Positions 1-64,000 of a DNA stretch of 64,000 nucleotides are shown in pieces. The notes under the pieces were generated by a model, which had not been told where the DNA came from, made no database searches, and worked only from the letters and a program-made list of their open reading frames with translations. The position numbers and the translations under genes are program-made. The number at the start of each line of letters is the position of its first letter. The stretch's first letter is position 1. This DNA is from Sanghuangporus weigelae (Eukaryota > Basidiomycota > Agaricomycetes > Hymenochaetales > Hymenochaetaceae): the NCBI GenBank assembly GCA_033182465.1, contig CP137330.1:124001-188000 (forward strand), in the 5' to 3' direction.

Positions 1-750
1 TGGATGCGTCGGAATAAGCGAGTAGGTAATCGACTCACAGGAAACTTGGTGATGGATTTGCCTTCGTGAATGTGCGCGTCAGTCTCGCAGACACCTGAAC
101 TTGATTTTTTTACAAGATTATCCTATTAGAATCACACATCCAACGTGATGAGGGCTCGTCGCAGTAGCTGACTTGAAGTGGAGAAGATTGATCACATTAA
201 GGACTGTCGTGTCCGAACTTTCATGAAACGTTGCGGTTGCAATTAGGAAATCGAACAATCAACCATTTAGCGAGGTTAAATGAGTCAAGAGCGGCTACGA
301 TCTCATCATATTGGAGTGCCTTCATGGACATCTTTCTCAAAGAACGTGTCTACTGGATTGTTTCCATATGGCCGTGGAATCTCATTATGTAATACAAAGA
401 TACACGAACAAACAAACCAAACCTATGTCTCGTCGTCACAAGCAACGATCACATCTATCGCAAAACATAGCGATGCAGCGACAGTTGTGACTGGCACTAA
501 TTTCGTAAACTTCTATGAAAGCTGCAAAGGTGGACAGTCCTAATTCAAGCCTTTGCTCCTGGAGCCACGTCAGAAATGTCTGGGTAGCGCTAGAACAGGA
601 CCGGCTCAGCTGAGGCCACCTGCGTCTGCAATCTTAGTAGAGATATGGGCTCACCTTCCAAACCATCAAAGATGACACAGAGCTGGACATATAAGAGACT
701 CGCACCTTTAATGCAATGAAGACTAACATACTAGTATCAAAATCCACACA
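1..750. other. Left flank without a recognised gene
   Basis: No open frame here resembles a known protein. The only longer frame (280-543, +) has no recognisable motif or exon pattern. A TATA-like stretch (catataagag, about 688-697) lies some 55-60 bp before the ATG of DUF6533 copy A and is the only plausible regulatory signal seen. Confidence 0.5.
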
Positions 751-2355
751 ATGACTGAAGTTGAAGCTTTCGATCCGATTTTCGTACCTTCAGTTACTTT
801 GGAAGTTATCGTACAGCAATACGTTTCTGTAGCTGTTCTGACTCTCTTTGCCTATCATTACCGTATGTCACATTATTTCTATCATTTGGCTCCTAGCCTA
901 TTGATCTTATCGTCGACAAGTTCTGCATCTCGATAAGGAGGTCGGTATTTTGAATGACGATGCGAGAAATCCACTAATTTGCTTGCTTTGTAGATAAAAT
1001 ACTTCTGGGCAAGTCCTCTTGTAGAGTCCCGATTTCACGATCTCAACTTCCGAAAGGCAAATCCATGGAATATTGTCAGCATCATTTACTTCGTGGTAAG
1101 TATTATTACAACCACATGTTTACAATAGTCGATGACCAAATCACTACAGAACCAATATGCCGGTTTCCTGGGAGCAATCTGTAATGTCGTATGTAAGTAG
1201 CCACATAACAGGACCGGTCGAGAGTGAGAAGGACTCATGCATAAAGAAGACAATTGCTTCAACCTGAGCTACAGAAGGTATCGAATCTTATGCTAATCCA
1301 AGATTTCGAGTTCGGCATCTGATATGTTATCCTTCTGTGTATCTTGAACTTAGCTGTAAGTAGTCGCTTTACGGTAGCAACCACAATAGATGTTGACTCC
1401 TCCCAGGTCTGTTCTCTTACTGGGGAAGCGGAATGACTAGTGAGCCATATTTCTTATGTTCCGTTCTATTCACTCACATTGCTACGGGAACAGATTGGGT
1501 CAACGTATTCTTGATCGATTGTAAGCTACGTCCCGCTCGTCCCGGCTATCATCCCAGCTTATACAGTAATATTCAGATATCCTCACTATCAGAGTCTTAG
1601 CATTGTATAGTCAAGGTATGAAACTATTTTATATGTAAATAGGCTAATTTCTATCTTCTAAAAAGACAGGACGCTGGCCATCTGTCTCTATATCCCCCTG
1701 GCGTTGGAAGCTGTCTCTGAGCTCGGCCTTGTCATTTATACCGGCATGGTCGATAAAGGTGATGTCGTGACTTCATTTTGAGCCTGCATAATTCTCCTTA
1801 CTAGATAGTATCACTTCTCGTCAGTTTTCATTGGCGGCCTTGTAGATGGTATGACGGCCTGTTGTGACGAGTTCAACTCATTGGCGAGCGTAGACGTGAT
1901 TTCCTGGTGAGTACCATCAATCATAGTGTATCTGTAGTTCTGATTGCCTTTAGGGTCATGCCCATGGTGTACGGCTTAATTCTGCTCGCTCTTTCGGTTT
2001 ACAAAGCATTCGAGTACTGGAAAATGACAACTAGTCTGAGGGCCTTCCCGCTTGTCAAGGTGCTTGTCGAGGATCAAATCATATACTACTTTCTGTGCGT
2101 CTGTCCAATCACCTAAGAAGCATGGATATACTGACCTTTCACAGGGTCATCTCGTGCTGCGTTTTGAGGATCGCTGATCTCCTCGTCGCCGACATGAGCA
2201 TCTTCGCGAGCGCTTTCATCAACGCAACTGGAAATCCGACTTTTCTCTGCATCCTCGGCAGTCAGATATTGATTAACCTCAAAGAAGCAGGCGAGAGATT
2301 GACCAATGGCGGAACGGATAAGTCGAAAACCATCAGTACCATCCAGTTTGCTTGA
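751..2355 (+). CDS. DUF6533-domain multi-pass membrane protein, copy A
   Basis: Multi-exon gene for a receptor-like polytopic membrane protein of unknown function. Exon 1 (751-862) gives an N-terminal strand ending LTLFAYHY. It is followed by a 20-nt exon (921-940, LLHLDKE), a 15-nt exon (994-1008, IKYFW), a 39-nt exon (1057-1095, ANPWNIVSIIYFV) and a 43-nt exon (1150-1192, NQYAGFLGAICNVV). These match the DUF6533 pattern of hydrophobic helix, D-K/E-E, Y-W and NRY. Later exons carry further helices (YILTIRVLALYSQ; RVMPMVYGLILLALSVYKA) and the last exon (2145-2355) ends with the hallmark LKEAGER tail and IQFA-stop. Intron 3 (1009-1056) appears to use a GC-AG pair. The loop exon between about 1260 and 1410 is not securely resolved. 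This copy is diverged from the tandem array and lies opposite it, converging on HMG-CoA reductase. The family is sure; the exact splicing is less so. Confidence 0.8.
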
Positions 2356-2876
2356 GCAAACACGTTCTCTCTCCATCCGAGGATTCTTCCCATACACATT
2401 GGAGGTCCTTTACGCCATCCGCTCCAGCAACATCTGTCATTTTCCACACACATATATAAGCCCTGTTTAGCCGACATTCCGTGTGTTCAATTATATTTGG
2501 ATTCAACATGACTATTCTAATATATTATCCAGGAACATGCAATGAGGTAGAAAAATAGACGAAATCAGACTAATAAGTGTGTATATACAGCGAAGTTAAA
2601 GCATCGTCAGCCAAATCGTGGCCCGCAATCACAGAAGGTCAAAGATTTGTGAGAAAATTGAGGATGCATCGTAACATATGCGTTACTTGGTTGGTTGTCG
2701 AGAGCGAATGACGTGCACAAGTTGATAATGATACAGGGTGGCGAATTGAGAATTGAGAACGGAAAGCGAAAAGCAATAGCAAAGAGTGCAAGCACTTCAT
2801 GCACGGCATTCTAGAATGAAGTCGAATAATGCAGAGAATGAAAGGAAACCATATTCATAACAAAGAAAGCAACTGC
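2356..2876. other. Convergent 3' intergenic region
   Basis: About 520 bp between the stop codons of copy A (+) and HMG-CoA reductase (-). It must hold both 3' untranslated regions and terminators. It is A/T-rich with no coding frame worth reporting. Confidence 0.6.
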
Positions 2877-5800
2877 TCAGTCTTTACTTCCTTCTTTTGC
2901 GTCCGATTCTGGCTCAGCTTTTACGTCCCCAGTAGTTACGGTAGTATCCGAAAGTGAATAAGCTGGAAGGCTGACTTCGCTCTCCGTTCGACTCAGGCCC
3001 TGCTCCAGGGCAACCGCTTGTACAGCTCGAGTAGGCGCGGGAGTATGGATACCAGAGTAGGGCATGAACGGTGTCGAAATTCCGAGTGTCTCAGGAGCCG
3101 GAGTTGCTGGCACAACAATTTCCTTCTTCTCAGCAGATGCACCAGGTCCAGGAGTCACCGGCCGACTCGTCGCAGGCGTGTTAACAGTTGAGCGGTTGTG
3201 TTGCATGTGCGCCCTAATGAGGTGACCGGCAGCGAGCGCGGAGAGAAGGGACAGTTCACCGGCCATGACGGCAGCAGCGACAAGCCGAGCGAGCTTCTGA
3301 GCGTTCGCACCAGGTTGCGCATGATTTGCACCTTTGAGGCCGAGCATCTCAAGGACGGCACCCTGCGGGGCAAGAATAGTACCTCCACCAACCGTACCGA
3401 CCTCTATACAAGGCATCGTAACGGACATGCGGAGGTCAGCACCATCGTTCGCTGGTTCCATAAGCGTCATGCAGCTCGAGCTTTCGACGTTCTGTGCTGG
3501 ATCCTGGCCAGTAGCAAGGAAAATCGCCGTGAGGATGTTCGCAGCGTGAGCGTTGAATCCGCCAATGCTACCAGCCATCGCACTACCAATCAGGTTCTTC
3601 TTTATGTTCAAGTTGCAAAGATCCTTGACGGTAGTCTTGAGTACGGTTTGGACGACCTTGCCGGGGATGATAGCTTCAGCGACGACGCTCTTGCCGCGAC
3701 CTTCAATCCAATTGATCGCAGCAGACTTCTTATCCGTGCAATAGTTGCCAGAAAGCGCGAGAACGAGCATCTGGGGGAACTGCTGCCGAAGAGCTTCTAG
3801 AGCTGCCTCAGTACCCTTACTGATCATGTTCATACCCATCGCGTCACCGGTACTAGTAGCAAATCGGATGAATAGCGTCCTTCCCGCCAGAGCACACTTA
3901 AGTCCCCTGAGCTTAGCAAATCGACTGGTAGCCTCGAACGCTTCCCGTATTCTCTCCGAGCCATCTTCACTTTCGATCCATAACTTCGCCTCGGCCGCTT
4001 CACGCATACTCGGAAAGTCGATCGCGGGACCGCGAGTCATAGCATCCTGGGTAATCACAGTTGTAACGCCACCACCTGCGTTGAGTGCCTTGCATCCTCG
4101 CGACGCGGACGCGACAAGGGTGCCTTCTGCAGTGGCCATAGGTACCGGATATGCCTCGCCGTCGACGTTGAGAGGACCTGCAATACCGAGCGGGAGAGGC
4201 ACATAGCCGACGACGTTCTCGCAGCAGGCACCGAAGACACGCTCGTAAGCATAATCTTTGAAAGGCACGTCCGACAGTTCGAGCGTCTTCGTTCTTGAAG
4301 CACGAGCTACACAAGGCACATGCTTCAGTCATCATCTCCAGATAGAATGTTGACAAAACTTACAAATCAAAGCTCGCCTAATCCTGACAGCCCTTTCGAA
4401 ATCGCCGAGCATCTTCTCAAGTGCATAAGCCTGAATCTTACCCGCCTGACTGAGCATTATGACCTCCTCATCGTTGAGAAGCTTCAGGCTCTCTTGCACA
4501 GGTCGTGGGCCATTCTCAAAGATATCCAAACATTCCTCGAGAGGACGTGCTTCTTCTCTCGGTGGACTGATGGCCTTACCATCCGAGGACTTCGAAACTT
4601 GTTCCAACTTTCGGTCAACAAGATCGAGCGGAAGCGGGGCGACCTCTGGACGAATAGGATGCGGGCGAACAAGGCGAGCAGGCGGGATCGCAGTTAGTGC
4701 AACTTGAGTAGCGGGAGCAGGAGCCGGCTCGGACGGAGGTGGCGCAGAAGCAGCTGGGGCTCGTGGTTTCTCGCCGCCATAAACATTCGTACCAGCACTT
4801 TCTGAGCTTGCATTTGCAAGGGCAGACCTAATCGGCGCAAGGTTGCTGCCAAATCCAAACATCTGCTTCTTGCGCTGTTGTTCACGCGGCCGTCCCATCC
4901 TCCTCTCCACTTCGTCGCTATCACCACTTGTCTTCTCCTCCTCCGACTCAGCATCTCTTTCTTCCTTCACAACACCGAGGTTCGCAGCGCTGAATCTCAC
5001 TCCCGGAACAACACTTGCCAGACTCGACACCAATGTGTGGCCGGCAGCACCAGATGCAATACCTTTCATTAAGACGGCATTCAAAGCCAGCGAAAGTATT
5101 AGCGCAAGCGAGATGGTCTTTGAAAGAATAGGATCGCCAACAAGACCCGTCCATGCGGAAAGGAAAGCTTCCCACTGTCCACCCTGTGCATCTCGTTCCT
5201 TCTGCGACTGCGAAACATTAAAGCTCAATGATGGATCTGATTGGATCTTTCCGGACTTCATGCTCGGAGTGACATGCACAAAGAGCGGTGGGCTGATCCG
5301 CACCAAGAGGTCAGGTCGCTGGACATGATGCTCAGTCGAGTTATCAGAAGAGGGAGCAGGGGCCGAGAGCCAAACTGCTGCAAGACGATCAAGTGCACCT
5401 GCAACTTGAGGGCCAGAGACGTCTACCTTCCGTGCACCACCTAGCGCCGGTTCGCCAAAGTGGAGCGCACCGGCCGTATTGATGCGCGCAAGCGCTGTAG
5501 CAGGAGTGAGGGTGGTGCAGAGATTAAGAACATGCAATGTCACAAACGAGACGATCTATACATGATCCCGTCAACACATGCCTTCATATCATATCAAATA
5601 AATGCTTACAGTAAGGAGCTTCAATCTCGACACAGGATCTTGACCTTGCTCTCGCTCAATCCTCATATCTCGGAGCTCACGAACACGCTTCTCGTCGCCG
5701 TTTAAGAACGAACTCCGCTTCCTTAGCGCACTCGGTGGGCGTGCAACGGCCGTAACCGGCTGATCAACGATCGGCCCTGACAGACCAACAAGTTTCGTCA

Positions 5801-7971
5801 TCGATCCAAAGCTCGGCAGGGAAGGAAGAGATTTGATGGTCCTCCGAGTTGGAGAACTCAGACGCGATCCCGATCTCGATGGAGCAGTACTCACAGCCGC
5901 CGAAGCAGCTAATGTCGCCGCTCTCCTGTGCTTGATTCGCTTTACCTATTGCCATTAATCGACACGTTAGCACAAGCTCTTGATGAATAGCAATGGTAAT
6001 GGTGAATAGGGAACGAGGTAACGAAGCAAGGTGAAAGATGTAAACAAGCAAAACAAAACAAAACAAACAAAAACACGAGGACGCCTCCACAGGGGCTTCT
6101 CGTCGGCTTCTTCCGACAAAGCTTGACCCGAGCAAATAGAACAGAGATCAATGATGCAAGACGCGCGGAGAAGAGAAGAGGAGAAGGCAAGTCGCCATCA
6201 CGTGAAGCTATAAGCAAAAACTTCTGCGTCGCGACGCGTCCCCAAGACAATAGGAGAGATTGAATAGCTGCTCCTGGATTCGAAGAGCACCAGGAAATGG
6301 AAAGAACACAATAACAACGCACAATAAGCTGTGCATGCCGATCAACAATGATCGGGAAGCGTTATTCGGAACGCGGGGAAGGAGTGAAAATAATAGGACA
6401 ATGAGTAGCGATATGTTCCCAAAAATAAAAAGGCCCGTGGAAATTGAGTTGGAGGCGTATCAGATGGAATGAAATTGAAAAACAGGCTGCAAATAAGAAA
6501 AATGAAGGTGTAAATCCGCGATTAGGACCAAAATTAGGCTCGCATGAGGTCATACTAATCACCGATTTCCCTCCCAGTGAAGGCGATGACATGACTCCGC
6601 ATGCGAAAAAAAAGCAGCGGAGTCGGAAATTGCAGTTGAGATCATGCCGACCTCCACCGTGCAAGGATCACAGGCGAAAAGCGCAGTAAAAAGATAGCAG
6701 GGAAGGAAGAGAATAGCGGCGGAGACAAAGAAGGAAATACGACCAAGAATAGAACTTACCTCAATCATGACTCCCATGACGGCGACGTAGAATGTAACCC
6801 CGCTTAAACAATCGAATGCAAGAATGATCGCGGCAAATGCGCACATTTCCCGGAGACCTCCGACTTTCGAGCTTGCTCCGACCACAAGGACGAAGATTTC
6901 AAGTGTATAGTCCCTGAGAATTGCATTGCCAACACGGTCCAGCGCCTCGAGCAGGATTTGGTGAGCCGGCTTCATTACAGATGATGATGTCCTATTTACT
7001 CGGCCAGTGGGCGTCAGAGTTCCGTCAGATGGCGAAACCGAGGAAGAGGGGACTGGCATAAATATATGTTCATGCGTGAATACAGCTCGTCCAAGTCGAA
7101 GCGGCTTGTCGAAACCAACCGTGCACACGAGGAATGGCAATGCCTCGGTGAGAAGCACCGGATCGACGGGGATACCAACAAACAAGGCGATTGGCAATGC
7201 CAATACAAATGCTAGAGTGCTGCTCGTGAAAATTGCTGCTGAGAGCCAGAAATGCGAACCGAGTGCTCGAGCGGAAACGATGAGGCGGAAGAACGTGATA
7301 TGCATAAGGATGTAGCCCGCAAGCACAAGGAGAATGTCCAACGAATCTGCTGCACGAGCGAGTTCGGTAAATCGTGTGACGAGTGCTCGCACGGCGTAAG
7401 CAGCCCATCGGCCATGCTGGAGAAGTTCTGGAGCAGTCGGCGCGGCCTCGAGCGTAAATTTCGCTCCATTGATACTAGGCAAACCACGCTTGAGAGACGA
7501 GACAGCCGCGTCGCGAGAAGATGATGAAGGCAGGACTAGCGTAAGAGTTGCTGAACGTTCACCGGCATTGAGAAAATGGAATGAAGCATGCTCGGAGAGT
7601 CGTGAAGTCGTGTTCTGCAGAGCGTCCTTGAGATTCTCCTCCGTGAACGAAAAGTCGATGTCCGCATACGCCTTCTTCCTCTTCAAGCTTGAATCCAAAC
7701 CAAACAAGATCTGCTGAAATTCCATCCGTTCCTCATTGTCATGACCAGATGCAGCCCATACACTCTCAGGTACGGCTGCCCATTGTTCGTTACGTAGTAA
7801 AGCATGCGCTGGCCTTAGCGATGTCGGGATTGTAGGAGAAAGGAAAGTTGACTCGCGAATTGCAGCAAGAACATTGAAATATGCAAGTGTTGCAGCAATG
7901 AACCCAAGTACAATCGTTTCAATTGGGTTGTGCGCAGCAATGGACGCAAAAGGGCGCAATATTGCGCGCAT
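2877..7971 (-). CDS. HMG1: 3-hydroxy-3-methylglutaryl-CoA reductase
   Basis: Reduces HMG-CoA to mevalonate with two NADPH, the committed step of the sterol/isoprenoid pathway, in the ER membrane. Four exons read in one frame: 7971-6760, 5945-5610, 5555-4364 and 4306-2877, giving 1389 residues. The first helix is at about residues 18-37 and a sterol-sensing-type membrane block at about 211-404. A low-complexity linker follows, then the catalytic domain from about 900. Visible motifs: ENVVGY with catalytic Glu943, DAMGMN (from Asp1068) for NADPH binding, DKK with Lys1106, GQDPAQN with Asp1182, GTVGGGT, and HMQHNRS with His1280. Ser1286 matches the AMPK-phosphorylated serine of animal enzymes. 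A Thr/Pro-rich tail of about 103 residues follows. Intron 1 is 814 bp, far longer than the other introns here (54 and 57 bp). ATG 7971 is the first in-frame start and is followed directly by the first helix. Confidence 0.96.
6047..6074. repeat. A-rich (AAAAC)n microsatellite in HMG-CoA reductase intron 1
   Basis: A run of AAAAC/AAAC units inside the 814-bp first intron. It is a simple repeat and part of why this intron is long. Confidence 0.75.
6197..6205. promoter_or_regulatory. Candidate bHLH/SREBP-type E-box in HMG-CoA reductase intron 1
   Basis: The sequence atcacgtga contains the palindrome TCACGTGA, the form of E-box that SREBP-family factors are known to bind besides sterol-response elements. 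It lies in the unusually long intron 1 of a classic SREBP target gene, which is suggestive. An 8-bp palindrome is expected about once per 65 kb by chance, so this is a hypothesis. Confidence 0.3.
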
Positions 7972-8660
7972 CTTTGCTAGGTGTTATACGCCGGTGTCCG
8001 CCTTAACGTCTGCTTGCTATTGATGGTGGCGAAGACGAGGGCGTCGAGCACGACGACGAGAGTATGGGGAAGGGGGGGAACGCAATGGAGAGACGGAAAA
8101 AGTCGCGCAATATAAGCGGGACGCCGTTGGATTATGTCATCCTCCTACCACATCTCCAACTATTGTCCTTCGATTCCTCCAACCGTGCATTCCTTGATTT
8201 ACTAAAGTCACCCAGAATAATTCTTGCAGTTTAATGATATCAATGCGCAAGTTTCGTGGCTTTCTGTCTATTCATTGAATTTATTTCACTCAAATACAGC
8301 TTAAGCCTCAACGATTTGCTCCCGGCACTTTCCATAAAAGGATGCGCCAATCGGATGACAGAAAAGGAGATTATGACCAATCAGATGTTCCATTTGCTCT
8401 TGTCTCCCCACTATCACATACATCACAAATTATTGGTCTCAAAGTGGACAGCCATTCAATCCCAAAACAACCGTTCATCTCGCAACTCATACACCTTACA
8501 GCCCCATGTCGTCAAGAGTCTGTTTGACGCTACAGTGACTCACTCGCATCGTCGGACCTTATGCGTCATTGTCTTTCATGACTTGCCTCTCAGGTCTTTG
8601 ATGAAGAATTTCAAACGGAAAAAATAGCTTCGCGATGAAATTATTCTGAGACCAGCGAAG
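7972..8660. promoter_or_regulatory. HMG-CoA reductase upstream region
   Basis: Region 5' of the reductase start. On the minus strand a TATA-like stretch (cttatatt, about 8109-8116) lies some 140 bp before the ATG. The strand has a purine/pyrimidine bias around 8060-8100. No convincing coding frame was found from 7972 to 8660. Confidence 0.35.
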
Positions 8661-9106
8661 CTATCTGAGCTCCTCTGCTGATTCTTTTTGTCGATATCGC
8701 TCTGCATCTGCTTGTGCCTTTGCAAATTCTTCCGATGTTTCAAGACGATATCCCCAATGTTTCCTTCGAGCCCCCTCCAACAAGTTGGTCCTTACCAGAG
8801 TTATCGTCTCGGCGCTATCGCATTCCCCAACAAATGTCCATCCATCTGCGCGCACAAGCACACTCGGCACGCCATCGCACTCCGTCCTGCTCAACAATCT
8901 ATTCTTTCACGCGATAACGCCTTTGTCAATAACAAGTCGTCAAGTGTGACGCCACTATCGCCAGCATTCACGGAGGAGGCCCAGACGTTTAGATTGCGGT
9001 ATGCACGGAATGATGAAGGGCGGTGGCAGAGTCCACCATCACCGACATTTTTTCTCACCATCATTCCGACCTGTAATTCCAACCTCCCCATTCCGGCATT
9101 CGGCAC
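8661..9106 (-). pseudogene. Possible decayed or spliced gene, product not recognised
   Basis: Two adjoining minus-strand frames (9106-8891 and 8897-8661) have protein-like composition. The first includes VTLDDLLLTKALSRE; the second includes DGVPSVLVRADGWTFVGE and a charged tail with EEFAKAQADAERYRQK. They overlap in different frames near 8891-8897, so the locus is either one gene with a small intron or a frameshifted relic. I do not recognise the family. No neighbour suggests a role. Confidence 0.25.
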
Positions 9107-10891
9107 GTCTATTAGTGTTCACACTTCACAGTGTATCTACTGATTCTCTGTCTCGTGACTGAGATCCAGATAAAACTCAGGAATCACACGAAGCAGCTGG
9201 CGTCCAGAAGTTCAAATTCTCAAAGAGGACGTGTAGATGTCTCCGAACGTTCGTCACTGCTACGTCTCGGCGATACGAACCTCCATTCCGATAGGCGTCG
9301 GAATTTTCCAATCGGTACATGCTACACCACAAGTCTGTCTTGGTATGGTCTCGCCATTCATGTATCAAGGTGGGTACAATATATCTCATTGACGTATGGA
9401 TACTACAAATCTACCACCCCAACGAACACGATGTCCCTCGAACGGCATGCACCACAGTGCCGCATGTGCCCGTTACTTATCAGGCAGAAAGGAGATTTTG
9501 ATGAGGCTTAGGCCAAATAATAGCAGAAACTTCCAATTGGCCCGCCATGGCCTCTATGGCACGAAGGTCAAAGAAGACTTTTGCCAAAGGCATAAGTAAA
9601 CACGAGTAAACCATGATTACCGGGACGAAGTGTGTCCCTGGTAATGTGATCTAGCGTGAACGCGACGTATCGAGTATAGATGAATCTATAAAAGGGCCGG
9701 CATATATAGTCCACTCATCAATCGGGCTAAACTTTGTCGAACTACACGAGGTCCAAGTAATCTGAGAAGATCTAATCACTGCAGTGGGGACAAGGGCTCT
9801 GAGGCCGACTTGTACGTACAAGGGTACATTCACCCAGAGTATTCTCGCAGAGTGATTTGACAATCCCGCCACCTTCCATCGACTTATCATAACATGACGT
9901 TTTTGCATCTTGAGATGTAGCCGTTCCATTCCCGTGCATGCAGGTGGTTTGGGCGAGATGTATCTTGAAATAGTTCGACACGTATACTTGACAATCCCGC
10001 GCTTTCAGTTACATGTAGGCCGTATTCACTGTTCAGATTGGCACCAACCTTCTGGACAGACACTTCTTACGGCGGAGACATATTAGCACTCGGTAACAAA
10101 TGATAGGAATAAATCTATGTAATCCGCCGATGTCCTACCCGAGTCACCCACCCGTCCATCCATCCATCCATCACTTTCACCGTTGAAAATTCTGAGCCAC
10201 TCATATGGCGCTCTTCATCCTCCGATCATCGGGCTAATACTTCGTAGCTGTAGACTCTCCGGCTTCCCGATCCCTCATACATTACTAACTCTCAATCAAT
10301 TTCGAACGGACCGAACATCCGCGCCTGCGTCCTCATCTGCATCCGTAAGTATTCCCAGTTTCCTTCCGCGGCGGGAAGCAGGGCAGTGAAAATTCGGTAT
10401 GCCCGAGCTCACCGGACTCCGAGCACAATATCCAGGAAAATCCAATGACTTATTTATCAGTGCGCATGCAATCAACTGGCGCGGACATAAAGTTCCAAGA
10501 CCAAGAGCTGTGCATTCTTGTTTGCACTGCACTCAGATCAGCTCCGCATATATGTCTAACCGGCCGTAGCTTCATAATCGCCGCATCAAATCGTAGTCTG
10601 TTTCACAATCTTTACACAACACGGCGTTTGTGTATGAGACTGATGCGTTCCAGGCACGAAAGTGCGAATAAAACAAACCAGACACTATAGAGACGCCTCC
10701 GTAGATGTCTTCATCGGAACATTCTTCAAAACAGGGAAAGGATTTCGGAACACATTGTGCAATTTAGCCCTTACATATGCGGATCAAAATTCGATAATGA
10801 AACGAAGTTACTTCATCAAAAGCGGCCTTACAAGCCTGCTGTGTCATGGCCCGGGAATCGTGTACAAAGCACGGTGAAGGCCGGCCGACCT
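9107..10891. other. Gene-poor intergenic stretch
   Basis: About 1.8 kb with only short frames and no recognisable protein. It holds a (TCCA)n microsatellite and ends at the 3' end of DUF6533 copy B. Confidence 0.5.
10155..10171. repeat. (TCCA)n microsatellite
   Basis: Four successive CATC/TCCA units within an intergenic region. Simple sequence repeat with no visible function. Confidence 0.8.
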
Positions 10892-12541
10892 CTATAAAAA
10901 CTCTATTGCACTGACGCTCTTCAACCGGTAGCTCGTTCCCTCATTGAACCCCAACTCGGCAGCCTCCTTCAAATGAACGAGGAGATACCCGCCAAGTACG
11001 GATAGAAGCGTCGGACTTTCCGCTGCATTCAAGAGCTCCGATACAAAGCGATTGTCATCAAATATCCGATTATACATTATCTTGAGGACCGAGCAGAAAA
11101 TAACACTGCATCTAAAGTAAGCAAAGAGGGCAATACGCGAAATCAAAGCAAATGTATCCTCACGCGCAGTAGAACATGACCTGATCCAGAACCAGAACCT
11201 TGACAAGTTTAAATCCTTTGAACCCGGAGGCTAGTCTCCAGTACTCTCTAGCCTTGTACAGAGCGAGGCTCAAGAGAATAAGGCCAAAAGCTAATGGTAT
11301 ACACCTATCGAAGATCAGCAGGTGAGGTGATACCTAGATTAAAACTCTTACCAGGAGATTATTCCGATTAGCTTAGGAGGACTTCTTTTGTATGTGCAAA
11401 TTGTATCTCCATCTGCCAGACTCCTAACGACAGCTAATTTGCAGCAGAGTTCTGAGTATTGAAAGATGAGTATGTATGTAAGTGAAAACCCTCACTGCCT
11501 TCAAACATGTAGCCGTAAATGAGCATTCCTAAGCCAGAAGCGCCATCTAAGACAAATAGCGATCTGAGGCAGCATGCCAACTTCCTATCTGTCCCGACTC
11601 AGGAATGTTGTATCTGGCAAGAATGTTTGGGTACATACCTTGGTGGTAGAGTGCCAGAACACGGATAAGAAGAATGTCTGTTGCATCTCCATTTAATGAT
11701 TCCGACATGGCAGCCTATAAGAAACAGAAGCAATATCTCACAATCAATCATAAGGACGGTGGCCCAATCTACAATTTCTGTGAGCAAGACATAATGAGCC
11801 TGGGGAAAGTACTTGCTGGAAATTGCGCCAGCCCATCTTGCAGATAAGCTTGATCCATAAATCAATAAAAGTTGCCCACGCGATAGAAGAAGGACTGACA
11901 ACTAGACAAAATATATGTAAGACAATGCGATGGAGAAGTTCTTCACAGCGCACCTCAATAATTTCTCATTGAATTGGTTCACTGTCGCATAGTCAGGACC
12001 ACGTCCATAAAGTCCTAGTTGGAGAAACAGGTTCCGTGGCTTACAGATTACGTTGAAGATGGCTCCAAGAAGTCCAATATAGCGATTCTTCGATATGTGT
12101 AATCAGTCATAGAAGCGGAGGCCAAACAAGAAAACTCACTGCGAAGTATATCAAGGATATACGGGCGAACGGATCGGGCTTCAATTGACCAGCAGTAAGC
12201 TACCTACATATTTGGCAGCATAAAGGACAGGATATACCCCAAAATATTTAATCTGTTATTGAATCTTCATAAGAGACGAGTCTCAACGAGAAGACTGGGA
12301 CCTCTTACTTCGCTATCCATCGTGGTGACTTGAATGAGAAGGAGAATCAGCAGGACCGCTGCGTGAATCGAACTAGTGACGTACACATGTTGTAGAGGAT
12401 TAAGCAAAGTAGAGCGACATTGAAGTACTGTCTCGTAATGATCGATGTGTACTCTGTCACCAAAGTAGGATCATCAGAATAATTAGCGAGTCTCGAGGAA
12501 AACAATTGAGTCGCATTGTTTTCGAAGTGCAAGGGAGACAT
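10892..12541 (-). CDS. DUF6533-domain multi-pass membrane protein, copy B
   Basis: First of the ten minus-strand DUF6533 genes. Exon 1 is 12541-12385 (157 nt, phase 1), starting MSPLHFENNATQ and running into the first helix (YFNVALLCLILYN). A further in-frame ATG lies at 12571, but 12541 gives the N-terminus most like the other copies. The short exons are recognisable as IKYFG (Trp replaced by Gly) and NRYIGLLGAIFNV. The last exon reads SVIFCSVLKIMYN, then SPTLLSVLGGYLLVHLKEAAE and ends SAIEFL-stop. A TATA-like ttataa lies at about 12576-12581, some 35 bp before the ATG. Sequence is clearly diverged from copies E-J, so this is an older duplicate. The spacing and phases are kept, but a complete splice model was not verified. 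Confidence 0.75.
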
Positions 12542-13921
12542 TGCTGAAATTGTTGGTGCTGAACCTCGCAAGCATTATCTTTGGCGTTATAAATGCCGTG
12601 CCTGAAGCAATCAAGACGAATTCGAGCGAGAAAAGACGCACGAGCCCAGCAATTTGCTTGCCTTTTTAAAAACCGGCCGGGTACTGCTGATTTATGAATC
12701 ACGCAGAGACGAGTTCTCAGCTCAATTATTATGCCTGAATAACTCATGTTGAAATATGACGGGCGCATGAGATATTGCACCCTTTTTAGGATAGTTTGCA
12801 TGTACAGCCTTGGGATATACGAAGGAGACAATAGGTCGCCGAACTCTGAATCAACTCGTTTGCGCCCAAAATCTCATCACGGAGCAGCACTGAGCTTGTG
12901 CTAGGAGAGCGTCAATCCAGATCACTACTCACCATGTGCTGCACGCTGATATAGTGAGGACAATGAATGATAGCCTCCGTGATGGCGATGCAGGTACAAC
13001 GCCAGTAAGCTTCGCTTCTTGAACAGTTGCAGTGGAAAGAATGCGGACGAGAGCCTTGACGCAACTTCATGGTTGAGTTTGCATAGATTCTAACAATAAC
13101 CACCAAGTGCGGTTAGAGGAAAACGAATACTGATGATTCGGTACCACGTTCTATAGTCCTCCTATAGAACGCACGACAGGAGTTAAGTACGATGAAGGGA
13201 ATCGGAGCGGCGGTGTCAAGCAGCTTTCTCAAAGTGATCGCGTAAAATCGTTGAGACCTTGATCTGGTGGGATCAGCCGCCCTGATCAGGACGATCTAAC
13301 AGAAAGGCGAATACTCACTCCATTGTAACAGTCCAGGTATAGCCCCGACGCACATTGATAATGTCGTGAATTTAACCTGCACACGATTTCGGATCTCGAT
13401 CATCATTCAAGCCCGAGAGCGTCAAACCGACATTGCCATCGATCGTGACGCCATATATCTCACCACACAAATACGGGCGCATGTCTAGCGATATGCAATG
13501 CGGGCTTCAGCGGTACACGTGAATCCAAGAAAACTATATCTATCTAGAACTCACTTCGGGAAAGCCTGTTCTCATGCTGTACCTTGTTCCTCCACTGACG
13601 CTTCACCGTTTTTCTCACATCTCCTTCAGGTTGACCGAGAGCTGACTTCCAAGAGTGCAACACAATCTAGGAGGAACGGAAAGGACTCTGCTTCGAGCCT
13701 TCAAGGTCGTATCACGGTCACATGACGTCCCGGAAGTTTCCAAATCATGGTTGGCACATTATCGAGAGAAATCATTGGAACAAACAGGTAACTATACTCT
13801 CTTCGGCAAGATATCAATATGAAAAACTGGACCTCGAATGGGGACATTATACTGGAAGAAGTATGAATAACGCTACTGACACAAATTGAAATCCCTTCCT
13901 ATGGTAGAGTCACCACTCTTG
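12542..13921. other. Intergenic stretch between copies B and C
   Basis: About 1.4 kb without a recognised gene. Short frames (for example 12912-13106 - and 13498-13725 +) carry no known motif and no DUF6533 exon pattern. Confidence 0.5.
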
Positions 13922-15584
13922 TCAGGATTGCACTACAGAACCTGATTCTGATGTGAACTCCATATCACTAAGGCTTCTCGATCGATAGTTTGTTCCTTCG
14001 TTAACACCCCTCTTCCCCGCTTCCTTGAGATTTATCAGAAGCTGATCTCCCAGGACGCAGAGAAGTGTAGGACTCCCAGCCGAGACCAGAATCACCGCGG
14101 CGTAGGGATTGTTCACACGAATGTACACTATACGCAGAACGCAGCAGACAATAACACTATAAGAGATTACCATCAGTTGCGCGCAGAGTTTTTACATTAA
14201 AATTTACCCACAGCATGTAGTAGATGACTTGATCTCGGATGAGGATGCCGACGAGACGGTATCCTTTGAATCCAATTGACTGTCCCCAATATTCAGATGC
14301 CTTGTGGAGTGCCAGTACAAGCAAGATTAACCCGTTCACCATCGGCAGTGCCCTAAAGTCGATCATGAGAGTGAATAAAGAACAGATTTAAGAATGATGT
14401 AGACCATGTAAGAATTAGCACTTTCGGAGGACGTTGCTTGATTCCACAGAATGTAACACCTTCAGCGAGAATGAGAACGGACACTGGGCAAAATTATACA
14501 TTAGCTAAAATGTGTATACAAGCATCATGTCGCACTTACTTCGTTCGATATAAGTACTATAGATAAGAGCTCCGAGAGCAGCGGTTGCCTGTAATCCGAG
14601 GATAGCTTTGAGGCCGATGTCTAAACTCCTTTCTTCAAGAGCTCTTAGCCTTCATGTTAAGATACGAGAACATCCCTGACTTACTCTTATGGTACAGAGC
14701 GAGGACTCGAATGAGGAGAATGTCTGAAGTCATCTTATTGGAATCGGGTTCAGTGAATTAAAATTACTCTCTCACAATCAATCAATGTGATGGTGATCCA
14801 GTCTGAAAAGAATGCCGTAAGTGAAACTTTTGATCACATTACGACTTGTTTTCTTACTTGCAATTGAAACCGTCCAATATGAGAATCGACCTATCCTCTG
14901 TTTAGCAAAGCGGAACCTCAAACTAGAATATTCACACACAGCTAGAAACCGTGGCCGATTAGACCTGATCATATAGAGACTATCCGGTACTCACCTAATA
15001 ATATTCTCGCTGAAATCGTTATCTGAGAAGGACATTTGAAACCGTCATGAAGTGCTCTGAGTAACACGGATATCGATCTAAACGCTCATTGGACATACAG
15101 ACAATACCGAAGACCGCCCCCAAAAGACCCACATAACGATTCTAAATTCATGAGTCTGACTAAGAAACAACTTGGCCGGAGAGAGAATATCTTACCGCGA
15201 AGTAGACCAAATTGACTGGTCTTCGAGGTTCGGACTTTGCACGTCTAATTAGGCCAATCTACCGGTTTCAAGAAAAGAAAACTGACCCAGAAGTATTTGA
15301 TCTACAGTCTAATTTCCAGAAGGGAAGATAGGAAAACATAGTCTGAGCATACCTCTTTCTCTATTGTTAGCACTTATGAAAGTTGGCCTCTTCAGCGGGC
15401 ACCTTTGCATTAGGGAACTTCACGCACTGCAATGGTAAGCCAAGAGAGTCGCGAGCGCTACGGAGAAGTATTGTTCTATCACGATGATAGAGACGTTCAA
15501 TCGCACGACAGCTGGGTCAGAAGGCACTGGCTGCGCATCATCACGTACAGATCTCGAGGCACGGTGAAATACAGGAGTCGACAT
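13922..15584 (-). CDS. DUF6533-domain multi-pass membrane protein, copy C
   Basis: Start taken at ATG 15584 (MSTPVFHRASRSVRDD), which gives a normal-length N-terminus. The frame is open upstream to 15797, but those residues are low-complexity and unlike the family. Exon 1 is 15584-15428 (157 nt, phase 1), ending LATLLAYHC. A later exon reads ALPMVNGLILLVLALHKASEYW and GYRLVGILIRDQVIYY. The last exon holds SVIVCCVLRIVYI and SPTLLCVLGDQLLINLKEAG and finishes MEFTSESGSVVQS-stop. The C-terminus is longer than in copies A, D and M without needing the extra final exon found in the array copies. Function unknown; membrane protein by composition. Confidence 0.77.
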
Positions 15585-16442
15585 TGAAGGGGTGACTTCG
15601 CCGTGGGTTTCAGGGACAAATCCCAAAGCCTTTAAACAACCACCTGGACTCGGGCACATCGAAGAAAACCGAGTCCAACTTTGAATTGCAAGAGCACCAC
15701 CTTGGGATGACGTTTGAGGAGGGATCGCAGACAAACGGGACAAGTGACATGGTGGTGTCGAAGAGTGATCTAAGTGGTGTGCTTCAAGTTTGACCAAAAT
15801 AGGGCCGCACTAAGGAAGAGGGATGACGACCTTTCTATGTCTGGATACCGAGACGTAAGGTCACTGGAACTTATCTTGCATCCTTACGTCGGACAACACG
15901 TTAATGCGACAGTGCATCAATAACTCATTGTTGGTCGCTCTGAAAGGTAAATATACTCCAATGATGCATACGCACGGCGGGCAACACGCTCACATCATAC
16001 GTCCCATAGATGGATGGCTCAGATATCGGTAGGCATGTTGATAAGCGGATAGCGTTGGAATCACGAACAAGTGCAGCAGCTCGTCGGCTCGGTCACTAAT
16101 CGGAGTGTGTCACTGTCAACATTCAGAAAAGGACGTGATAATTTTTTATGCTTACGTAAACAAATTATCTTACTCCGCATCCGCATACTATAATAGAAAC
16201 CAAGAAAAGTCGATTTGAAGATGTTTCAACTCTTCGAATGCCGGTCTCCCATGTAATCCGAAGAGCGTCTTTTGCATCGGTTCAGTATAGAAAGTAGATA
16301 TAGATCAAGTTATGACGACGAGGACTATCTGCTTGGTAACAGTCCGCAGACAGATCTCGAACATCAGAATTTCTTATTACACCCACGACTTGGCTCCTGA
16401 GAGATTCACTACCAGCTATCAACACCGGTGATCCGACTTACA
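15585..16442. other. Intergenic stretch between copies C and D
   Basis: About 860 bp, holding the presumed promoter of copy C and the 3' flank of copy D. No gene or repeat recognised. Confidence 0.5.
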
Positions 16443-18054
16443 TCAAGCAAACTCCATGCCACTCATACTTTCCGGCGTGTAGTTCGTGCCTCCATTCGCT
16501 CCTCTTTCTCCAGCTTCTTTCAGGTTGATCAATAGCTGCCCACCGAGAACGCACAAGAGAGTCGGACTTCCTATCGCACCCAGGACACTCGACACGTAGA
16601 TATTGACGGTTCGTATACTGAGAAATATTATTCTCAGGACGCAGCAGAAAATGACGCTACGCGGTAATGAGGATTAGAATTTCGAGGAAAAGACGAACAT
16701 TTCGCTTACAAGGCAAAATACATGACTTGGTCTTCAATCAAGACACGGATCAGATGTAGGCCTTTGAAACCTGACGACAACCTCCAGTACTCTGCTGCTT
16801 TGTAGAGCGCGAATCCGAGAAGGATCAGCCCGTAGGCTATTGGTATGGTCCTGTTGTGGATCAGACATAACTCCATCCTGAGTTAGAATATACACATACC
16901 ATGAAAAAATGCTCAAACCCCGCGGAGAAGCCCTCTCCAATCCACAGACTGTCATTCCTTCTGAAAGAGTCCCAGCGGCAACTACAGAGCATAGCTCGAG
17001 GTCCATACAAGCAGATCAGATAAAACTACTTACCGCCAACATATATATTGTCATAGATAAGAATGGCGAGGCCGATGGCCCCATCCAGACCAAGTAGCAG
17101 TAGAAGCCACGCAAACAATTTCTTGTCTAGAGAAGGTCAGGATAATGAACTTCATTGTCGAAAAAGTACTCACTCTGATGATAGAGAGCCGAGACACGGA
17201 GGAGCAGGATGTCTGCAACAATGGCTCGTCAAATCTTCCGGATAAGAATGGTGGGCGTGTTTCCTTACAGTCGATCAGCAAGAAAATAATGAGGTCTGTC
17301 ATCCAGGTTAGTGGGAATTATATATCCATTAGATCGAATCTCGTACTGGTTAGTGATACCGTCCAATACAAAGCTCGACCTATGCCAGCAATAATTATGA
17401 CCCACGCATAACTGACGAGAGTGACAAGGCAGCACATACAGCTAGAAGCGCAGCTGATTAGATTCCAGATGCAACCCGGGCGCATAGTAACCACGTACCT
17501 TAGAAAAGTCTGACTAAAGCCATCCACTAAAATGATAATGTCTAATCGAGATTTCCATGTCAGCGAGTGTGCGTCGGGGACTAACCGGCTACCGTGCAAG
17601 CAGCTCCCAGAATCCCAATGAAGCGGTTCTATGGGGAATAAGAAGCTATATGGCCTTCAATCGAAAAGAGTGCTTACTGCAAAGAAGGTCACGCTCGCAG
17701 AACTGCGCGGGTCAGACTTGGGCTTTCGTCAGGCAAATAGGCTGCAGTGCAGCTGAAACGGCTTACCCAGAAATATTTTACCTAGCAACGAGAATCAGCA
17801 AAGCTTGCAGACAATCATCGAAAAGTGTAATACCTCTTTATCCAACGTAAGGACTACGGGATGCAAGAGTCATGAATGCATGAATTTAAAGACGAACAAT
17901 TCGTACAAGCATGATAGACCAGGACAGACAGAAGTGCCACAGCGAAGTATTTGCCAGTCATGGTCACGGACACGAAGAGCTCTACCAGGCTCATGTCGAC
18001 TGCTTCCGGGTCAGAGCGGGTTTGAAAAGAGTTTGTCACATTGAGAATCGACAT
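16443..18054 (-). CDS. DUF6533-domain multi-pass membrane protein, copy D
   Basis: Exon 1 is 18054-17907 (148 nt, phase 1): MSILNVTNSFQTRSDPEAVD, then the helix YFAVALLSVLVYHA. The last exon encodes VIFCCVLRIIFLS, SPTLLCVLGGQLLINLKEAG and GANGGTNYTP and ends MSGMEFA-stop at 16443, a short C-terminus as in copy A. Intermediate exons (for example the loop near 16740-16860 with KAAEYWRLSSGFKG) match the array copies. The first-exon length is identical to copies E-J, so D is the copy outside the 7.6-kb repeats that is closest to them. Function unknown. Confidence 0.78.
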
Positions 18055-19422
18055 TATTGACGTTCTTTGAAGGCTGATGATGGGGTGAGAGCACGATCGT
18101 GAAGCTCAGAGCTGCCTACGTCTTTATTTACGACGCCGGCCGGTTTCGCGACTAAGATTTGATCTCTGCGAGCTGTTTCAGGAAAAGCCAGAAGATGCAT
18201 GATTGGCCGAGCAATTCAAAACAAAAGCGAACGTACATCCATCATTCTGATGCTACTATAGTCCGTTGGGCTTTTCGACCGCCGATAGTCAACCTTCCCG
18301 CATGATCGTGATCGATCATCACACCTTTATTTCCGTCTCCAGACCGACTGCACTTCCTCACAGTGATCACCGCAAGTTCAGTGGCTGGCGGAAAGACTCA
18401 AAAAAGACTCAAAGTGCGTGTAGATCGAGTCGTCTGTCTTTGTCATCATTTCGTTTCCTTTTTCAGCAGTTAGTTTCCACTTCTTCGCTTCACTAGCATC
18501 GTCCAGCCGGAATCGACGAAGCAGACCAACAGCGACTACCTGTCGATAACGACAGCCAAAATACTATCAAAGCTACTGTCTCGATTTCCTTCGGCTCTCC
18601 GGGCTTTGCATCACATAATCTGACTACGCTGTACAGCGGAAAAGGAGGTTTGCATGCGAAGTCGCATCAAAATGTATTGGTCACAGCAAAGTCCAAGCTT
18701 GTAAAGCAAGTATATTTGGAGTCAAGAGAGTCAGCAAGAATCACCTTAGAAATTTCATCGTTCGTTGGCCGGGCCAAATCAACTAGAACCGATCTTCGAT
18801 ATGACGGCGAGGTGTTGACAAAGATCGCTGAGATGCTGAATCGGATATCTTGATACACAAGCTTGAGGTGAGTGCTGCTGCTTTGTCTTTATGCTCTTAG
18901 GAGCACAAAAAAATTTCAACTATAGCAGCATGTCGATGAGCTCTTCGTTGGACTCGATAATGCATGCTTGGAATTCGTAAGAATGTGCACCAAGTACTTC
19001 CAACGAGTGACGCAGTTCAACGACATGCAGTCTGGCTTTCGCGAATCAGTTCCAGAGTCCGAAGAGAAACGCTGGTCACTTTTGTGTCTATTGGCTTCGT
19101 CTTGCATAACTGTCCTTTTCGAAGGCATATACATCCTTTCGTCGTGATTGTTGCCGGTCTTCGTTGCATTCGAACGTTCCATAGATCAATGAAATCCACT
19201 GAACCACAACAAGTAACTAAAATGCGGCAGATACAAGAGGATCAAGTCATGAGTCACAGTGCACGATGCCAGCCGAATACATATTAAATATGGTAGCGTA
19301 TCCCACGACCCGAACATCCAATACTAGACTGATCCAAACGCGTCACTGTCAATGGTCTCCACCCATCTAATCTAGGTGATGGACGAAACGAGCTCAGGCG
19401 ATGGACACGTAACAATTTCGCA
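18055..19422. repeat. Spacer with partial Y repeat (left end of the higher-order array)
   Basis: The left part (18055 to about 18640) is unique. From about 18640 it matches spacer Y between F-G and H-I. The landmark catgtcgatgagctct occurs at 18929, 26501 and 34141, about 7.6 kb apart. The tail near 19330-19422 also matches the spacer next to copy I (34560-34655). No gene is recognised inside. Confidence 0.7.
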
Positions 19423-21118
19423 TCAGACTGAACTTTCGCGTCCAGTGCTTCGTTCGTCAACTGCGCCATTCTGATACATATCGCAATAAGTCAGGGCATA
19501 AGCAGTTCAAAGTAAACGGCATACCTCGCCGAAGTTGATGTTACTGATCCCCGTCGGCGTGTAGTTCGTTCCGCCATTCGCACCTCTCTCTCCGGCCTCC
19601 TTCAGATTGATCAATAGCTGACCTCCAAGAACGCAGAGAAGAGTCGGACTTCCCGCTGAGTCCACGACAAGTGCAGCAAAAGGATTGCTTTCTATGATGC
19701 TATTATACACAATCTTAGAAACAGAATAGAGAGTGACGCTTCGGTCGGTCAGACATGGAAAAACGAATTTATTTCTGATTCACTTACAAGCCGTAGTATA
19801 TGACCTGATCCTGGACGAGAATTCGAACTAAACGGAAGCCTTTAAATCCCGATGACAGCTTCCAGTATTCTGCCGCCTTGTACAGTGCGAGGACCAACAG
19901 AATCATTCCGTATGTCATCGTCACCAGCCTGCAATGAATCAGATAAACCTTGCATAGTACTCTGTTCTTACCATGGAACGAATGATGTCCACGGAGGATT
20001 CCTGTTTATTGCGCAAAATGTCATTCCCTCCCCAAGATTGACAATGGCGACTGAGAAACATTCAGTTCAAGGAAGGCATGTAAGATCAACGGACACATTA
20101 CCTCCTTCGTATAAATTGCCATAAATGAGAATGCCGAGGTCCATGCATGCTTCCAGGCCAAGGAGGACTTTGAGACTGATGTCCAACCTCTTGTCTATGG
20201 AACATCAAGACAGGGAAACATCTCATGAAGGGCGATGCTCACCCCGATAAAAGAGTGCCGAAACACGAATGAGCAGAATGTCTGTTTATTACGGCAATTC
20301 ATCAGCTGCATCGACTCTAGTTCGCCCACGTACACTCAATTAGTAAAACACTGATCAGATCTACCATTCGGATAAGCACAATGCCAATTATTATATCAAA
20401 CTACGTACTGGCCAAATAGGTGGTCCAAACTAAACCGCGACCTAGATCCTCATGTTATTTAAAGATCACATCCTCGGAGAGAACACATACAACTGGAAAG
20501 ATGGTCACATGTATTTTGGATGTCGTAGCACTCATAATGGATGCACGCACCTCGCAAGACTCTCTGTGGATAGGTAGACTGATAAATTCCTAGGATTCAG
20601 AGCTGAACCTCGCACGGGATAAATTACAGGCCTTACCAGTTATGTTACAAACAGCCGAAAGTATCCCGATGTACCGATTCTATACCATGATGAAGAGCCG
20701 TATATCCCGCGAACACGATTGTCACTTACTACAAAGTATATTATACTAACAGAGCTGCGTGGCTTCGGCTTCCGCATTCGATTAGATCGTGAAGCTCGAA
20801 CTGGATGATGAAATTCACCCAGAAGTACCTAACCTAAAAAGATGGTCTGATAAGGACGTAGGCACAGAGATGCTATTTCGAAAGCAGATTACCTCCTTGT
20901 CGAAAGTAATTACTGTGCATCACCGGATAGTAATAAGTCGAATTATCAAACATATTTGCACAGTACATACCCGAATGGTAGACTAGGACAGTCGTGAAGG
21001 CGACATTGAAGTACTGGGTTGTCGTATAGTCAGAAATGAATGATCCGACGACACTTGGATCACCAGGTTCAGCATCTGAACGAGTTTCCAAGGAGCTAGA
21101 GAAGTCGAGGAGAGCCAT
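19423..21118 (-). CDS. DUF6533-domain multi-pass membrane protein, copy E (array type I)
   Basis: About 14 exons for roughly 310 residues. Exon 1 21118-20971 (148 nt) starts MALLDFSSSLETRSDAE. The 20-nt exon 20912-20893 gives VITFDKE. VRYFW, PKPRSSVSIIYFV and NRYIGILSAVCNIT follow. Further exons read in frame through YILLIRVSALFYR, KVLLGLEACMDLGILIYGNLYEGG and LVTMTYGMILLVLALYKAAE. The long tail exon ends FGE at 19525. Instead of stopping 18 nt later at 19507, a conserved donor (gtatgc) leads to a final 48-nt exon 19470-19423 encoding NGAVDERSTGRESSV. An ATG at 21157 overlaps the TATA-like box and is unlikely to be used. Receptor-like polytopic protein of unknown function. Confidence 0.85.
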
Positions 21119-22462
21119 CTTCGAAGTGATTCGCAGTGGACGTGAGTCGCCATGCATTTATACCTGGATAGCAGAAGCATCTGTCACAGATTTAAGCGCT
21201 ATATCAGTCCGTTTTGATGACCATCATGATCGCTTTGGAGTCTTGGACTTGGAGAGTCCCGCGCGGAAAGGCGAATGCATAGTTGCAGCTATTGGCCGCC
21301 CGATTCCATCATTTTTACAGATGTGATGTAGTTCCGAAACCTCCGTGAGTCGTGAAGATAGCTTTTCTGTGGGGTAAAATGGACGGCCGTGCACGGCGTG
21401 CAGTAACTGAAAAGGACAACATTGGCAGTGACGTAATGACCGGTTCCACCGGCATCTTGAATGAAATTACTCACCGGTGTCGGGATCTTTCTTCATCCAT
21501 AAGTCTAGATGGCGATGGCAGTGTCCCTCTCGTCGTGGATGCGGTGCAACAAAAATCTCGGGCTTCAGCTGATGACCTACATGGCAAGGTACCGCAGTCG
21601 ATGCAAGGCAACCGAAAAGGAGTGCCATTGTACACGTACCTTCATCCGGCGGAGAAGGGTTACGGACTGCAGCAGTCTTGATGGGAAGAGATGGCAAAGA
21701 CATCGCACCGACTGTCAGGTTAAGATGGTGGTGTAAAAGAAGTTGCAGTGAGTATCGGGCAACTTCTTTCACCTTGCTCAATTTTCTGATGTGGCAGTTC
21801 GACACTAGCGCTGTGTGTCAACTTCGAGAGACTTTGAAGCTTCATGGTGCATTGGTTCGAACATATCTGGCAATACAATCTATTCATTCTGAAACGATCC
21901 GAATCATCCTGCTCAAATATAGCCCCTCATATCTCAGCTCTTTGCCCTTGGATCAAAGTCTTGGACGAAAATAACTGTCGCTGTACTCTTCACGATGATC
22001 TACTCAAACTTATCCGTGCCAGACAGAGCTGTCAAAGCAACAAATCGTTGTTTCACATCATTTCGTTGCGGTGCTAGTGGGAATTCATGGAGATTGAATG
22101 TCACTACATCACGTCGAATGGATACAATACGACTTACATATAAAAACGGTAAGATAGATATGAATCACGGTGCTTGATACCTGCCGACTACACGATAACT
22201 GATGAAGAAACAAGCACACTTTGGCGGATGAGAGTATCCAACCACCTTTGGCTGTAGACAATGCAATCGTTCGAAGTCTCGCAACACTGATCACTACAAT
22301 GCTTACCTTCACTCCCTCTCAATAGGCCACAGACCAAACGAGTCTACGTGATTGACGCTTGAAGCTCACTCCTACGCATCGAATCGAGTCTTTTACTTCC
22401 GTGCTTCGCTCTTCAGCTGCAATGGTCTGATGCATGCCATGACAACTCAGGAGATGAGCAAT
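21119..22462. repeat. Spacer X, copy 1 (promoter side of copy E)
   Basis: Matches 28772-30193 and 36356-37549. The landmark cacgtcgaatggat occurs at 22110, 29833 and 37241. A short frame with PSPPDEGTCTM recurs in the X copies with drifted sequence, so I treat it as non-coding or decayed. The promoter of copy E is at the left end. Confidence 0.7.
21156..21164 (-). promoter_or_regulatory. TATA-like box of copy E
   Basis: Minus strand GGTATAAAT, about 40 bp before ATG 21118. The same element sits 35-45 bp before the start codon in copies F, G, H and I, implying a very short leader. Confidence 0.55.
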
Positions 22463-22925
22463 CTAGAGTAATCGATGCACGTTGCCGATGTCGATGTCAC
22501 TGACGCTCCTCAATGGGAAGCTCCGAGTCGTTACATCTTTTGCACGCCGTTCCCCGGCATCCTTCAGATTGGCCGAGATCCGACCTCCAAAGATGCAGAG
22601 GAGTGTTGCATTTCCTGTGGCGTTAAGGAGCTCTGCAGTGAACTGATTTCCAGAATAGCGCTGGGCAAGAAGTTGTTTGCACACACCATGATGTTCGATG
22701 TTCGAGGTCGACGCCACATATCTTGTCTCCAAAGTGTAACCGGTTTGGCTGGGCCAGGCTGGCTGCATCTTTCTCTCCAGCTTCCTTCGGATCAATAACA
22801 ATCTGTCTCCTAGGAAGAGTAATAGTACATTGCCTCTTGCGCTCGGGAGAGATTAACTAGCGCAAAAACCTTGATGTTCCCTTTCGAGACGAATGCAGGA
22901 GCGGAGCAGAAAATGACGCTCAGTT
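22463..22925 (-). pseudogene. DUF6533 tail remnant in spacer X, copy 1
   Basis: Two degenerate pieces of the DUF6533 last exon in tandem. The piece at about 22925-22740 reads SVIFCSAPAFV at its start and PKEAGEKDA at its end. The piece at 22735-22463 contains LLNATGNATLLCIFGGRI, then LKDAGERR and SVSDIDIG. No first exon, NRY exon or membrane-spanning exons accompany them. The same remnant recurs in the other two X spacers, so it decayed before the 7.6-kb unit was amplified. Confidence 0.7.
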
Positions 22926-23420
22926 CCGAGCAAATCCTCGAATTCGGACCAACAAACTCCAACATCCGGGCGGGTCCCATAAGATCAAACCATGCTTCAG
23001 CCATGAAAATTTTCGCTGGTCAGACGAAGCATGCCTCTGGTGTGTCCATACTTATATTTCTGCGGATCGACTGATTGAAGATATTAAAGCCTCCAATGCC
23101 AACAGAGCTCGCATAGCAAGACATCCTGTCGAATTCAGTCATACTGTAGATTTATAACCCGTCAAAGTACAACAAACAGAGATAATATGTTACACACGAC
23201 CAGAACAGACAAATAATGTAATTTGATACCAGCCGAACACATGATAAATACACAAACAATGCAACATGCAACCTTTGGACACGAAAGGATAGCCCAGCGC
23301 CTATTCCGAGACGCAAACAATTGGACAGTTCCGGGTCTATTGCTACTATATCGCCTTCGCTCTCTCGCGACAACCCAAAAATCCGACGAGCCAATACCAA
23401 CGAAGTGTAACATCCACGGC
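22926..23420. repeat. Spacer X, copy 1: 3' flank of copy F
   Basis: Sequence between the remnant and the last exon of copy F. It matches 30780-31049 and 38160-38428 (shared stretches around acacgataaatacacaaac and cacgaaaggat). No independent gene recognised. Confidence 0.6.
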
Positions 23421-25140
23421 TCAAACTGAACCTCCGGTTCCAGTGCTTCGTTCGAGTCCAGTGCCTTGTTCGTTAGCCGCATCATTCTTGTAGGTGCCAT
23501 AATAAATCAGGAGATCCACAAGTCAAAATAAATGACGCACCTCGCCGAAGTCGATATCACTGACACTATTTGTTGGCGTGTAGTTCGTTCCGCCATTCGC
23601 ACCTCTCTCTCCGGCCTCCTTCAGATTGATCAAGAGCTGACCTACAAGAACGCAGAGAAGAGTCGGACTTCCCGCTGCGTTCAGGACATCTGCAGCAAAA
23701 GGACTGATTTCTACGATGCTGTCGAACGCCATCTTACAAACAGAGCAGAAAATGACGCTTCGGTAGGTCAGACGCGAAAAAAAGGCAGATTCTAATCCAC
23801 TCACAAGCCGTAGTATATGACCTGATCCTGGATGAGAACACGGACTAGATGGAAGCCCTTAAAACCGGATGATAGCTTCCAGTATTCCGCTGCCTTGTAG
23901 ACTGCGAGGGTCTGGAGGATCATTCCGTACACCAGTGGTACCAGCCTACAATGGATCAGAGAAAGCCTCACACGAAGCTCCGTGCTTACCATGAAACGAT
24001 GTCAAGTATCCGAGGAGGAAGCCTGCTTTCTCCGCAAACTGTCATTCCCTCCGCAAGGCTGCCAACAGAGACTGGAAAGCGCTCAGTTCAATGAAGACAT
24101 GTAAGGTCAGCAAATGAATTACCTCCCTGGAATAAAATGCTGTAGATGAGAATGCCGAGGCCGATGCATGCTTCCAAGCCAAGGAGGACCTTGAGAGCGA
24201 TGTCCAATCTCTTGTCTTTCAAACATCAGGACAGGGCAACATCTCATGAAGGGCGATACTCACCCCGATGGAACAGTGACGAAACACGAATGAGCAGAAT
24301 GTCTGTTTATTATGGCAATCCATCAGCTGCATCAACTCTAGTTCGCCGACTTACAGTCAATTAGTAAGACAGTGATCAGAGCTACCATTCGGATGAGCAC
24401 AATGTCAATTATTATGTTAAGCTACGTACTGGCCAAATTGACGGTCCAATATAAAAATCGACCTAGGTCCTCTTCTTATTTAAAATCAAATCCTTGGAGA
24501 GAACACATACAACTGGGCAGATTGATCTGAATTTCAGACCTCATAGCACTAGTTATGAACGCACGCACCTCGCAAGACTCTCTGTAAACAGGCCGTCTGA
24601 CAAGTTCTTAGGTTTCAGAGTCGAATTTCCTGTAGGATAAATTGTATGCCCTACAAGTTATGTTGCAGATAGCTGAAAGTATCCCGGTGTACCGGTTCTA
24701 TGCCATGATGAGAAGCAGTCCATTCCGTAGCGCGATTGTCACCTACTGCAAAGTATATAATGCTAACAGAGCTGCGCGGGTTCGGCTTCCACGTTCGATT
24801 AGATCATGAAGCTCGAGGTAGATTGATGATATTCACCCAGAAGTACCTAATCTTTCAAAATAGCTTGATAAGGATGTGAGCTTATAGACAGTACACTCTC
24901 GATTGGTTACCTCCTTATCCAAAGTGATAACTGCGTATCGGCAGATGATGAAGCGTCACTAGTCACTAGAGACAGTCTGGCACAGTGCTTACTGGAATGA
25001 TAGACTAAGACAGTTGCGAGAGCGACACTGAAGTATTGAGACGTCGTGACCTCCGAAACGAACAACCGGACAACACTTGGATCGACCGGCTCGGCATTTG
25101 AACGGGTTTCCAAAGCGTTTGAGAAGTCGAGGAGAGCCAT
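23421..25140 (-). CDS. DUF6533-domain multi-pass membrane protein, copy F (array type II)
   Basis: Start at ATG 25140 (MALLDFSNALETRSNAE). Exon 1 25140-24993 is 148 nt and runs into YFSVALATVLVYHS. Downstream exons read NRYIGILSAICNIT, YILLIRVSSLFHR, KVLLGLEACIGLGILIY and LVPLVYGMILQTLAVYKAAEY. The tail exon has SVIFCSVCKMAF, SPTLLCVLVGQLLINLKEAG and GANGGTNYTP, ending FGE at 23541. A conserved last intron then joins a 66-nt final exon 23486-23421 beginning NDAANEQGTGLERSTG and ending GSV-stop. The intron-1 sequence (about 24907-24990) is shared with copy H but not with E, G, I or J, marking a separate type II lineage. Function unknown. Confidence 0.85.
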
Positions 25141-27063
25141 ATCCAAGATGATTTTCGGTGGACATGGGTTGCTGAACGCATTTATAGCTAGGTACCAGTG
25201 ACACAGGAGACTAGTAGCTCATCTCAGTGGATGTGAGAACATCTGGAAACGACTGCTGCGCGTTCGTTGCATTCGAAACCATCAGAATGGCTCGTGTAGA
25301 ACATATATTAATAAGGTTGGATCGAGCTGAGGACAGAGCAATCATGGAAAGCCTCTCAGCTCGATGGAGGAGGGCTATGTCATCAACATGGCGAAAAATA
25401 AAGGCTTCCTAATTGAGCTACAAGATGATCTTTCTCCCGGACGTTTCCGAGATTCGCGTCGAGCCAAGATCGTGGTCCTTCCTCATCCACCACCGCTTCC
25501 CTGCTATTCATGCAATTAGAACTCTCTTGAATGTCATCGTCATTTGAGATGATCCTATATCGAGATGCGGGAACTTGTGCTGAGGCTGGTGAGAAGTGGG
25601 ACGTGTTACAATCAGCCGATTCAATTCAACCGAGAAGAAGCGCTGGATGGAAAAGGACGGTAAGGATACAGGCTCAGTTGTCTGTGAAGTCGTGCGGTCG
25701 CAGTGAGCTTCTCGCACCTTGTTCGAATTTTTGATCCAGTTGGAAATTCATTGGCAGGGGCCCAAAAACGAGTATCCTTGTCGGACTTGAGGTCATTTGG
25801 ATTGGTTCGACGAAGACGTTTCCTATGCAATCTCATTTGCCTGATCGACGAGGCTATCTGGATTCATGGTCCTCAGCTTGTAGTTTGAACCGCCGCATAT
25901 CATTTCCCAGTACTAGTGCCCTGCCCAGTGTCAGAGTCCACGGGAATGATCACGAATGTTCTTTTTACTTATTCAAAGTCATCTCTGTGGTGGCAGAGAA
26001 CCTTACTGTTTCATTGCGTGCTAGTGGATATTCATGAAATTTGAGCATTGCTCGTTTCCATGTCTTCGGCCAATGATTTGAAGGTTCAAGCAAATGAAGT
26101 ACAGCATCTAGGATGGTGCATGGGTACAAGTCAGAGCTCAATTCCAGCCGAGACGAGTGACCTCGCAGATGGGAACAGCCATCAAAGCTGAACTTGCTGC
26201 CTGACTGCGGCAAAGGAGATTCGCATGCGACGTCATCTCAAAATGCATCATATCCAGCCAAATTCAAGCTTGTAGAGCAAGTGTATTTGGAACCAAGAGA
26301 CGACAGCTCATCGTAGAAATCGTACCACAGGTTGGCCTGTTCGAGTCGACTGAGAACGATCCTCGGCTGTGCTTCGAGATGACAGCGAGGTGTTGACAAA
26401 AGATCGCTGAGATGCTGAACAAAGATCTTTCGATATAAAGTGAGCGATATGGTTTTGTCTTTATGCTCTTAGGAACTCAAGAAGAATTCAACTATAGCAG
26501 CATGTCGATGAGCTCTTTGCTGGACTCGATGTTCTGGAAATTCAGCGAATGCTTGGAATTCGTAAGATGTGCAACAAGTACTTCCATCAAGCGAAGCCGA
26601 CAAACGATGTGCAGTCTGACTTTCTCATCTCAGCTCCAGAGTCTGTAGAGAAAAGTTGATCTCTTTCATGTCTATTGGCTTCGTTTTGCATCACCGTCCT
26701 TTTCGTAGGCATGTGTTACCTTTCGTCATAGTGTTGCCAGTCTTCGTTGCATTCCAGTACTCCATAGATCAATGAAATTTATTGAACCACAACAAGCAAC
26801 TGAAATCCAGCAGATAAGAGCGGAACAAGACATAAATTACGGTGCACGATGCCAGCCGACACTCATTAACTATGGTAACATAAACAGAGCACCAAAGCGT
26901 ATCCCACGACCCGAGCATCCATAACTAGACTGATCCAAATGAGTCACTGTCAATGGCCTCCGTCCATCTAACTAAGTGATGGACAAAATGAGCGCAGACG
27001 ATGGACACGTAGCAATTTCGCGTCAGGCTGGAGCCGGTAACGATGAAGTATAGCTGCCATGCA
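25141..27063. repeat. Spacer Y, copy 1 (promoter side of copy F)
   Basis: Matches 32773-34655 closely, including a recurring minus-strand frame (25717-25508 and 33361-33137) with SFSIQRFFSVELNRLIV. The two versions differ by small insertions, so coding is doubtful. It carries a TATA-like box at 25180-25188 for copy F. Near 27030 it switches abruptly to X-type flanking sequence. Confidence 0.7.
25180..25188 (-). promoter_or_regulatory. TATA-like box of copy F
   Basis: Minus strand GCTATAAAT, about 40 bp upstream of ATG 25140, at the position conserved among the array genes. Confidence 0.55.
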
Positions 27064-28771
27064 TCAAACTGAACCTTCGGTTCCAGTACTTCGTTCAAGT
27101 CCAGTGCCTTGTTCGTTAACCGCATCATTCTTATAGGTGCCGCAATAAGTCAGGAGATCCACAAATCAAAGTCAACGACGCACCTCGCCAAAATCAATTT
27201 CACTGACACTATTTGCTGGTGTATAGTTAGTTCCGACATTAGCACCTCTCTCTCCAGCCTCTTTCAGATCTATCAACATCTGACTTCCCAAAATGCAGAG
27301 AAGAGTCGGACTTCCCGCTGCATTCAGGACATCTGCAGTGAGAGGACTGATTTCTACGAGGACATAGCTCACAATCTGACAAACAGAGCAGAAAATGACG
27401 CTTCGGAAGGTCAGACGGGAACAAACATAGCCTCCAATTCACTTACAAGCCGTAGTATATGACCTGGTCCTCGATGAGAATACGGACCAAATGGAAGCCC
27501 TTAAATCCGGATGATAACTTCCAGAATTCTGCTGCCTTGTAGAGCGCGAGGACCAGCAGGATCATTCCGTACGCCATGAGCGCCAGCCTGCGATGGATCA
27601 GAAAAAGCCTTACACAAGTAACCCTTGCTTACCACGAAACCATGAACCATGTCCGTGGAGGATTCCTATTTATTACGCAAATTGTCATTCCCTCCACAGG
27701 ACTGCCTACGGCAACTGAGAAGCGTTCAATTCAATGAAGGAATGTAAGGTCAACGGACGCATTACCTCCATCGATTAAACCGCCATAAATGAGAATGCTG
27801 AGGCCGATGCATGCTTCCAACCCAAGGAGGACCTTGAGAACGATGGACAACCTCTTATCTATGAAACATCAGAACAAGGCAACATCTCATGAAGGACGAT
27901 GCTCACTCTGATGGAAGAGAGCCAGGACACGAATGAGTAGGATATCTGTTTATCACAGCAATCCATCAACTGCATCAATCCTAGTTCGCCTACTTACAGT
28001 CAATTAGTATAATAGTGACCAGATCTATCTCTCGCATGAGCATGAGCGAAATGCCAATTATTATGTCGAGCTACGTACTGCCCAATCCGATGGTCCAATA
28101 TGAAACCCGACCTAGGTCCTCTTGTTATTCAAAAATCAAATCCTCGGAGAGAACACATACAACTGGGCAGATAGATATCTTGACTTCAGAGGCCATAGCA
28201 CTCATAATGAATGCACGCACCTCGCAAGACTCTCTGTAAATAAGTTGACTGATAAAACCTAGGCTTCAGAGCCGAATCTTGCATAAATCGTAGGCCTTAC
28301 GAGTTATGACGGGAACGGTGGAAAGAATCCCGATATAGCGATTCTATGCCAAGATGAGAAGCAGTCCATTCTGTAGGTGAAGTCATTACTTACTGCGAAA
28401 TATATTATACTAATAGAGTTGCGCGGGTTCGGCTTCCACTTTCGATTAGATCATGAAGCTTGAATTGGATCGATGGAAGTCACCCAGAAGTACCTAACCT
28501 AAATTTGATAAGGACGTAGGCACAGAGATATAAAAAGTAGATTACCTCCTTGTCGAAAGTAATAACTGTGCATCACCATAGTAATAAGTCTAATTATCGA
28601 AGACATATTTGCGCTTTACATACTGGAATAGTAGACCAAGACAGTTGCGAGAGCAACAGCGAAGTACTGGCCGGTCGTGAGCACTGAGACGGTCAACCGG
28701 ACAACACTCGGATCAACTGGTTCAGTATCCGAACGAGTTTTCAGAGAGTTAGAGAAGTCGAGGAGAGTCAT
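27064..28771 (-). CDS. DUF6533-domain multi-pass membrane protein, copy G (array type I, mosaic 3' end)
   Basis: Start at ATG 28771 (MTLLDFSNSLKTRSDTE); the TATA-like box at 28812-28820 rules out the upstream frame. Exon 1 28771-28624 is 148 nt. The tail exon encodes DVLNAAGSPTLLCILGSQ, LIDLKEAGERGAN and SVSEIDFGE. The final exon 27129-27064 (66 nt) begins NDAVNEQGTGLERSTG and ends EGSV-stop. By position G corresponds to E and I, yet its 3' end is of the 66-nt kind found in F, H and J, whereas E and I have 48 nt. The switch lies near 27030 in the 3' flank, so the end of G was probably replaced by conversion or crossing-over. Exons before the tail resemble E and I. Function unknown. Confidence 0.82.
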
Positions 28772-30193
28772 TTCCAAGATGATGTTCCAGTGGATGCAAG
28801 CTGCGGCAGACATTTATACCCGGATATAAGAGAAGTCTAGCATAGGGATGTAATAACAATTGGCAATATATAGTTGTTGCATTCGAGGCGACCGGCGCAT
28901 CCCATGTAGTATGCGGCTAGGCATCTGTCACAGCAGATTGGAGCGCTGCATCAGTTTAAGTTTGTTCCGATGACTGGCATTACGGTGGAAAGCAAGGGTG
29001 GCAATGATTGGCGACCTGATTATATCATTTCACATCCTAGTTCCGAGGCTTCTATGGGAGATGACGATAGCTTTCCTACGGGGTAGAATCGACGGCCGTG
29101 CAGAAGCTGAAAGCCCGTATTGTCAGTGACGTAACGAAAAAGAGTCTGATCCTTAGCGTGTGATGTGGTGTTGAAGCAAGGCGTGATCTTCGGACTTACC
29201 CGACCAATCCCGGCATCCCAGACTCCAATCGCCGGTGTTTGTTCTTCTCTTCCGCGGCCGCAATGCAAGTCAAACCTCAGGCTGAAATATAGACAAGCAT
29301 GATAAGCTCCCCGATCAACGCAGAGCAACTCAGAAGGGTCGTCATTGTACACATACCTTCATCTGGCGGAGAAGGATTGCGGACTGCGGCAATCTTGATG
29401 GAAAAACATGGCGAAGGCATAGGCTCAATTGTCAGGTAAAGATATGAAATAAGGCAATCGCAGTGAGCATTGGGCAACTTATTTTATCTTGTTTGATTGT
29501 CTGATGTGGCGATTCGACACTAGGGCTGTATGTCAACCTCGAGAGACCTTGAAACTTCATGGTGCATTGGTTTGAAACATTCACTATGTCTGGCAATACA
29601 ACGTATTCATTCTGAAATGGTCTGAGTCGACCCATATAATTACCACACCTCATTTCCTAGCGCTCTGCCTTTGGATCAAAATCTCGGGCGAAAATAATTC
29701 CCGACGTACTCTTTATAAAGATCTATTCAAAACTATCCGTGACAGACGGAACTATTGGAGCGACGAATCGTGATTTCATGATGTTTCGTTGTGGTGCTAG
29801 TGGGAATTCCTGGAGATTGAATGTCACTACATCACGTCGAATGGATACAATGCGACTTACATATAAGAACGGTAAGATAGATATGAATCCCGATGCTTGA
29901 TACCTGCCGAGTACCCGACAAGTACCCGGCAACTGACGAAAAAACAAACACACTCTGGCAGATTAGGGTATTCAACCACCTTTGGCCGTACACAATGCAA
30001 TCATACAAAGTCCTGCAACACTGATCAATACAATATTTACCTTCACTCCCTCTCATTCCTCAGACCAAACGAGTCTGCGTGATTGCCGCTTGACGCTCAC
30101 CCCTACGCATCATACTAAGCCTTCTACTTCCGTGCTTCGCTCTTCAGTTGCATTGGTCTGATGCATACCATGACATCTCAGAAGGTCAACACT
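28772..30193. repeat. Spacer X, copy 2
   Basis: Counterpart of 21119-22462 and 36356-37549, with the landmark cacgtcgaatggat at 29833. Short frames recur with drift; no convincing gene. Confidence 0.7.
28812..28820 (-). promoter_or_regulatory. TATA-like box of copy G
   Basis: Minus strand GGTATAAAT, about 41 bp before ATG 28771. Confidence 0.55.
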
Positions 30194-30575
30194 CTAAAGT
30201 GATTGATGCACTTCGTCGATGTCGATGTCACTGACGCTCCTCAATGGAAAGCTCGTAACACCTTTTTCACGCCGTTCCCCGGCATTTTTCAGATTGACCG
30301 AGATCCGACCTCCAAGGATGCACAGAACTGTTATTTCCAGGATAGCGCTGGACAAGTTGTTGCCCACATCTTCGAGGTCAACCCCACATATCATGATCAC
30401 CGGTCCGGTCGGCTGGACCTTTCTCTCCAGCTTCCTTTGGACCAATTATAAGCTGTCTGCCAGGAATCGTGATATTACATTGCCTCTCGTAGCACTCGGT
30501 AGGGATGTAACTAATTCAATAAACTCAATATTACTGGTTGCAGTGATTGTAGAGGTGGGGCAGAAATTGGCGCTT
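30194..30575 (-). pseudogene. DUF6533 tail remnant in spacer X, copy 2
   Basis: Degenerate last-exon sequence with VLCILGGRISVNLKNAGERR and SVSDIDIDEV (30445-30194), preceded upstream by a weaker tail-like piece around 30420-30575. Orthologous by position to 22463-22925 and 37555-37960. No other DUF6533 exons accompany it. Confidence 0.65.
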
Positions 30576-31049
30576 GATTTTGAAATCCTCCAATACTGAG
30601 ATAGTCTCCGCAAGATCAACTGATGCATCTGCCATGACAGTTTTCGCTAGTCAGACGAAGAATGCATCTAGTGTTTCCATACATACTTATACATCTGCGG
30701 ATCGACTGATTGAAGATATTCAAGCCTCCAACGTCAACAGAGCTCGCACAGCAGGACATCCTTGTCGCATTCACTCATAGAATACACCCTGTCAAAGTAC
30801 AACAAACAGAGATAATGGAATAAATACGAACAGAACCGACAAATGATGGCGCTCGATACCAGCCGAACATACGATAAATACACAAACAGTGCAACATGCA
30901 ACCTCTGAACACGAAAGGATGCCCCAGCCCATTCCGAGACGCAAACAATTGGACAGCTCCTAGCCTATTGCTACCATGCCACCCTCGCTCGCTCGCGCCA
31001 ACCCAAAGGCCAGACGACGCCGAAGCGAACGAACTATAGCACCCACGGC
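30576..31049. repeat. Spacer X, copy 2: 3' flank of copy H
   Basis: Matches 22926-23420 and 37961-38428. No gene recognised. Confidence 0.6.
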
Positions 31050-32772
31050 TCAAACCGGACCTTCGGTTCCAGTGCTTCGTCCGAGTCCAGTGGCTTGTTC
31101 GTGGACCGCATCATTCTTGTAGGTGCCACGATAAGTCAAGAGATCTACAAGTCAAAGTAAATGACGCACCTCGCCGAAGTCGATTTCACTGACACTATTT
31201 TTTGGCGTATAGTTCGTTCCGCCATTCGCACCTCTCTCTCCGGCCTCCTTCAGATTGATCAAGAGTTGACCACCCAGGATGCAGAGAAGCGTCGGACTTC
31301 CTGCTGCGCCCAGGACATCTGCAGCAAAAGGACTGATTTCATCGATGCTATCGTTCAGAATCTGACAAACAGAGCAGAAAATGATACTTCGGCCGGTTAG
31401 ACGCGAAAAAAATGAAATAGTTTCTAGTTCACTTACAAGCTGTAGTATATGACCTGGTCCTGGATGAGAACACGAACTAGATGGAAGCCCTTAAATCCCG
31501 ACGACAGCTTCCAGTATTCTGCTGCCTTGTAGAGTGCGAGGACCAGCAGAACCATTCCGTACGCCATCGGCACCAACCTGCAATGGATGAGAGAAGCCTT
31601 ACACAAGTACTCTGCGCTTACCATGAAACGATGTCAAGTATCCGAGGAGGAAGCCTGCTTTCTCCGCAAACTGTCATTCCCTCTGCAAGGCTGCCAACAG
31701 AGACTGGAAAGCGCTCAGTTCAATGAAGACATGTAAGGTCAACAAACGCATTACCTCCCTGGAATACACTGCCATAAATGAGAATGCTGAGGCCGATGCA
31801 TGCATCCAAGCCAAGTAGGACATTGAGAGCGATGGAAAGCCTCTTGTCTTTTAAACATCAGGATAGGGCAGCATCTCATGATGGGCGATGCTCACCCCGG
31901 TGGAACAGTGCCGAAACACGAATGAGCAGAATGTCTGTTTATTATGGCAATTCATCAGCTGCATCAACTCTAGTTCGTTCACTTACAGTCAATTAGTAAA
32001 ACAGTGATCAGAGCTACCATTCGGATGAGCGTGATGCCAATTATTATGCAAAGCTACGTACTGGCCAATCCGACGGTCCAATATGAAAATCGACCTAGGT
32101 TCTCTTGTTATTTAAAATCAAATCCTCGGAGAGAACACATACAACTAGGAAGATTGATCTGAATTTCAGACCTCATAGCACTAGTAATGAACGCACGCAC
32201 CTCGCAAGACTCTCTGTAAACAGGTTGTCTGATAAATTCTTAGGTTTCAGAGTCGAATTTCCTGTAGGATAAATTGTATGCCCTACAAGTTATGTTGCAA
32301 ATAGCTGAAAGTATCCCGATGAACCGGTTCTATGCCATGATGAGAAGCAGTCCATTCCGTAGCGCGATTGTCACCTACTGCAAAGTATATAATGCTAACA
32401 GAGCTGCGCGGGTTCGGCTTCCATTTTTTATTAGAGTATAAAGATTGAAGATGATTGATGATTTTCACCCAGAAGTACCTAATCTTTCAAAATAACTTGA
32501 TAAGGATGTGAGCTCAAAGATAGTATACTCTCGATTGGTTACCTCCTTATCCAAAGTGATAGCTGCGTATCGGCAGATGATGATGCGTCACTAGTCATCA
32601 GAGACCAACTGGCACAGTGCTTACTGGAATGATAGACTAAGACAGTTGCGAGAGCAACAGAGAAGTATTGGACGGTCGTGATCTCCGAAACGAACAACCG
32701 GACAACACTTGGATCGATCGGCTCAGCATCCGAACGGGCTTTCAAAGCGCTAGAGAAGTCGAGGATAGTCAT
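31050..32772 (-). CDS. DUF6533-domain multi-pass membrane protein, copy H (array type II)
   Basis: Start at ATG 32772 (MTILDFSSALKARSDAE); exon 1 32772-32625 is 148 nt and contains YFSVALATVLVYHS. Downstream it reads LVPMAYGMVLLVLALYKAAEY, SGFKGFHLVRVLIQDQVIYY, then the tail SPTLLCILGGQLLINLKEAG and GANGGTNYTP. The conserved last intron joins the final exon 31115-31050 (66 nt), beginning NDAVHEQATGLGRSTG and ending GPV-stop. Intron 1 matches copy F and not the type I copies. A frame running unspliced through the last intron would stop at 31152. Function unknown. Confidence 0.84.
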
Positions 32773-34655
32773 TTCCAAGATGATTTCAAGTGGATGCGAG
32801 TCGCTGAACGCATTTATATCTAGGTACTAGATACCAAGAAGTCGAGCACCTCATCTCAGTGGATGTGAGAACATCTGGAAACGACTACTGCGCGTTCGTT
32901 CCATTCAAGACCGTCATAATGGCTCGCGTAGAACATACATGAATAAGGTTGGATCGAGCTGAGGACAGAGCAATCATGGAAAGCCCCTCAGCTCGATGGA
33001 GGAGGGCTATGTCATCAACATGGCGAAAAATAAAGGCTTCCTAATTGAGCTACAAGATGATCTTTCTCCCGGACGTTTCCGAGATTCGCGTCGAGCCAAG
33101 ATCGTGGTCCTTCCTCATCCACCGCTTCCACGCTATTCAGGCAATTAGAACTCTCTTGAATGTCATCGTCATTTGAGATGATCCTATATCGAGATGCGGG
33201 AACTCGTGCTGAGGCTGGTGAGAAGTGGGACGTGTTACAATCAGCCGATTCAATTCAACCGAAAAGAAGCGCTGGATGGAAAAGGACGATAAAGATACAG
33301 GCTCAGTTGTCACGGAAAGAAGGCAGTCTGAAGTCGTGCGGTCGCAGTGAGCTTCTCGCACCTTGTTCGAATTTTTGATCCAGTTGGAAATTCAATGGCA
33401 GGTGCCCAAAACGAGTATCCTTGTCGGACTTGAGATCGATTGAATTGGTTCGACCAAGATGTTCCCGATGAAGCCTCATTTGCCTTATAGACGAGGGTAT
33501 CTGGTCTGGACTCGTAGTTCTGAACTAGCCTGAACTGCCGCGTCTCATTTTCCAGTGACCTGCTCGGTGTCAGAGTCCGCGGGAAGGATCATGAACGATT
33601 TTTTTATTATACTTATTCAAAGTCACCTCTGCGGTGGCAGAGAACCTTGGTATTTTATCGCGTGCTAGTGAGTATTCATGAGATTCGAGTATTGCTAGTT
33701 TCCATGTATTTGGCCAGTGATGTGAAGGTCTGAGTAGATGAAGTTCAGCATCTAGGACGGTACATGGGTCAGAGCTCAATTCCAGCCGAGACGAGTGACC
33801 TTGCAGATGGGAACAGCCATCAAAGCTGAAAATGCTGCCTGACTGCGACAAAGGAGGTTCACATGCGACGTCATCTCAAAACACATCACAGCCAGTCAAA
33901 TCCAAGCTCGTAGAGCAAGTGTATTTGGAACCAAGAGACGTCAGCAAGAATCACCGTAAAAATTGTACCACAGTCTGGCCTGTCCAAGTCGACTGAACAC
34001 GACCCTTGTCTGTTTCGAGATGACGGAAGCGTGTTGACAATGATCGCTGAGGTACTGAACCAGGATCTTTCGATATAAGGTGAGTGATATGGTTTTGTCT
34101 TTATACACTTCGGAGCTCAATAAGAATTTAACTACAGTAGCATGTCGATGAGCTCTATGCTGGACTCGATACTCCGGAATTACTAGGGATATTTGAAATT
34201 CAGTAGATGTGCATCGAGTGCGTTCGATCTGTGGAACAGGCAAACGACCTGCAGTCTAGTTTTCTCAACTCAGTTCCAGAGTCCGTAGAGAAACGCCGGA
34301 CACTCTTGTGTCTATTGGCTTCGTCTTGCATGACTGTCCTTTTCGTGGGCATATACTTCCTTTCGTTATGATTATTGCCAGTCTCCGTCGCATTCTAGCA
34401 TTCCAAAGATCAACGAAATCTATGGAACCACAACAAGCAACTGAAATCCAGTAGAAAAGAGCGGAACACGACATAAATTACGATGCACGATACCAGCCGA
34501 ACACTGGTAACATAAACAGAGCACCAAAGCGTATCTCACGACCCGGGTATCGATAACTAGACTGGTCCAAACGCGTCACTATCAATGGTCTCCACCCATC
34601 TAAACTAGGTGATAGACGAGACGAGCGCAGACGCAGGACACGTAACAATTTCGCA
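32773..34655. repeat. Spacer Y, copy 2
   Basis: Near-identical over long stretches to 25141-27030, for example around 32860-33130 against 25220-25500. This indicates a recent duplication. No gene recognised. Confidence 0.75.
32812..32820 (-). promoter_or_regulatory. TATA-like box of copy H
   Basis: Minus strand GATATAAAT, about 40 bp before ATG 32772. Confidence 0.55.
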
Positions 34656-36355
34656 TCAGACTGAACTTTCGCGTCCAGTGTTTCGTTCGTCAACCGCGCC
34701 GTTCTGATACGTATCGCAATAAGTCAGGAGGTCCACAATCCAAAATAAATGATGCACCTCGCCGAAGTCGATGTCACTGACCCCCGACGGCGTGTAGTTC
34801 GTTCCACCATTCGCACCTCTCTCTCCGGCCTCCTTCAAATTGATCAGGAGCTGTCCTCCCAAAATGCAGAGAAGAGTCGGACTTCCCGCCGCGAACAGAA
34901 CATCTGCAGCGAAAGGACTCATGTCTGCCATACTATCGAATACAATCCTACAAACAGAGCAGAAAATGACGCTTTCGGTCGGTCAGACGCGAAGAAAAAG
35001 GCAGATTCAAATTCACTTACAAGCCATAGTATATGACCTGGTCCTGGATGAGAACACGAACCAAATGGAAGCCCTTAAATCCAGATGTCAGCTTCCAGTA
35101 TTCTGCTGCCTTGTAGAGCGCGAGGACCAGCAGAATCATTCCGTACACCATCGGCGCCAGCCTGTAATGGATCAGAGAAATCATTACACAAAACTCTGTA
35201 CTTACCATGAAAGAGTGAACAGTTTCCGTGCAGGATTCCTGTTTGATCCGCAAAATGTCATTCCCTCCTCAAGAATGCCAATGGCGACTGATAAGCGCTC
35301 AGTTCAATGAAGGTATGCAAGGTCAACAAACGCATTACCTCCTTCGAATAGAATGCCATAAATGAGAATGCCGAGGTCGATGCACGCTTCCAAGCAAAGA
35401 AGGACCTTGAGAGTGACGGCCAACCTCTTGTCTATGAAACATCAGGACAACGCGATATCTCATGAAGGGCGATGCTCACCCTGGTGGAACAGTGCCGAAA
35501 CACGAATGAGTAGAATGTCTGTTTATTACAGCAATTCATCGGCTGCATCAACTCTGGTTTGCCCACGTACAGTCAATGAGTAAAATAGTGATTAGATCTA
35601 CCATTCGGATGAGCGTGGTGCCGATTATTATGTCAAGCTACGCACTGGCCAAATAGATGGTCCAAACTGAAAACCGACCTAGGTCCTCATGTTATCTAAA
35701 AATCATATCCTCGGAGAGAACACATACAACTGAGCAGATAGATATCTTGATTTCAGAGGCCATAGCACTCATGATGAATGCACGCACCTCGCAAGACTCT
35801 GTGTTAACAGGTTGACTGATTAACTCCTAGTCTTCAGAGCCGAAACTTCAAGTGGGATAGATTGCAGGACTTACCAGTTGCCGAAAGTAGGCCGATGTAT
35901 CGATTCTACGCAACGATGAGAAGCAGTCCATTCTGTAGGTGCAAATATCACTTACTGCAAAATATATTATGCTGACAGAGCTGCGCGGTTTCGGCTTTCA
36001 TTTACGATTAGATCACGAAGTTCGAGGTTGATTGATGAAATTCACCCAGAAGTACCGAACCTAAAAAGAATGATCTGATAAGGACTAAGGACGTAGGCAC
36101 AGAGATGCTATTCCGAAAGTAGATTACCTCCTTGTCGAAAGTAATAACTGTGCATCACCAAATTGTAAGACGTCTAATCATGAAAGACATATTAGCATAG
36201 TACATACTCGAATGGTAGACTAAGACGGTGGCGAGAGCAACAGCGAAGTATTGGGCGGTCATGTCCTCCGATACGAATAACCGAACAACACTTGGATCGT
36301 CTTGTTCAGTATCCGAACGGGTTTCCAAAGCGATAGAGAAGTCGAGGAGTGTCAT
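34656..36355 (-). CDS. DUF6533-domain multi-pass membrane protein, copy I (array type I)
   Basis: Start at ATG 36355 (MTLLDFSIALETRSDTE); exon 1 36355-36208 is 148 nt. Reads on through LAPMVYGMILLVLALYKAAEY and HLVRVLIQDQVIYY. The tail exon has DVLFAAGSPTLLCILGGQ, LLINLKEAGERGAN and SDIDFGE. The final exon 34703-34656 (48 nt) encodes NGAVDERNTGRESSV, almost identical to copy E. In this copy the last intron happens to have no in-frame stop, so the frame also runs unspliced to the same terminus; the other copies show that it is an intron. Function unknown. Confidence 0.84.
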
Positions 36356-37549
36356 TTCCAAGATGATTTTTTTCCAGTGGATGCGGGCCGCGGGAAATTT
36401 ATACCTGGATAGACAAAAAGTTTAGTAATAACAATTGTTTGCTGCATGTCACAGCTTGAGCGCCGCATCAGTCTGTTTCAGTTTGGAATGCCACAGTAGA
36501 GTACTGGCTATCTGCGACCTGATACATTCTAGTCTCCTCCAAAACCCTCTGTGGAAGCACGGCATTTCCAGTGACATAACGAAAAGAGTACAACCCTTGT
36601 GGCGTTGAATCGAGGCACGATCTTCGGACTTACCCGACCAATCAAAATCACCGGCATCTTGAAACCGAAATCACTCTCCATGGGTCCGGTCCAGACTCCA
36701 TTATGGCTGCACGTGTTCCTCTCTACCGCGGCCACAATGCAAGTCAAACCTCAGGCTGAAATATAGACAAGCGTGTCAAGCTCCCTCAATCAACGCAGCG
36801 CAACTCAGAAGGGTCGTCATTGTACACATACCTTCATCCGACGGAGAAGGGTTGCGGACTGCGGTAATTTGGTGGGAAAATATGGCAAAGGCATAGGCTC
36901 GATTGTAAGTAAAAGATGGTGATGTGAAATAAGCCAGTCGCAGTGAGGATCGGGCAACTTATTTTACCTTGTTCGATTTTCTGATGTGGCAGTTCGACAC
37001 TAGCGCTGTCTGTTACCCTCGAGAGACTTTGAAATGGTCTGAGTCGTACCATTGAATTACCGCATATCATATCCCAGTTCTCTGCCTTTGGATCAAAATC
37101 TTGGGCGAAAACAATTGCCAACGTACTCTTCAAAAAGACCTATTCAAAACGTGGTGGAGCTATCGGAGCGACGAATCGTGATTTCATGTTGTTTCGTTGC
37201 GGTTCTATTGGGAATTCCTGAAGATCGAATGTCACTATAGCACGTCGAATGGATGCAATATGCCTTACATATAAGGATGGTAAGATACATATGCATGATA
37301 CTGATGAAGAAACAAGCACACCTTGGCAGATAAGGTAATCCAACGACCTTCAATCGTAGACAATGCAATCATATATGAAGTCCCGCACAATAGTTGCCTT
37401 TACACCTCTCATTAGGCCTCAGACCGAACGAGTCTATGCGACTGACGCTTGAGGCTAACCTCTACGCATCAAAATGAGCCTTCTAGTTCTATACTTCGTT
37501 CTTCATCTGCATTGTACATACCATGATAACTCAGAAGTTCAAATATCTA
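36356..37549. repeat. Spacer X, copy 3
   Basis: Shorter version of spacer X with the landmark cacgtcgaatggat at 37241. No gene recognised. Confidence 0.68.
36397..36405 (-). promoter_or_regulatory. TATA-like box of copy I
   Basis: Minus strand GGTATAAAT, about 42 bp before ATG 36355. Confidence 0.55.
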
Positions 37550-37960
37550 AAGTAGATGGCGCATCTTATCGTTATTATTGGCGCTCCTCGGTGGGGAGCT
37601 GGTTACACTATTCACACGCCGCTCCCCGGTGCCCTTCAATTTGATTGAGGTCTGATCTCCAGGAATGCAGAGAAGTGTTGTATTTCCTGGGCGTTCAGGA
37701 ACTTGCAATGAGACAGCTGGCCTTTTTCCAGGATAACGCTGGACAAGAACTTATCGCACATATTTTCGAGGTCGACGCCACATATCTTGATCACCAGCGT
37801 GTAACCGGTCTACTTTTCTCTCCAGTTCCCTTGCGATCAATAAGAAGCTGTCTGCCACGGATCATGGTATTACATTGCCTCTTGTAGCACTCGGCAGGGA
37901 TGTAACTAATCCAATAAACTCAATATTTCTTGTTGCGGTGGGTCAGAGGCTTGATTTTGA
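37550..37960 (-). pseudogene. DUF6533 tail remnant in spacer X, copy 3
   Basis: Third and most decayed copy of the remnant at 22463-22925 and 30194-30575. It is recognised mainly by nucleotide similarity to those two (for example cgccgctccccggtgcccttcaa against the corresponding stretches at about 22547 and 30270). No continuous reading frame remains. Confidence 0.55.
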
Positions 37961-38428
37961 AATCCTCCAATACTGAGATAGTCCCCGCGCGATCAACTGA
38001 CGCATCAGCCATGTCAGTTTTTCGCTAGTCAGACGGAACATGCCTCTAGTGTTTCCATACTTACATTTCTGCGGATCGACTGATTGGAGATATTTAAGCC
38101 TCCAACGTCAATGGTTGCCACACAGCAGGACATCCCTGTCAGATTCAGTCATGGATTTAAACCCTGTCAAAGTACAACAAATAGAGATGTTACGATGCAA
38201 ACGAGCAGAATCGACAAATGATGGCGTTCAATTCCAGCCGAACTTGAACACACGATAAATACACAAACAATGCAACACACAACCTCTGGACACGAAAGGA
38301 TGCTCCAGCCCACCTCGAGACGCAAACAGTTGGCAGTTCCGGGCGTATTACTATCATGCCACCTTCGCCCGCACGCGCCAACCCAAAGATGTGACGAGCC
38401 GATGTCAATGAAGAATAGCATCCACATA
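37961..38428. repeat. Spacer X, copy 3: 3' flank of copy J
   Basis: Matches the 3' flanks of copies F and H. No gene recognised. Confidence 0.6.
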
Positions 38429-40151
38429 TCAAACTGAACCTTCGATTCCAGTACTTCGTTCGACTCCGGTGGCTTGTTCGTCAGCCGCATCATTCTTGTA
38501 GGTGCCAAGATAAGTCAAGAGATCCACAAATCAAAGTCAATGACGCACCTTGCCGAAGTCGATTTCACTGACACTATTTGCTGGCGTGTAGTTCGTTCCG
38601 CCATTCGCACCTCTCTCTCCGGCCTCCTTCAAATTGATCAAGAGCTGACCTCCAAGGATGCAGAGAAGAGTCGGACTTCCCGCTACGTTTAGGACATCTG
38701 CAGCTAAAGGGCTGATTTCTGCGACGCTGTTGTTCACAATCTTACAAACAGAGCAGAAAATGACGCTTCGGTCGGTGAGACGCGAAAAAAAGGCAGATTC
38801 TAATCCACTTACAAGCCATAATATAAAACCTGGTCCTGGACGAGAACACGGATCAAATGGAAGCCCTTAAATCCGGATGACAGCTTCCAGTATTCTGCTG
38901 CCTTGTAGAGCGCGAGGACCAGCAGAATCATTCCGTACACCATTGGTACCAACCTGCAATGAATCAGAGAAAGCCTTACACAGATACTCTGTGCTTACCA
39001 TGAAACAATGCCCAGTGTCCGAGGAGGAAATCTGTTTTCTCCGCAAACTGTCATTCCCTCCGCAAGACTGCCGACGGCGACTGAGAAACGTTCAGTTCAA
39101 TGAAGACGTGTAGGGTCAATAAATACATCACCTCCTTCGAATAAATGGCCGTAAATGAGAATGCCGAGGTCGATGCATGCTTCCAAGCCAAGGATGGCCT
39201 TGAGAGTGACGCCCAACCTCTTGTCTATGAAACATCAGGACAAGGCAATATCTCATGAAGGACGGTGCTCACCCTGATGAAAGAGAGCCAAGACACGAAT
39301 GAGTAGAATGTCTGTTTATTATAGCAATTCATCAACTGCACCTCCTCTAGTTCGGCCACTTACAGTCAATTAGTAAAATAGTGATCAGATCTACCATTCG
39401 GATGAGCGCAATGCCAATTATTATGTCAAGCTACGTACTGCCCAATCCGACGGTCCAATATGAAAATCGACCTAGGTCCTCTTGTCATTTAAGAATCAAA
39501 TCCTCGGAGAGTACACGTACAACTGGGCAGATAGACAACAGCATTTCAGAAAGCATAGCGCTCATAATAAATGCACGAACCTTGCAAGACTCTCCGTAAA
39601 TAGGAAGACGGATAAGTTCCTAGGCTTCAGAGCCGAATCCTGCACAGGATAAATCGGAGGTCTTACAAGTTATGTTGCAAATAGCTGAAAGTATCCCGAT
39701 GTACCGATTCTATGCCATGATGAGGAGCAGTCCATTCCGTAGGCGCAGTTGTCACTTACTGCAAAGTATATAATACTGACAGAGCTGCGCGGGTTCGGCT
39801 TGACTTGTGATTAGATCATGAAGCTACGAAGTGCATTGGTGAGATTCACCCAGAAGTACCTGACCTAAAAAGAATGACTTTATAAGGACGTAGGCACAGA
39901 GATACTATTCCGATAGCATTTACCTCCTTGTCGAAAGCAATAACTGTGCATCACCGGATAGTAATAAGTCTAATCATGAAGGACATATTTGCACAGTACA
40001 TACTGGAATGGTAGACTAAGACAGTTGCAAGAGCAACAGTGAAGTATTGGCCGGTCGTGACCTCTGAAACAAACAACCGAACAAGAGTCGAATCGGCTGG
40101 TTCAGCATCCGAACGGGTTTCCAAAGCGTTAAAAAAGTCGAGGTGAGCCAT
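38429..40151 (-). CDS. DUF6533-domain multi-pass membrane protein, copy J (array type II, mosaic 5' half)
   Basis: Start at ATG 40151 (MAHLDFFNALETRSDAE); exon 1 40151-40004 is 148 nt and contains YFTVALATVLVYHS. The tail exon has NVAGSPTLLCILGGQ, LLINLKEAGERGAN and SVSEIDFGK. The final exon 38494-38429 (66 nt) begins NDAADEQATGVERSTG and ends EGSV-stop. The 3' end and the promoter region resemble F and H. Intron 1 (about 39930-40003) instead matches the type I copies E, G and I, so J is a mosaic. Its TATA-like element is altered (attcatag at 40191-40198). Function unknown. Confidence 0.82.
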
Positions 40152-41273
40152 TTCCAAGATGATTTTCAGCGGATGCGAGTTGCTGAACACATTCATAGCT
40201 AGCTATTAGTGACAGAGGAGGATAGCGCCTCATCTCAGTGGATGTAGAAGCATTTGGAAATTACTGATGCGCGTTCGTTGCATTCGAAACCGTCAGAATG
40301 GCTCATGTAGAACAGATATCAATAAAGTTGGATCGAGTTGAGGATAGAGCAATCATGGACAGCCCATCAGCTCGATGGAGGAGAGCTACGCCTCAACATC
40401 ATGATGGCGAGATATGGAGGTTTCCCAATTGAGCGACAAGATGATCTTCCTCCTGGACTTTTCCGAGAGCCTAGGTCTGGGGCTAATAAGATCGTGATGC
40501 TTCCCCTCCTTTCCTCTATCGCTTACATGTTCATCCTTTCATCTTTCAGTCGATTGGACTCTCTTGAATGCCAGCGTCGTTTGAGATGATCCTCTATCGA
40601 GATGCAGGAACTTGTGCTGAGGCCGGTGAGAAGCGGGACGTGTTACACCAGTCGATTCAAGGCAACTGAGAAGAACTGCTGGATCGAAAAGATACAGGTT
40701 CAGTTGTCATGGAAAGAAGGCAGTGTGAAGTCGTGCGGCCACAGTGAGCATCGGTTAGCTTTTCACTCCTTGTTCGAATTTCTGATCTGGAAATTCAACG
40801 ACAGGGGTCTGAAATGATTATCCCTGTCGGACTTGAGGTCCCTCAACTTGGTTCGATCAAGATGTTCCCCATGAATCTCATTTGCCTGACTGATGAGAGT
40901 ATCTGGACTCATCGATTCTGAGCTAGTCTGAACCGGCGCATCTCATTTCCTAGGGCTCTGTCTCGTGTCAGAGACTCTGATCAAAATACTGGTCTTCATC
41001 GTATTTTCGCGTTCCGTGTTTTCGACCAATGATTTGAAGGTCGTCGCATCACATCAAATAGATGGAATACGGTATCCAAGGACGGTACATGCGCACGGAT
41101 TACAGCACTAGCGCTTTATGTCAGCTGAACGCACGATAAATATATAAGGAATGCAACAAGAAGCCGACACGAAAGGATGCTCAACCGAAAGAAACAATCC
41201 GACAGATCTGAACTGAGCATCACTAATCACTCGTTCGTGCAGCTAAGCCATAAATGGGATGAGACCATCCAAA
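40152..41273. repeat. Spacer Y, copy 3, ending in X-type flank
   Basis: 40200 to about 41060 matches spacer Y. From about 41130 the sequence instead resembles the X-type 3' flank (cacgataaat, gaatgcaac, gacacgaaaggatgctc). The central Y landmark seen at 18929, 26501 and 34141 is missing. No gene recognised. Confidence 0.65.
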
Positions 41274-41621
41274 TCAAACTGGACCTTCACACCCAGTGCT
41301 TTGCTCGTTGCGCGTGTCATTCTGGTATATATCGCAAAAGGTCAGACGATCCGCAAAACAGAGGACAAGACACACCTCGCCAAAGTCGATGTCACTGATG
41401 CTTCTTGGTGTATAGTTCGTCCCGCCATTAGCATCCCGTTCTCTGGCCTCCTTCAAGTTGATCAAGAGCTGACCTCCGAGAATACAGAGAAGTTTCGGGC
41501 TTCCCACTTCGGTCAGTAGTACCGTGACATCTGCAACGAAAGGGCTAATTTCTGTAACGCTGTTGTTCACAATTCTACAAACAGAGCAGAAGATGACGCT
41601 TCGATCGTTTCGACGATGCAA
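41274..41621 (-). pseudogene. Truncated DUF6533 copy K (last two exons only)
   Basis: Retains the tail exon (SVIFCSVCRIVNNS, then SPKLLCILGGQLLINLKEAR and SISDIDFGE), the conserved last-intron donor and acceptor, and the 48-nt final exon 41321-41274 (NDTRNEQSTGCEGPV). Upstream (41622-42232) no membrane exons, NRY exon or start exon are present. It marks the right end of the tandem array, where a fourth unit was cut off next to the KH-domain gene. It cannot make a normal family member. Confidence 0.8.
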
Positions 41622-42232
41622 AGGCTCGTAATGAGATTACTGCCTGCTTGATCGGGCGATAACAACAGAATTTTCTCACTCTGAGATAGCCTGCCGTGGC
41701 AGGATGCTGAGTATGTGGCTGACAGCCACATTTCCCTTGCGAAGTGAAGCCAGCTGCCTCTACCTTTAGCACAGTGTAAGATATCGATGATGCTATCTCT
41801 GAGCGCTAAATCACGGCACAGAGATGAACATCAGTAACGATGCGTTTCAAGGTCGTAAAGGAGATAAATCAAGAGTGGACGCTTTTGTTTGAGTGTTCAC
41901 CGCGCAGAGACTCGGAAGAGGATCAGATGCCACAGATGAGATGAACACTAGTTCTATGTTGATCAAGCAGCAATGAAGGTGATATATTCATACTATCTGA
42001 CTTCAAAGTACGGCTGCGGACACCAGATGTATTATTCAGCTCCAATATTCAATGTGAGAAGCGTAGGTAGGAATAGACGTGGCCGAGATGTGAAGTGACT
42101 TGGACTCAAATCGCGCAAAGAAAAATGAGTCCCCTTCGCACGTGATGCATCAGATGCTGACGTAATATAACCAGGGTCAACGCACGAAATTCTGCCAGGC
42201 CAGGACTTCAAGTTTGCGCTGAGCACCTCACC
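41622..42232. other. Array end and promoter region of the KH-domain gene
   Basis: Unique sequence between the truncated copy K and the KH-protein start. It includes a short perfect inverted repeat (gtggct-gac-agccac, about 41715-41730). No gene recognised. Confidence 0.5.
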
Positions 42233-43774
42233 ATGTCCTCCAAACGAAAATGGGACCAAGCAGGCCCAGGTCCCGGAGACGAGCGTGCCTTGTCACCTTC
42301 TTCGAAGGCAGCAAAAACCGATGATAGCAAAACGGCTAGCGAGGCAGCCGCAGCCGCAGCAGCCATCGCCGCCAAAATCGCTGCTCAATTCGCCGGGAGT
42401 CCTCCCGCAGGCGGCAGCTTCACAGGAGAAGGGGCGTTCTCGAAGGATATCGACATCAATGACATTCGAAGTCGGTATTTGCTCACCAAGTCGGCGACGC
42501 AAGAGCAGATCCATGAAGAGACGGGTGCGAACGTGTCGACGAAGGGGATTTGGTATCCTGATCGATCTAAGGCGACGGAGAAGGACCCACCGTTGTATTT
42601 GCATGTGACGGCGAATACACAGGAGGGCTTGGAAAAAGCACTTGCTAAGATAAATGAACTTATGAACATGGATATTGGTCCCCTCGTCGAGGACAAAAAG
42701 GACATGCGACGGGAAAGGGTAAGTACTTCTCATGGAAAATTCAACCTTTTGCATGCTTGGCTTACATGGAGGATATCCAGAGAAAATGGCCAGAAGAAAA
42801 GCTCCCTGTCGGACTCGAGACGCTCCGAAACTTCAACGTGCGAGCAAAAGTTGTCGGACCATCAGGGTTATTCGTCAAGTACATCCAACAAGAGACTCAA
42901 ACGCGCGTGCAGATCAAGGGTGTTGGGTCCGGCTTCATCGATTCGGAGACTGGTCGAGAGTCTGATGAGCCGATGCATATTCACATTACGTACGTTCATG
43001 TTTGTCTTTGATTTACATTTCATTCGAGTTAATGGCTGCTCGTATGCGTTTGTAGAAGCCCCGACGAAAGCCAGGTCCTCCGCGCAAAAGTGCTCACGGA
43101 GGATCTGCTAGAAGTGGTTCATTCAGAACACGCTAAAGCCAAGGTCCTGATGCAACAGCAACAGATGGAATTGCACCAGGCTCAACAGGCGTACGCGGCA
43201 TATGCTGGCTATGCGGTAAGCATCCAAGCATCATTTATAATTTACGAACATATTAAGACACATTGTAGGGATACGCGCCGCAGCCGCCTTCTGGACCTTC
43301 ACCCCCTCCACCACCGGGAGAAGCGCCGCCTCCTCCGCCTGGTGCTCCTCCTCCAGCTCCAGATGGTTCATATGCAGCTTCGCTTCAGCCCCCAGTCCCA
43401 GCTGGATCACCACCAGCTGGTGGTGCGATGGGTGCTGCTCCCTCTGCTACGGACCAAGACGCATACGCGAAATATTGGTGAGATTTTCCTTCCTCTTTTG
43501 ATTTTCTGGGATGGATTCCGGAAACTGACAACTGTTGCACCGTTGTAGGGCTGCCTACGGCTACGACGTCAACTCTCCTCAGTTCAAAGAATGGCAGGCG
43601 CAGCAATACGCTCAGTATTACAGCCAATACGCAACTGCAGCCGCTGGTGCTACTCCTACAGGACACGTTGCATCCAACGCCTCTCCGCCGCCTCCCGGTG
43701 GTGCGCCTCCTCCACCTCCAGGTCCTCCGCCTCCGCCGGCGAGCGAACCTGTTCCACCGCCCCCACCTTCATAG
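42233..43774 (+). CDS. KHDC4/BLOM7-like RNA-binding protein with two KH domains
   Basis: Predicted nuclear RNA-binding protein; metazoan relatives take part in pre-mRNA splice-site selection. Five exons: 42233-42718, 42781-42989, 43056-43215, 43269-43477 and 43549-43774, all in frame, giving 429 residues. The N-terminus is charged with an Ala-rich run (about residues 35-50). The first KH region (about 60-155) contains DINDIRSRYLLTKSATQE and ETGANV. The second (about 163-235) contains FNVRAKVVGPSGLFVKYIQ and the GxGSG-type loop, followed by EPMHIHI, typical of KHDC4. The C-terminal 180 residues are Pro/Gln/Tyr-rich with long proline runs, as in splicing factors that bind WW or similar domains. 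The start ATG is the first in frame. Identification rests on recalled family pattern. Confidence 0.85.
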
Positions 43775-44155
43775 TAGACTTCGCATCTCCTAGTTCCTCA
43801 GGTAGAACTAGATTGATTTCATCTAGGGTGCTTTGAACAGCTTTGTTGTCTATTTGTGACGATAGTGAGATTTGTTTGTGATTTTTTCGCGTCTGCTAGC
43901 TGCTTTCGGCTTCACTTTCTCCTTTTTTGAAATGATACTTGCTTTTACCTTCTCTCATGATGGAGATGGTACGCTTATATAATTGAATCAGTGATTAGGT
44001 GACCTACTGATCGGAGATGATCTGCGTCTGTTTTTGATCCGCGGTGAATTATGTCAAGTCAAGAACAATCGAGTCGGCCCACCTTCAGACACTCATTCCC
44101 ATGCATATGTACTGTCCTTACCAAGCAGCAGTGATAGTGATACCTTCGTTTTAAC
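43775..44155. other. Intergenic region between KH and SDR genes
   Basis: About 380 bp in tandem orientation, carrying the KH-gene 3' end (T-rich around 43855-43960) and the promoter of the next gene. Nothing else seen. Confidence 0.5.
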
Positions 44156-45880
44156 ATGGCTGCTCTCGCCATAGTGCTCCTTTTTATTGTAACATTCCTA
44201 GGTGTTTCCTACGTCCTTCTGAACGACGCTCGTCTCCTTCAAATCCCTTCCCGCGTGCTCAAATACTCTCCGGAACGATGGACGGACCAAGAAATACTCT
44301 CCACCTTCACGCGTCTTCAATCTAACCCAAAGTCAATCCACTCTGCCTTGCCACCGCGGACGGGGAGGAAATACATCGTCACAGGCGGAGCTGGATTCCT
44401 CGGTGGCTGGATCGTGCGGCATTTACTTGAACGCGGGGAAGATCCCAGGAAGATCAGAGTGCTAGATATTCGATTACCGACGAGACGGGATCTCACCACG
44501 GGTAAAGCGAAGGATGTGGATTGGAGGGTTTGCGATGTCAGCAACGCAGAAGCTGTTCGCACAGCTTTCACAGATACCTGGCCTTCATCCACTGCACACA
44601 CCGATACCCGGGACAAGAACGAGGACGATGAAATAACGGTATTCCACACCGCCGCCTGTATCCGATTCTACGAACGCGCCGCTTCCCTCGTGCCCTTTTC
44701 GTCCCGCATAAATGTAGTAGGCACACAAAACGTCCTTTCTGCTGCGCGTTCAGTAGGCTGTTCCGTCCTCGTCTCCACTTCCTCCGGTTCCGTAGCGCTC
44801 AGGCGCTCGAGGTTTTGGTTATGGCCATGGGAACGCGAGCCGCCCTACTTCGTCCAATCCTTCGGCGACACGGACTCAAACGAAGAAGATGGAATGGACA
44901 ATAATATCATTCCGAGGAAGCATGAAGAATTCTTTTCTAACTACGCATATACGAAGAAACAAGGGGAATCTCTAATCCTGCGCGCCAACAATACTCCATC
45001 TTCTCTTGGGAGGACCCTGCGCACAGGTTGCGTACGACCTGGAAACGGTATATACGGACCGGGTGGAGACGTTCTTCTCGGTGCAGCTCTCGTTCGAGAA
45101 ACGAACCCGACTTGGATCAAGCGCATCGTCCAGAACTTCGTCTACGTCGAGAATGCAAGTTATGCGCATTTGTGTTATGAAAGGAAGCTCATCGAGCTTT
45201 CGAACGAGAAGGGCAAGGATATAAAGGCGGAGAGGAAAGAGACGAAGGATGTAAGTGGAAGGGCATATTACATCGCGGACGCTGGTCCTCCGCCGACATA
45301 TGGAGACGTCTACCACGCTCTTTCCGTTCTGAGCAACAATCGCGCTACGTTCCCTTCATTCTCACCGACCCTCATGCTTGCATTCTCACATGTTGTCGAG
45401 CTCATTTACTTATCCCGGACTGCACTTGTCCCCGTAATCCTCTCTGCATCTGGAAGAATAGATCATCTAGGCACGATCTTCCTTCCTCTCTCCCTCCAGA
45501 AATCTCTTTCCGGTGCTTTGCAACGTCTACCCAATCTCATCCCAGACATCCCCTCCGAGCTGCTCAATCTCCAACCGTCACTCTTCCCGCTCGTCCTCGT
45601 CCATCTCATATTCAACAACTCCCTCGCTTACTCGGACCTGAATTACAACCCACCATATACCACGATCGAGGGCGTATGTACGCTCGTGGATGCGTTTGAG
45701 AAGAGCGGGAGAGAGGAGGAGGGGAGACAGAGGAGCGGTGGTGGTATCGGACTTGGACTGGGAATCGGGAAGAGACTGAAGTTGGGACTGGGAGGATTGG
45801 GAGGCCTGGGATTGAGGAAGAGGAAGACTGGGAGTACACCGGCTTTGGTTGCGCAAGGCGGTGGTGTAACGCCGAAATAG
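44156..45880 (+). CDS. 3-beta-hydroxysteroid dehydrogenase-like extended SDR, membrane-anchored
   Basis: Single-exon gene, 574 residues. An N-terminal hydrophobic anchor (about residues 3-22) is followed by a Rossmann nucleotide-binding motif TGGAGFLGG at 76-84 and the catalytic YxxxK pair Tyr263/Lys267 (YAYTK). The fold is that of extended SDRs of the 3-beta-HSD/isomerase and sterol-4-carboxylate dehydrogenase (Erg26) group, which use NAD(P) to oxidise a 3-hydroxyl. A sterol substrate is plausible, but the protein is much longer than Erg26 (about 350 residues). It has hydrophobic stretches around 395-430 and an odd glycine/leucine-rich tail (about 530-560, repeated GLG) ending in basic residues. 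Could equally act on another hydroxylated substrate. The lack of introns contrasts with the neighbours. Confidence 0.82.
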   Translation: MAALAIVLLFIVTFLGVSYVLLNDARLLQIPSRVLKYSPERWTDQEILSTFTRLQSNPKSIHSALPPRTGRKYIVTGGAGFLGGWIVRHLLERGEDPRKIRVLDIRLPTRRDLTTGKAKDVDWRVCDVSNAEAVRTAFTDTWPSSTAHTDTRDKNEDDEITVFHTAACIRFYERAASLVPFSSRINVVGTQNVLSAARSVGCSVLVSTSSGSVALRRSRFWLWPWEREPPYFVQSFGDTDSNEEDGMDNNIIPRKHEEFFSNYAYTKKQGESLILRANNTPSSLGRTLRTGCVRPGNGIYGPGGDVLLGAALVRETNPTWIKRIVQNFVYVENASYAHLCYERKLIELSNEKGKDIKAERKETKDVSGRAYYIADAGPPPTYGDVYHALSVLSNNRATFPSFSPTLMLAFSHVVELIYLSRTALVPVILSASGRIDHLGTIFLPLSLQKSLSGALQRLPNLIPDIPSELLNLQPSLFPLVLVHLIFNNSLAYSDLNYNPPYTTIEGVCTLVDAFEKSGREEEGRQRSGGGIGLGLGIGKRLKLGLGGLGGLGLRKRKTGSTPALVAQGGGVTPK

Positions 45881-47048
45881 ATTTGTTCAGCTTTGGATCA
45901 TGCAACCCCGTCATTCATGAGACTTTACATATTCTTATACCCTTTGTTCTTACTTTCAGGGAAGAATGTTGCTCGGATCCTGTCCAATATAAGTATTTAC
46001 TGTACGTGTCGTTGCGTTATATGGGTGTGACTTGGGGACAGCGTAGTAGAAGGTGAGGCGTCGAGTGCTTCTGAATTGACGAGATAGGAATCAAATAAGC
46101 GACAGCGGGTCGCTATGGTCCCGCGTCACATACTGGACTGCTTCCTATTCTGACAATCAAGCTCACGTCTTTGAAATCTTTCCATCAAGATACCTGTAAG
46201 GCCTTTCTGGTACGTTGAATACAGTCGCAGATTCATCTTACAGTTGGTCACTTACCTTGAATCAATCAAAGTGTTAAATTCCATTCACCATGGAATTCTT
46301 ATCTCCTCATCGACGCAACTCTGATGAGCCGATATCTTGTGTCAATCCAGATGATATCAACACATTCTCACAAGATGAGTTGAATCGGTGTGCGAAATCT
46401 CAAATGGAAGGATTATATCATCATATGTTGGCCGGCCCTCATCAATCTCCATTCAATATTATGTGGTCACCCTATTGTCCTTTTATTCTCATTCTCATCT
46501 GCACATGGAAGTCATATTAGAGACAATTACTCTCTATGTTGCTATTTGAACTATTTTCATTCTTTCTTCCATCGATCATGCTTTGAAATGTGATCTGAAA
46601 TGGAGGCTTATCAGTTACTTTATTGTTGACTCGAAGCGAATCCAGCAATCCAAGTCCTTCTAAAGGAAAAATCATGGGCCTGGAGTCTGGACATCCTCCC
46701 TGTATGTATACGAAATGTACATTCTGGAGAACAGAACAGTGGGTGGATCTCTGAGACAATTTGGATGATGGCTTTCGAGGGAGACAGTTTTCGAAAGACG
46801 GTTGTTGCTTTCAACTGTTTTGATCAAGTTAATTTCATTTCCTCATGAGTGTTCTAGTTGAACCATAAAATGAAGAAACAAGTATCAAGTTACGTTTCCA
46901 AAAACTTCTGACCTTAATTGAGACGAGATACTATGTACAAAGGGTCTCGTCTCATAATAGGTGCGAGCTCAGCCCAGGGCCCCATCTGAATTTACTTCCA
47001 GTACATACATAAATCATCCAGTACTTTGCATTCACTCTCAACATCCTC
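45881..47048. other. Intergenic stretch before copy L
   Basis: About 1.2 kb. A frame at 46290-46520 (+, starting MEFLSPHRRNSDEPIS) has no recognisable family, and an overlapping minus frame (46759-46517) is equally anonymous. Neither has intron or motif support, so no gene is called. Confidence 0.45.
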
Positions 47049-48783
47049 ATGATGGTTCTTTTTAACATGCTCAGCTCTTTGAAAACTCGTTCGGATGCTG
47101 AACAGGTTGATCCAAGCATTGTTCAGTTCATCGTGTCAGAGTTCACTACTACCCAGTACTTCTATGTGGCTCTCTTGACCGTCTTAGTTTACCATTCCGG
47201 TACGCACGCACAAATTCTCTCTGGTAATCGGCATCTCACCTCACCTCATCTTATCTTTTGATATGCAGTTATCACTATGGACAAGGAGGTATCGTCCTAA
47301 TGGGGTACCGCCTTTTTGCTCATGTCGTTACTTGATTATTGTTCTTAGGTCAGGTATTTTTGGGTGAATAGCATTGTTTGACTTTCATTTTTTTTTTTTT
47401 TCATTAATCATCTGACCAAAATTGGAAGCCGAAACCATGCAGCACCGTCAGCATTATATACTTCGCCGTGAGTGGCATGTAGAACTGTAAACCGGACATC
47501 TGCTGATCATGAGATAGAACCGTTTCATCGGACTGCTTGCGATTGTTAGCGAACTAGATCGTAAATCATGAGGTTATATGTGTAACACAATTGGCTCTTA
47601 AACTTACACATTTACCAGTCCAACTTTTCACAGAGAGCCTCGCAAGGTATGTGCATTCGGTATAAGTGTCCTGCTGCATGAAATCTTGATGTTCACCTCC
47701 AGTTGTCTGTATTCTCTCTGAGGGTCTGTTTCTCGAATAACTCTGTGATCTAGGTCTGTTCTTATATTGGACGGAAGAATTGGCCAGTACGTATTTCAGC
47801 CAAACGTCGGAGTCGTGCTCATGTGATTGATAGATTTAATCACTGTGTTGTTGATTGATTGTAAGTGGGTACACTAGATCTGTCGTAGCTGACCACTTTC
47901 TATGGCACATAGATATTCTACTCATCCGTGTCCTGGCACTCTACCACCAAGGTGAGCGCACTTCTACATGTAAGGCTGCCTCAACTCATTGTTTTGCAGA
48001 TAAGAAACTGTCCATCGCCCTTAAAGTCTTCCTAGGATTGTACGCTGGCGTTGGCCTCGGTTTGTGCATTTATTGCAACATACTTGAAGGCTGTAAGAAC
48101 TTTTCCCATTCCGACTGTTTTGCTTGAACTGAACTTTCCTCAGTCCTCGTCGGCAGTCTTGCGGATGGAATGACAATTTGCGGAAATCGCAGATTTCCCC
48201 TTCGTATAATTCCTATCATTTCTTGGTAAGAACATACAGCACTGTGTCTAGGCCTCGTCTAATCCCTTTCAGGACTATGCCAATGACATATGGTCTGATT
48301 GTGCTTGGACTCGCGCTCTACAAAGCAGCAGAATACTGGAGACTGTCTTCCGGTTTCAAGGGTTTTCACTTGGTTCGTGTTCTCATTGAGGACCAGGTGC
48401 TATACTACGGCTTGTAGGTACTTTGGAAGCTACTCGGATCACTTCGCGTCTAATCACCTAGAAGTGTCATCTTCTGCTCTGTTTGTAAGATCATAAACAG
48501 TAGCATTGTAGAAATAAGTCCTTTCGCTGCAGATGTCCTGAACGCCATAGGAAGTCCTACTCTCCTCTGCGTCCTCGGAGGTCAGCTTCTGATCAATTTA
48601 AAAGAAGCCGGGGAGAGAGGCGCGAATGGCGGAACAAACTACACGCCAACAAATAGTGTCAGTGATATCGACTTCGGCGAAGTGCGTCGTTGACTTTCAT
48701 TTGTGGATCTCCTGACTTATTGTGGCATCTACAAGAATAATGCAGTTAACGAGCAAAGCTCGGGAGGCGAAGGTTCAGTCTGA
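47049..48783 (+). CDS. DUF6533-domain multi-pass membrane protein, copy L (inverted, array-like)
   Basis: Best copy for reading the gene structure. Exon 1 47049-47199, exon 2 47269-47288 (20 nt, VITMDKE), exon 3 47349-47363 (15 nt, VRYFW), exon 4 47429-47467 (39 nt, PKPCSTVSIIYFA), exon 5 47518-47560 (NRFIGLLAIVSEL). Later exons give YWTEELA, LITVLLID, ILLIRVLALYHQ, KVFLGLYAGVGLGLCIY and RTMPMTYGLIVLGLALYKAAE. The tail exon has SPTLLCVLGGQLLINLKEAG and SDIDFGE, and the final exon 48736-48783 encodes NNAVNEQSSGGEGSV. It shares the spliced tail with the main array although it lies on the other strand beyond two unrelated genes. The loop exon(s) between 47600 and 47780 are not securely resolved. 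Function unknown. Confidence 0.84.
47388..47401. repeat. Poly-T run in copy L intron 3
   Basis: A run of about 14 T within the intron between exons 3 and 4 of copy L; it acts as a long polypyrimidine tract. Confidence 0.8.
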
Positions 48784-49427
48784 TACATGGTTTCGTCAGG
48801 TATATGGCTTGACGCGAACGAGCGGGTACCTACCCGGAGTTAGCGCTAGGCCTCGTTGGTTTGGACGTCTTTTTTTGTCCGAAGTGTGCATGCTGTATCG
48901 GTTTATTATTTATTTTGTACTCGGAGAATGTCGAGCACTGCGTGATTCCATTTCTTACGCCGTGTTTTATTCCTTTGGTGTAGTTTGCTGGACTTCAGAT
49001 AGATGTGTTTCCCGTTGAAATGTGGAGTATATGATGAAAAATAGCAGCATGTTCTCGCCGGCGGCGAAATGAAGACGTCCAAGTGTGTCAGTAGGTGCCA
49101 TCGTTTGTTGATATTAGCGGCGGGACACCCACGAAACTATGAAATCAGAATGACTTCAGCGTGTACATATATCATGAGAAAGATGAACTTGTGCTTACCT
49201 TCCGTTAACTTAGCCCCGCTATTCATACCATCAATCACGAGCTCTAATCCGAATCCCCGAGACGTGCCTAGTTGCACCATATCAACTGTCGAGACAACCC
49301 GCTTTCAACAGAATGGGCAAGCCGTGTCGAGCATTGAGTGTCAGAGGTATTATTGTATTATGTTCTTATGTAGATCTATTACGCCTTGTACTTTTCTTTG
49401 GGACCAGAAAAGTTCTTCGGGTATTTA
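48784..49427. other. Convergent 3' intergenic region between copy L and SAM50
   Basis: About 640 bp between two stop codons. It contains an inverted repeat (gggtacctaccc, about 48825-48836). No gene recognised. Confidence 0.5.
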
Positions 49428-51264
49428 TCACAAGAAATCGACCCCGATACCAACCTGAACACCTCTCCTGACCGCATCACCCTTATTCGCGACCAACGGA
49501 ACGCCAAAGTTGAACTCGACGCGGACGCCAGGATCAAGCCGATACAGCAAGCCGACGCCGGCTGAGATGCAAGGCTTGGAAACGAGACGCTGAATGGTAT
49601 GAGAAAGGGGGCGATCTGGGAAGCACCGACGAGTAGGAACGATAAGCACGAGAGTGACGAGAGTAAACAAAGAAAAGAGTACGTGCCACGGTCGATTAAA
49701 TCCAGTCTCCCAGCATTGACAAATCCATGCATTTTTATATTCCCCTTCCACCCTTTCCTGCCTTCCTTACTCAACCCTGGCAAATCTCTTATTACACTCA
49801 AGCCAAGACACCAAAAGACTTCTCCACCGAGTGCATCGTTCCCGTCTCGAAAGCCCAATCCATTTTGCTTGAACATCCGCACGTCGAGCGGACCACCAAG
49901 CTGAAAACGGTCGTTGAATCTGCTCCTCGGAATCGAAGCAGAGGAAGAAAATAAAGAAGGCGACAGAGAAGCGAAGGGATACAGGCATCCAACACGACCG
50001 GATAGTGATATGGAAGTAGATGAGAGTAGTTTGTGGGCGAGCTGGAATGCCGTACTGTGTTTGACGTGCGCGGTATTCCCTCCTAAACCTGCGAGTTCCT
50101 GTAGCAAAATGATAAAGCCCATTAGAGTCGAAACGACGGCATTAACTGTAACTTGCATTGAAAGTCCTCAAATATCCTCCTCGGGAAGGAACTGCCTTAT
50201 CATCTCTCGATTCGTAAGTGCAACTATGGCTCAAAGCACTTTTGACGGAAGTCCCTGCCTCTTCACGAATACTTATCGATGCGCCCTCAGTAAGAGCATG
50301 GATATGCCTCAGCGATGCCTCGTAAGCGATTTCGTTTAGCGTTCTCCTGTTCACAGTCTACCCAACAGGCAAACAGAAATCATTGAGTTTCAACTAAATG
50401 CTTTCGCTTATAGAATGAATCTGACCTAGCTTACTTTAATCGACGCGCGCAGTCCCCTCACACCCTCCACGCAACTCGCGAAGCCTGTGAAGTCCTTTTC
50501 AACTCCGAACACGCTCAGTTCACCCCTTGTCCTCAAGTCTGGGTTCCATATCGGCTTTGATAGGCTTACGTGCCCAGCAAGTCTCGTCCTCAATCCCGAA
50601 GAAAGAACACCTTCGACTGTCTCCGCGCTACCAAACGCGTTCCGTGCTCGCGCATGAACGCTCACGCTCCCTTCTTGATTACCCAACTCTGTAGCAGTCT
50701 TAAGGAAGTACTTCCCTTTCTGCCTCATTTGCAGAATGAGATCGACATCACCTGGCTGCGCAAGAACATCCTTCGATCCTTCAAGACGCGGAAGAACATA
50801 GTGAAACAGATCGGTCTCGAGGAGTTTACGCGCGACGCTTTTCGTTGAGAATAAGACATCTGATAGTGTCGAGGAGTCAGACTTGGCGCGAGTGAGCTGG
50901 GGCTCAATGACCCAGTGCAGAAACGAGGGCCGCGTCTTGGTCGCGCCGTCGACGCGCACGGAGGTGATTCGCATAGGTGTCTTAGCGTTATCCCTAATCT
51001 TTTAAAAAGTAGCCAGATACTCAATTCCATCATGAAGACAGCAGAAAATAAAATGCGCACCAGCTCCCCTAGTCTCAAAAGTACGCTTTCATATTCACCT
51101 CTTAGTTTTCTCTCGATTCGCTCCTCCTGCCACTTCCTCACCTTCTCCAAGTCCATAGGATCAGGCTCCCGCTCATGAGGTGAGGATGTATCACGCAAGG
51201 GAGCAACGATGCGCTCGGCGAGCGGCACGACCGGTTTAATATCATCTGTACTGGCAGCGTTCAT
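49428..51264 (-). CDS. SAM50: SAM50/TOB55, mitochondrial outer-membrane beta-barrel insertase
   Basis: Core of the sorting and assembly machinery that inserts beta-barrel proteins into the mitochondrial outer membrane (Omp85 family). Five exons in one frame: 51264-51061, 50980-50435, 50357-50157, 50098-49690 and 49615-49428, giving 515 residues, a normal length. Exon 1 is charged (EKVRKWQEERIERKLRGE), exon 2 begins with the POTRA region (ITSVRVDGATKTRPSFL), and the rest is barrel, with DRFQLGGPLDVRMFKQNGLG typical of the family. It ends with the beta-signal-like GVQVGIGVDFL. Intron 3 (50099-50156) uses a GC donor (gcaagt) with a normal AG. ATG 51264 was chosen; the frame is open to 51390 but the extra residues look like leader sequence. 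Ordinary housekeeping gene between DUF6533 loci. Confidence 0.92.
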
Positions 51265-51618
51265 CTTTGAGCGTCGCGTCGACTCGCAACGTTGAGCGAC
51301 GCGACGCGATGAGCAATGGAAGAGAAAATCGGTGACGCGAAATTTCATGGTCACGGGGCAACGACGCGACGGAATGAGTCGGAGCTTCAAAATCCCGGAA
51401 CTCAGCTCACAGATATTGGTCTAATTCAATATGCAGTACATTTTCACTATTTGAGAGACACATGAGCCCACTCATATGTTTTGGTATCGCGAGACAGCAA
51501 TTATAAACAATGTAATCGATGCTTCATACCATGTGATATATAATAGTACTTGATACAAGCCTGCGTAACCACTGCATTTAGTGATTGAAGACACAGAATA
51601 CAAGGGACTAATCTAACC
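51265..51618. other. SAM50 upstream region
   Basis: Promoter side of SAM50 and 3' side of the DUF6533 fragment. No gene seen. Confidence 0.5.
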
Positions 51619-51693
51619 TCAAGCAAACTCAATCTTGCTCACAGTTTCAGGAATGTTATTAGCTCCTCCGTTCGCACCCTTTTCTCCAGCCTC
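51619..51693 (-). pseudogene. Orphan DUF6533 C-terminal exon fragment
   Basis: After an acceptor-like cttttgcag, the minus strand reads EAGEKGANGGANNIPETVSK and IEFA-stop. This matches the DUF6533 tail (KEAGERGANGGTNYTP and MEFA-stop of copy D). No other exon of the family can be seen upstream, where the GH51 3' end begins about 130 bp away. It is probably a stranded relic of a lost copy. Confidence 0.65.
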
Positions 51694-51823
51694 CTGCAAA
51701 AGAATACTTATTTACATCACTGCATCACTAGCTGTACAGAACGAGAACGGATAAATAAAAGGGTTCTCTGCAAAGAGCGACATCCAAAAGTCTTTCATAT
51801 GGACATCTCCACGTATAATGCAC

Positions 51824-54800
51824 CTAGACTTGCGTCAAAGTCAGTACACTAAGACTAAATGACGGCGCATTCAGCACAAAGTCGCTGCTCGCGTCGAAAG
51901 CAGACGTCTGCGGAGTGACAGTATCAGGCGCATTCGGAGTGTTACTATCATCTTGGCCACCCGATAGCACCGTTAACGTAGCATCAGGTGAGACGTCGAA
52001 AGGCAGGGAGAACTCAACGTCCGCAGTACTGGCTCCAGCATTGACGAGCTTTATGAAAACAGTTGAGGTAGCAGCATCGCGTGTGACGCTCCAGTGTACC
52101 GTCCCGCCGTTCTGCGGTAGCGTGCTTGGAAGGTACTCGGTTCCCTTGCTAAGGCTGAAGAGCTGCGATCGATGTATATCAGGGTGTGCGCATATTCGAC
52201 GTCAGGTGCCAGCACTATACCTGTTGGACGTAGTAACTTGTAGATAATACAACGCTCCCGGCGCTGACAAGGAATCAAAGTCAAAAGAGGATGTGACATA
52301 TTCTTATAAGTCAACGTACTTGAAGCTAATCATGTTCGGAGTCTACGAGAGTGCTCAATCACATTGTATAGCTATTCTGGCGTAGATTACTCACCCACTG
52401 CGAACTATCCACACTCTACCAGTGAAGACAGGCAGATCAATATAAACGATGGCTACAAACAAACGCATTTTAATTACCTGTAGGAGAGGTGCGTACGCCG
52501 CTGCAAAGACGATATCCGAATTCCGCTCAAGACCAGTCATGAAAGCAGCTTCACCAGCAGAACCTGATATTACAGAGAAAGCATGCATTTCCAATGAACC
52601 TCGTCAGACAAGTACACAGATCGAAAGGATGAAAATCGTACCAGACATAACCGGAAACGTAAATCGACCATTAGCAGGTGTTCCAAAGAGATCGTTCGGA
52701 TTGGATGATATGGCTGCATATTCTCCCTTCAGAAGCAAAATTTCAGCCAATGAACATGAGGAACTTCAAGATGCGGAACCGGTCACCTCGAAGTATAATG
52801 TCCCGTTACGCTAAACATGGCGTTCATGTTAGATTTGAGAACTAGACAGAAAATCAAAGGGTCATACATACCTGGAAGCCGTCATAGTAGAATGCGTTCT
52901 GGTAGAACCACGCTAGGACTCCTTCAACCGTCTGGATAAATCACACATTGTCCAACGACTTACTCGGAGTCTGATAAACATGCACATCATAATTCTGGGG
53001 AGTCGGGGATAGAGTTGGGCTCCAGGCATTTGTTGTCGCAATGAACTCTATGAATTCGCTTTCGCGTCAGCCCCAGCTCTTTTTGATTCCATTGAATGAC
53101 ACATACGAATATCTGGGAACGCGGAACTCAGAGCGTCGACGAATTCCGGCCATCGATAATCCTGGTAGGTGTCTGCCGCGAAGAAGTCTTCATTACCGAT
53201 TTCAACCCAGTTCAACGAATAAGGTTCCGGGTGACCGAGAGAAGCTCGGAGTGCCGCTGAAAATTCGTCAGGACGAGCTCGTGGATACGAATGAAGTGAT
53301 CTATACCTGCTTCACTCTCTGACGGGTCACCTACGACGAAATTGATCTACATGATCACGTTAAGTAAACCAGCAATAGAGCAACCTAAGCGAGACTCATA
53401 CCTGATCAATCGCCTCTTGAATGTATGGAGCAAGGTCCGCCTCGGCAACCGTCCCTCCGAAAGAGTAACCTGCGCGGAAACATTTACCGATTGCCCTCGA
53501 AAATGTAAACGTGTAAAGGAGAAAAGCGTACGTACCCGCCCATACCGCCATAATTGACTGCATATTCATATCCTCGATGAAATCAAGGTATTCTTTCAGA
53601 CCAAGTCCACTTTGAGGACGTTAGTATGGAAACTTTACAATGCCCACGGGCGCTTACTCGGTGTTGACATAACCCCAGTCACCGAGTCGGCCAGGACGCT
53701 CAGTGAGTGGGCCCATTGTGTTGTTCCAAATCCAACGGCCCGATATTCTTTCGCCCTTGTGGTGAATTAGATCACGCAAATGTTGCTGTCATCTTGAAAA
53801 GACATACTTCCTGAGCAGACCTGTCAGCGAATGAATTTCAGAAAGAGCACAGATCTTCTACTTACCAGATTGTTGCCTCCCGGGAATCGGAAGAAGGCCG
53901 GTTGCATATCGGCGAGACTCTAAAAAAAAAACATCGTTAATAAAGAGGCGTATCTTCTAAGCGTGAACAAACTTCCCTGCGCTAGGTCGACTCGGATGCC
54001 ATTCGGCCTATTGTTGAAGGTCGGCGGGAACAGCGAGAACAAGGAGAAGAAAATAGTTTCTCCGGAAGCAGCTCCTCCATCAACCGTAAGCCTGAAGGAA
54101 TTATCCGTGTCGGCTGCGCTCGATGTCGGCGTAAGTGTTACAAAGAATTCGGTCCAGCTGGTCGCATCAGCACCAGAAACATCTTGAGATGCAGATGCAA
54201 AGACAGTTCCGTCGGAACCGACAAGTGACGCAGTGAGGCTTCCTGAGAAGGTCGATCCTTCGGCGAACTTGAAGTTGACCGACGCATTGTACGTCCATGA
54301 CTGATCGACCCTGATACCTATTTGTGCATGGCACAATAAAAGCCGGGCACGGACAATTGAGAAGCTTCCTTCATTGTGAACAGATGATGGCTCTTACCGA
54401 AGTAACCGGAGTTCGCAACACCGACCGGGCCAGAAGTACCGGTAGAGACCTGGACTTGAAGCGAGTTCGGAAGTGCAGACGAAAGCGGGGCCGTCGAGTC
54501 TACAACCGAAATTTGCGCTCCATTTACCGCGGACCAAGCAACAAGGGAGCTTGATGATCCTGGAAGATAGCACTTCAAGTAAAACGAAACTATTGTCTGA
54601 TATTATTCATGGGCAGTGCTTACCTGGTGTCACTTGCTGGAACGCACGGTTTCGAAGTACTGAATCAAGGTCATATAGTATACCGTGAGGTAACATAAGG
54701 GTAGATTAAGAATGGACGTACGTTCAGCATAGAGTCCTCCGTCGCCACTCTGTGGTTCTCATCGATTAGCCTCAGACCTGAGTTTCAGCTAAACGGTTCT

Positions 54801-55130
54801 CACACGCTGCCAAGAGAGTTGTTAGCAAAGACAACAATGAATAAAACTTGAACTACTACTCACACTAATATCCTGTATACAAGCGCAATGGCAAGGTCAT
54901 TGTCAACAAAGACAGCTACACCAGCTTTTGGCATTCTTACTTCGAACATCAACCCGACTACAGAAATGGGACGACATTAGGAAAGCAGACAGCATACACT
55001 AGCCCGGTCTTCACTCACATAACGTCTCTGGTATCGGATGACTGGCCGCGTCATCTACCGAGACAGTAAAGTTGGCGACTTGAGCGACGCCCAGAGTCGC
55101 CAAAAGAAGACAAAGGAGGTACGGGCGCAT
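51824..55130 (-). CDS. Secreted alpha-L-arabinofuranosidase, glycoside hydrolase family 51
   Basis: Releases L-arabinose side chains from arabinoxylan, arabinan and similar plant polymers, outside the cell. The start at 55130 gives a signal peptide ([17 protein letters not shown]). The gene is split into many small exons. Readable pieces in order: GLMFE and GDGGLYAE (near the N-terminus), a carbohydrate-binding-like beta domain ([41 protein letters not shown]), then the catalytic barrel. The acid/base motif NWVEIGNED is at about 53212-53186 and the nucleophile motif LLKGEYAA at about 52736-52711, both with their glutamates present. The C-terminal beta domain ends [10 protein letters not shown]-stop. 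Order and motifs are those of GH51. Individual exon junctions were not all fixed. A decayed DUF6533 exon lies just downstream. Confidence 0.88.
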
Positions 55131-56302
55131 TGCTCGATTCAAACTCTCGAAAGACGGTGCTGATCAGCTGCGACGTGTCTTCGCCTCCTTGGAATATGGA
55201 GCATTTATGTGAAAGCTGAAGCGGCGACGGACCGTGACATCTCCGTCATCGCATGGGGTAGAAAGCCCGAACACATAGAAGCAGCAATGAATAAATTAAT
55301 TGCTGGACATGTGGCTACAGTGAAGAAGCTTCCGCCATCTGGTCGACTCGCTTGGACGGTAAAAATGTACGCATATTCAATATTGGAAGCGTTCGTGAGG
55401 ATTGACACGGCTTGCGAGTGTGATCATTGGGACGGATAGAAAGAAGTTAGGCACCGGTCCACGTATGACATGAAAGGAAGCATGCCTTTTCCGGGCACCT
55501 CGACCTTTTTACGAGTGACTTATAACTCGCTAAGCTGTTGTCACCATAAAAACAGAAAGAGATCTCTCACACTGTGGATAGAAAACGCGACGATTGTATA
55601 TTTCTTCCGTCTATGACACGTTGGAGCAGCGGGACCGGACCGCCAGTGCAACAAAAAGTGAAGACGCAAGGTCACGTTCGCCTCAAGACGCTGCTTCCAT
55701 ACTTTCCGGAACCAGATTTGTTCTCTTATTCCGCAATTTGCATCGAGAACCGAGATATGAACTGGTCATCGTGATATTGAGAACACGAGTTGTGAATATG
55801 CGAGAATGAGTTGAGGATCGACCGACCAACAGGTCCCAGCAGTGCCAGCAGGAACAAGAACAATAGGCCAAATCGTACCAAACAGGCGTCGTCTGGTTCC
55901 GTTTCCAAGCTGAGTATATTGAAATAACTCCAGACTCTAGGTATCTACCTTCTGACATAGCGGCATGTGCTGTCCGTAGAGTGAAGCAGATACCGGAATG
56001 AAATGAAGTGACGGAAAAAAACAAAAACCGTGGACTTCTCGTGAGATGATGAAGTTTTGCGTATCCAGCAATATGCAGGGCATAGAAACCACTTCCATCA
56101 AAATTATTACTGACAAGAACGAAGCTCAATCGATGATTATTCGAACTCCTCAGCGAATCGAGAGATCAATTTCACGATGCCCTTTCTTTCCTTCCTTTCT
56201 GAAGTATTGCATACGGACATAAAGCGTCGAATATGAACTCAGTCCCATGATAGCATGCAAACGTAAAAATTGCTAATTTTTGCGCAGACATAAGAATTTC
56301 AT
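55131..56302. other. Intergenic stretch between GH51 and the coiled-coil gene
   Basis: About 1.2 kb: GH51 promoter side and the 3' end of the next gene. Frames such as 55205-55408 (-) and 55683-56129 (-) show no known motif. Confidence 0.45.
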
Positions 56303-58034
56303 CTATCGGGAATTTGTCCCCGTCCCTGGCTGCGAAGGCATTCGGATAGGTAAAGAAGATTGTCTTGTCGGACCTGCGCCGAGTGCAGTAAGAGCCGGGT
56401 TCCCAGCGGTAACATTTATCCCAACAGGTCCAGTATCAACTGACTGCGATTGAGTGTGCGTCTGCGTGTGTGAAGCTGATTGCTGCGCCTGTACTGAGGA
56501 ATTCGCTCTTCGCAAGCTGGCTGCGGAAGGGCTGGTTTGGAGCTGAAAAGCGGGCGCTAGTCGAGCGGTAATTGCAGGATTGGGCTCAAACGGGATGGCA
56601 CGCGATGACAGCGCAGAAGGGCTACTGGCCGATGAGCTACCTAAAGATGTCCTCGACGTTCCTTGAATACCTTGTCTGACAATCGGCGCAGGTGGGGAAC
56701 CAAGCGGAGTCACAGACGCAGAGGTCGATAATGCAGGTGAACGACCAGGTGTATGCTGCTGGGCGCCAGGAAATGGTCGTGAACTGATATCGAATCCGAC
56801 AGGACCATTGTCAACAACCTCGAACGCGCCTACATCCCTGACGACAAGTTCGACCTCCCTTGCAAGGCCTTCCAAGTGCTTCTCGATCTTTGGCAACGTC
56901 TCCCCACTCAACCTCGCCTTCTTCGTTTGAAGCTTCTCCAACCTCGTCTTTAGCCCACTTAACTCGTTTCGAAGTGCTTCTGAACGCGCTCGGTCCGCTG
57001 CGAGGGCTTCTTCAGCCTCCACCTGAGCACGAGCAGCTTCGGCAGCAACGATCTCGTGTCTCGCAGCCATTTCTTTCTCTCGCTCCCTCAGTTCAGGCAA
57101 GGAAGCCTCCAGTTTCTTCGCGTTCTCTTCAGCATCACGGGCTGCGGCAGATGCTTGCTTCGCCGCTTCCTGTAAAGCTCGCATCTTCTGCCTTCCTCTC
57201 ACTTCCGCCGCCGCATGTTTCTCCGAAGCACGCTTCAGCGCATCAATCTCATTCCGTTTCATCGCATCGGCCTTGTGGGCGTCCTTCCGAGCGGCTTTAA
57301 GCTGAACTGATAGAGTATCGCGCTCTTGGTTAAGATGCGCGAGCTGCGCCCGTAACTGGGAAGCGTATTCCTCTAAAGTGACTGCTGGCCGTTGCACATT
57401 AATGGGTTGGAGACCTGAGGATGATGACGCTGCACTGGAGATGACAGAGAGAGATGAGGCTGCCGTTTCCATAGAAGTATCTGCAGTGTCATCGCTGCCA
57501 GCTTGGCTCGATACTTTAGCAACAGAATGTTAGAATAAACATTCAAAGTCCTATGGAACACACATACGCACTCTGGGCTTGCGTCATCATTCGACCGTGC
57601 AAAACTTCCTCTCCATCCGCGAATGAGACGCCGACCTCAACGTCATACTGTCTCCCAGGCATAAGACCATAAATAACCAAAATCGCCTCTTCGTCACCGT
57701 CGCCATCGGGCTTCTCGTCCATTCGCATCAGCACCCTTTTCCATGGGGCACCATTTACATTCACAGATAGCCCTCGCCCAAGTGCATCTGATACCATCGA
57801 CAGCTTGGACATTCCAATTCGGGCCAACTCAGTCGGGTCCTCAAGAGCGTCTTCTTCGTCTGAGCTAAGACCCGTTGCGAGAGATGCAAGATGTGCGTCG
57901 ACTCCATCTCGAGCGCAGGTAGAAGAAAGGACAAACGTCGTTGATACGGAGGTGATTTCCCTCACTGTAAGGAGAAAACGCGGTGACCAAGGACGAACGG
58001 CGTGCCATTGCGGGGACCTAGAAACATCAGGCAT
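56303..58034 (-). CDS. Coiled-coil protein resembling ascomycete AcrB
   Basis: Two exons, 58034-57568 and 57506-56303, joined in frame to give 556 residues. The N-terminal 150 residues form a globular, partly beta region (PWSPRFLLTVREITSVSTTF; AILVIYGLMPGRQYDVEVG) of fibronectin-III-like appearance. A long coiled coil follows at about 195-360, with LRAQLAHLNQERDTLSVQLK and ALKRASEKHAAAEVRGRQKM. The C-terminus is Ser/Pro/Gln-rich and disordered. The coiled-coil wording resembles fungal AcrB-type proteins, linked in Aspergillus to carbon catabolite repression and the ubiquitination network. That assignment is from memory and moderate. The frame is open to an ATG at 58118, but ATG 58034 gives the better N-terminus. 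No functional tie to its neighbours is visible. Confidence 0.72.
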
Positions 58035-58410
58035 CACTAACAGGTTGCTCGTTGTCGCAATGTGGCCTTTGAAGTTCAATTTTGAAGACTTGAAGTAGTC
58101 ACGTGTAGAATTTATCAAACCGCCAACAACTTGCCCCAGTTAAACTATTGGAAAAATCCCTCATGTCAATGTATTCAAAATCAAATTCCGGCAACAAATA
58201 AGCAATAAGTCATGAACTAAAATGAAAATGACTATCTAGATGCATGATTACAGGATAAATGATTCCGCTTTCGGCCACAAATGCAGGAATCATCCATCGA
58301 AACGGCCGTAGACTAATTCAGGGTGATACTTGATAACTGGGAGCTTGAATGTATTTGTCGACCTGACCATACAATTAAAATTGTTCTTTAATAACATAGG
58401 AATGAACCGA
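58035..58410. other. Intergenic region before copy M
   Basis: About 375 bp, A/T-rich, with the promoter of the coiled-coil gene and the 3' end of copy M. Nothing else seen. Confidence 0.5.
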
Positions 58411-60063
58411 CTAACTTTGGGAGAACTCGATTTCACTTAAAATTCCACTTGTCCTATCACCGACACCATCCTGTCCCGCCTCTTTCAAGTTGATCAGAAG
58501 TTGACCCCCGAGCACACTCAAGAATATGGTATTTCCTGCCACTTCCATGATCTCCGAGACAAAAGGGCTTGAATCGGTAAGAGGAAGATCTGCTATCTTC
58601 AAGATGCAAATGAGCATGACCCTTCCACATATTATGCGTGAGGCTCATGCACAGAAATGAAGTTTAGCCACTTACGATCCGTAGTATAGAACCTGGTCTT
58701 TGACAAGGACCCTGACAAGACGGAAATCCTTGAAACCTGGAGATAACTTCCAAAACTCTATGGCCTTGTAAATCGCAAGTACCAGAAGTAATAAGCCGTA
58801 TACCATCGGTATGAGACTAACACTAGTCAAGCAATGGCGGAAAACGAAATTTAGCAAAACGCTTACTTTGAAGTGAGGTTTATTAAGAATGATGGGTTTG
58901 ATCCTAAGGCACATACTGAAAATTTTCCAGTAATGCTAAAAGCGGTACCTAAAAAGACACAAATCATCTTATGAGCAAGGCGCACGACTTGGACCAAGAA
59001 TGAATATAATACTTTGTTCTTTCCATACACTATAAATCAGGGTGGCAAGACCCAGGAGTGCCTCCGCTCCGAGAAGACTCATTAAGCAAATGCGCATTTT
59101 CCTGTCTGCAAATCATGAAACCGAGATATGCATTGACATAAAGTGCATTACTTACTTTGATCATAGAGTGCTAATACACGGATGGCAAGAATGTCTGGAG
59201 TTTCATTCAAATGAGTCAGGCGCTCAGAGATCCAGAGACATTCCCTACAGTCAATTATAACAAATATGGCTGAATCTATTCTAGAATTGAAAATCATCCA
59301 TACTGAACATCGAGTGGTATATGTACTCACCTGCAACTGCACTGATCCAATATGTGATGCTACCTATGACACCGGTCAATACGAGTCAATCACATTCATC
59401 TATATAGAAAGTGTTATACAGCTGGGTAAAGGTCATGTCAGAATACTCGGAATATAGTGGTCACTCATTTTTGGTGCACCTTATAGGAGTTTCTTCGATA
59501 CCATCATCTGGAACAAGGAATGAAGCTTATACATGGCGAAAACACATAGTTATTTGGACTTACATGCCAAATTGAATATAGCTGCTAAGAGCCCGACTAA
59601 ATGATTCTGCATTCGGTTATTCAGAGTCAATGAAAGTCGCTTTGTATCCAGAGACATACATACTGTAAAGTAGACCAGACTTGTGGAGCTACATGGATTT
59701 GACTTGAATATTTCTGGCTGTAAGGATGTGTGGCCATGGTTCGATTGGAAAGCTTACCCAAAAGTATTTCATCTATTTGTTCCATTGTTAGTTCGATGGA
59801 ATGGGAGAGATGTCAGATACCAATACCTCATCATTCATAGTGAGAACTGTGCATTGCAACATAGATATCTCTTGAGCGCCAAGTCAGTCCGAAAAATCTC
59901 ATTACATACCAGAATGATAGACCAGAAGAGTTGCAAAAGCCACATCGATATACTTGTCAAGAATGGTCTCTGCGAAGAGCAACTCAAGTTCTGGGTCAAT
60001 AGGCCCAGCTTCAGAGCGAGCAAAGAAAAATTGCCGTGTGTGAGGGTCTAATTTCATGGGCAT
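58411..60063 (-). CDS. DUF6533-domain multi-pass membrane protein, copy M
   Basis: Start at ATG 60063 (MPMKLDPHTRQFFFARSEAG); exon 1 60063-59910 is 154 nt, with YIDVAFATLLVYHS. The 15-nt exon reads MKYFW and the next SNPCSSTSLVYFT, keeping the family micro-exon pattern. A later exon has LIPMVYGLLLLVLAIYKAIEFW and FKDFRLVRVLVKDQVLYY. The tail exon has KIADLPLTDSSPFVSE and LSVLGGQLLINLKEAG and ends ILSEIEFSQS-stop, without the extra spliced tail. A TATA-like tatatataa lies at about 60110-60118. It is the most diverged right-hand member, separated from the array by several unrelated genes. Function unknown. Confidence 0.8.
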
Positions 60064-61328
60064 TGAGAAGTCCGCCGAAATGTGAAGAGCATTGCTAAAC
60101 AGAGTCTTGTTTATATATATGTAGAACTCCACAGTAAAATATCGAAAATAAAGTAAACCGGAAGTGCGCTTGCCCCGGTTATCTGCTGAGATGGGTGCTC
60201 GTAACCATATCTTTACAGATCTAAGTTACCACCATTGTACAGATATAATCAAGTTAATGCAGTGCGTCGTCCCGAATCATGGTTCTATCAAACCTTTCTG
60301 ATTTTCTGCTCAAAGAGCACAAGTAAGAGCGTCTAGGTTGCGTGAGCTGCATATAAAGAGTTTGAAATTGTTTTCATTCTGCCACAGGAACAGATGGTCT
60401 AATAATCATCCAGACAGCATGTGTATTAACAACAAGTCTGCACGAGTTCCCCAGTTCAAATCATGATGATCGTGATCATCTAAGGCTCAACGAGATGAGT
60501 TGAGGTGGTCCAGGTCGTCAACCTGGACAAACTAATTGGAAAATCTGAAGATAGTGATGCAGTTGCAATACCTTTCGAAGATCGTAGATCTCATCAGACC
60601 AAAGGTCCTGGTCCTTGCTGAACAACGGCCAATTAACCAGTACCGTCTGAGCATGAAGAGCAGTTGAGGTCCTTTCAAAGATAGCTACCACGGTATGCCA
60701 ATTGAAGGAAGTGTTCCCGGTTACCTCTTTCACGCTCTTAGATGTGCGTCTCTTCCAGAAGAAGGTTCGCGGTGGAAAGTCCAAAGTTGTTGATCTATGC
60801 CATTACAGGGCAGGGCACGTCGTCAAGATCAGATTAACTGCTCGAGATGAGATAGAAGAGCGATGTATTCGAGACAGGAAAGATTTTGTAGGACACAGGA
60901 AGCTTGCTCATTATAAGCCGCATCTTGACTGAGTCGGGCATTGACCTCGCTTCGATTCCTGCACTGGAGAGTGTACAATCTATATTTGAGCTTTAATCAA
61001 GGTTCGACACGTAAATGATTTAAAATCCATTGATACTGCAGATCTAAAGGATAATACATAACGACAGGAAAACGATCGTGATGATACCAGGTATACAACA
61101 AAATAGACAAAGAGTCTACAAGAGGAACAAAATGAGTGAATGGCGATGATTGATATAAGTGCGGATTTTGGTATACAATTGCAGTAAATAGAATGCAACA
61201 ACGACAATGACACAAAAAAGAGAAAGAAAGAACGAATTAAGTATTTAGCATATATAGCCATGGTTCAAAACATAGTAATCGGTATGAAGAATGGAAGAGA
61301 GAAAGAAAAAATAGACGGTTCGTCAGAT
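60064..61328. other. Intergenic stretch without a recognised gene
   Basis: About 1.3 kb. Two opposed frames (60784-60518 - and 60702-60932 +) overlap and have no known motif. Short inverted repeats occur around 60458-60530 (for example ccaggt-cgtca-acctgg). No element ends or target duplications are seen. Confidence 0.45.
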
Positions 61329-64000
61329 TCATGCAAACAGCTCGGGAGGGATAACCTTCCTCCTCAATCCACTTCCTGACTCCGTTCGATGAGAACGCTG
61401 TTCGCTCTTCTTCACCGCGCCGATGCCGCACGACGAGACCATCACTGTTCTAGAAGATCCACTCCCTGAAGCGCCGACAGAGTTAAACGGACTCAGACTC
61501 TCACCACCAATTACGAAAGGGAAAGCAGAAAGCGAGTCCGTCGAATTCTTCGATTTCAAGCTAGACCTCATGGAACGCGGTGGCGAGGAGCATGAGAGAG
61601 TCGAGGACGCTGCGCTAGAATCGGTTCTTGTGAAAGTCGGGGAGATAGACCGAAAATGTGCATGAGCGGCATGTTTATGAGCATGATACTGCGCAAATTG
61701 CGCTTTGATGGGGCTTGAAGGAGTCCGGGGACGTTGATTTGCGTTCGCAGTCGCAGAAGTAGCGTGTGCTGACGATGAACGGGTGGAGGAACGCGATGAA
61801 GATGATGGCGACATAGATGCAGAGGAGGTGGACGAAGTCTTCGCAGTCTCAATACTACTCCTTGGCGAGCCGCTGGCCACCGTTCCCTTCCCATTACTCT
61901 CAGAATTCAACTTAGCTCTTTCCTTAGCGGGCATCAAGTCGGGTTTTGGGACGTATTTCCCAGGACCCGGGTTCGTCTTCCTCTTGGGACTCGGTGGAGT
62001 CGGTGTTGGGAAGAATGGGAACGGTCTCACAATTTGAGGTTGTTCCTTCCCTTCTCTCCTTTCTCTTTCTTCTCTGTCTCGACTTTGTTGAACGGCTTTC
62101 TCACGAGAGGCCCTAAGACGCGCTGACAGGCGAGAAGGGACGGTGGATACAAGTTTAGGGATTGGGAAGAACGACCTCGCGGATGAGGACGTATTCGGAG
62201 GTGCCGTCGACGCGAATGTGCTGACCGACCAACGTGATTGGAGTGGTCGACCAGAAGCATCGAGATATATACTCTGCGCGCTTTCCTTCCTTTCGCACGC
62301 AAAACTGCTGTTGGTATCATCCGAGTTGCAGGAAGAAGGGAAGGTGGAAGATGGTGCTGGAGAGAAAGCTGCATAAGAGGAATACAGCGACTCCGCATCA
62401 AACGTCAACGTCGTTTCGCCAGAGTTGCTCGATCCCGATCCACCGAAAGCGGAAGATGGAGCTGGAGATTCGGGAACAAGAAGCAAGGGCTGAGAATGTT
62501 GTTGAGCATATTCATTAGGTGAGAACCGCGAACACGTCGAAGCTGAAAGGGGACCATCAACGCTTCCACTCGTTCCTTCGCTTCTTCCTGACTGCAGAGG
62601 GCTCGTAAAAGGGTCGATTCCATCTCTTTCAGTTTCCCTGGGGGGGAGGGTCCGAGAGTGAACAGTACTAGCGACCGAATACCTCTCAAGCACAAACGGA
62701 TCGATCAACCCATCCTCGTCCTCATCCTCCTCTACCACTCTTGTCATCGCTCCGGTGGCATTCCCAAATCCGATTCGCGACTCTACGTCTTCACCAAACT
62801 CGTCTTCATCGACGCTCACAGGAATAGAAAACCTCGGCGGAGGGCGAGAACGAGGTGGCCTCTGTCTCACCTGACTCTGCTGACTCGCTTGCTTCTCTTC
62901 TTGCAGCAATTCGCAGAACGTAGGATCAAGAGCAGCACTGGGACCTTTTATCGATATCTCGCCATCAGGAATCGGCGGTAAAGGTCGGTTCAGACCCAAA
63001 GCGCCATTACTCCTTCGTCCGAGTGCAGCGGCAGCACTCCGCTTTGCAACTGAACGCCTCGCGCTCCTTCGCTTACGTCTTTCGGATGCAGAACCGGACG
63101 ATCGGTTCGACCGATTTGAACGATTTGATGCGGTAGAGGCAAGAGAGGACGCGGATGCGCGACGTAGGAAGCCATGGTTTGCCATTTCACTCGGAAGAGT
63201 CGGAAGAGGCGGTAAGGGTGGTAATGATGGCACCTCTTCTTCCCCGAATCTAGAATAGGATGGTAAGGAAGACTGGAAATGCGGAGGAGGCGGCATCGAG
63301 TCCGGGCGTGCCGGTGGGAGTTGCCAACGCAATATACTAGAAAATGAAGAATTTGAGCCACCTCTCCGATGACCAGTTCTTGTATACGAAGGTACACGAG
63401 AAAGAGGAGGGAAAGAAGATGAAGATGAGAATAATTGGAGATGTGAAGCGATATCTGCGCGGTAGTACTCCGCATCTTCGAGAAGGCCGTCTTCGTTTGA
63501 AGGAATATCCATCCATTCGCTCTCGTCCTCGTCTTTCCCATCTTCATTCTTCTCGCATACTTTTGCGTTATTGGTGGGAAGCGACGGAACAGGAGGGATA
63601 TTCAAAGCTTCCCTCTCGAATTCCTCTAATACGCCCGTCAGCGTGGGTAGCTCTACGTTATGAGATTGCGTGACACTGGTGTCGATTTCTAGCGGTGCAA
63701 AAAGACGTTCGGCACGAGGCGTAGCAGCAGTGCGTGCGCTAAATCGACCGCGGCTCCTCCTCCTCCTTCTTAAGCTCACGGTACCATCGACAAAGCTATC
63801 AGAGTTTTCCTTCGAAGTGCTTGAAGGGGTTGGTGAAGAGGAGACGTCTGGCGTAGTTAGTGGGTGAAGTTTAGATGGAGGTGAAGGTGAGGGCGTTCGG
63901 TTCGCCTTGCATATCGACAAAGGCGCGACGGTTGGATATGAAAATGATTTCTCCTGGTCATTCTCAAACTTGAATTCGATCGACACAGGAGTACGTGGCT
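61329..64000 (-). CDS. Serine/proline-rich disordered protein, 5' end outside the window
   Basis: An open frame runs from the right edge of the window to a stop at 61329, at least 889 residues without an intron. The in-frame codon at 63986 is GTG, not ATG, and the frame stays open to the edge, so the true start lies beyond the window. Composition is dominated by Ser, Pro, Arg and Glu. Visible features are a basic patch (LRRRRRSRGRFSAR, about residues 73-86 from 63986), acidic stretches, proline runs (SLPPLPPLPTLP) and a basic Arg/Ser segment (SERRKRRSARRSVAKRS). No enzymatic domain or membrane helix is evident. The family is not recognised; a scaffold or regulatory protein is a guess. Confidence 0.7.
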   Translation of the reverse strand, partial: PRTPVSIEFKFENDQEKSFSYPTVAPLSICKANRTPSPSPPSKLHPLTTPDVSSSPTPSSTSKENSDSFVDGTVSLRRRRRSRGRFSARTAATPRAERLFAPLEIDTSVTQSHNVELPTLTGVLEEFEREALNIPPVPSLPTNNAKVCEKNEDGKDEDESEWMDIPSNEDGLLEDAEYYRADIASHLQLFSSSSSFPPLSRVPSYTRTGHRRGGSNSSFSSILRWQLPPARPDSMPPPPHFQSSLPSYSRFGEEEVPSLPPLPPLPTLPSEMANHGFLRRASASSLASTASNRSNRSNRSSGSASERRKRRSARRSVAKRSAAAALGRRSNGALGLNRPLPPIPDGEISIKGPSAALDPTFCELLQEEKQASQQSQVRQRPPRSRPPPRFSIPVSVDEDEFGEDVESRIGFGNATGAMTRVVEEDEDEDGLIDPFVLERYSVASTVHSRTLPPRETERDGIDPFTSPLQSGRSEGTSGSVDGPLSASTCSRFSPNEYAQQHSQPLLLVPESPAPSSAFGGSGSSNSGETTLTFDAESLYSSYAAFSPAPSSTFPSSCNSDDTNSSFACERKESAQSIYLDASGRPLQSRWSVSTFASTAPPNTSSSARSFFPIPKLVSTVPSRLSARLRASREKAVQQSRDREERERREGKEQPQIVRPFPFFPTPTPPSPKRKTNPGPGKYVPKPDLMPAKERAKLNSESNGKGTVASGSPRSSIETAKTSSTSSASMSPSSSSRSSTRSSSAHATSATANANQRPRTPSSPIKAQFAQYHAHKHAAHAHFRSISPTFTRTDSSAASSTLSCSSPPRSMRSSLKSKNSTDSLSAFPFVIGGESLSPFNSVGASGSGSSRTVMVSSCGIGAVKKSEQRSHRTESGSGLRRKVIPPELFA

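Follow-up and report, generated by a model that had tools for sequence, protein, structure and literature searches.

The DUF6533 domain has been described as basidiomycete-specific, and one of the proteins that carry it, SNB1 (Snowball) of Coprinopsis cinerea, acts in fruiting-body development (PMC10949477). In that study, the snb1 family of C. cinerea comprised four members, and its authors noted no major expansions (PMC10949477). The DUF6534 proteins of Agaricomycotina, which have seven transmembrane segments (7TM), have been proposed as a new class of fungal GPCRs (PMC12842992). Very short exons have also been described: the Fusarium CYP621A gene has a 1-nt exon with transcript support, which also completes a conserved motif (PMC12940212), and among the micro-exons of the Phanerochaete chrysosporium P450 genes, which have 45- to 55-bp introns, the shortest reported is 6 bp (PMC1184071).

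The window analyzed here, a 64,000-nt stretch of the Sanghuangporus weigelae genome to whose numbering all positions refer, was searched with a nucleotide profile built from seven copies and was found to contain 12 near-complete DUF6533 genes, four clear 3'-exon fragments, and three weak matches. The outermost genes have their start codons at 751 (copy M) and 60063 (the furthest-upstream ATG of copy L). Copies M (751..2349, from the ATG to the end of exon 14) and K (47049..48675) lie on the forward strand. On the reverse strand are copies A (10898..12541), B (13955..15584), C (16449..18054), and the divergent L (58423..60063), together with three tandem units, each consisting of a gene, a 3'-exon fragment, and a second gene: D (19531..21118), 22372..22657, and E (23547..25140) in unit 1; F (27190..28771), 30100..30354, and G (31176..32772) in unit 2; and H (34764..36355), 37456..37752, and the DUF6533-type copy I (38555..40151) in unit 3. 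The longest of the four fragments follows at 41270..41615, on the same strand. All 12 copies have an in-frame ATG, with an additional one at 15659 in B, 21157 in D, and 28813 in F. Ordinary genes lie between the copies, namely those for HMG-CoA reductase, a KH-domain protein, a 3-beta-HSD/ERG26-like protein, and an Omp85 protein. The 12 copies, the four tail fragments, and the interleaving with unrelated genes that the original prediction had listed were all recovered; its separate truncated copy had no counterpart besides the 3' fragments.

The predicted family assignment was borne out by Pfam: all 11 spliced models submitted matched DUF6533 (PF20151) at an E value of ≤0.01; they covered every copy except I, which has a damaged splice acceptor. 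Copy E scored 54 bits in the first hand-spliced version and 52.9 bits in the full model, and copy K scored 46.2 bits, against a gathering cut-off of 24.1 bits. At the same threshold DUF6533 was the only domain found in the 11 models, with no match to STE3 (PF02076) or DUF6534 (PF20152). A six-frame scan of the genome for DUF6533 gave 57 places, none of them inside the window, because the 46-residue domain is divided there among five exons; spliced models were therefore required.

Spliced alignment gave a common exon series consisting of a first exon followed by exons of 20, 15, 39, 43, 28, 2, 33, 27, 39, 93, 82, 141, and ~208 nt. The 20-, 15-, 39-, and 43-nt exons had been called correctly beforehand, but the 27- and 2-nt exons and a probable 15th exon had been missed; the latter belongs to one clade and lies past 19531 in copy D and past 23547 in copy E. 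The first exon is 148 to 157 nt long in 11 copies and 112 nt in copy M, counted from its ATG. Departures from the series are as follows: 35 and 58 nt replace 28-2-33-27 in copy A, whose exons 6 to 8 are atypical or not settled; 79 nt replaces 82 in B and D; 31 nt replaces 43 in H (exon 5, shorter by 12 nt); 39 nt replaces 28 in I; a single 102-nt exon is read in place of exons 3 and 4 (15 and 39 nt) in M; and 77 and 101 nt replace 93 and 82 in L, where a wider profile restores the usual lengths. Each gene would be interrupted by 13 or 14 short introns, with a gap of only 2 nt between two of these. The frames are open, with no in-frame stop in any of the 12 copies and no frameshift needed in 11; copy I requires one, its exon-6 acceptor being CCG where six other aligned copies have CAG.

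A probe made from exon 13 hit at least 98 places genome-wide, 12 of them in the window, which is therefore one cluster of a genome-wide family. The "local explosion" described earlier applies to the six copies D to I, which make up three tandem repeats of one local unit. It does not extend to A, B, C, K, L, and M, which fall in separate branches of the tree; M clusters with a left-flank gene (support, 0.999) and K with an array at 555 to 572 kb of contig C13 (support of only 0.08). Nor was the amplification recent, since introns differ by 0.12 to 0.32 in nine pairs of D-I copies. Across the genome, we modeled the 39 loci scoring above 350 bits (the 12 window copies and 27 others), excluding six lower-scoring loci that were partial or damaged.

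The window copies are under purifying selection, with a median dN/dS of 0.19 over the 46 of 66 pairs that had finite dS and values of 0.26 to 0.44 within D to I, in agreement with the earlier claim of selection rather than debris. Signs of decay do exist: the 3' fragments, the lost acceptor of copy I, the unsettled exons of copy A, 6 loci broken by stops or frameshifts among the 27 modeled outside the window, and the six partial or damaged loci beyond the 39. It is nevertheless very improbable that the region is a decaying repeat array whose intact copies and splice signals merely reflect common descent, given these dN/dS values and given that exon lengths are conserved between clades whose introns have, as judged by eye, lost any visible likeness. 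The family would instead have grown by tandem duplication and been kept up by purifying selection.

The new feature that we describe here is a predicted 2-nt exon, AG|NT|GT, from which a conserved cysteine codon would take its first base. The exon lies at 1354-1355 in copy M, 14940-14941 in B, 17440-17441 in C, 20491-20492 in D, 24511-24512 in E, 28161-28162 in F, 32143-32144 in G, 35728-35729 in H, 39521-39522 in I, 47703-47704 in K, and 59420-59421 in L. With the wider profile, the exon was part of the best model in 36 of the 39 loci, and AG-NT-GT stood at the expected place in all 39, as against a shuffle expectation of 1.8 in 36 and a frequency of 12 in 300 other double-intron stretches. 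With the two columns blanked in the profile, it was still picked in 31 of 39 loci. In the 30 standard models, third-codon-position mismatch peaks, modest in height (0.54 and 0.52 versus 0.39 to 0.44), fix the frames of exons 6 and 8, so that 2 (mod 3) bases are needed between them; the resulting cysteine codon is TGT in 26 and TGC in 4. Introns 6 and 7 of these models are normal in donor, acceptor, and length, as an ultra-small exon requires, with medians of 58 and 49 nt, a G at +5 in fractions of 0.93 and 0.97, and a pyrimidine at -3 in 0.97 of both. A branch-site-like motif precedes the two acceptors at frequencies of 0.50 and 0.40, little above the 0.31 expected by chance. Genome-wide, AGYTGTRNGT was not enriched (1,011 occurrences versus 1,322 for the reversed control), and the motif is therefore informative only at its place within the gene.

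The same bases could come from a displaced donor or from a different small exon, with no 2-nt exon at all. In 6 of the 36 loci (L012, L028, L029, L030, L031, and L035+4842) a GTGTGT donor, when shifted, yields the same two bases at a cost of only 1.0 to 4.3 bits, and five of the six change to it once the two columns are blanked. For the remaining 30 loci the best alternative costs 7.6 to 19.4 bits; in 22 of them a different small exon or different splice sites also preserve the frame (7.6 to 19.2 bits), and in 8 the best alternative needs an extra frameshift. These costs, and the presence of AG-NT-GT in place at every locus, make a gene structure lacking the exon rather improbable, and the models, built from DNA alone, suggest that proper reading of most genes in the set depends on the two-base exon. 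Apparently fused 28+2-nt exons in L012 and L031, considered as cases of intron loss that would prove the micro-exon, vanished with the wider profile and may reflect a 2-nt donor shift. Inspection of the cysteine codon in the other DUF6533 genes L001 and L002 gave no firm result.

Inclusion of the exon in the mRNA would keep the frame and create the first of two conserved cysteines, and the upstream intron would probably be removed first, thereby assembling the donor of the next one. On balance, we consider it probable that an obligatory 2-nt exon, supplying the first base of a cysteine that fixes an outer loop, has been maintained while a receptor-like family radiated to ~95 genes (an extrapolation from the 39 modeled loci) in one fungus. 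In that case the genes would rely on a fixed order of removal for two introns separated by two bases, and automated gene calling would have mispredicted most of them, concealing a large fungal chemoreceptor repertoire.

In an alignment of 31 proteins, hydropathy passed a lenient cut at seven peaks, the first and last of them weak, as expected of a multi-pass protein, and 35 positions were conserved at ≥95%, including C94 and C170. In the 39 models the four predicted outer parts are negative and the three inner loops positive in mean net charge, which agrees, as does hydropathy, with a 7TM protein with its N terminus outside, while the net negative C-tail is at odds with an N-out/C-in arrangement. 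With helix borders and outer and inner regions assigned by hand, pN/pS in four arrays was 0.60 to 0.67 for the predicted outer face, 0.31 to 0.35 for the helices, and 0.09 to 0.23 for the inner face, i.e., about three to seven times higher outside than inside, and the outer and inner bootstrap ranges overlapped in none of the arrays. Given its bootstrap range, the outer-loop ratio was not above 1 in any array; relaxed constraint therefore accounts for it as well as adaptation does, and we make no claim of positive selection.

Receptors typically combine seven helices with an outer face that varies and an inner face that is almost invariant, and class A GPCRs have a comparable pair of conserved cysteines, in helix 3 and outer loop 2. 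The contrast in selection between the two faces fits what is expected of chemoreceptor-like 7TM proteins and would suit a role in sensing. We read the subfamily, with a probability of about 0.62, as seven-helix plasma membrane proteins of ~300 to 330 residues, N terminus outside and C terminus inside, that are most likely chemoreceptors and whose genes require ordered splicing of the 2-nt exon. The proteins may instead be 7TM transporters, channels, or membrane enzymes in which the outer loops are just under weaker constraint than the inner face, an alternative that has some weight but that we consider unlikely in view of the receptor-type pattern and the cysteine pair. Among the points in its favor, outer pN/pS stays under 1; predicted helices 3 and 6 contain the conserved acidic residues D113 and D225, respectively, which would also be expected of a transporter; and a profile search of solved structures, GPCRs included, matched no chain at E values up to 10. 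In addition, the SNB1 authors leave the choice among transporter, channel, and receptor undecided in their account (PMC10949477).

Clustering, duplication, and variable outer loops would also suit receptors for self/non-self or mating-type recognition. We give this possibility only a small chance, as contigs C10 and C7 carry all 14 STE3 matches, with none in the window, the 98 places exceed what is expected of a mating locus, and of six CaaX-ending ORFs one lies inside copy M and another inside the KH gene. The number of these ORFs, six where ten mononucleotide shuffles averaged 1.6, was discarded as evidence, the shuffles being a poor control and the scan uninformative.

If the proteins are chemoreceptors, their outer loops would differ among copies and contact different small ligands, the loop shape being held by two cysteines, one where helix 3 reaches the outer side and one in the second outer loop, probably joined by a disulfide bond. 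The nearly constant inner face, with ILLIRV-AL where helix 3 reaches the inner side, a K-x2-E-Y/F-W...F-K-G-F loop preceding helix 6, and NLKEA after helix 7, would couple to a single common downstream partner. The genome contains 32 exon matches to G-alpha. Few chemical sensors of mushroom-forming fungi are known, though these fungi respond to many chemicals, and a clustered family of ~98 places, constant inside and variable outside, is a natural candidate set. If mis-annotation caused by exons of 2, 15, 20, and 27 nt is usual, the size of the family in other basidiomycetes has been underestimated. The recurrence of the predicted 2-nt exon across dozens of paralogues also offers natural replicates for the way in which the spliceosome handles two almost-touching introns.

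Among known proteins, the STE3 pheromone receptors are 7TM fungal receptors, the form proposed for this family, but match none of the 11 window models. The DUF6534 proteins are likewise 7TM, as far as they are described, and numerous in the source genome (66 places, 0 in the window), yet they belong to a separate Pfam model that the window models do not match. SNB1, by its published description, shares the DUF6533 domain and a predicted 7TM topology with the N terminus outside and the C terminus inside (PMC10949477); here, one subfamily occupies at least 98 places, in clusters. The P. chrysosporium P450 genes, also clustered multigene families of a white-rot basidiomycete, resemble these genes in their short introns and very short exons, although the shortest described there has 6 bp and the one predicted here 2 nt. 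Arabidopsis APC11 reportedly has a 1-nt exon. Like this exon and that of CYP621A, the 2-nt exon would be an ultra-small internal exon required for the reading frame, but whereas those cases, as described, concern single genes or orthologues, the exon predicted here recurs in dozens of paralogues of one genome.

Searching the window with a DNA profile built from seven aligned copies recovered 12 long copies (A to I, K, L, and M) along with four clear 3' fragments; three further matches were weak. The limits of 751 and 60063 given for the family in the original prediction proved to be the start codons of M and L, the two genes lying furthest out. All 11 proteins submitted to Pfam (copy I was left out) matched DUF6533, the family to which they had been assigned, and none matched any other family at an E value of ≤0.01. 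The copies are indeed interleaved with unrelated genes, such as those for HMG-CoA reductase and 3-beta-HSD/ERG26-like and Omp85-domain proteins. The HMG-CoA reductase ORF (window 2877-7983, minus strand) lies amid receptor-like copies, with a sterol-sensing domain in its upstream ORF; the 3-beta-HSD/ERG26-like gene (44141-45880, plus strand) and an Omp85-domain gene (49379-50167, minus strand) also lie between such copies.

Gene structures were determined by spliced alignment of a protein profile to the DNA, with penalties for introns, stops, and frameshifts, hand-set splice weights, and a single hand-spliced protein (copy E) as the seed. The common exon series was 148 to 157 (11 copies), 20, 15, 39, 43, 28, 2, 33, 27, 39, 93, 82, 141, and ~208 nt; the first exon of copy M, measured from its ATG, was 112 nt. 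The exon lengths of 20, 15, 39, and 43 nt noted originally were thereby upheld, but the 27-nt exon, which sits within an apparent intron of 126 to 133 nt, had been overlooked. Departures from the series were found in B and D (79 in place of 82 nt), H (31 in place of 43 nt), I (39 in place of 28 nt), L (77 and 101 in place of 93 and 82 nt), M (102 replacing 15 and 39 nt), and A (35 and 58 replacing 28-2-33-27). For exons 6 to 8 of copy A (window 11742-11981), a GC-AG intron (GCAAGT) and a lost frame both fit by eye. No in-frame stop was present in the spliced models of the 12 window copies; copy I has CCG in place of the CAG found at the exon-6 acceptor of six other aligned copies and therefore required a frameshift. 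One clade (D to I and K, together with several loci outside the window) has a probable 15th exon, which follows an intron of 52 to 56 nt and plausibly encodes the C terminus, often with SV at its end, while in other clades the frame closes directly past exon 14.

We assessed the predicted 2-nt exon 7 in 39 loci with models above 350 bits, comprising the 12 window copies and 27 loci elsewhere on contigs C13, C5, C9, and C11. Excluded were two halves of L012 and six lower-scoring fragments or damaged loci (L022+3788, L024+232, L025, L026, L032, and L040), among which only the L022+3788 model had a 2-nt exon ahead of the 33-nt exon. Exons 6 and 8 are spaced 104 to 129 bases apart, about twice the median intron (52). 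In the 30 standard models, paralogues differ most often, by a modest margin, at third codon positions of both exons; these peaks fix the two frames, so that 2 (mod 3) extra bases are required between them. A 2-nt exon in the motif AG-NT-GT was the best model in 36 of 39 loci (11/12 in the window and 25/27 elsewhere). The motif is nonetheless present at that place in the three exceptions (copy A, L035+7432, and L041); the unselected figure is 39/39. Dinucleotide shuffling gave an expectation of 1.8/36, the 36 having been picked for their 2-nt exon, and of 300 double-intron stretches around other small exons, 12 contained a motif of this kind. In 16 loci inspected by eye, the introns were dissimilar while the position of the 2-nt exon stayed.

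The two bases were CT, TT, or GT (15, 12, and 3 of the 30 standard models): the first, variable, closes the preceding codon, and the second, invariably T, opens a Cys codon (TGT in 26, TGC in 4). Donors and acceptors are strong in the introns on either side, whose branch-like motifs are little above chance. Blocking the 2-nt exon cost 1.0 to 19.4 bits (mean, 11.5; 36 loci). The low costs came from six loci whose donor reads GTGTGT; there, shifting the donor by 2 bases also keeps the frame and the Cys. In the other 30, the best alternative was in frame in 22 and needed one additional frameshift in 8. Blanking of the Ser-Cys columns still left the exon as the choice in 31/39 loci. From the DNA we infer that it is included in the mRNA, and the splicing order of its two introns is likewise a matter of prediction.

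Across the genome (33.87 Mb, 13 contigs), a copy K exon-13 probe matched at least 98 places at an E value of ≤0.01. The window (C13:124001-188000) accounts for 0.19% of the genome and for 12 (12%) of these places. An exon-14 probe matched at least 97, with 15 in the window (12 genes and 3 fragments). Further clusters lie on C13, C9 (2.0 to 2.2 Mb), and C11. A Pfam genome scan for DUF6533 gave 57 places, none in the window. DUF6534, another 7TM family, had 66 places on C12, C5, C2, C1, and C9, many of them on C12 and C5, and STE3 pheromone-receptor matches lay outside the window at C10:716022-718881, C10:1545350-1546369, C10:1733804-1734907, and C7:564182-565245.

D-E, F-G, and H-I are three copies of one ~7.6-kb unit (75 to 82% DNA identity), and in every pair a 3' fragment lies between the two genes. 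In the protein tree (the 39 loci minus three), F grouped with I, not with D and H (support, 0.79); sequence exchange involving F is only weakly hinted at, because the separate F-I match (82.4%) hardly exceeds the F-H stretch (81.8%). M paired with a left-flank gene (0.999), K stood unsupported (0.08) beside the C13 555- to 572-kb array, and A, B, and L formed deep branches. The closest pair, L038 and L039 (C5:582-592 kb and 628-638 kb), is near-identical, ~46 kb apart, and oppositely oriented.

The selection proposed originally agrees with NG86 dN/dS, which was not neutral (median, 0.19; maximum, 0.44; 46/66 window pairs with finite dS). Within D to I it was 0.26 to 0.44, with copy I included and its frameshift codon dropped; intron divergence there (0.12 to 0.32, nine pairs) was lower than the same pairs' dS (0.19 to 0.52). 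With borders set by hand, pN/pS for outer parts, inner parts, and helices was 0.64, 0.23, and 0.33 in the window tandem set, 0.66, 0.22, and 0.31 at C13 555 to 572 kb, 0.60, 0.17, and 0.35 on C9, and 0.67, 0.09, and 0.34 at C13 977 to 987 kb; the sets contain damaged models (copy I, L012, L041, and L042). In each of these four sets, the bootstrap ranges of outer and inner parts were separate. Single-region values were noisy, such as 2.4 for helix 4 (C13 555 to 572 kb) and near 2 for helix 6 and outer loop 3 (C13 977 to 987 kb).

Mean net charge in the 39 models was -2.0, -0.6, -0.7, and -1.4 for the four predicted outer parts, +1.0, +1.1, and +2.0 for the inner loops, and -1.1 for the C-tail. 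Cys94 and Cys170, which may form a disulphide in the predicted receptor, were kept at ≥95% in 31 intact proteins, and D113 and D225, in predicted helices 3 and 6, were likewise well kept. The simplest reading is that the family would function as a repertoire of outward-facing 7TM receptors sharing a common inner coupling surface. We do not class it as GPCRs, since the search revealed no sequence relationship to any GPCR of solved structure. DUF6533 has been described as basidiomycete-specific, and its member SNB1 has a role in fruiting-body development, the choice between receptor, transporter, and channel being left open by its authors (PMC10949477). The DUF6534 class, proposed as new GPCRs from machine learning and modelling (PMC12842992), was not matched by the window models.

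Among the open-licence papers listed in literature searches, none was seen to report a 2-nt exon in the DUF6533 family, which two open-licence papers mention by name. The lone mention of a "microexon" in the paper on Rhizoctonia solani AG8 is an aligner setting (PMC4014442). The shortest exon reported for P450 genes of the basidiomycete Phanerochaete chrysosporium is 6 bp (PMC1184071). The study of Fusarium CYP621A cites exons of 2 to 5 bp in Arabidopsis, Drosophila, and humans and ranks its own 1-nt exon as the smallest described in fungi (PMC12940212). That exon was inferred by the same logic as the 2-nt exon here, and was confirmed there by transcript data (PMC12940212), whereas ours is predicted from DNA.
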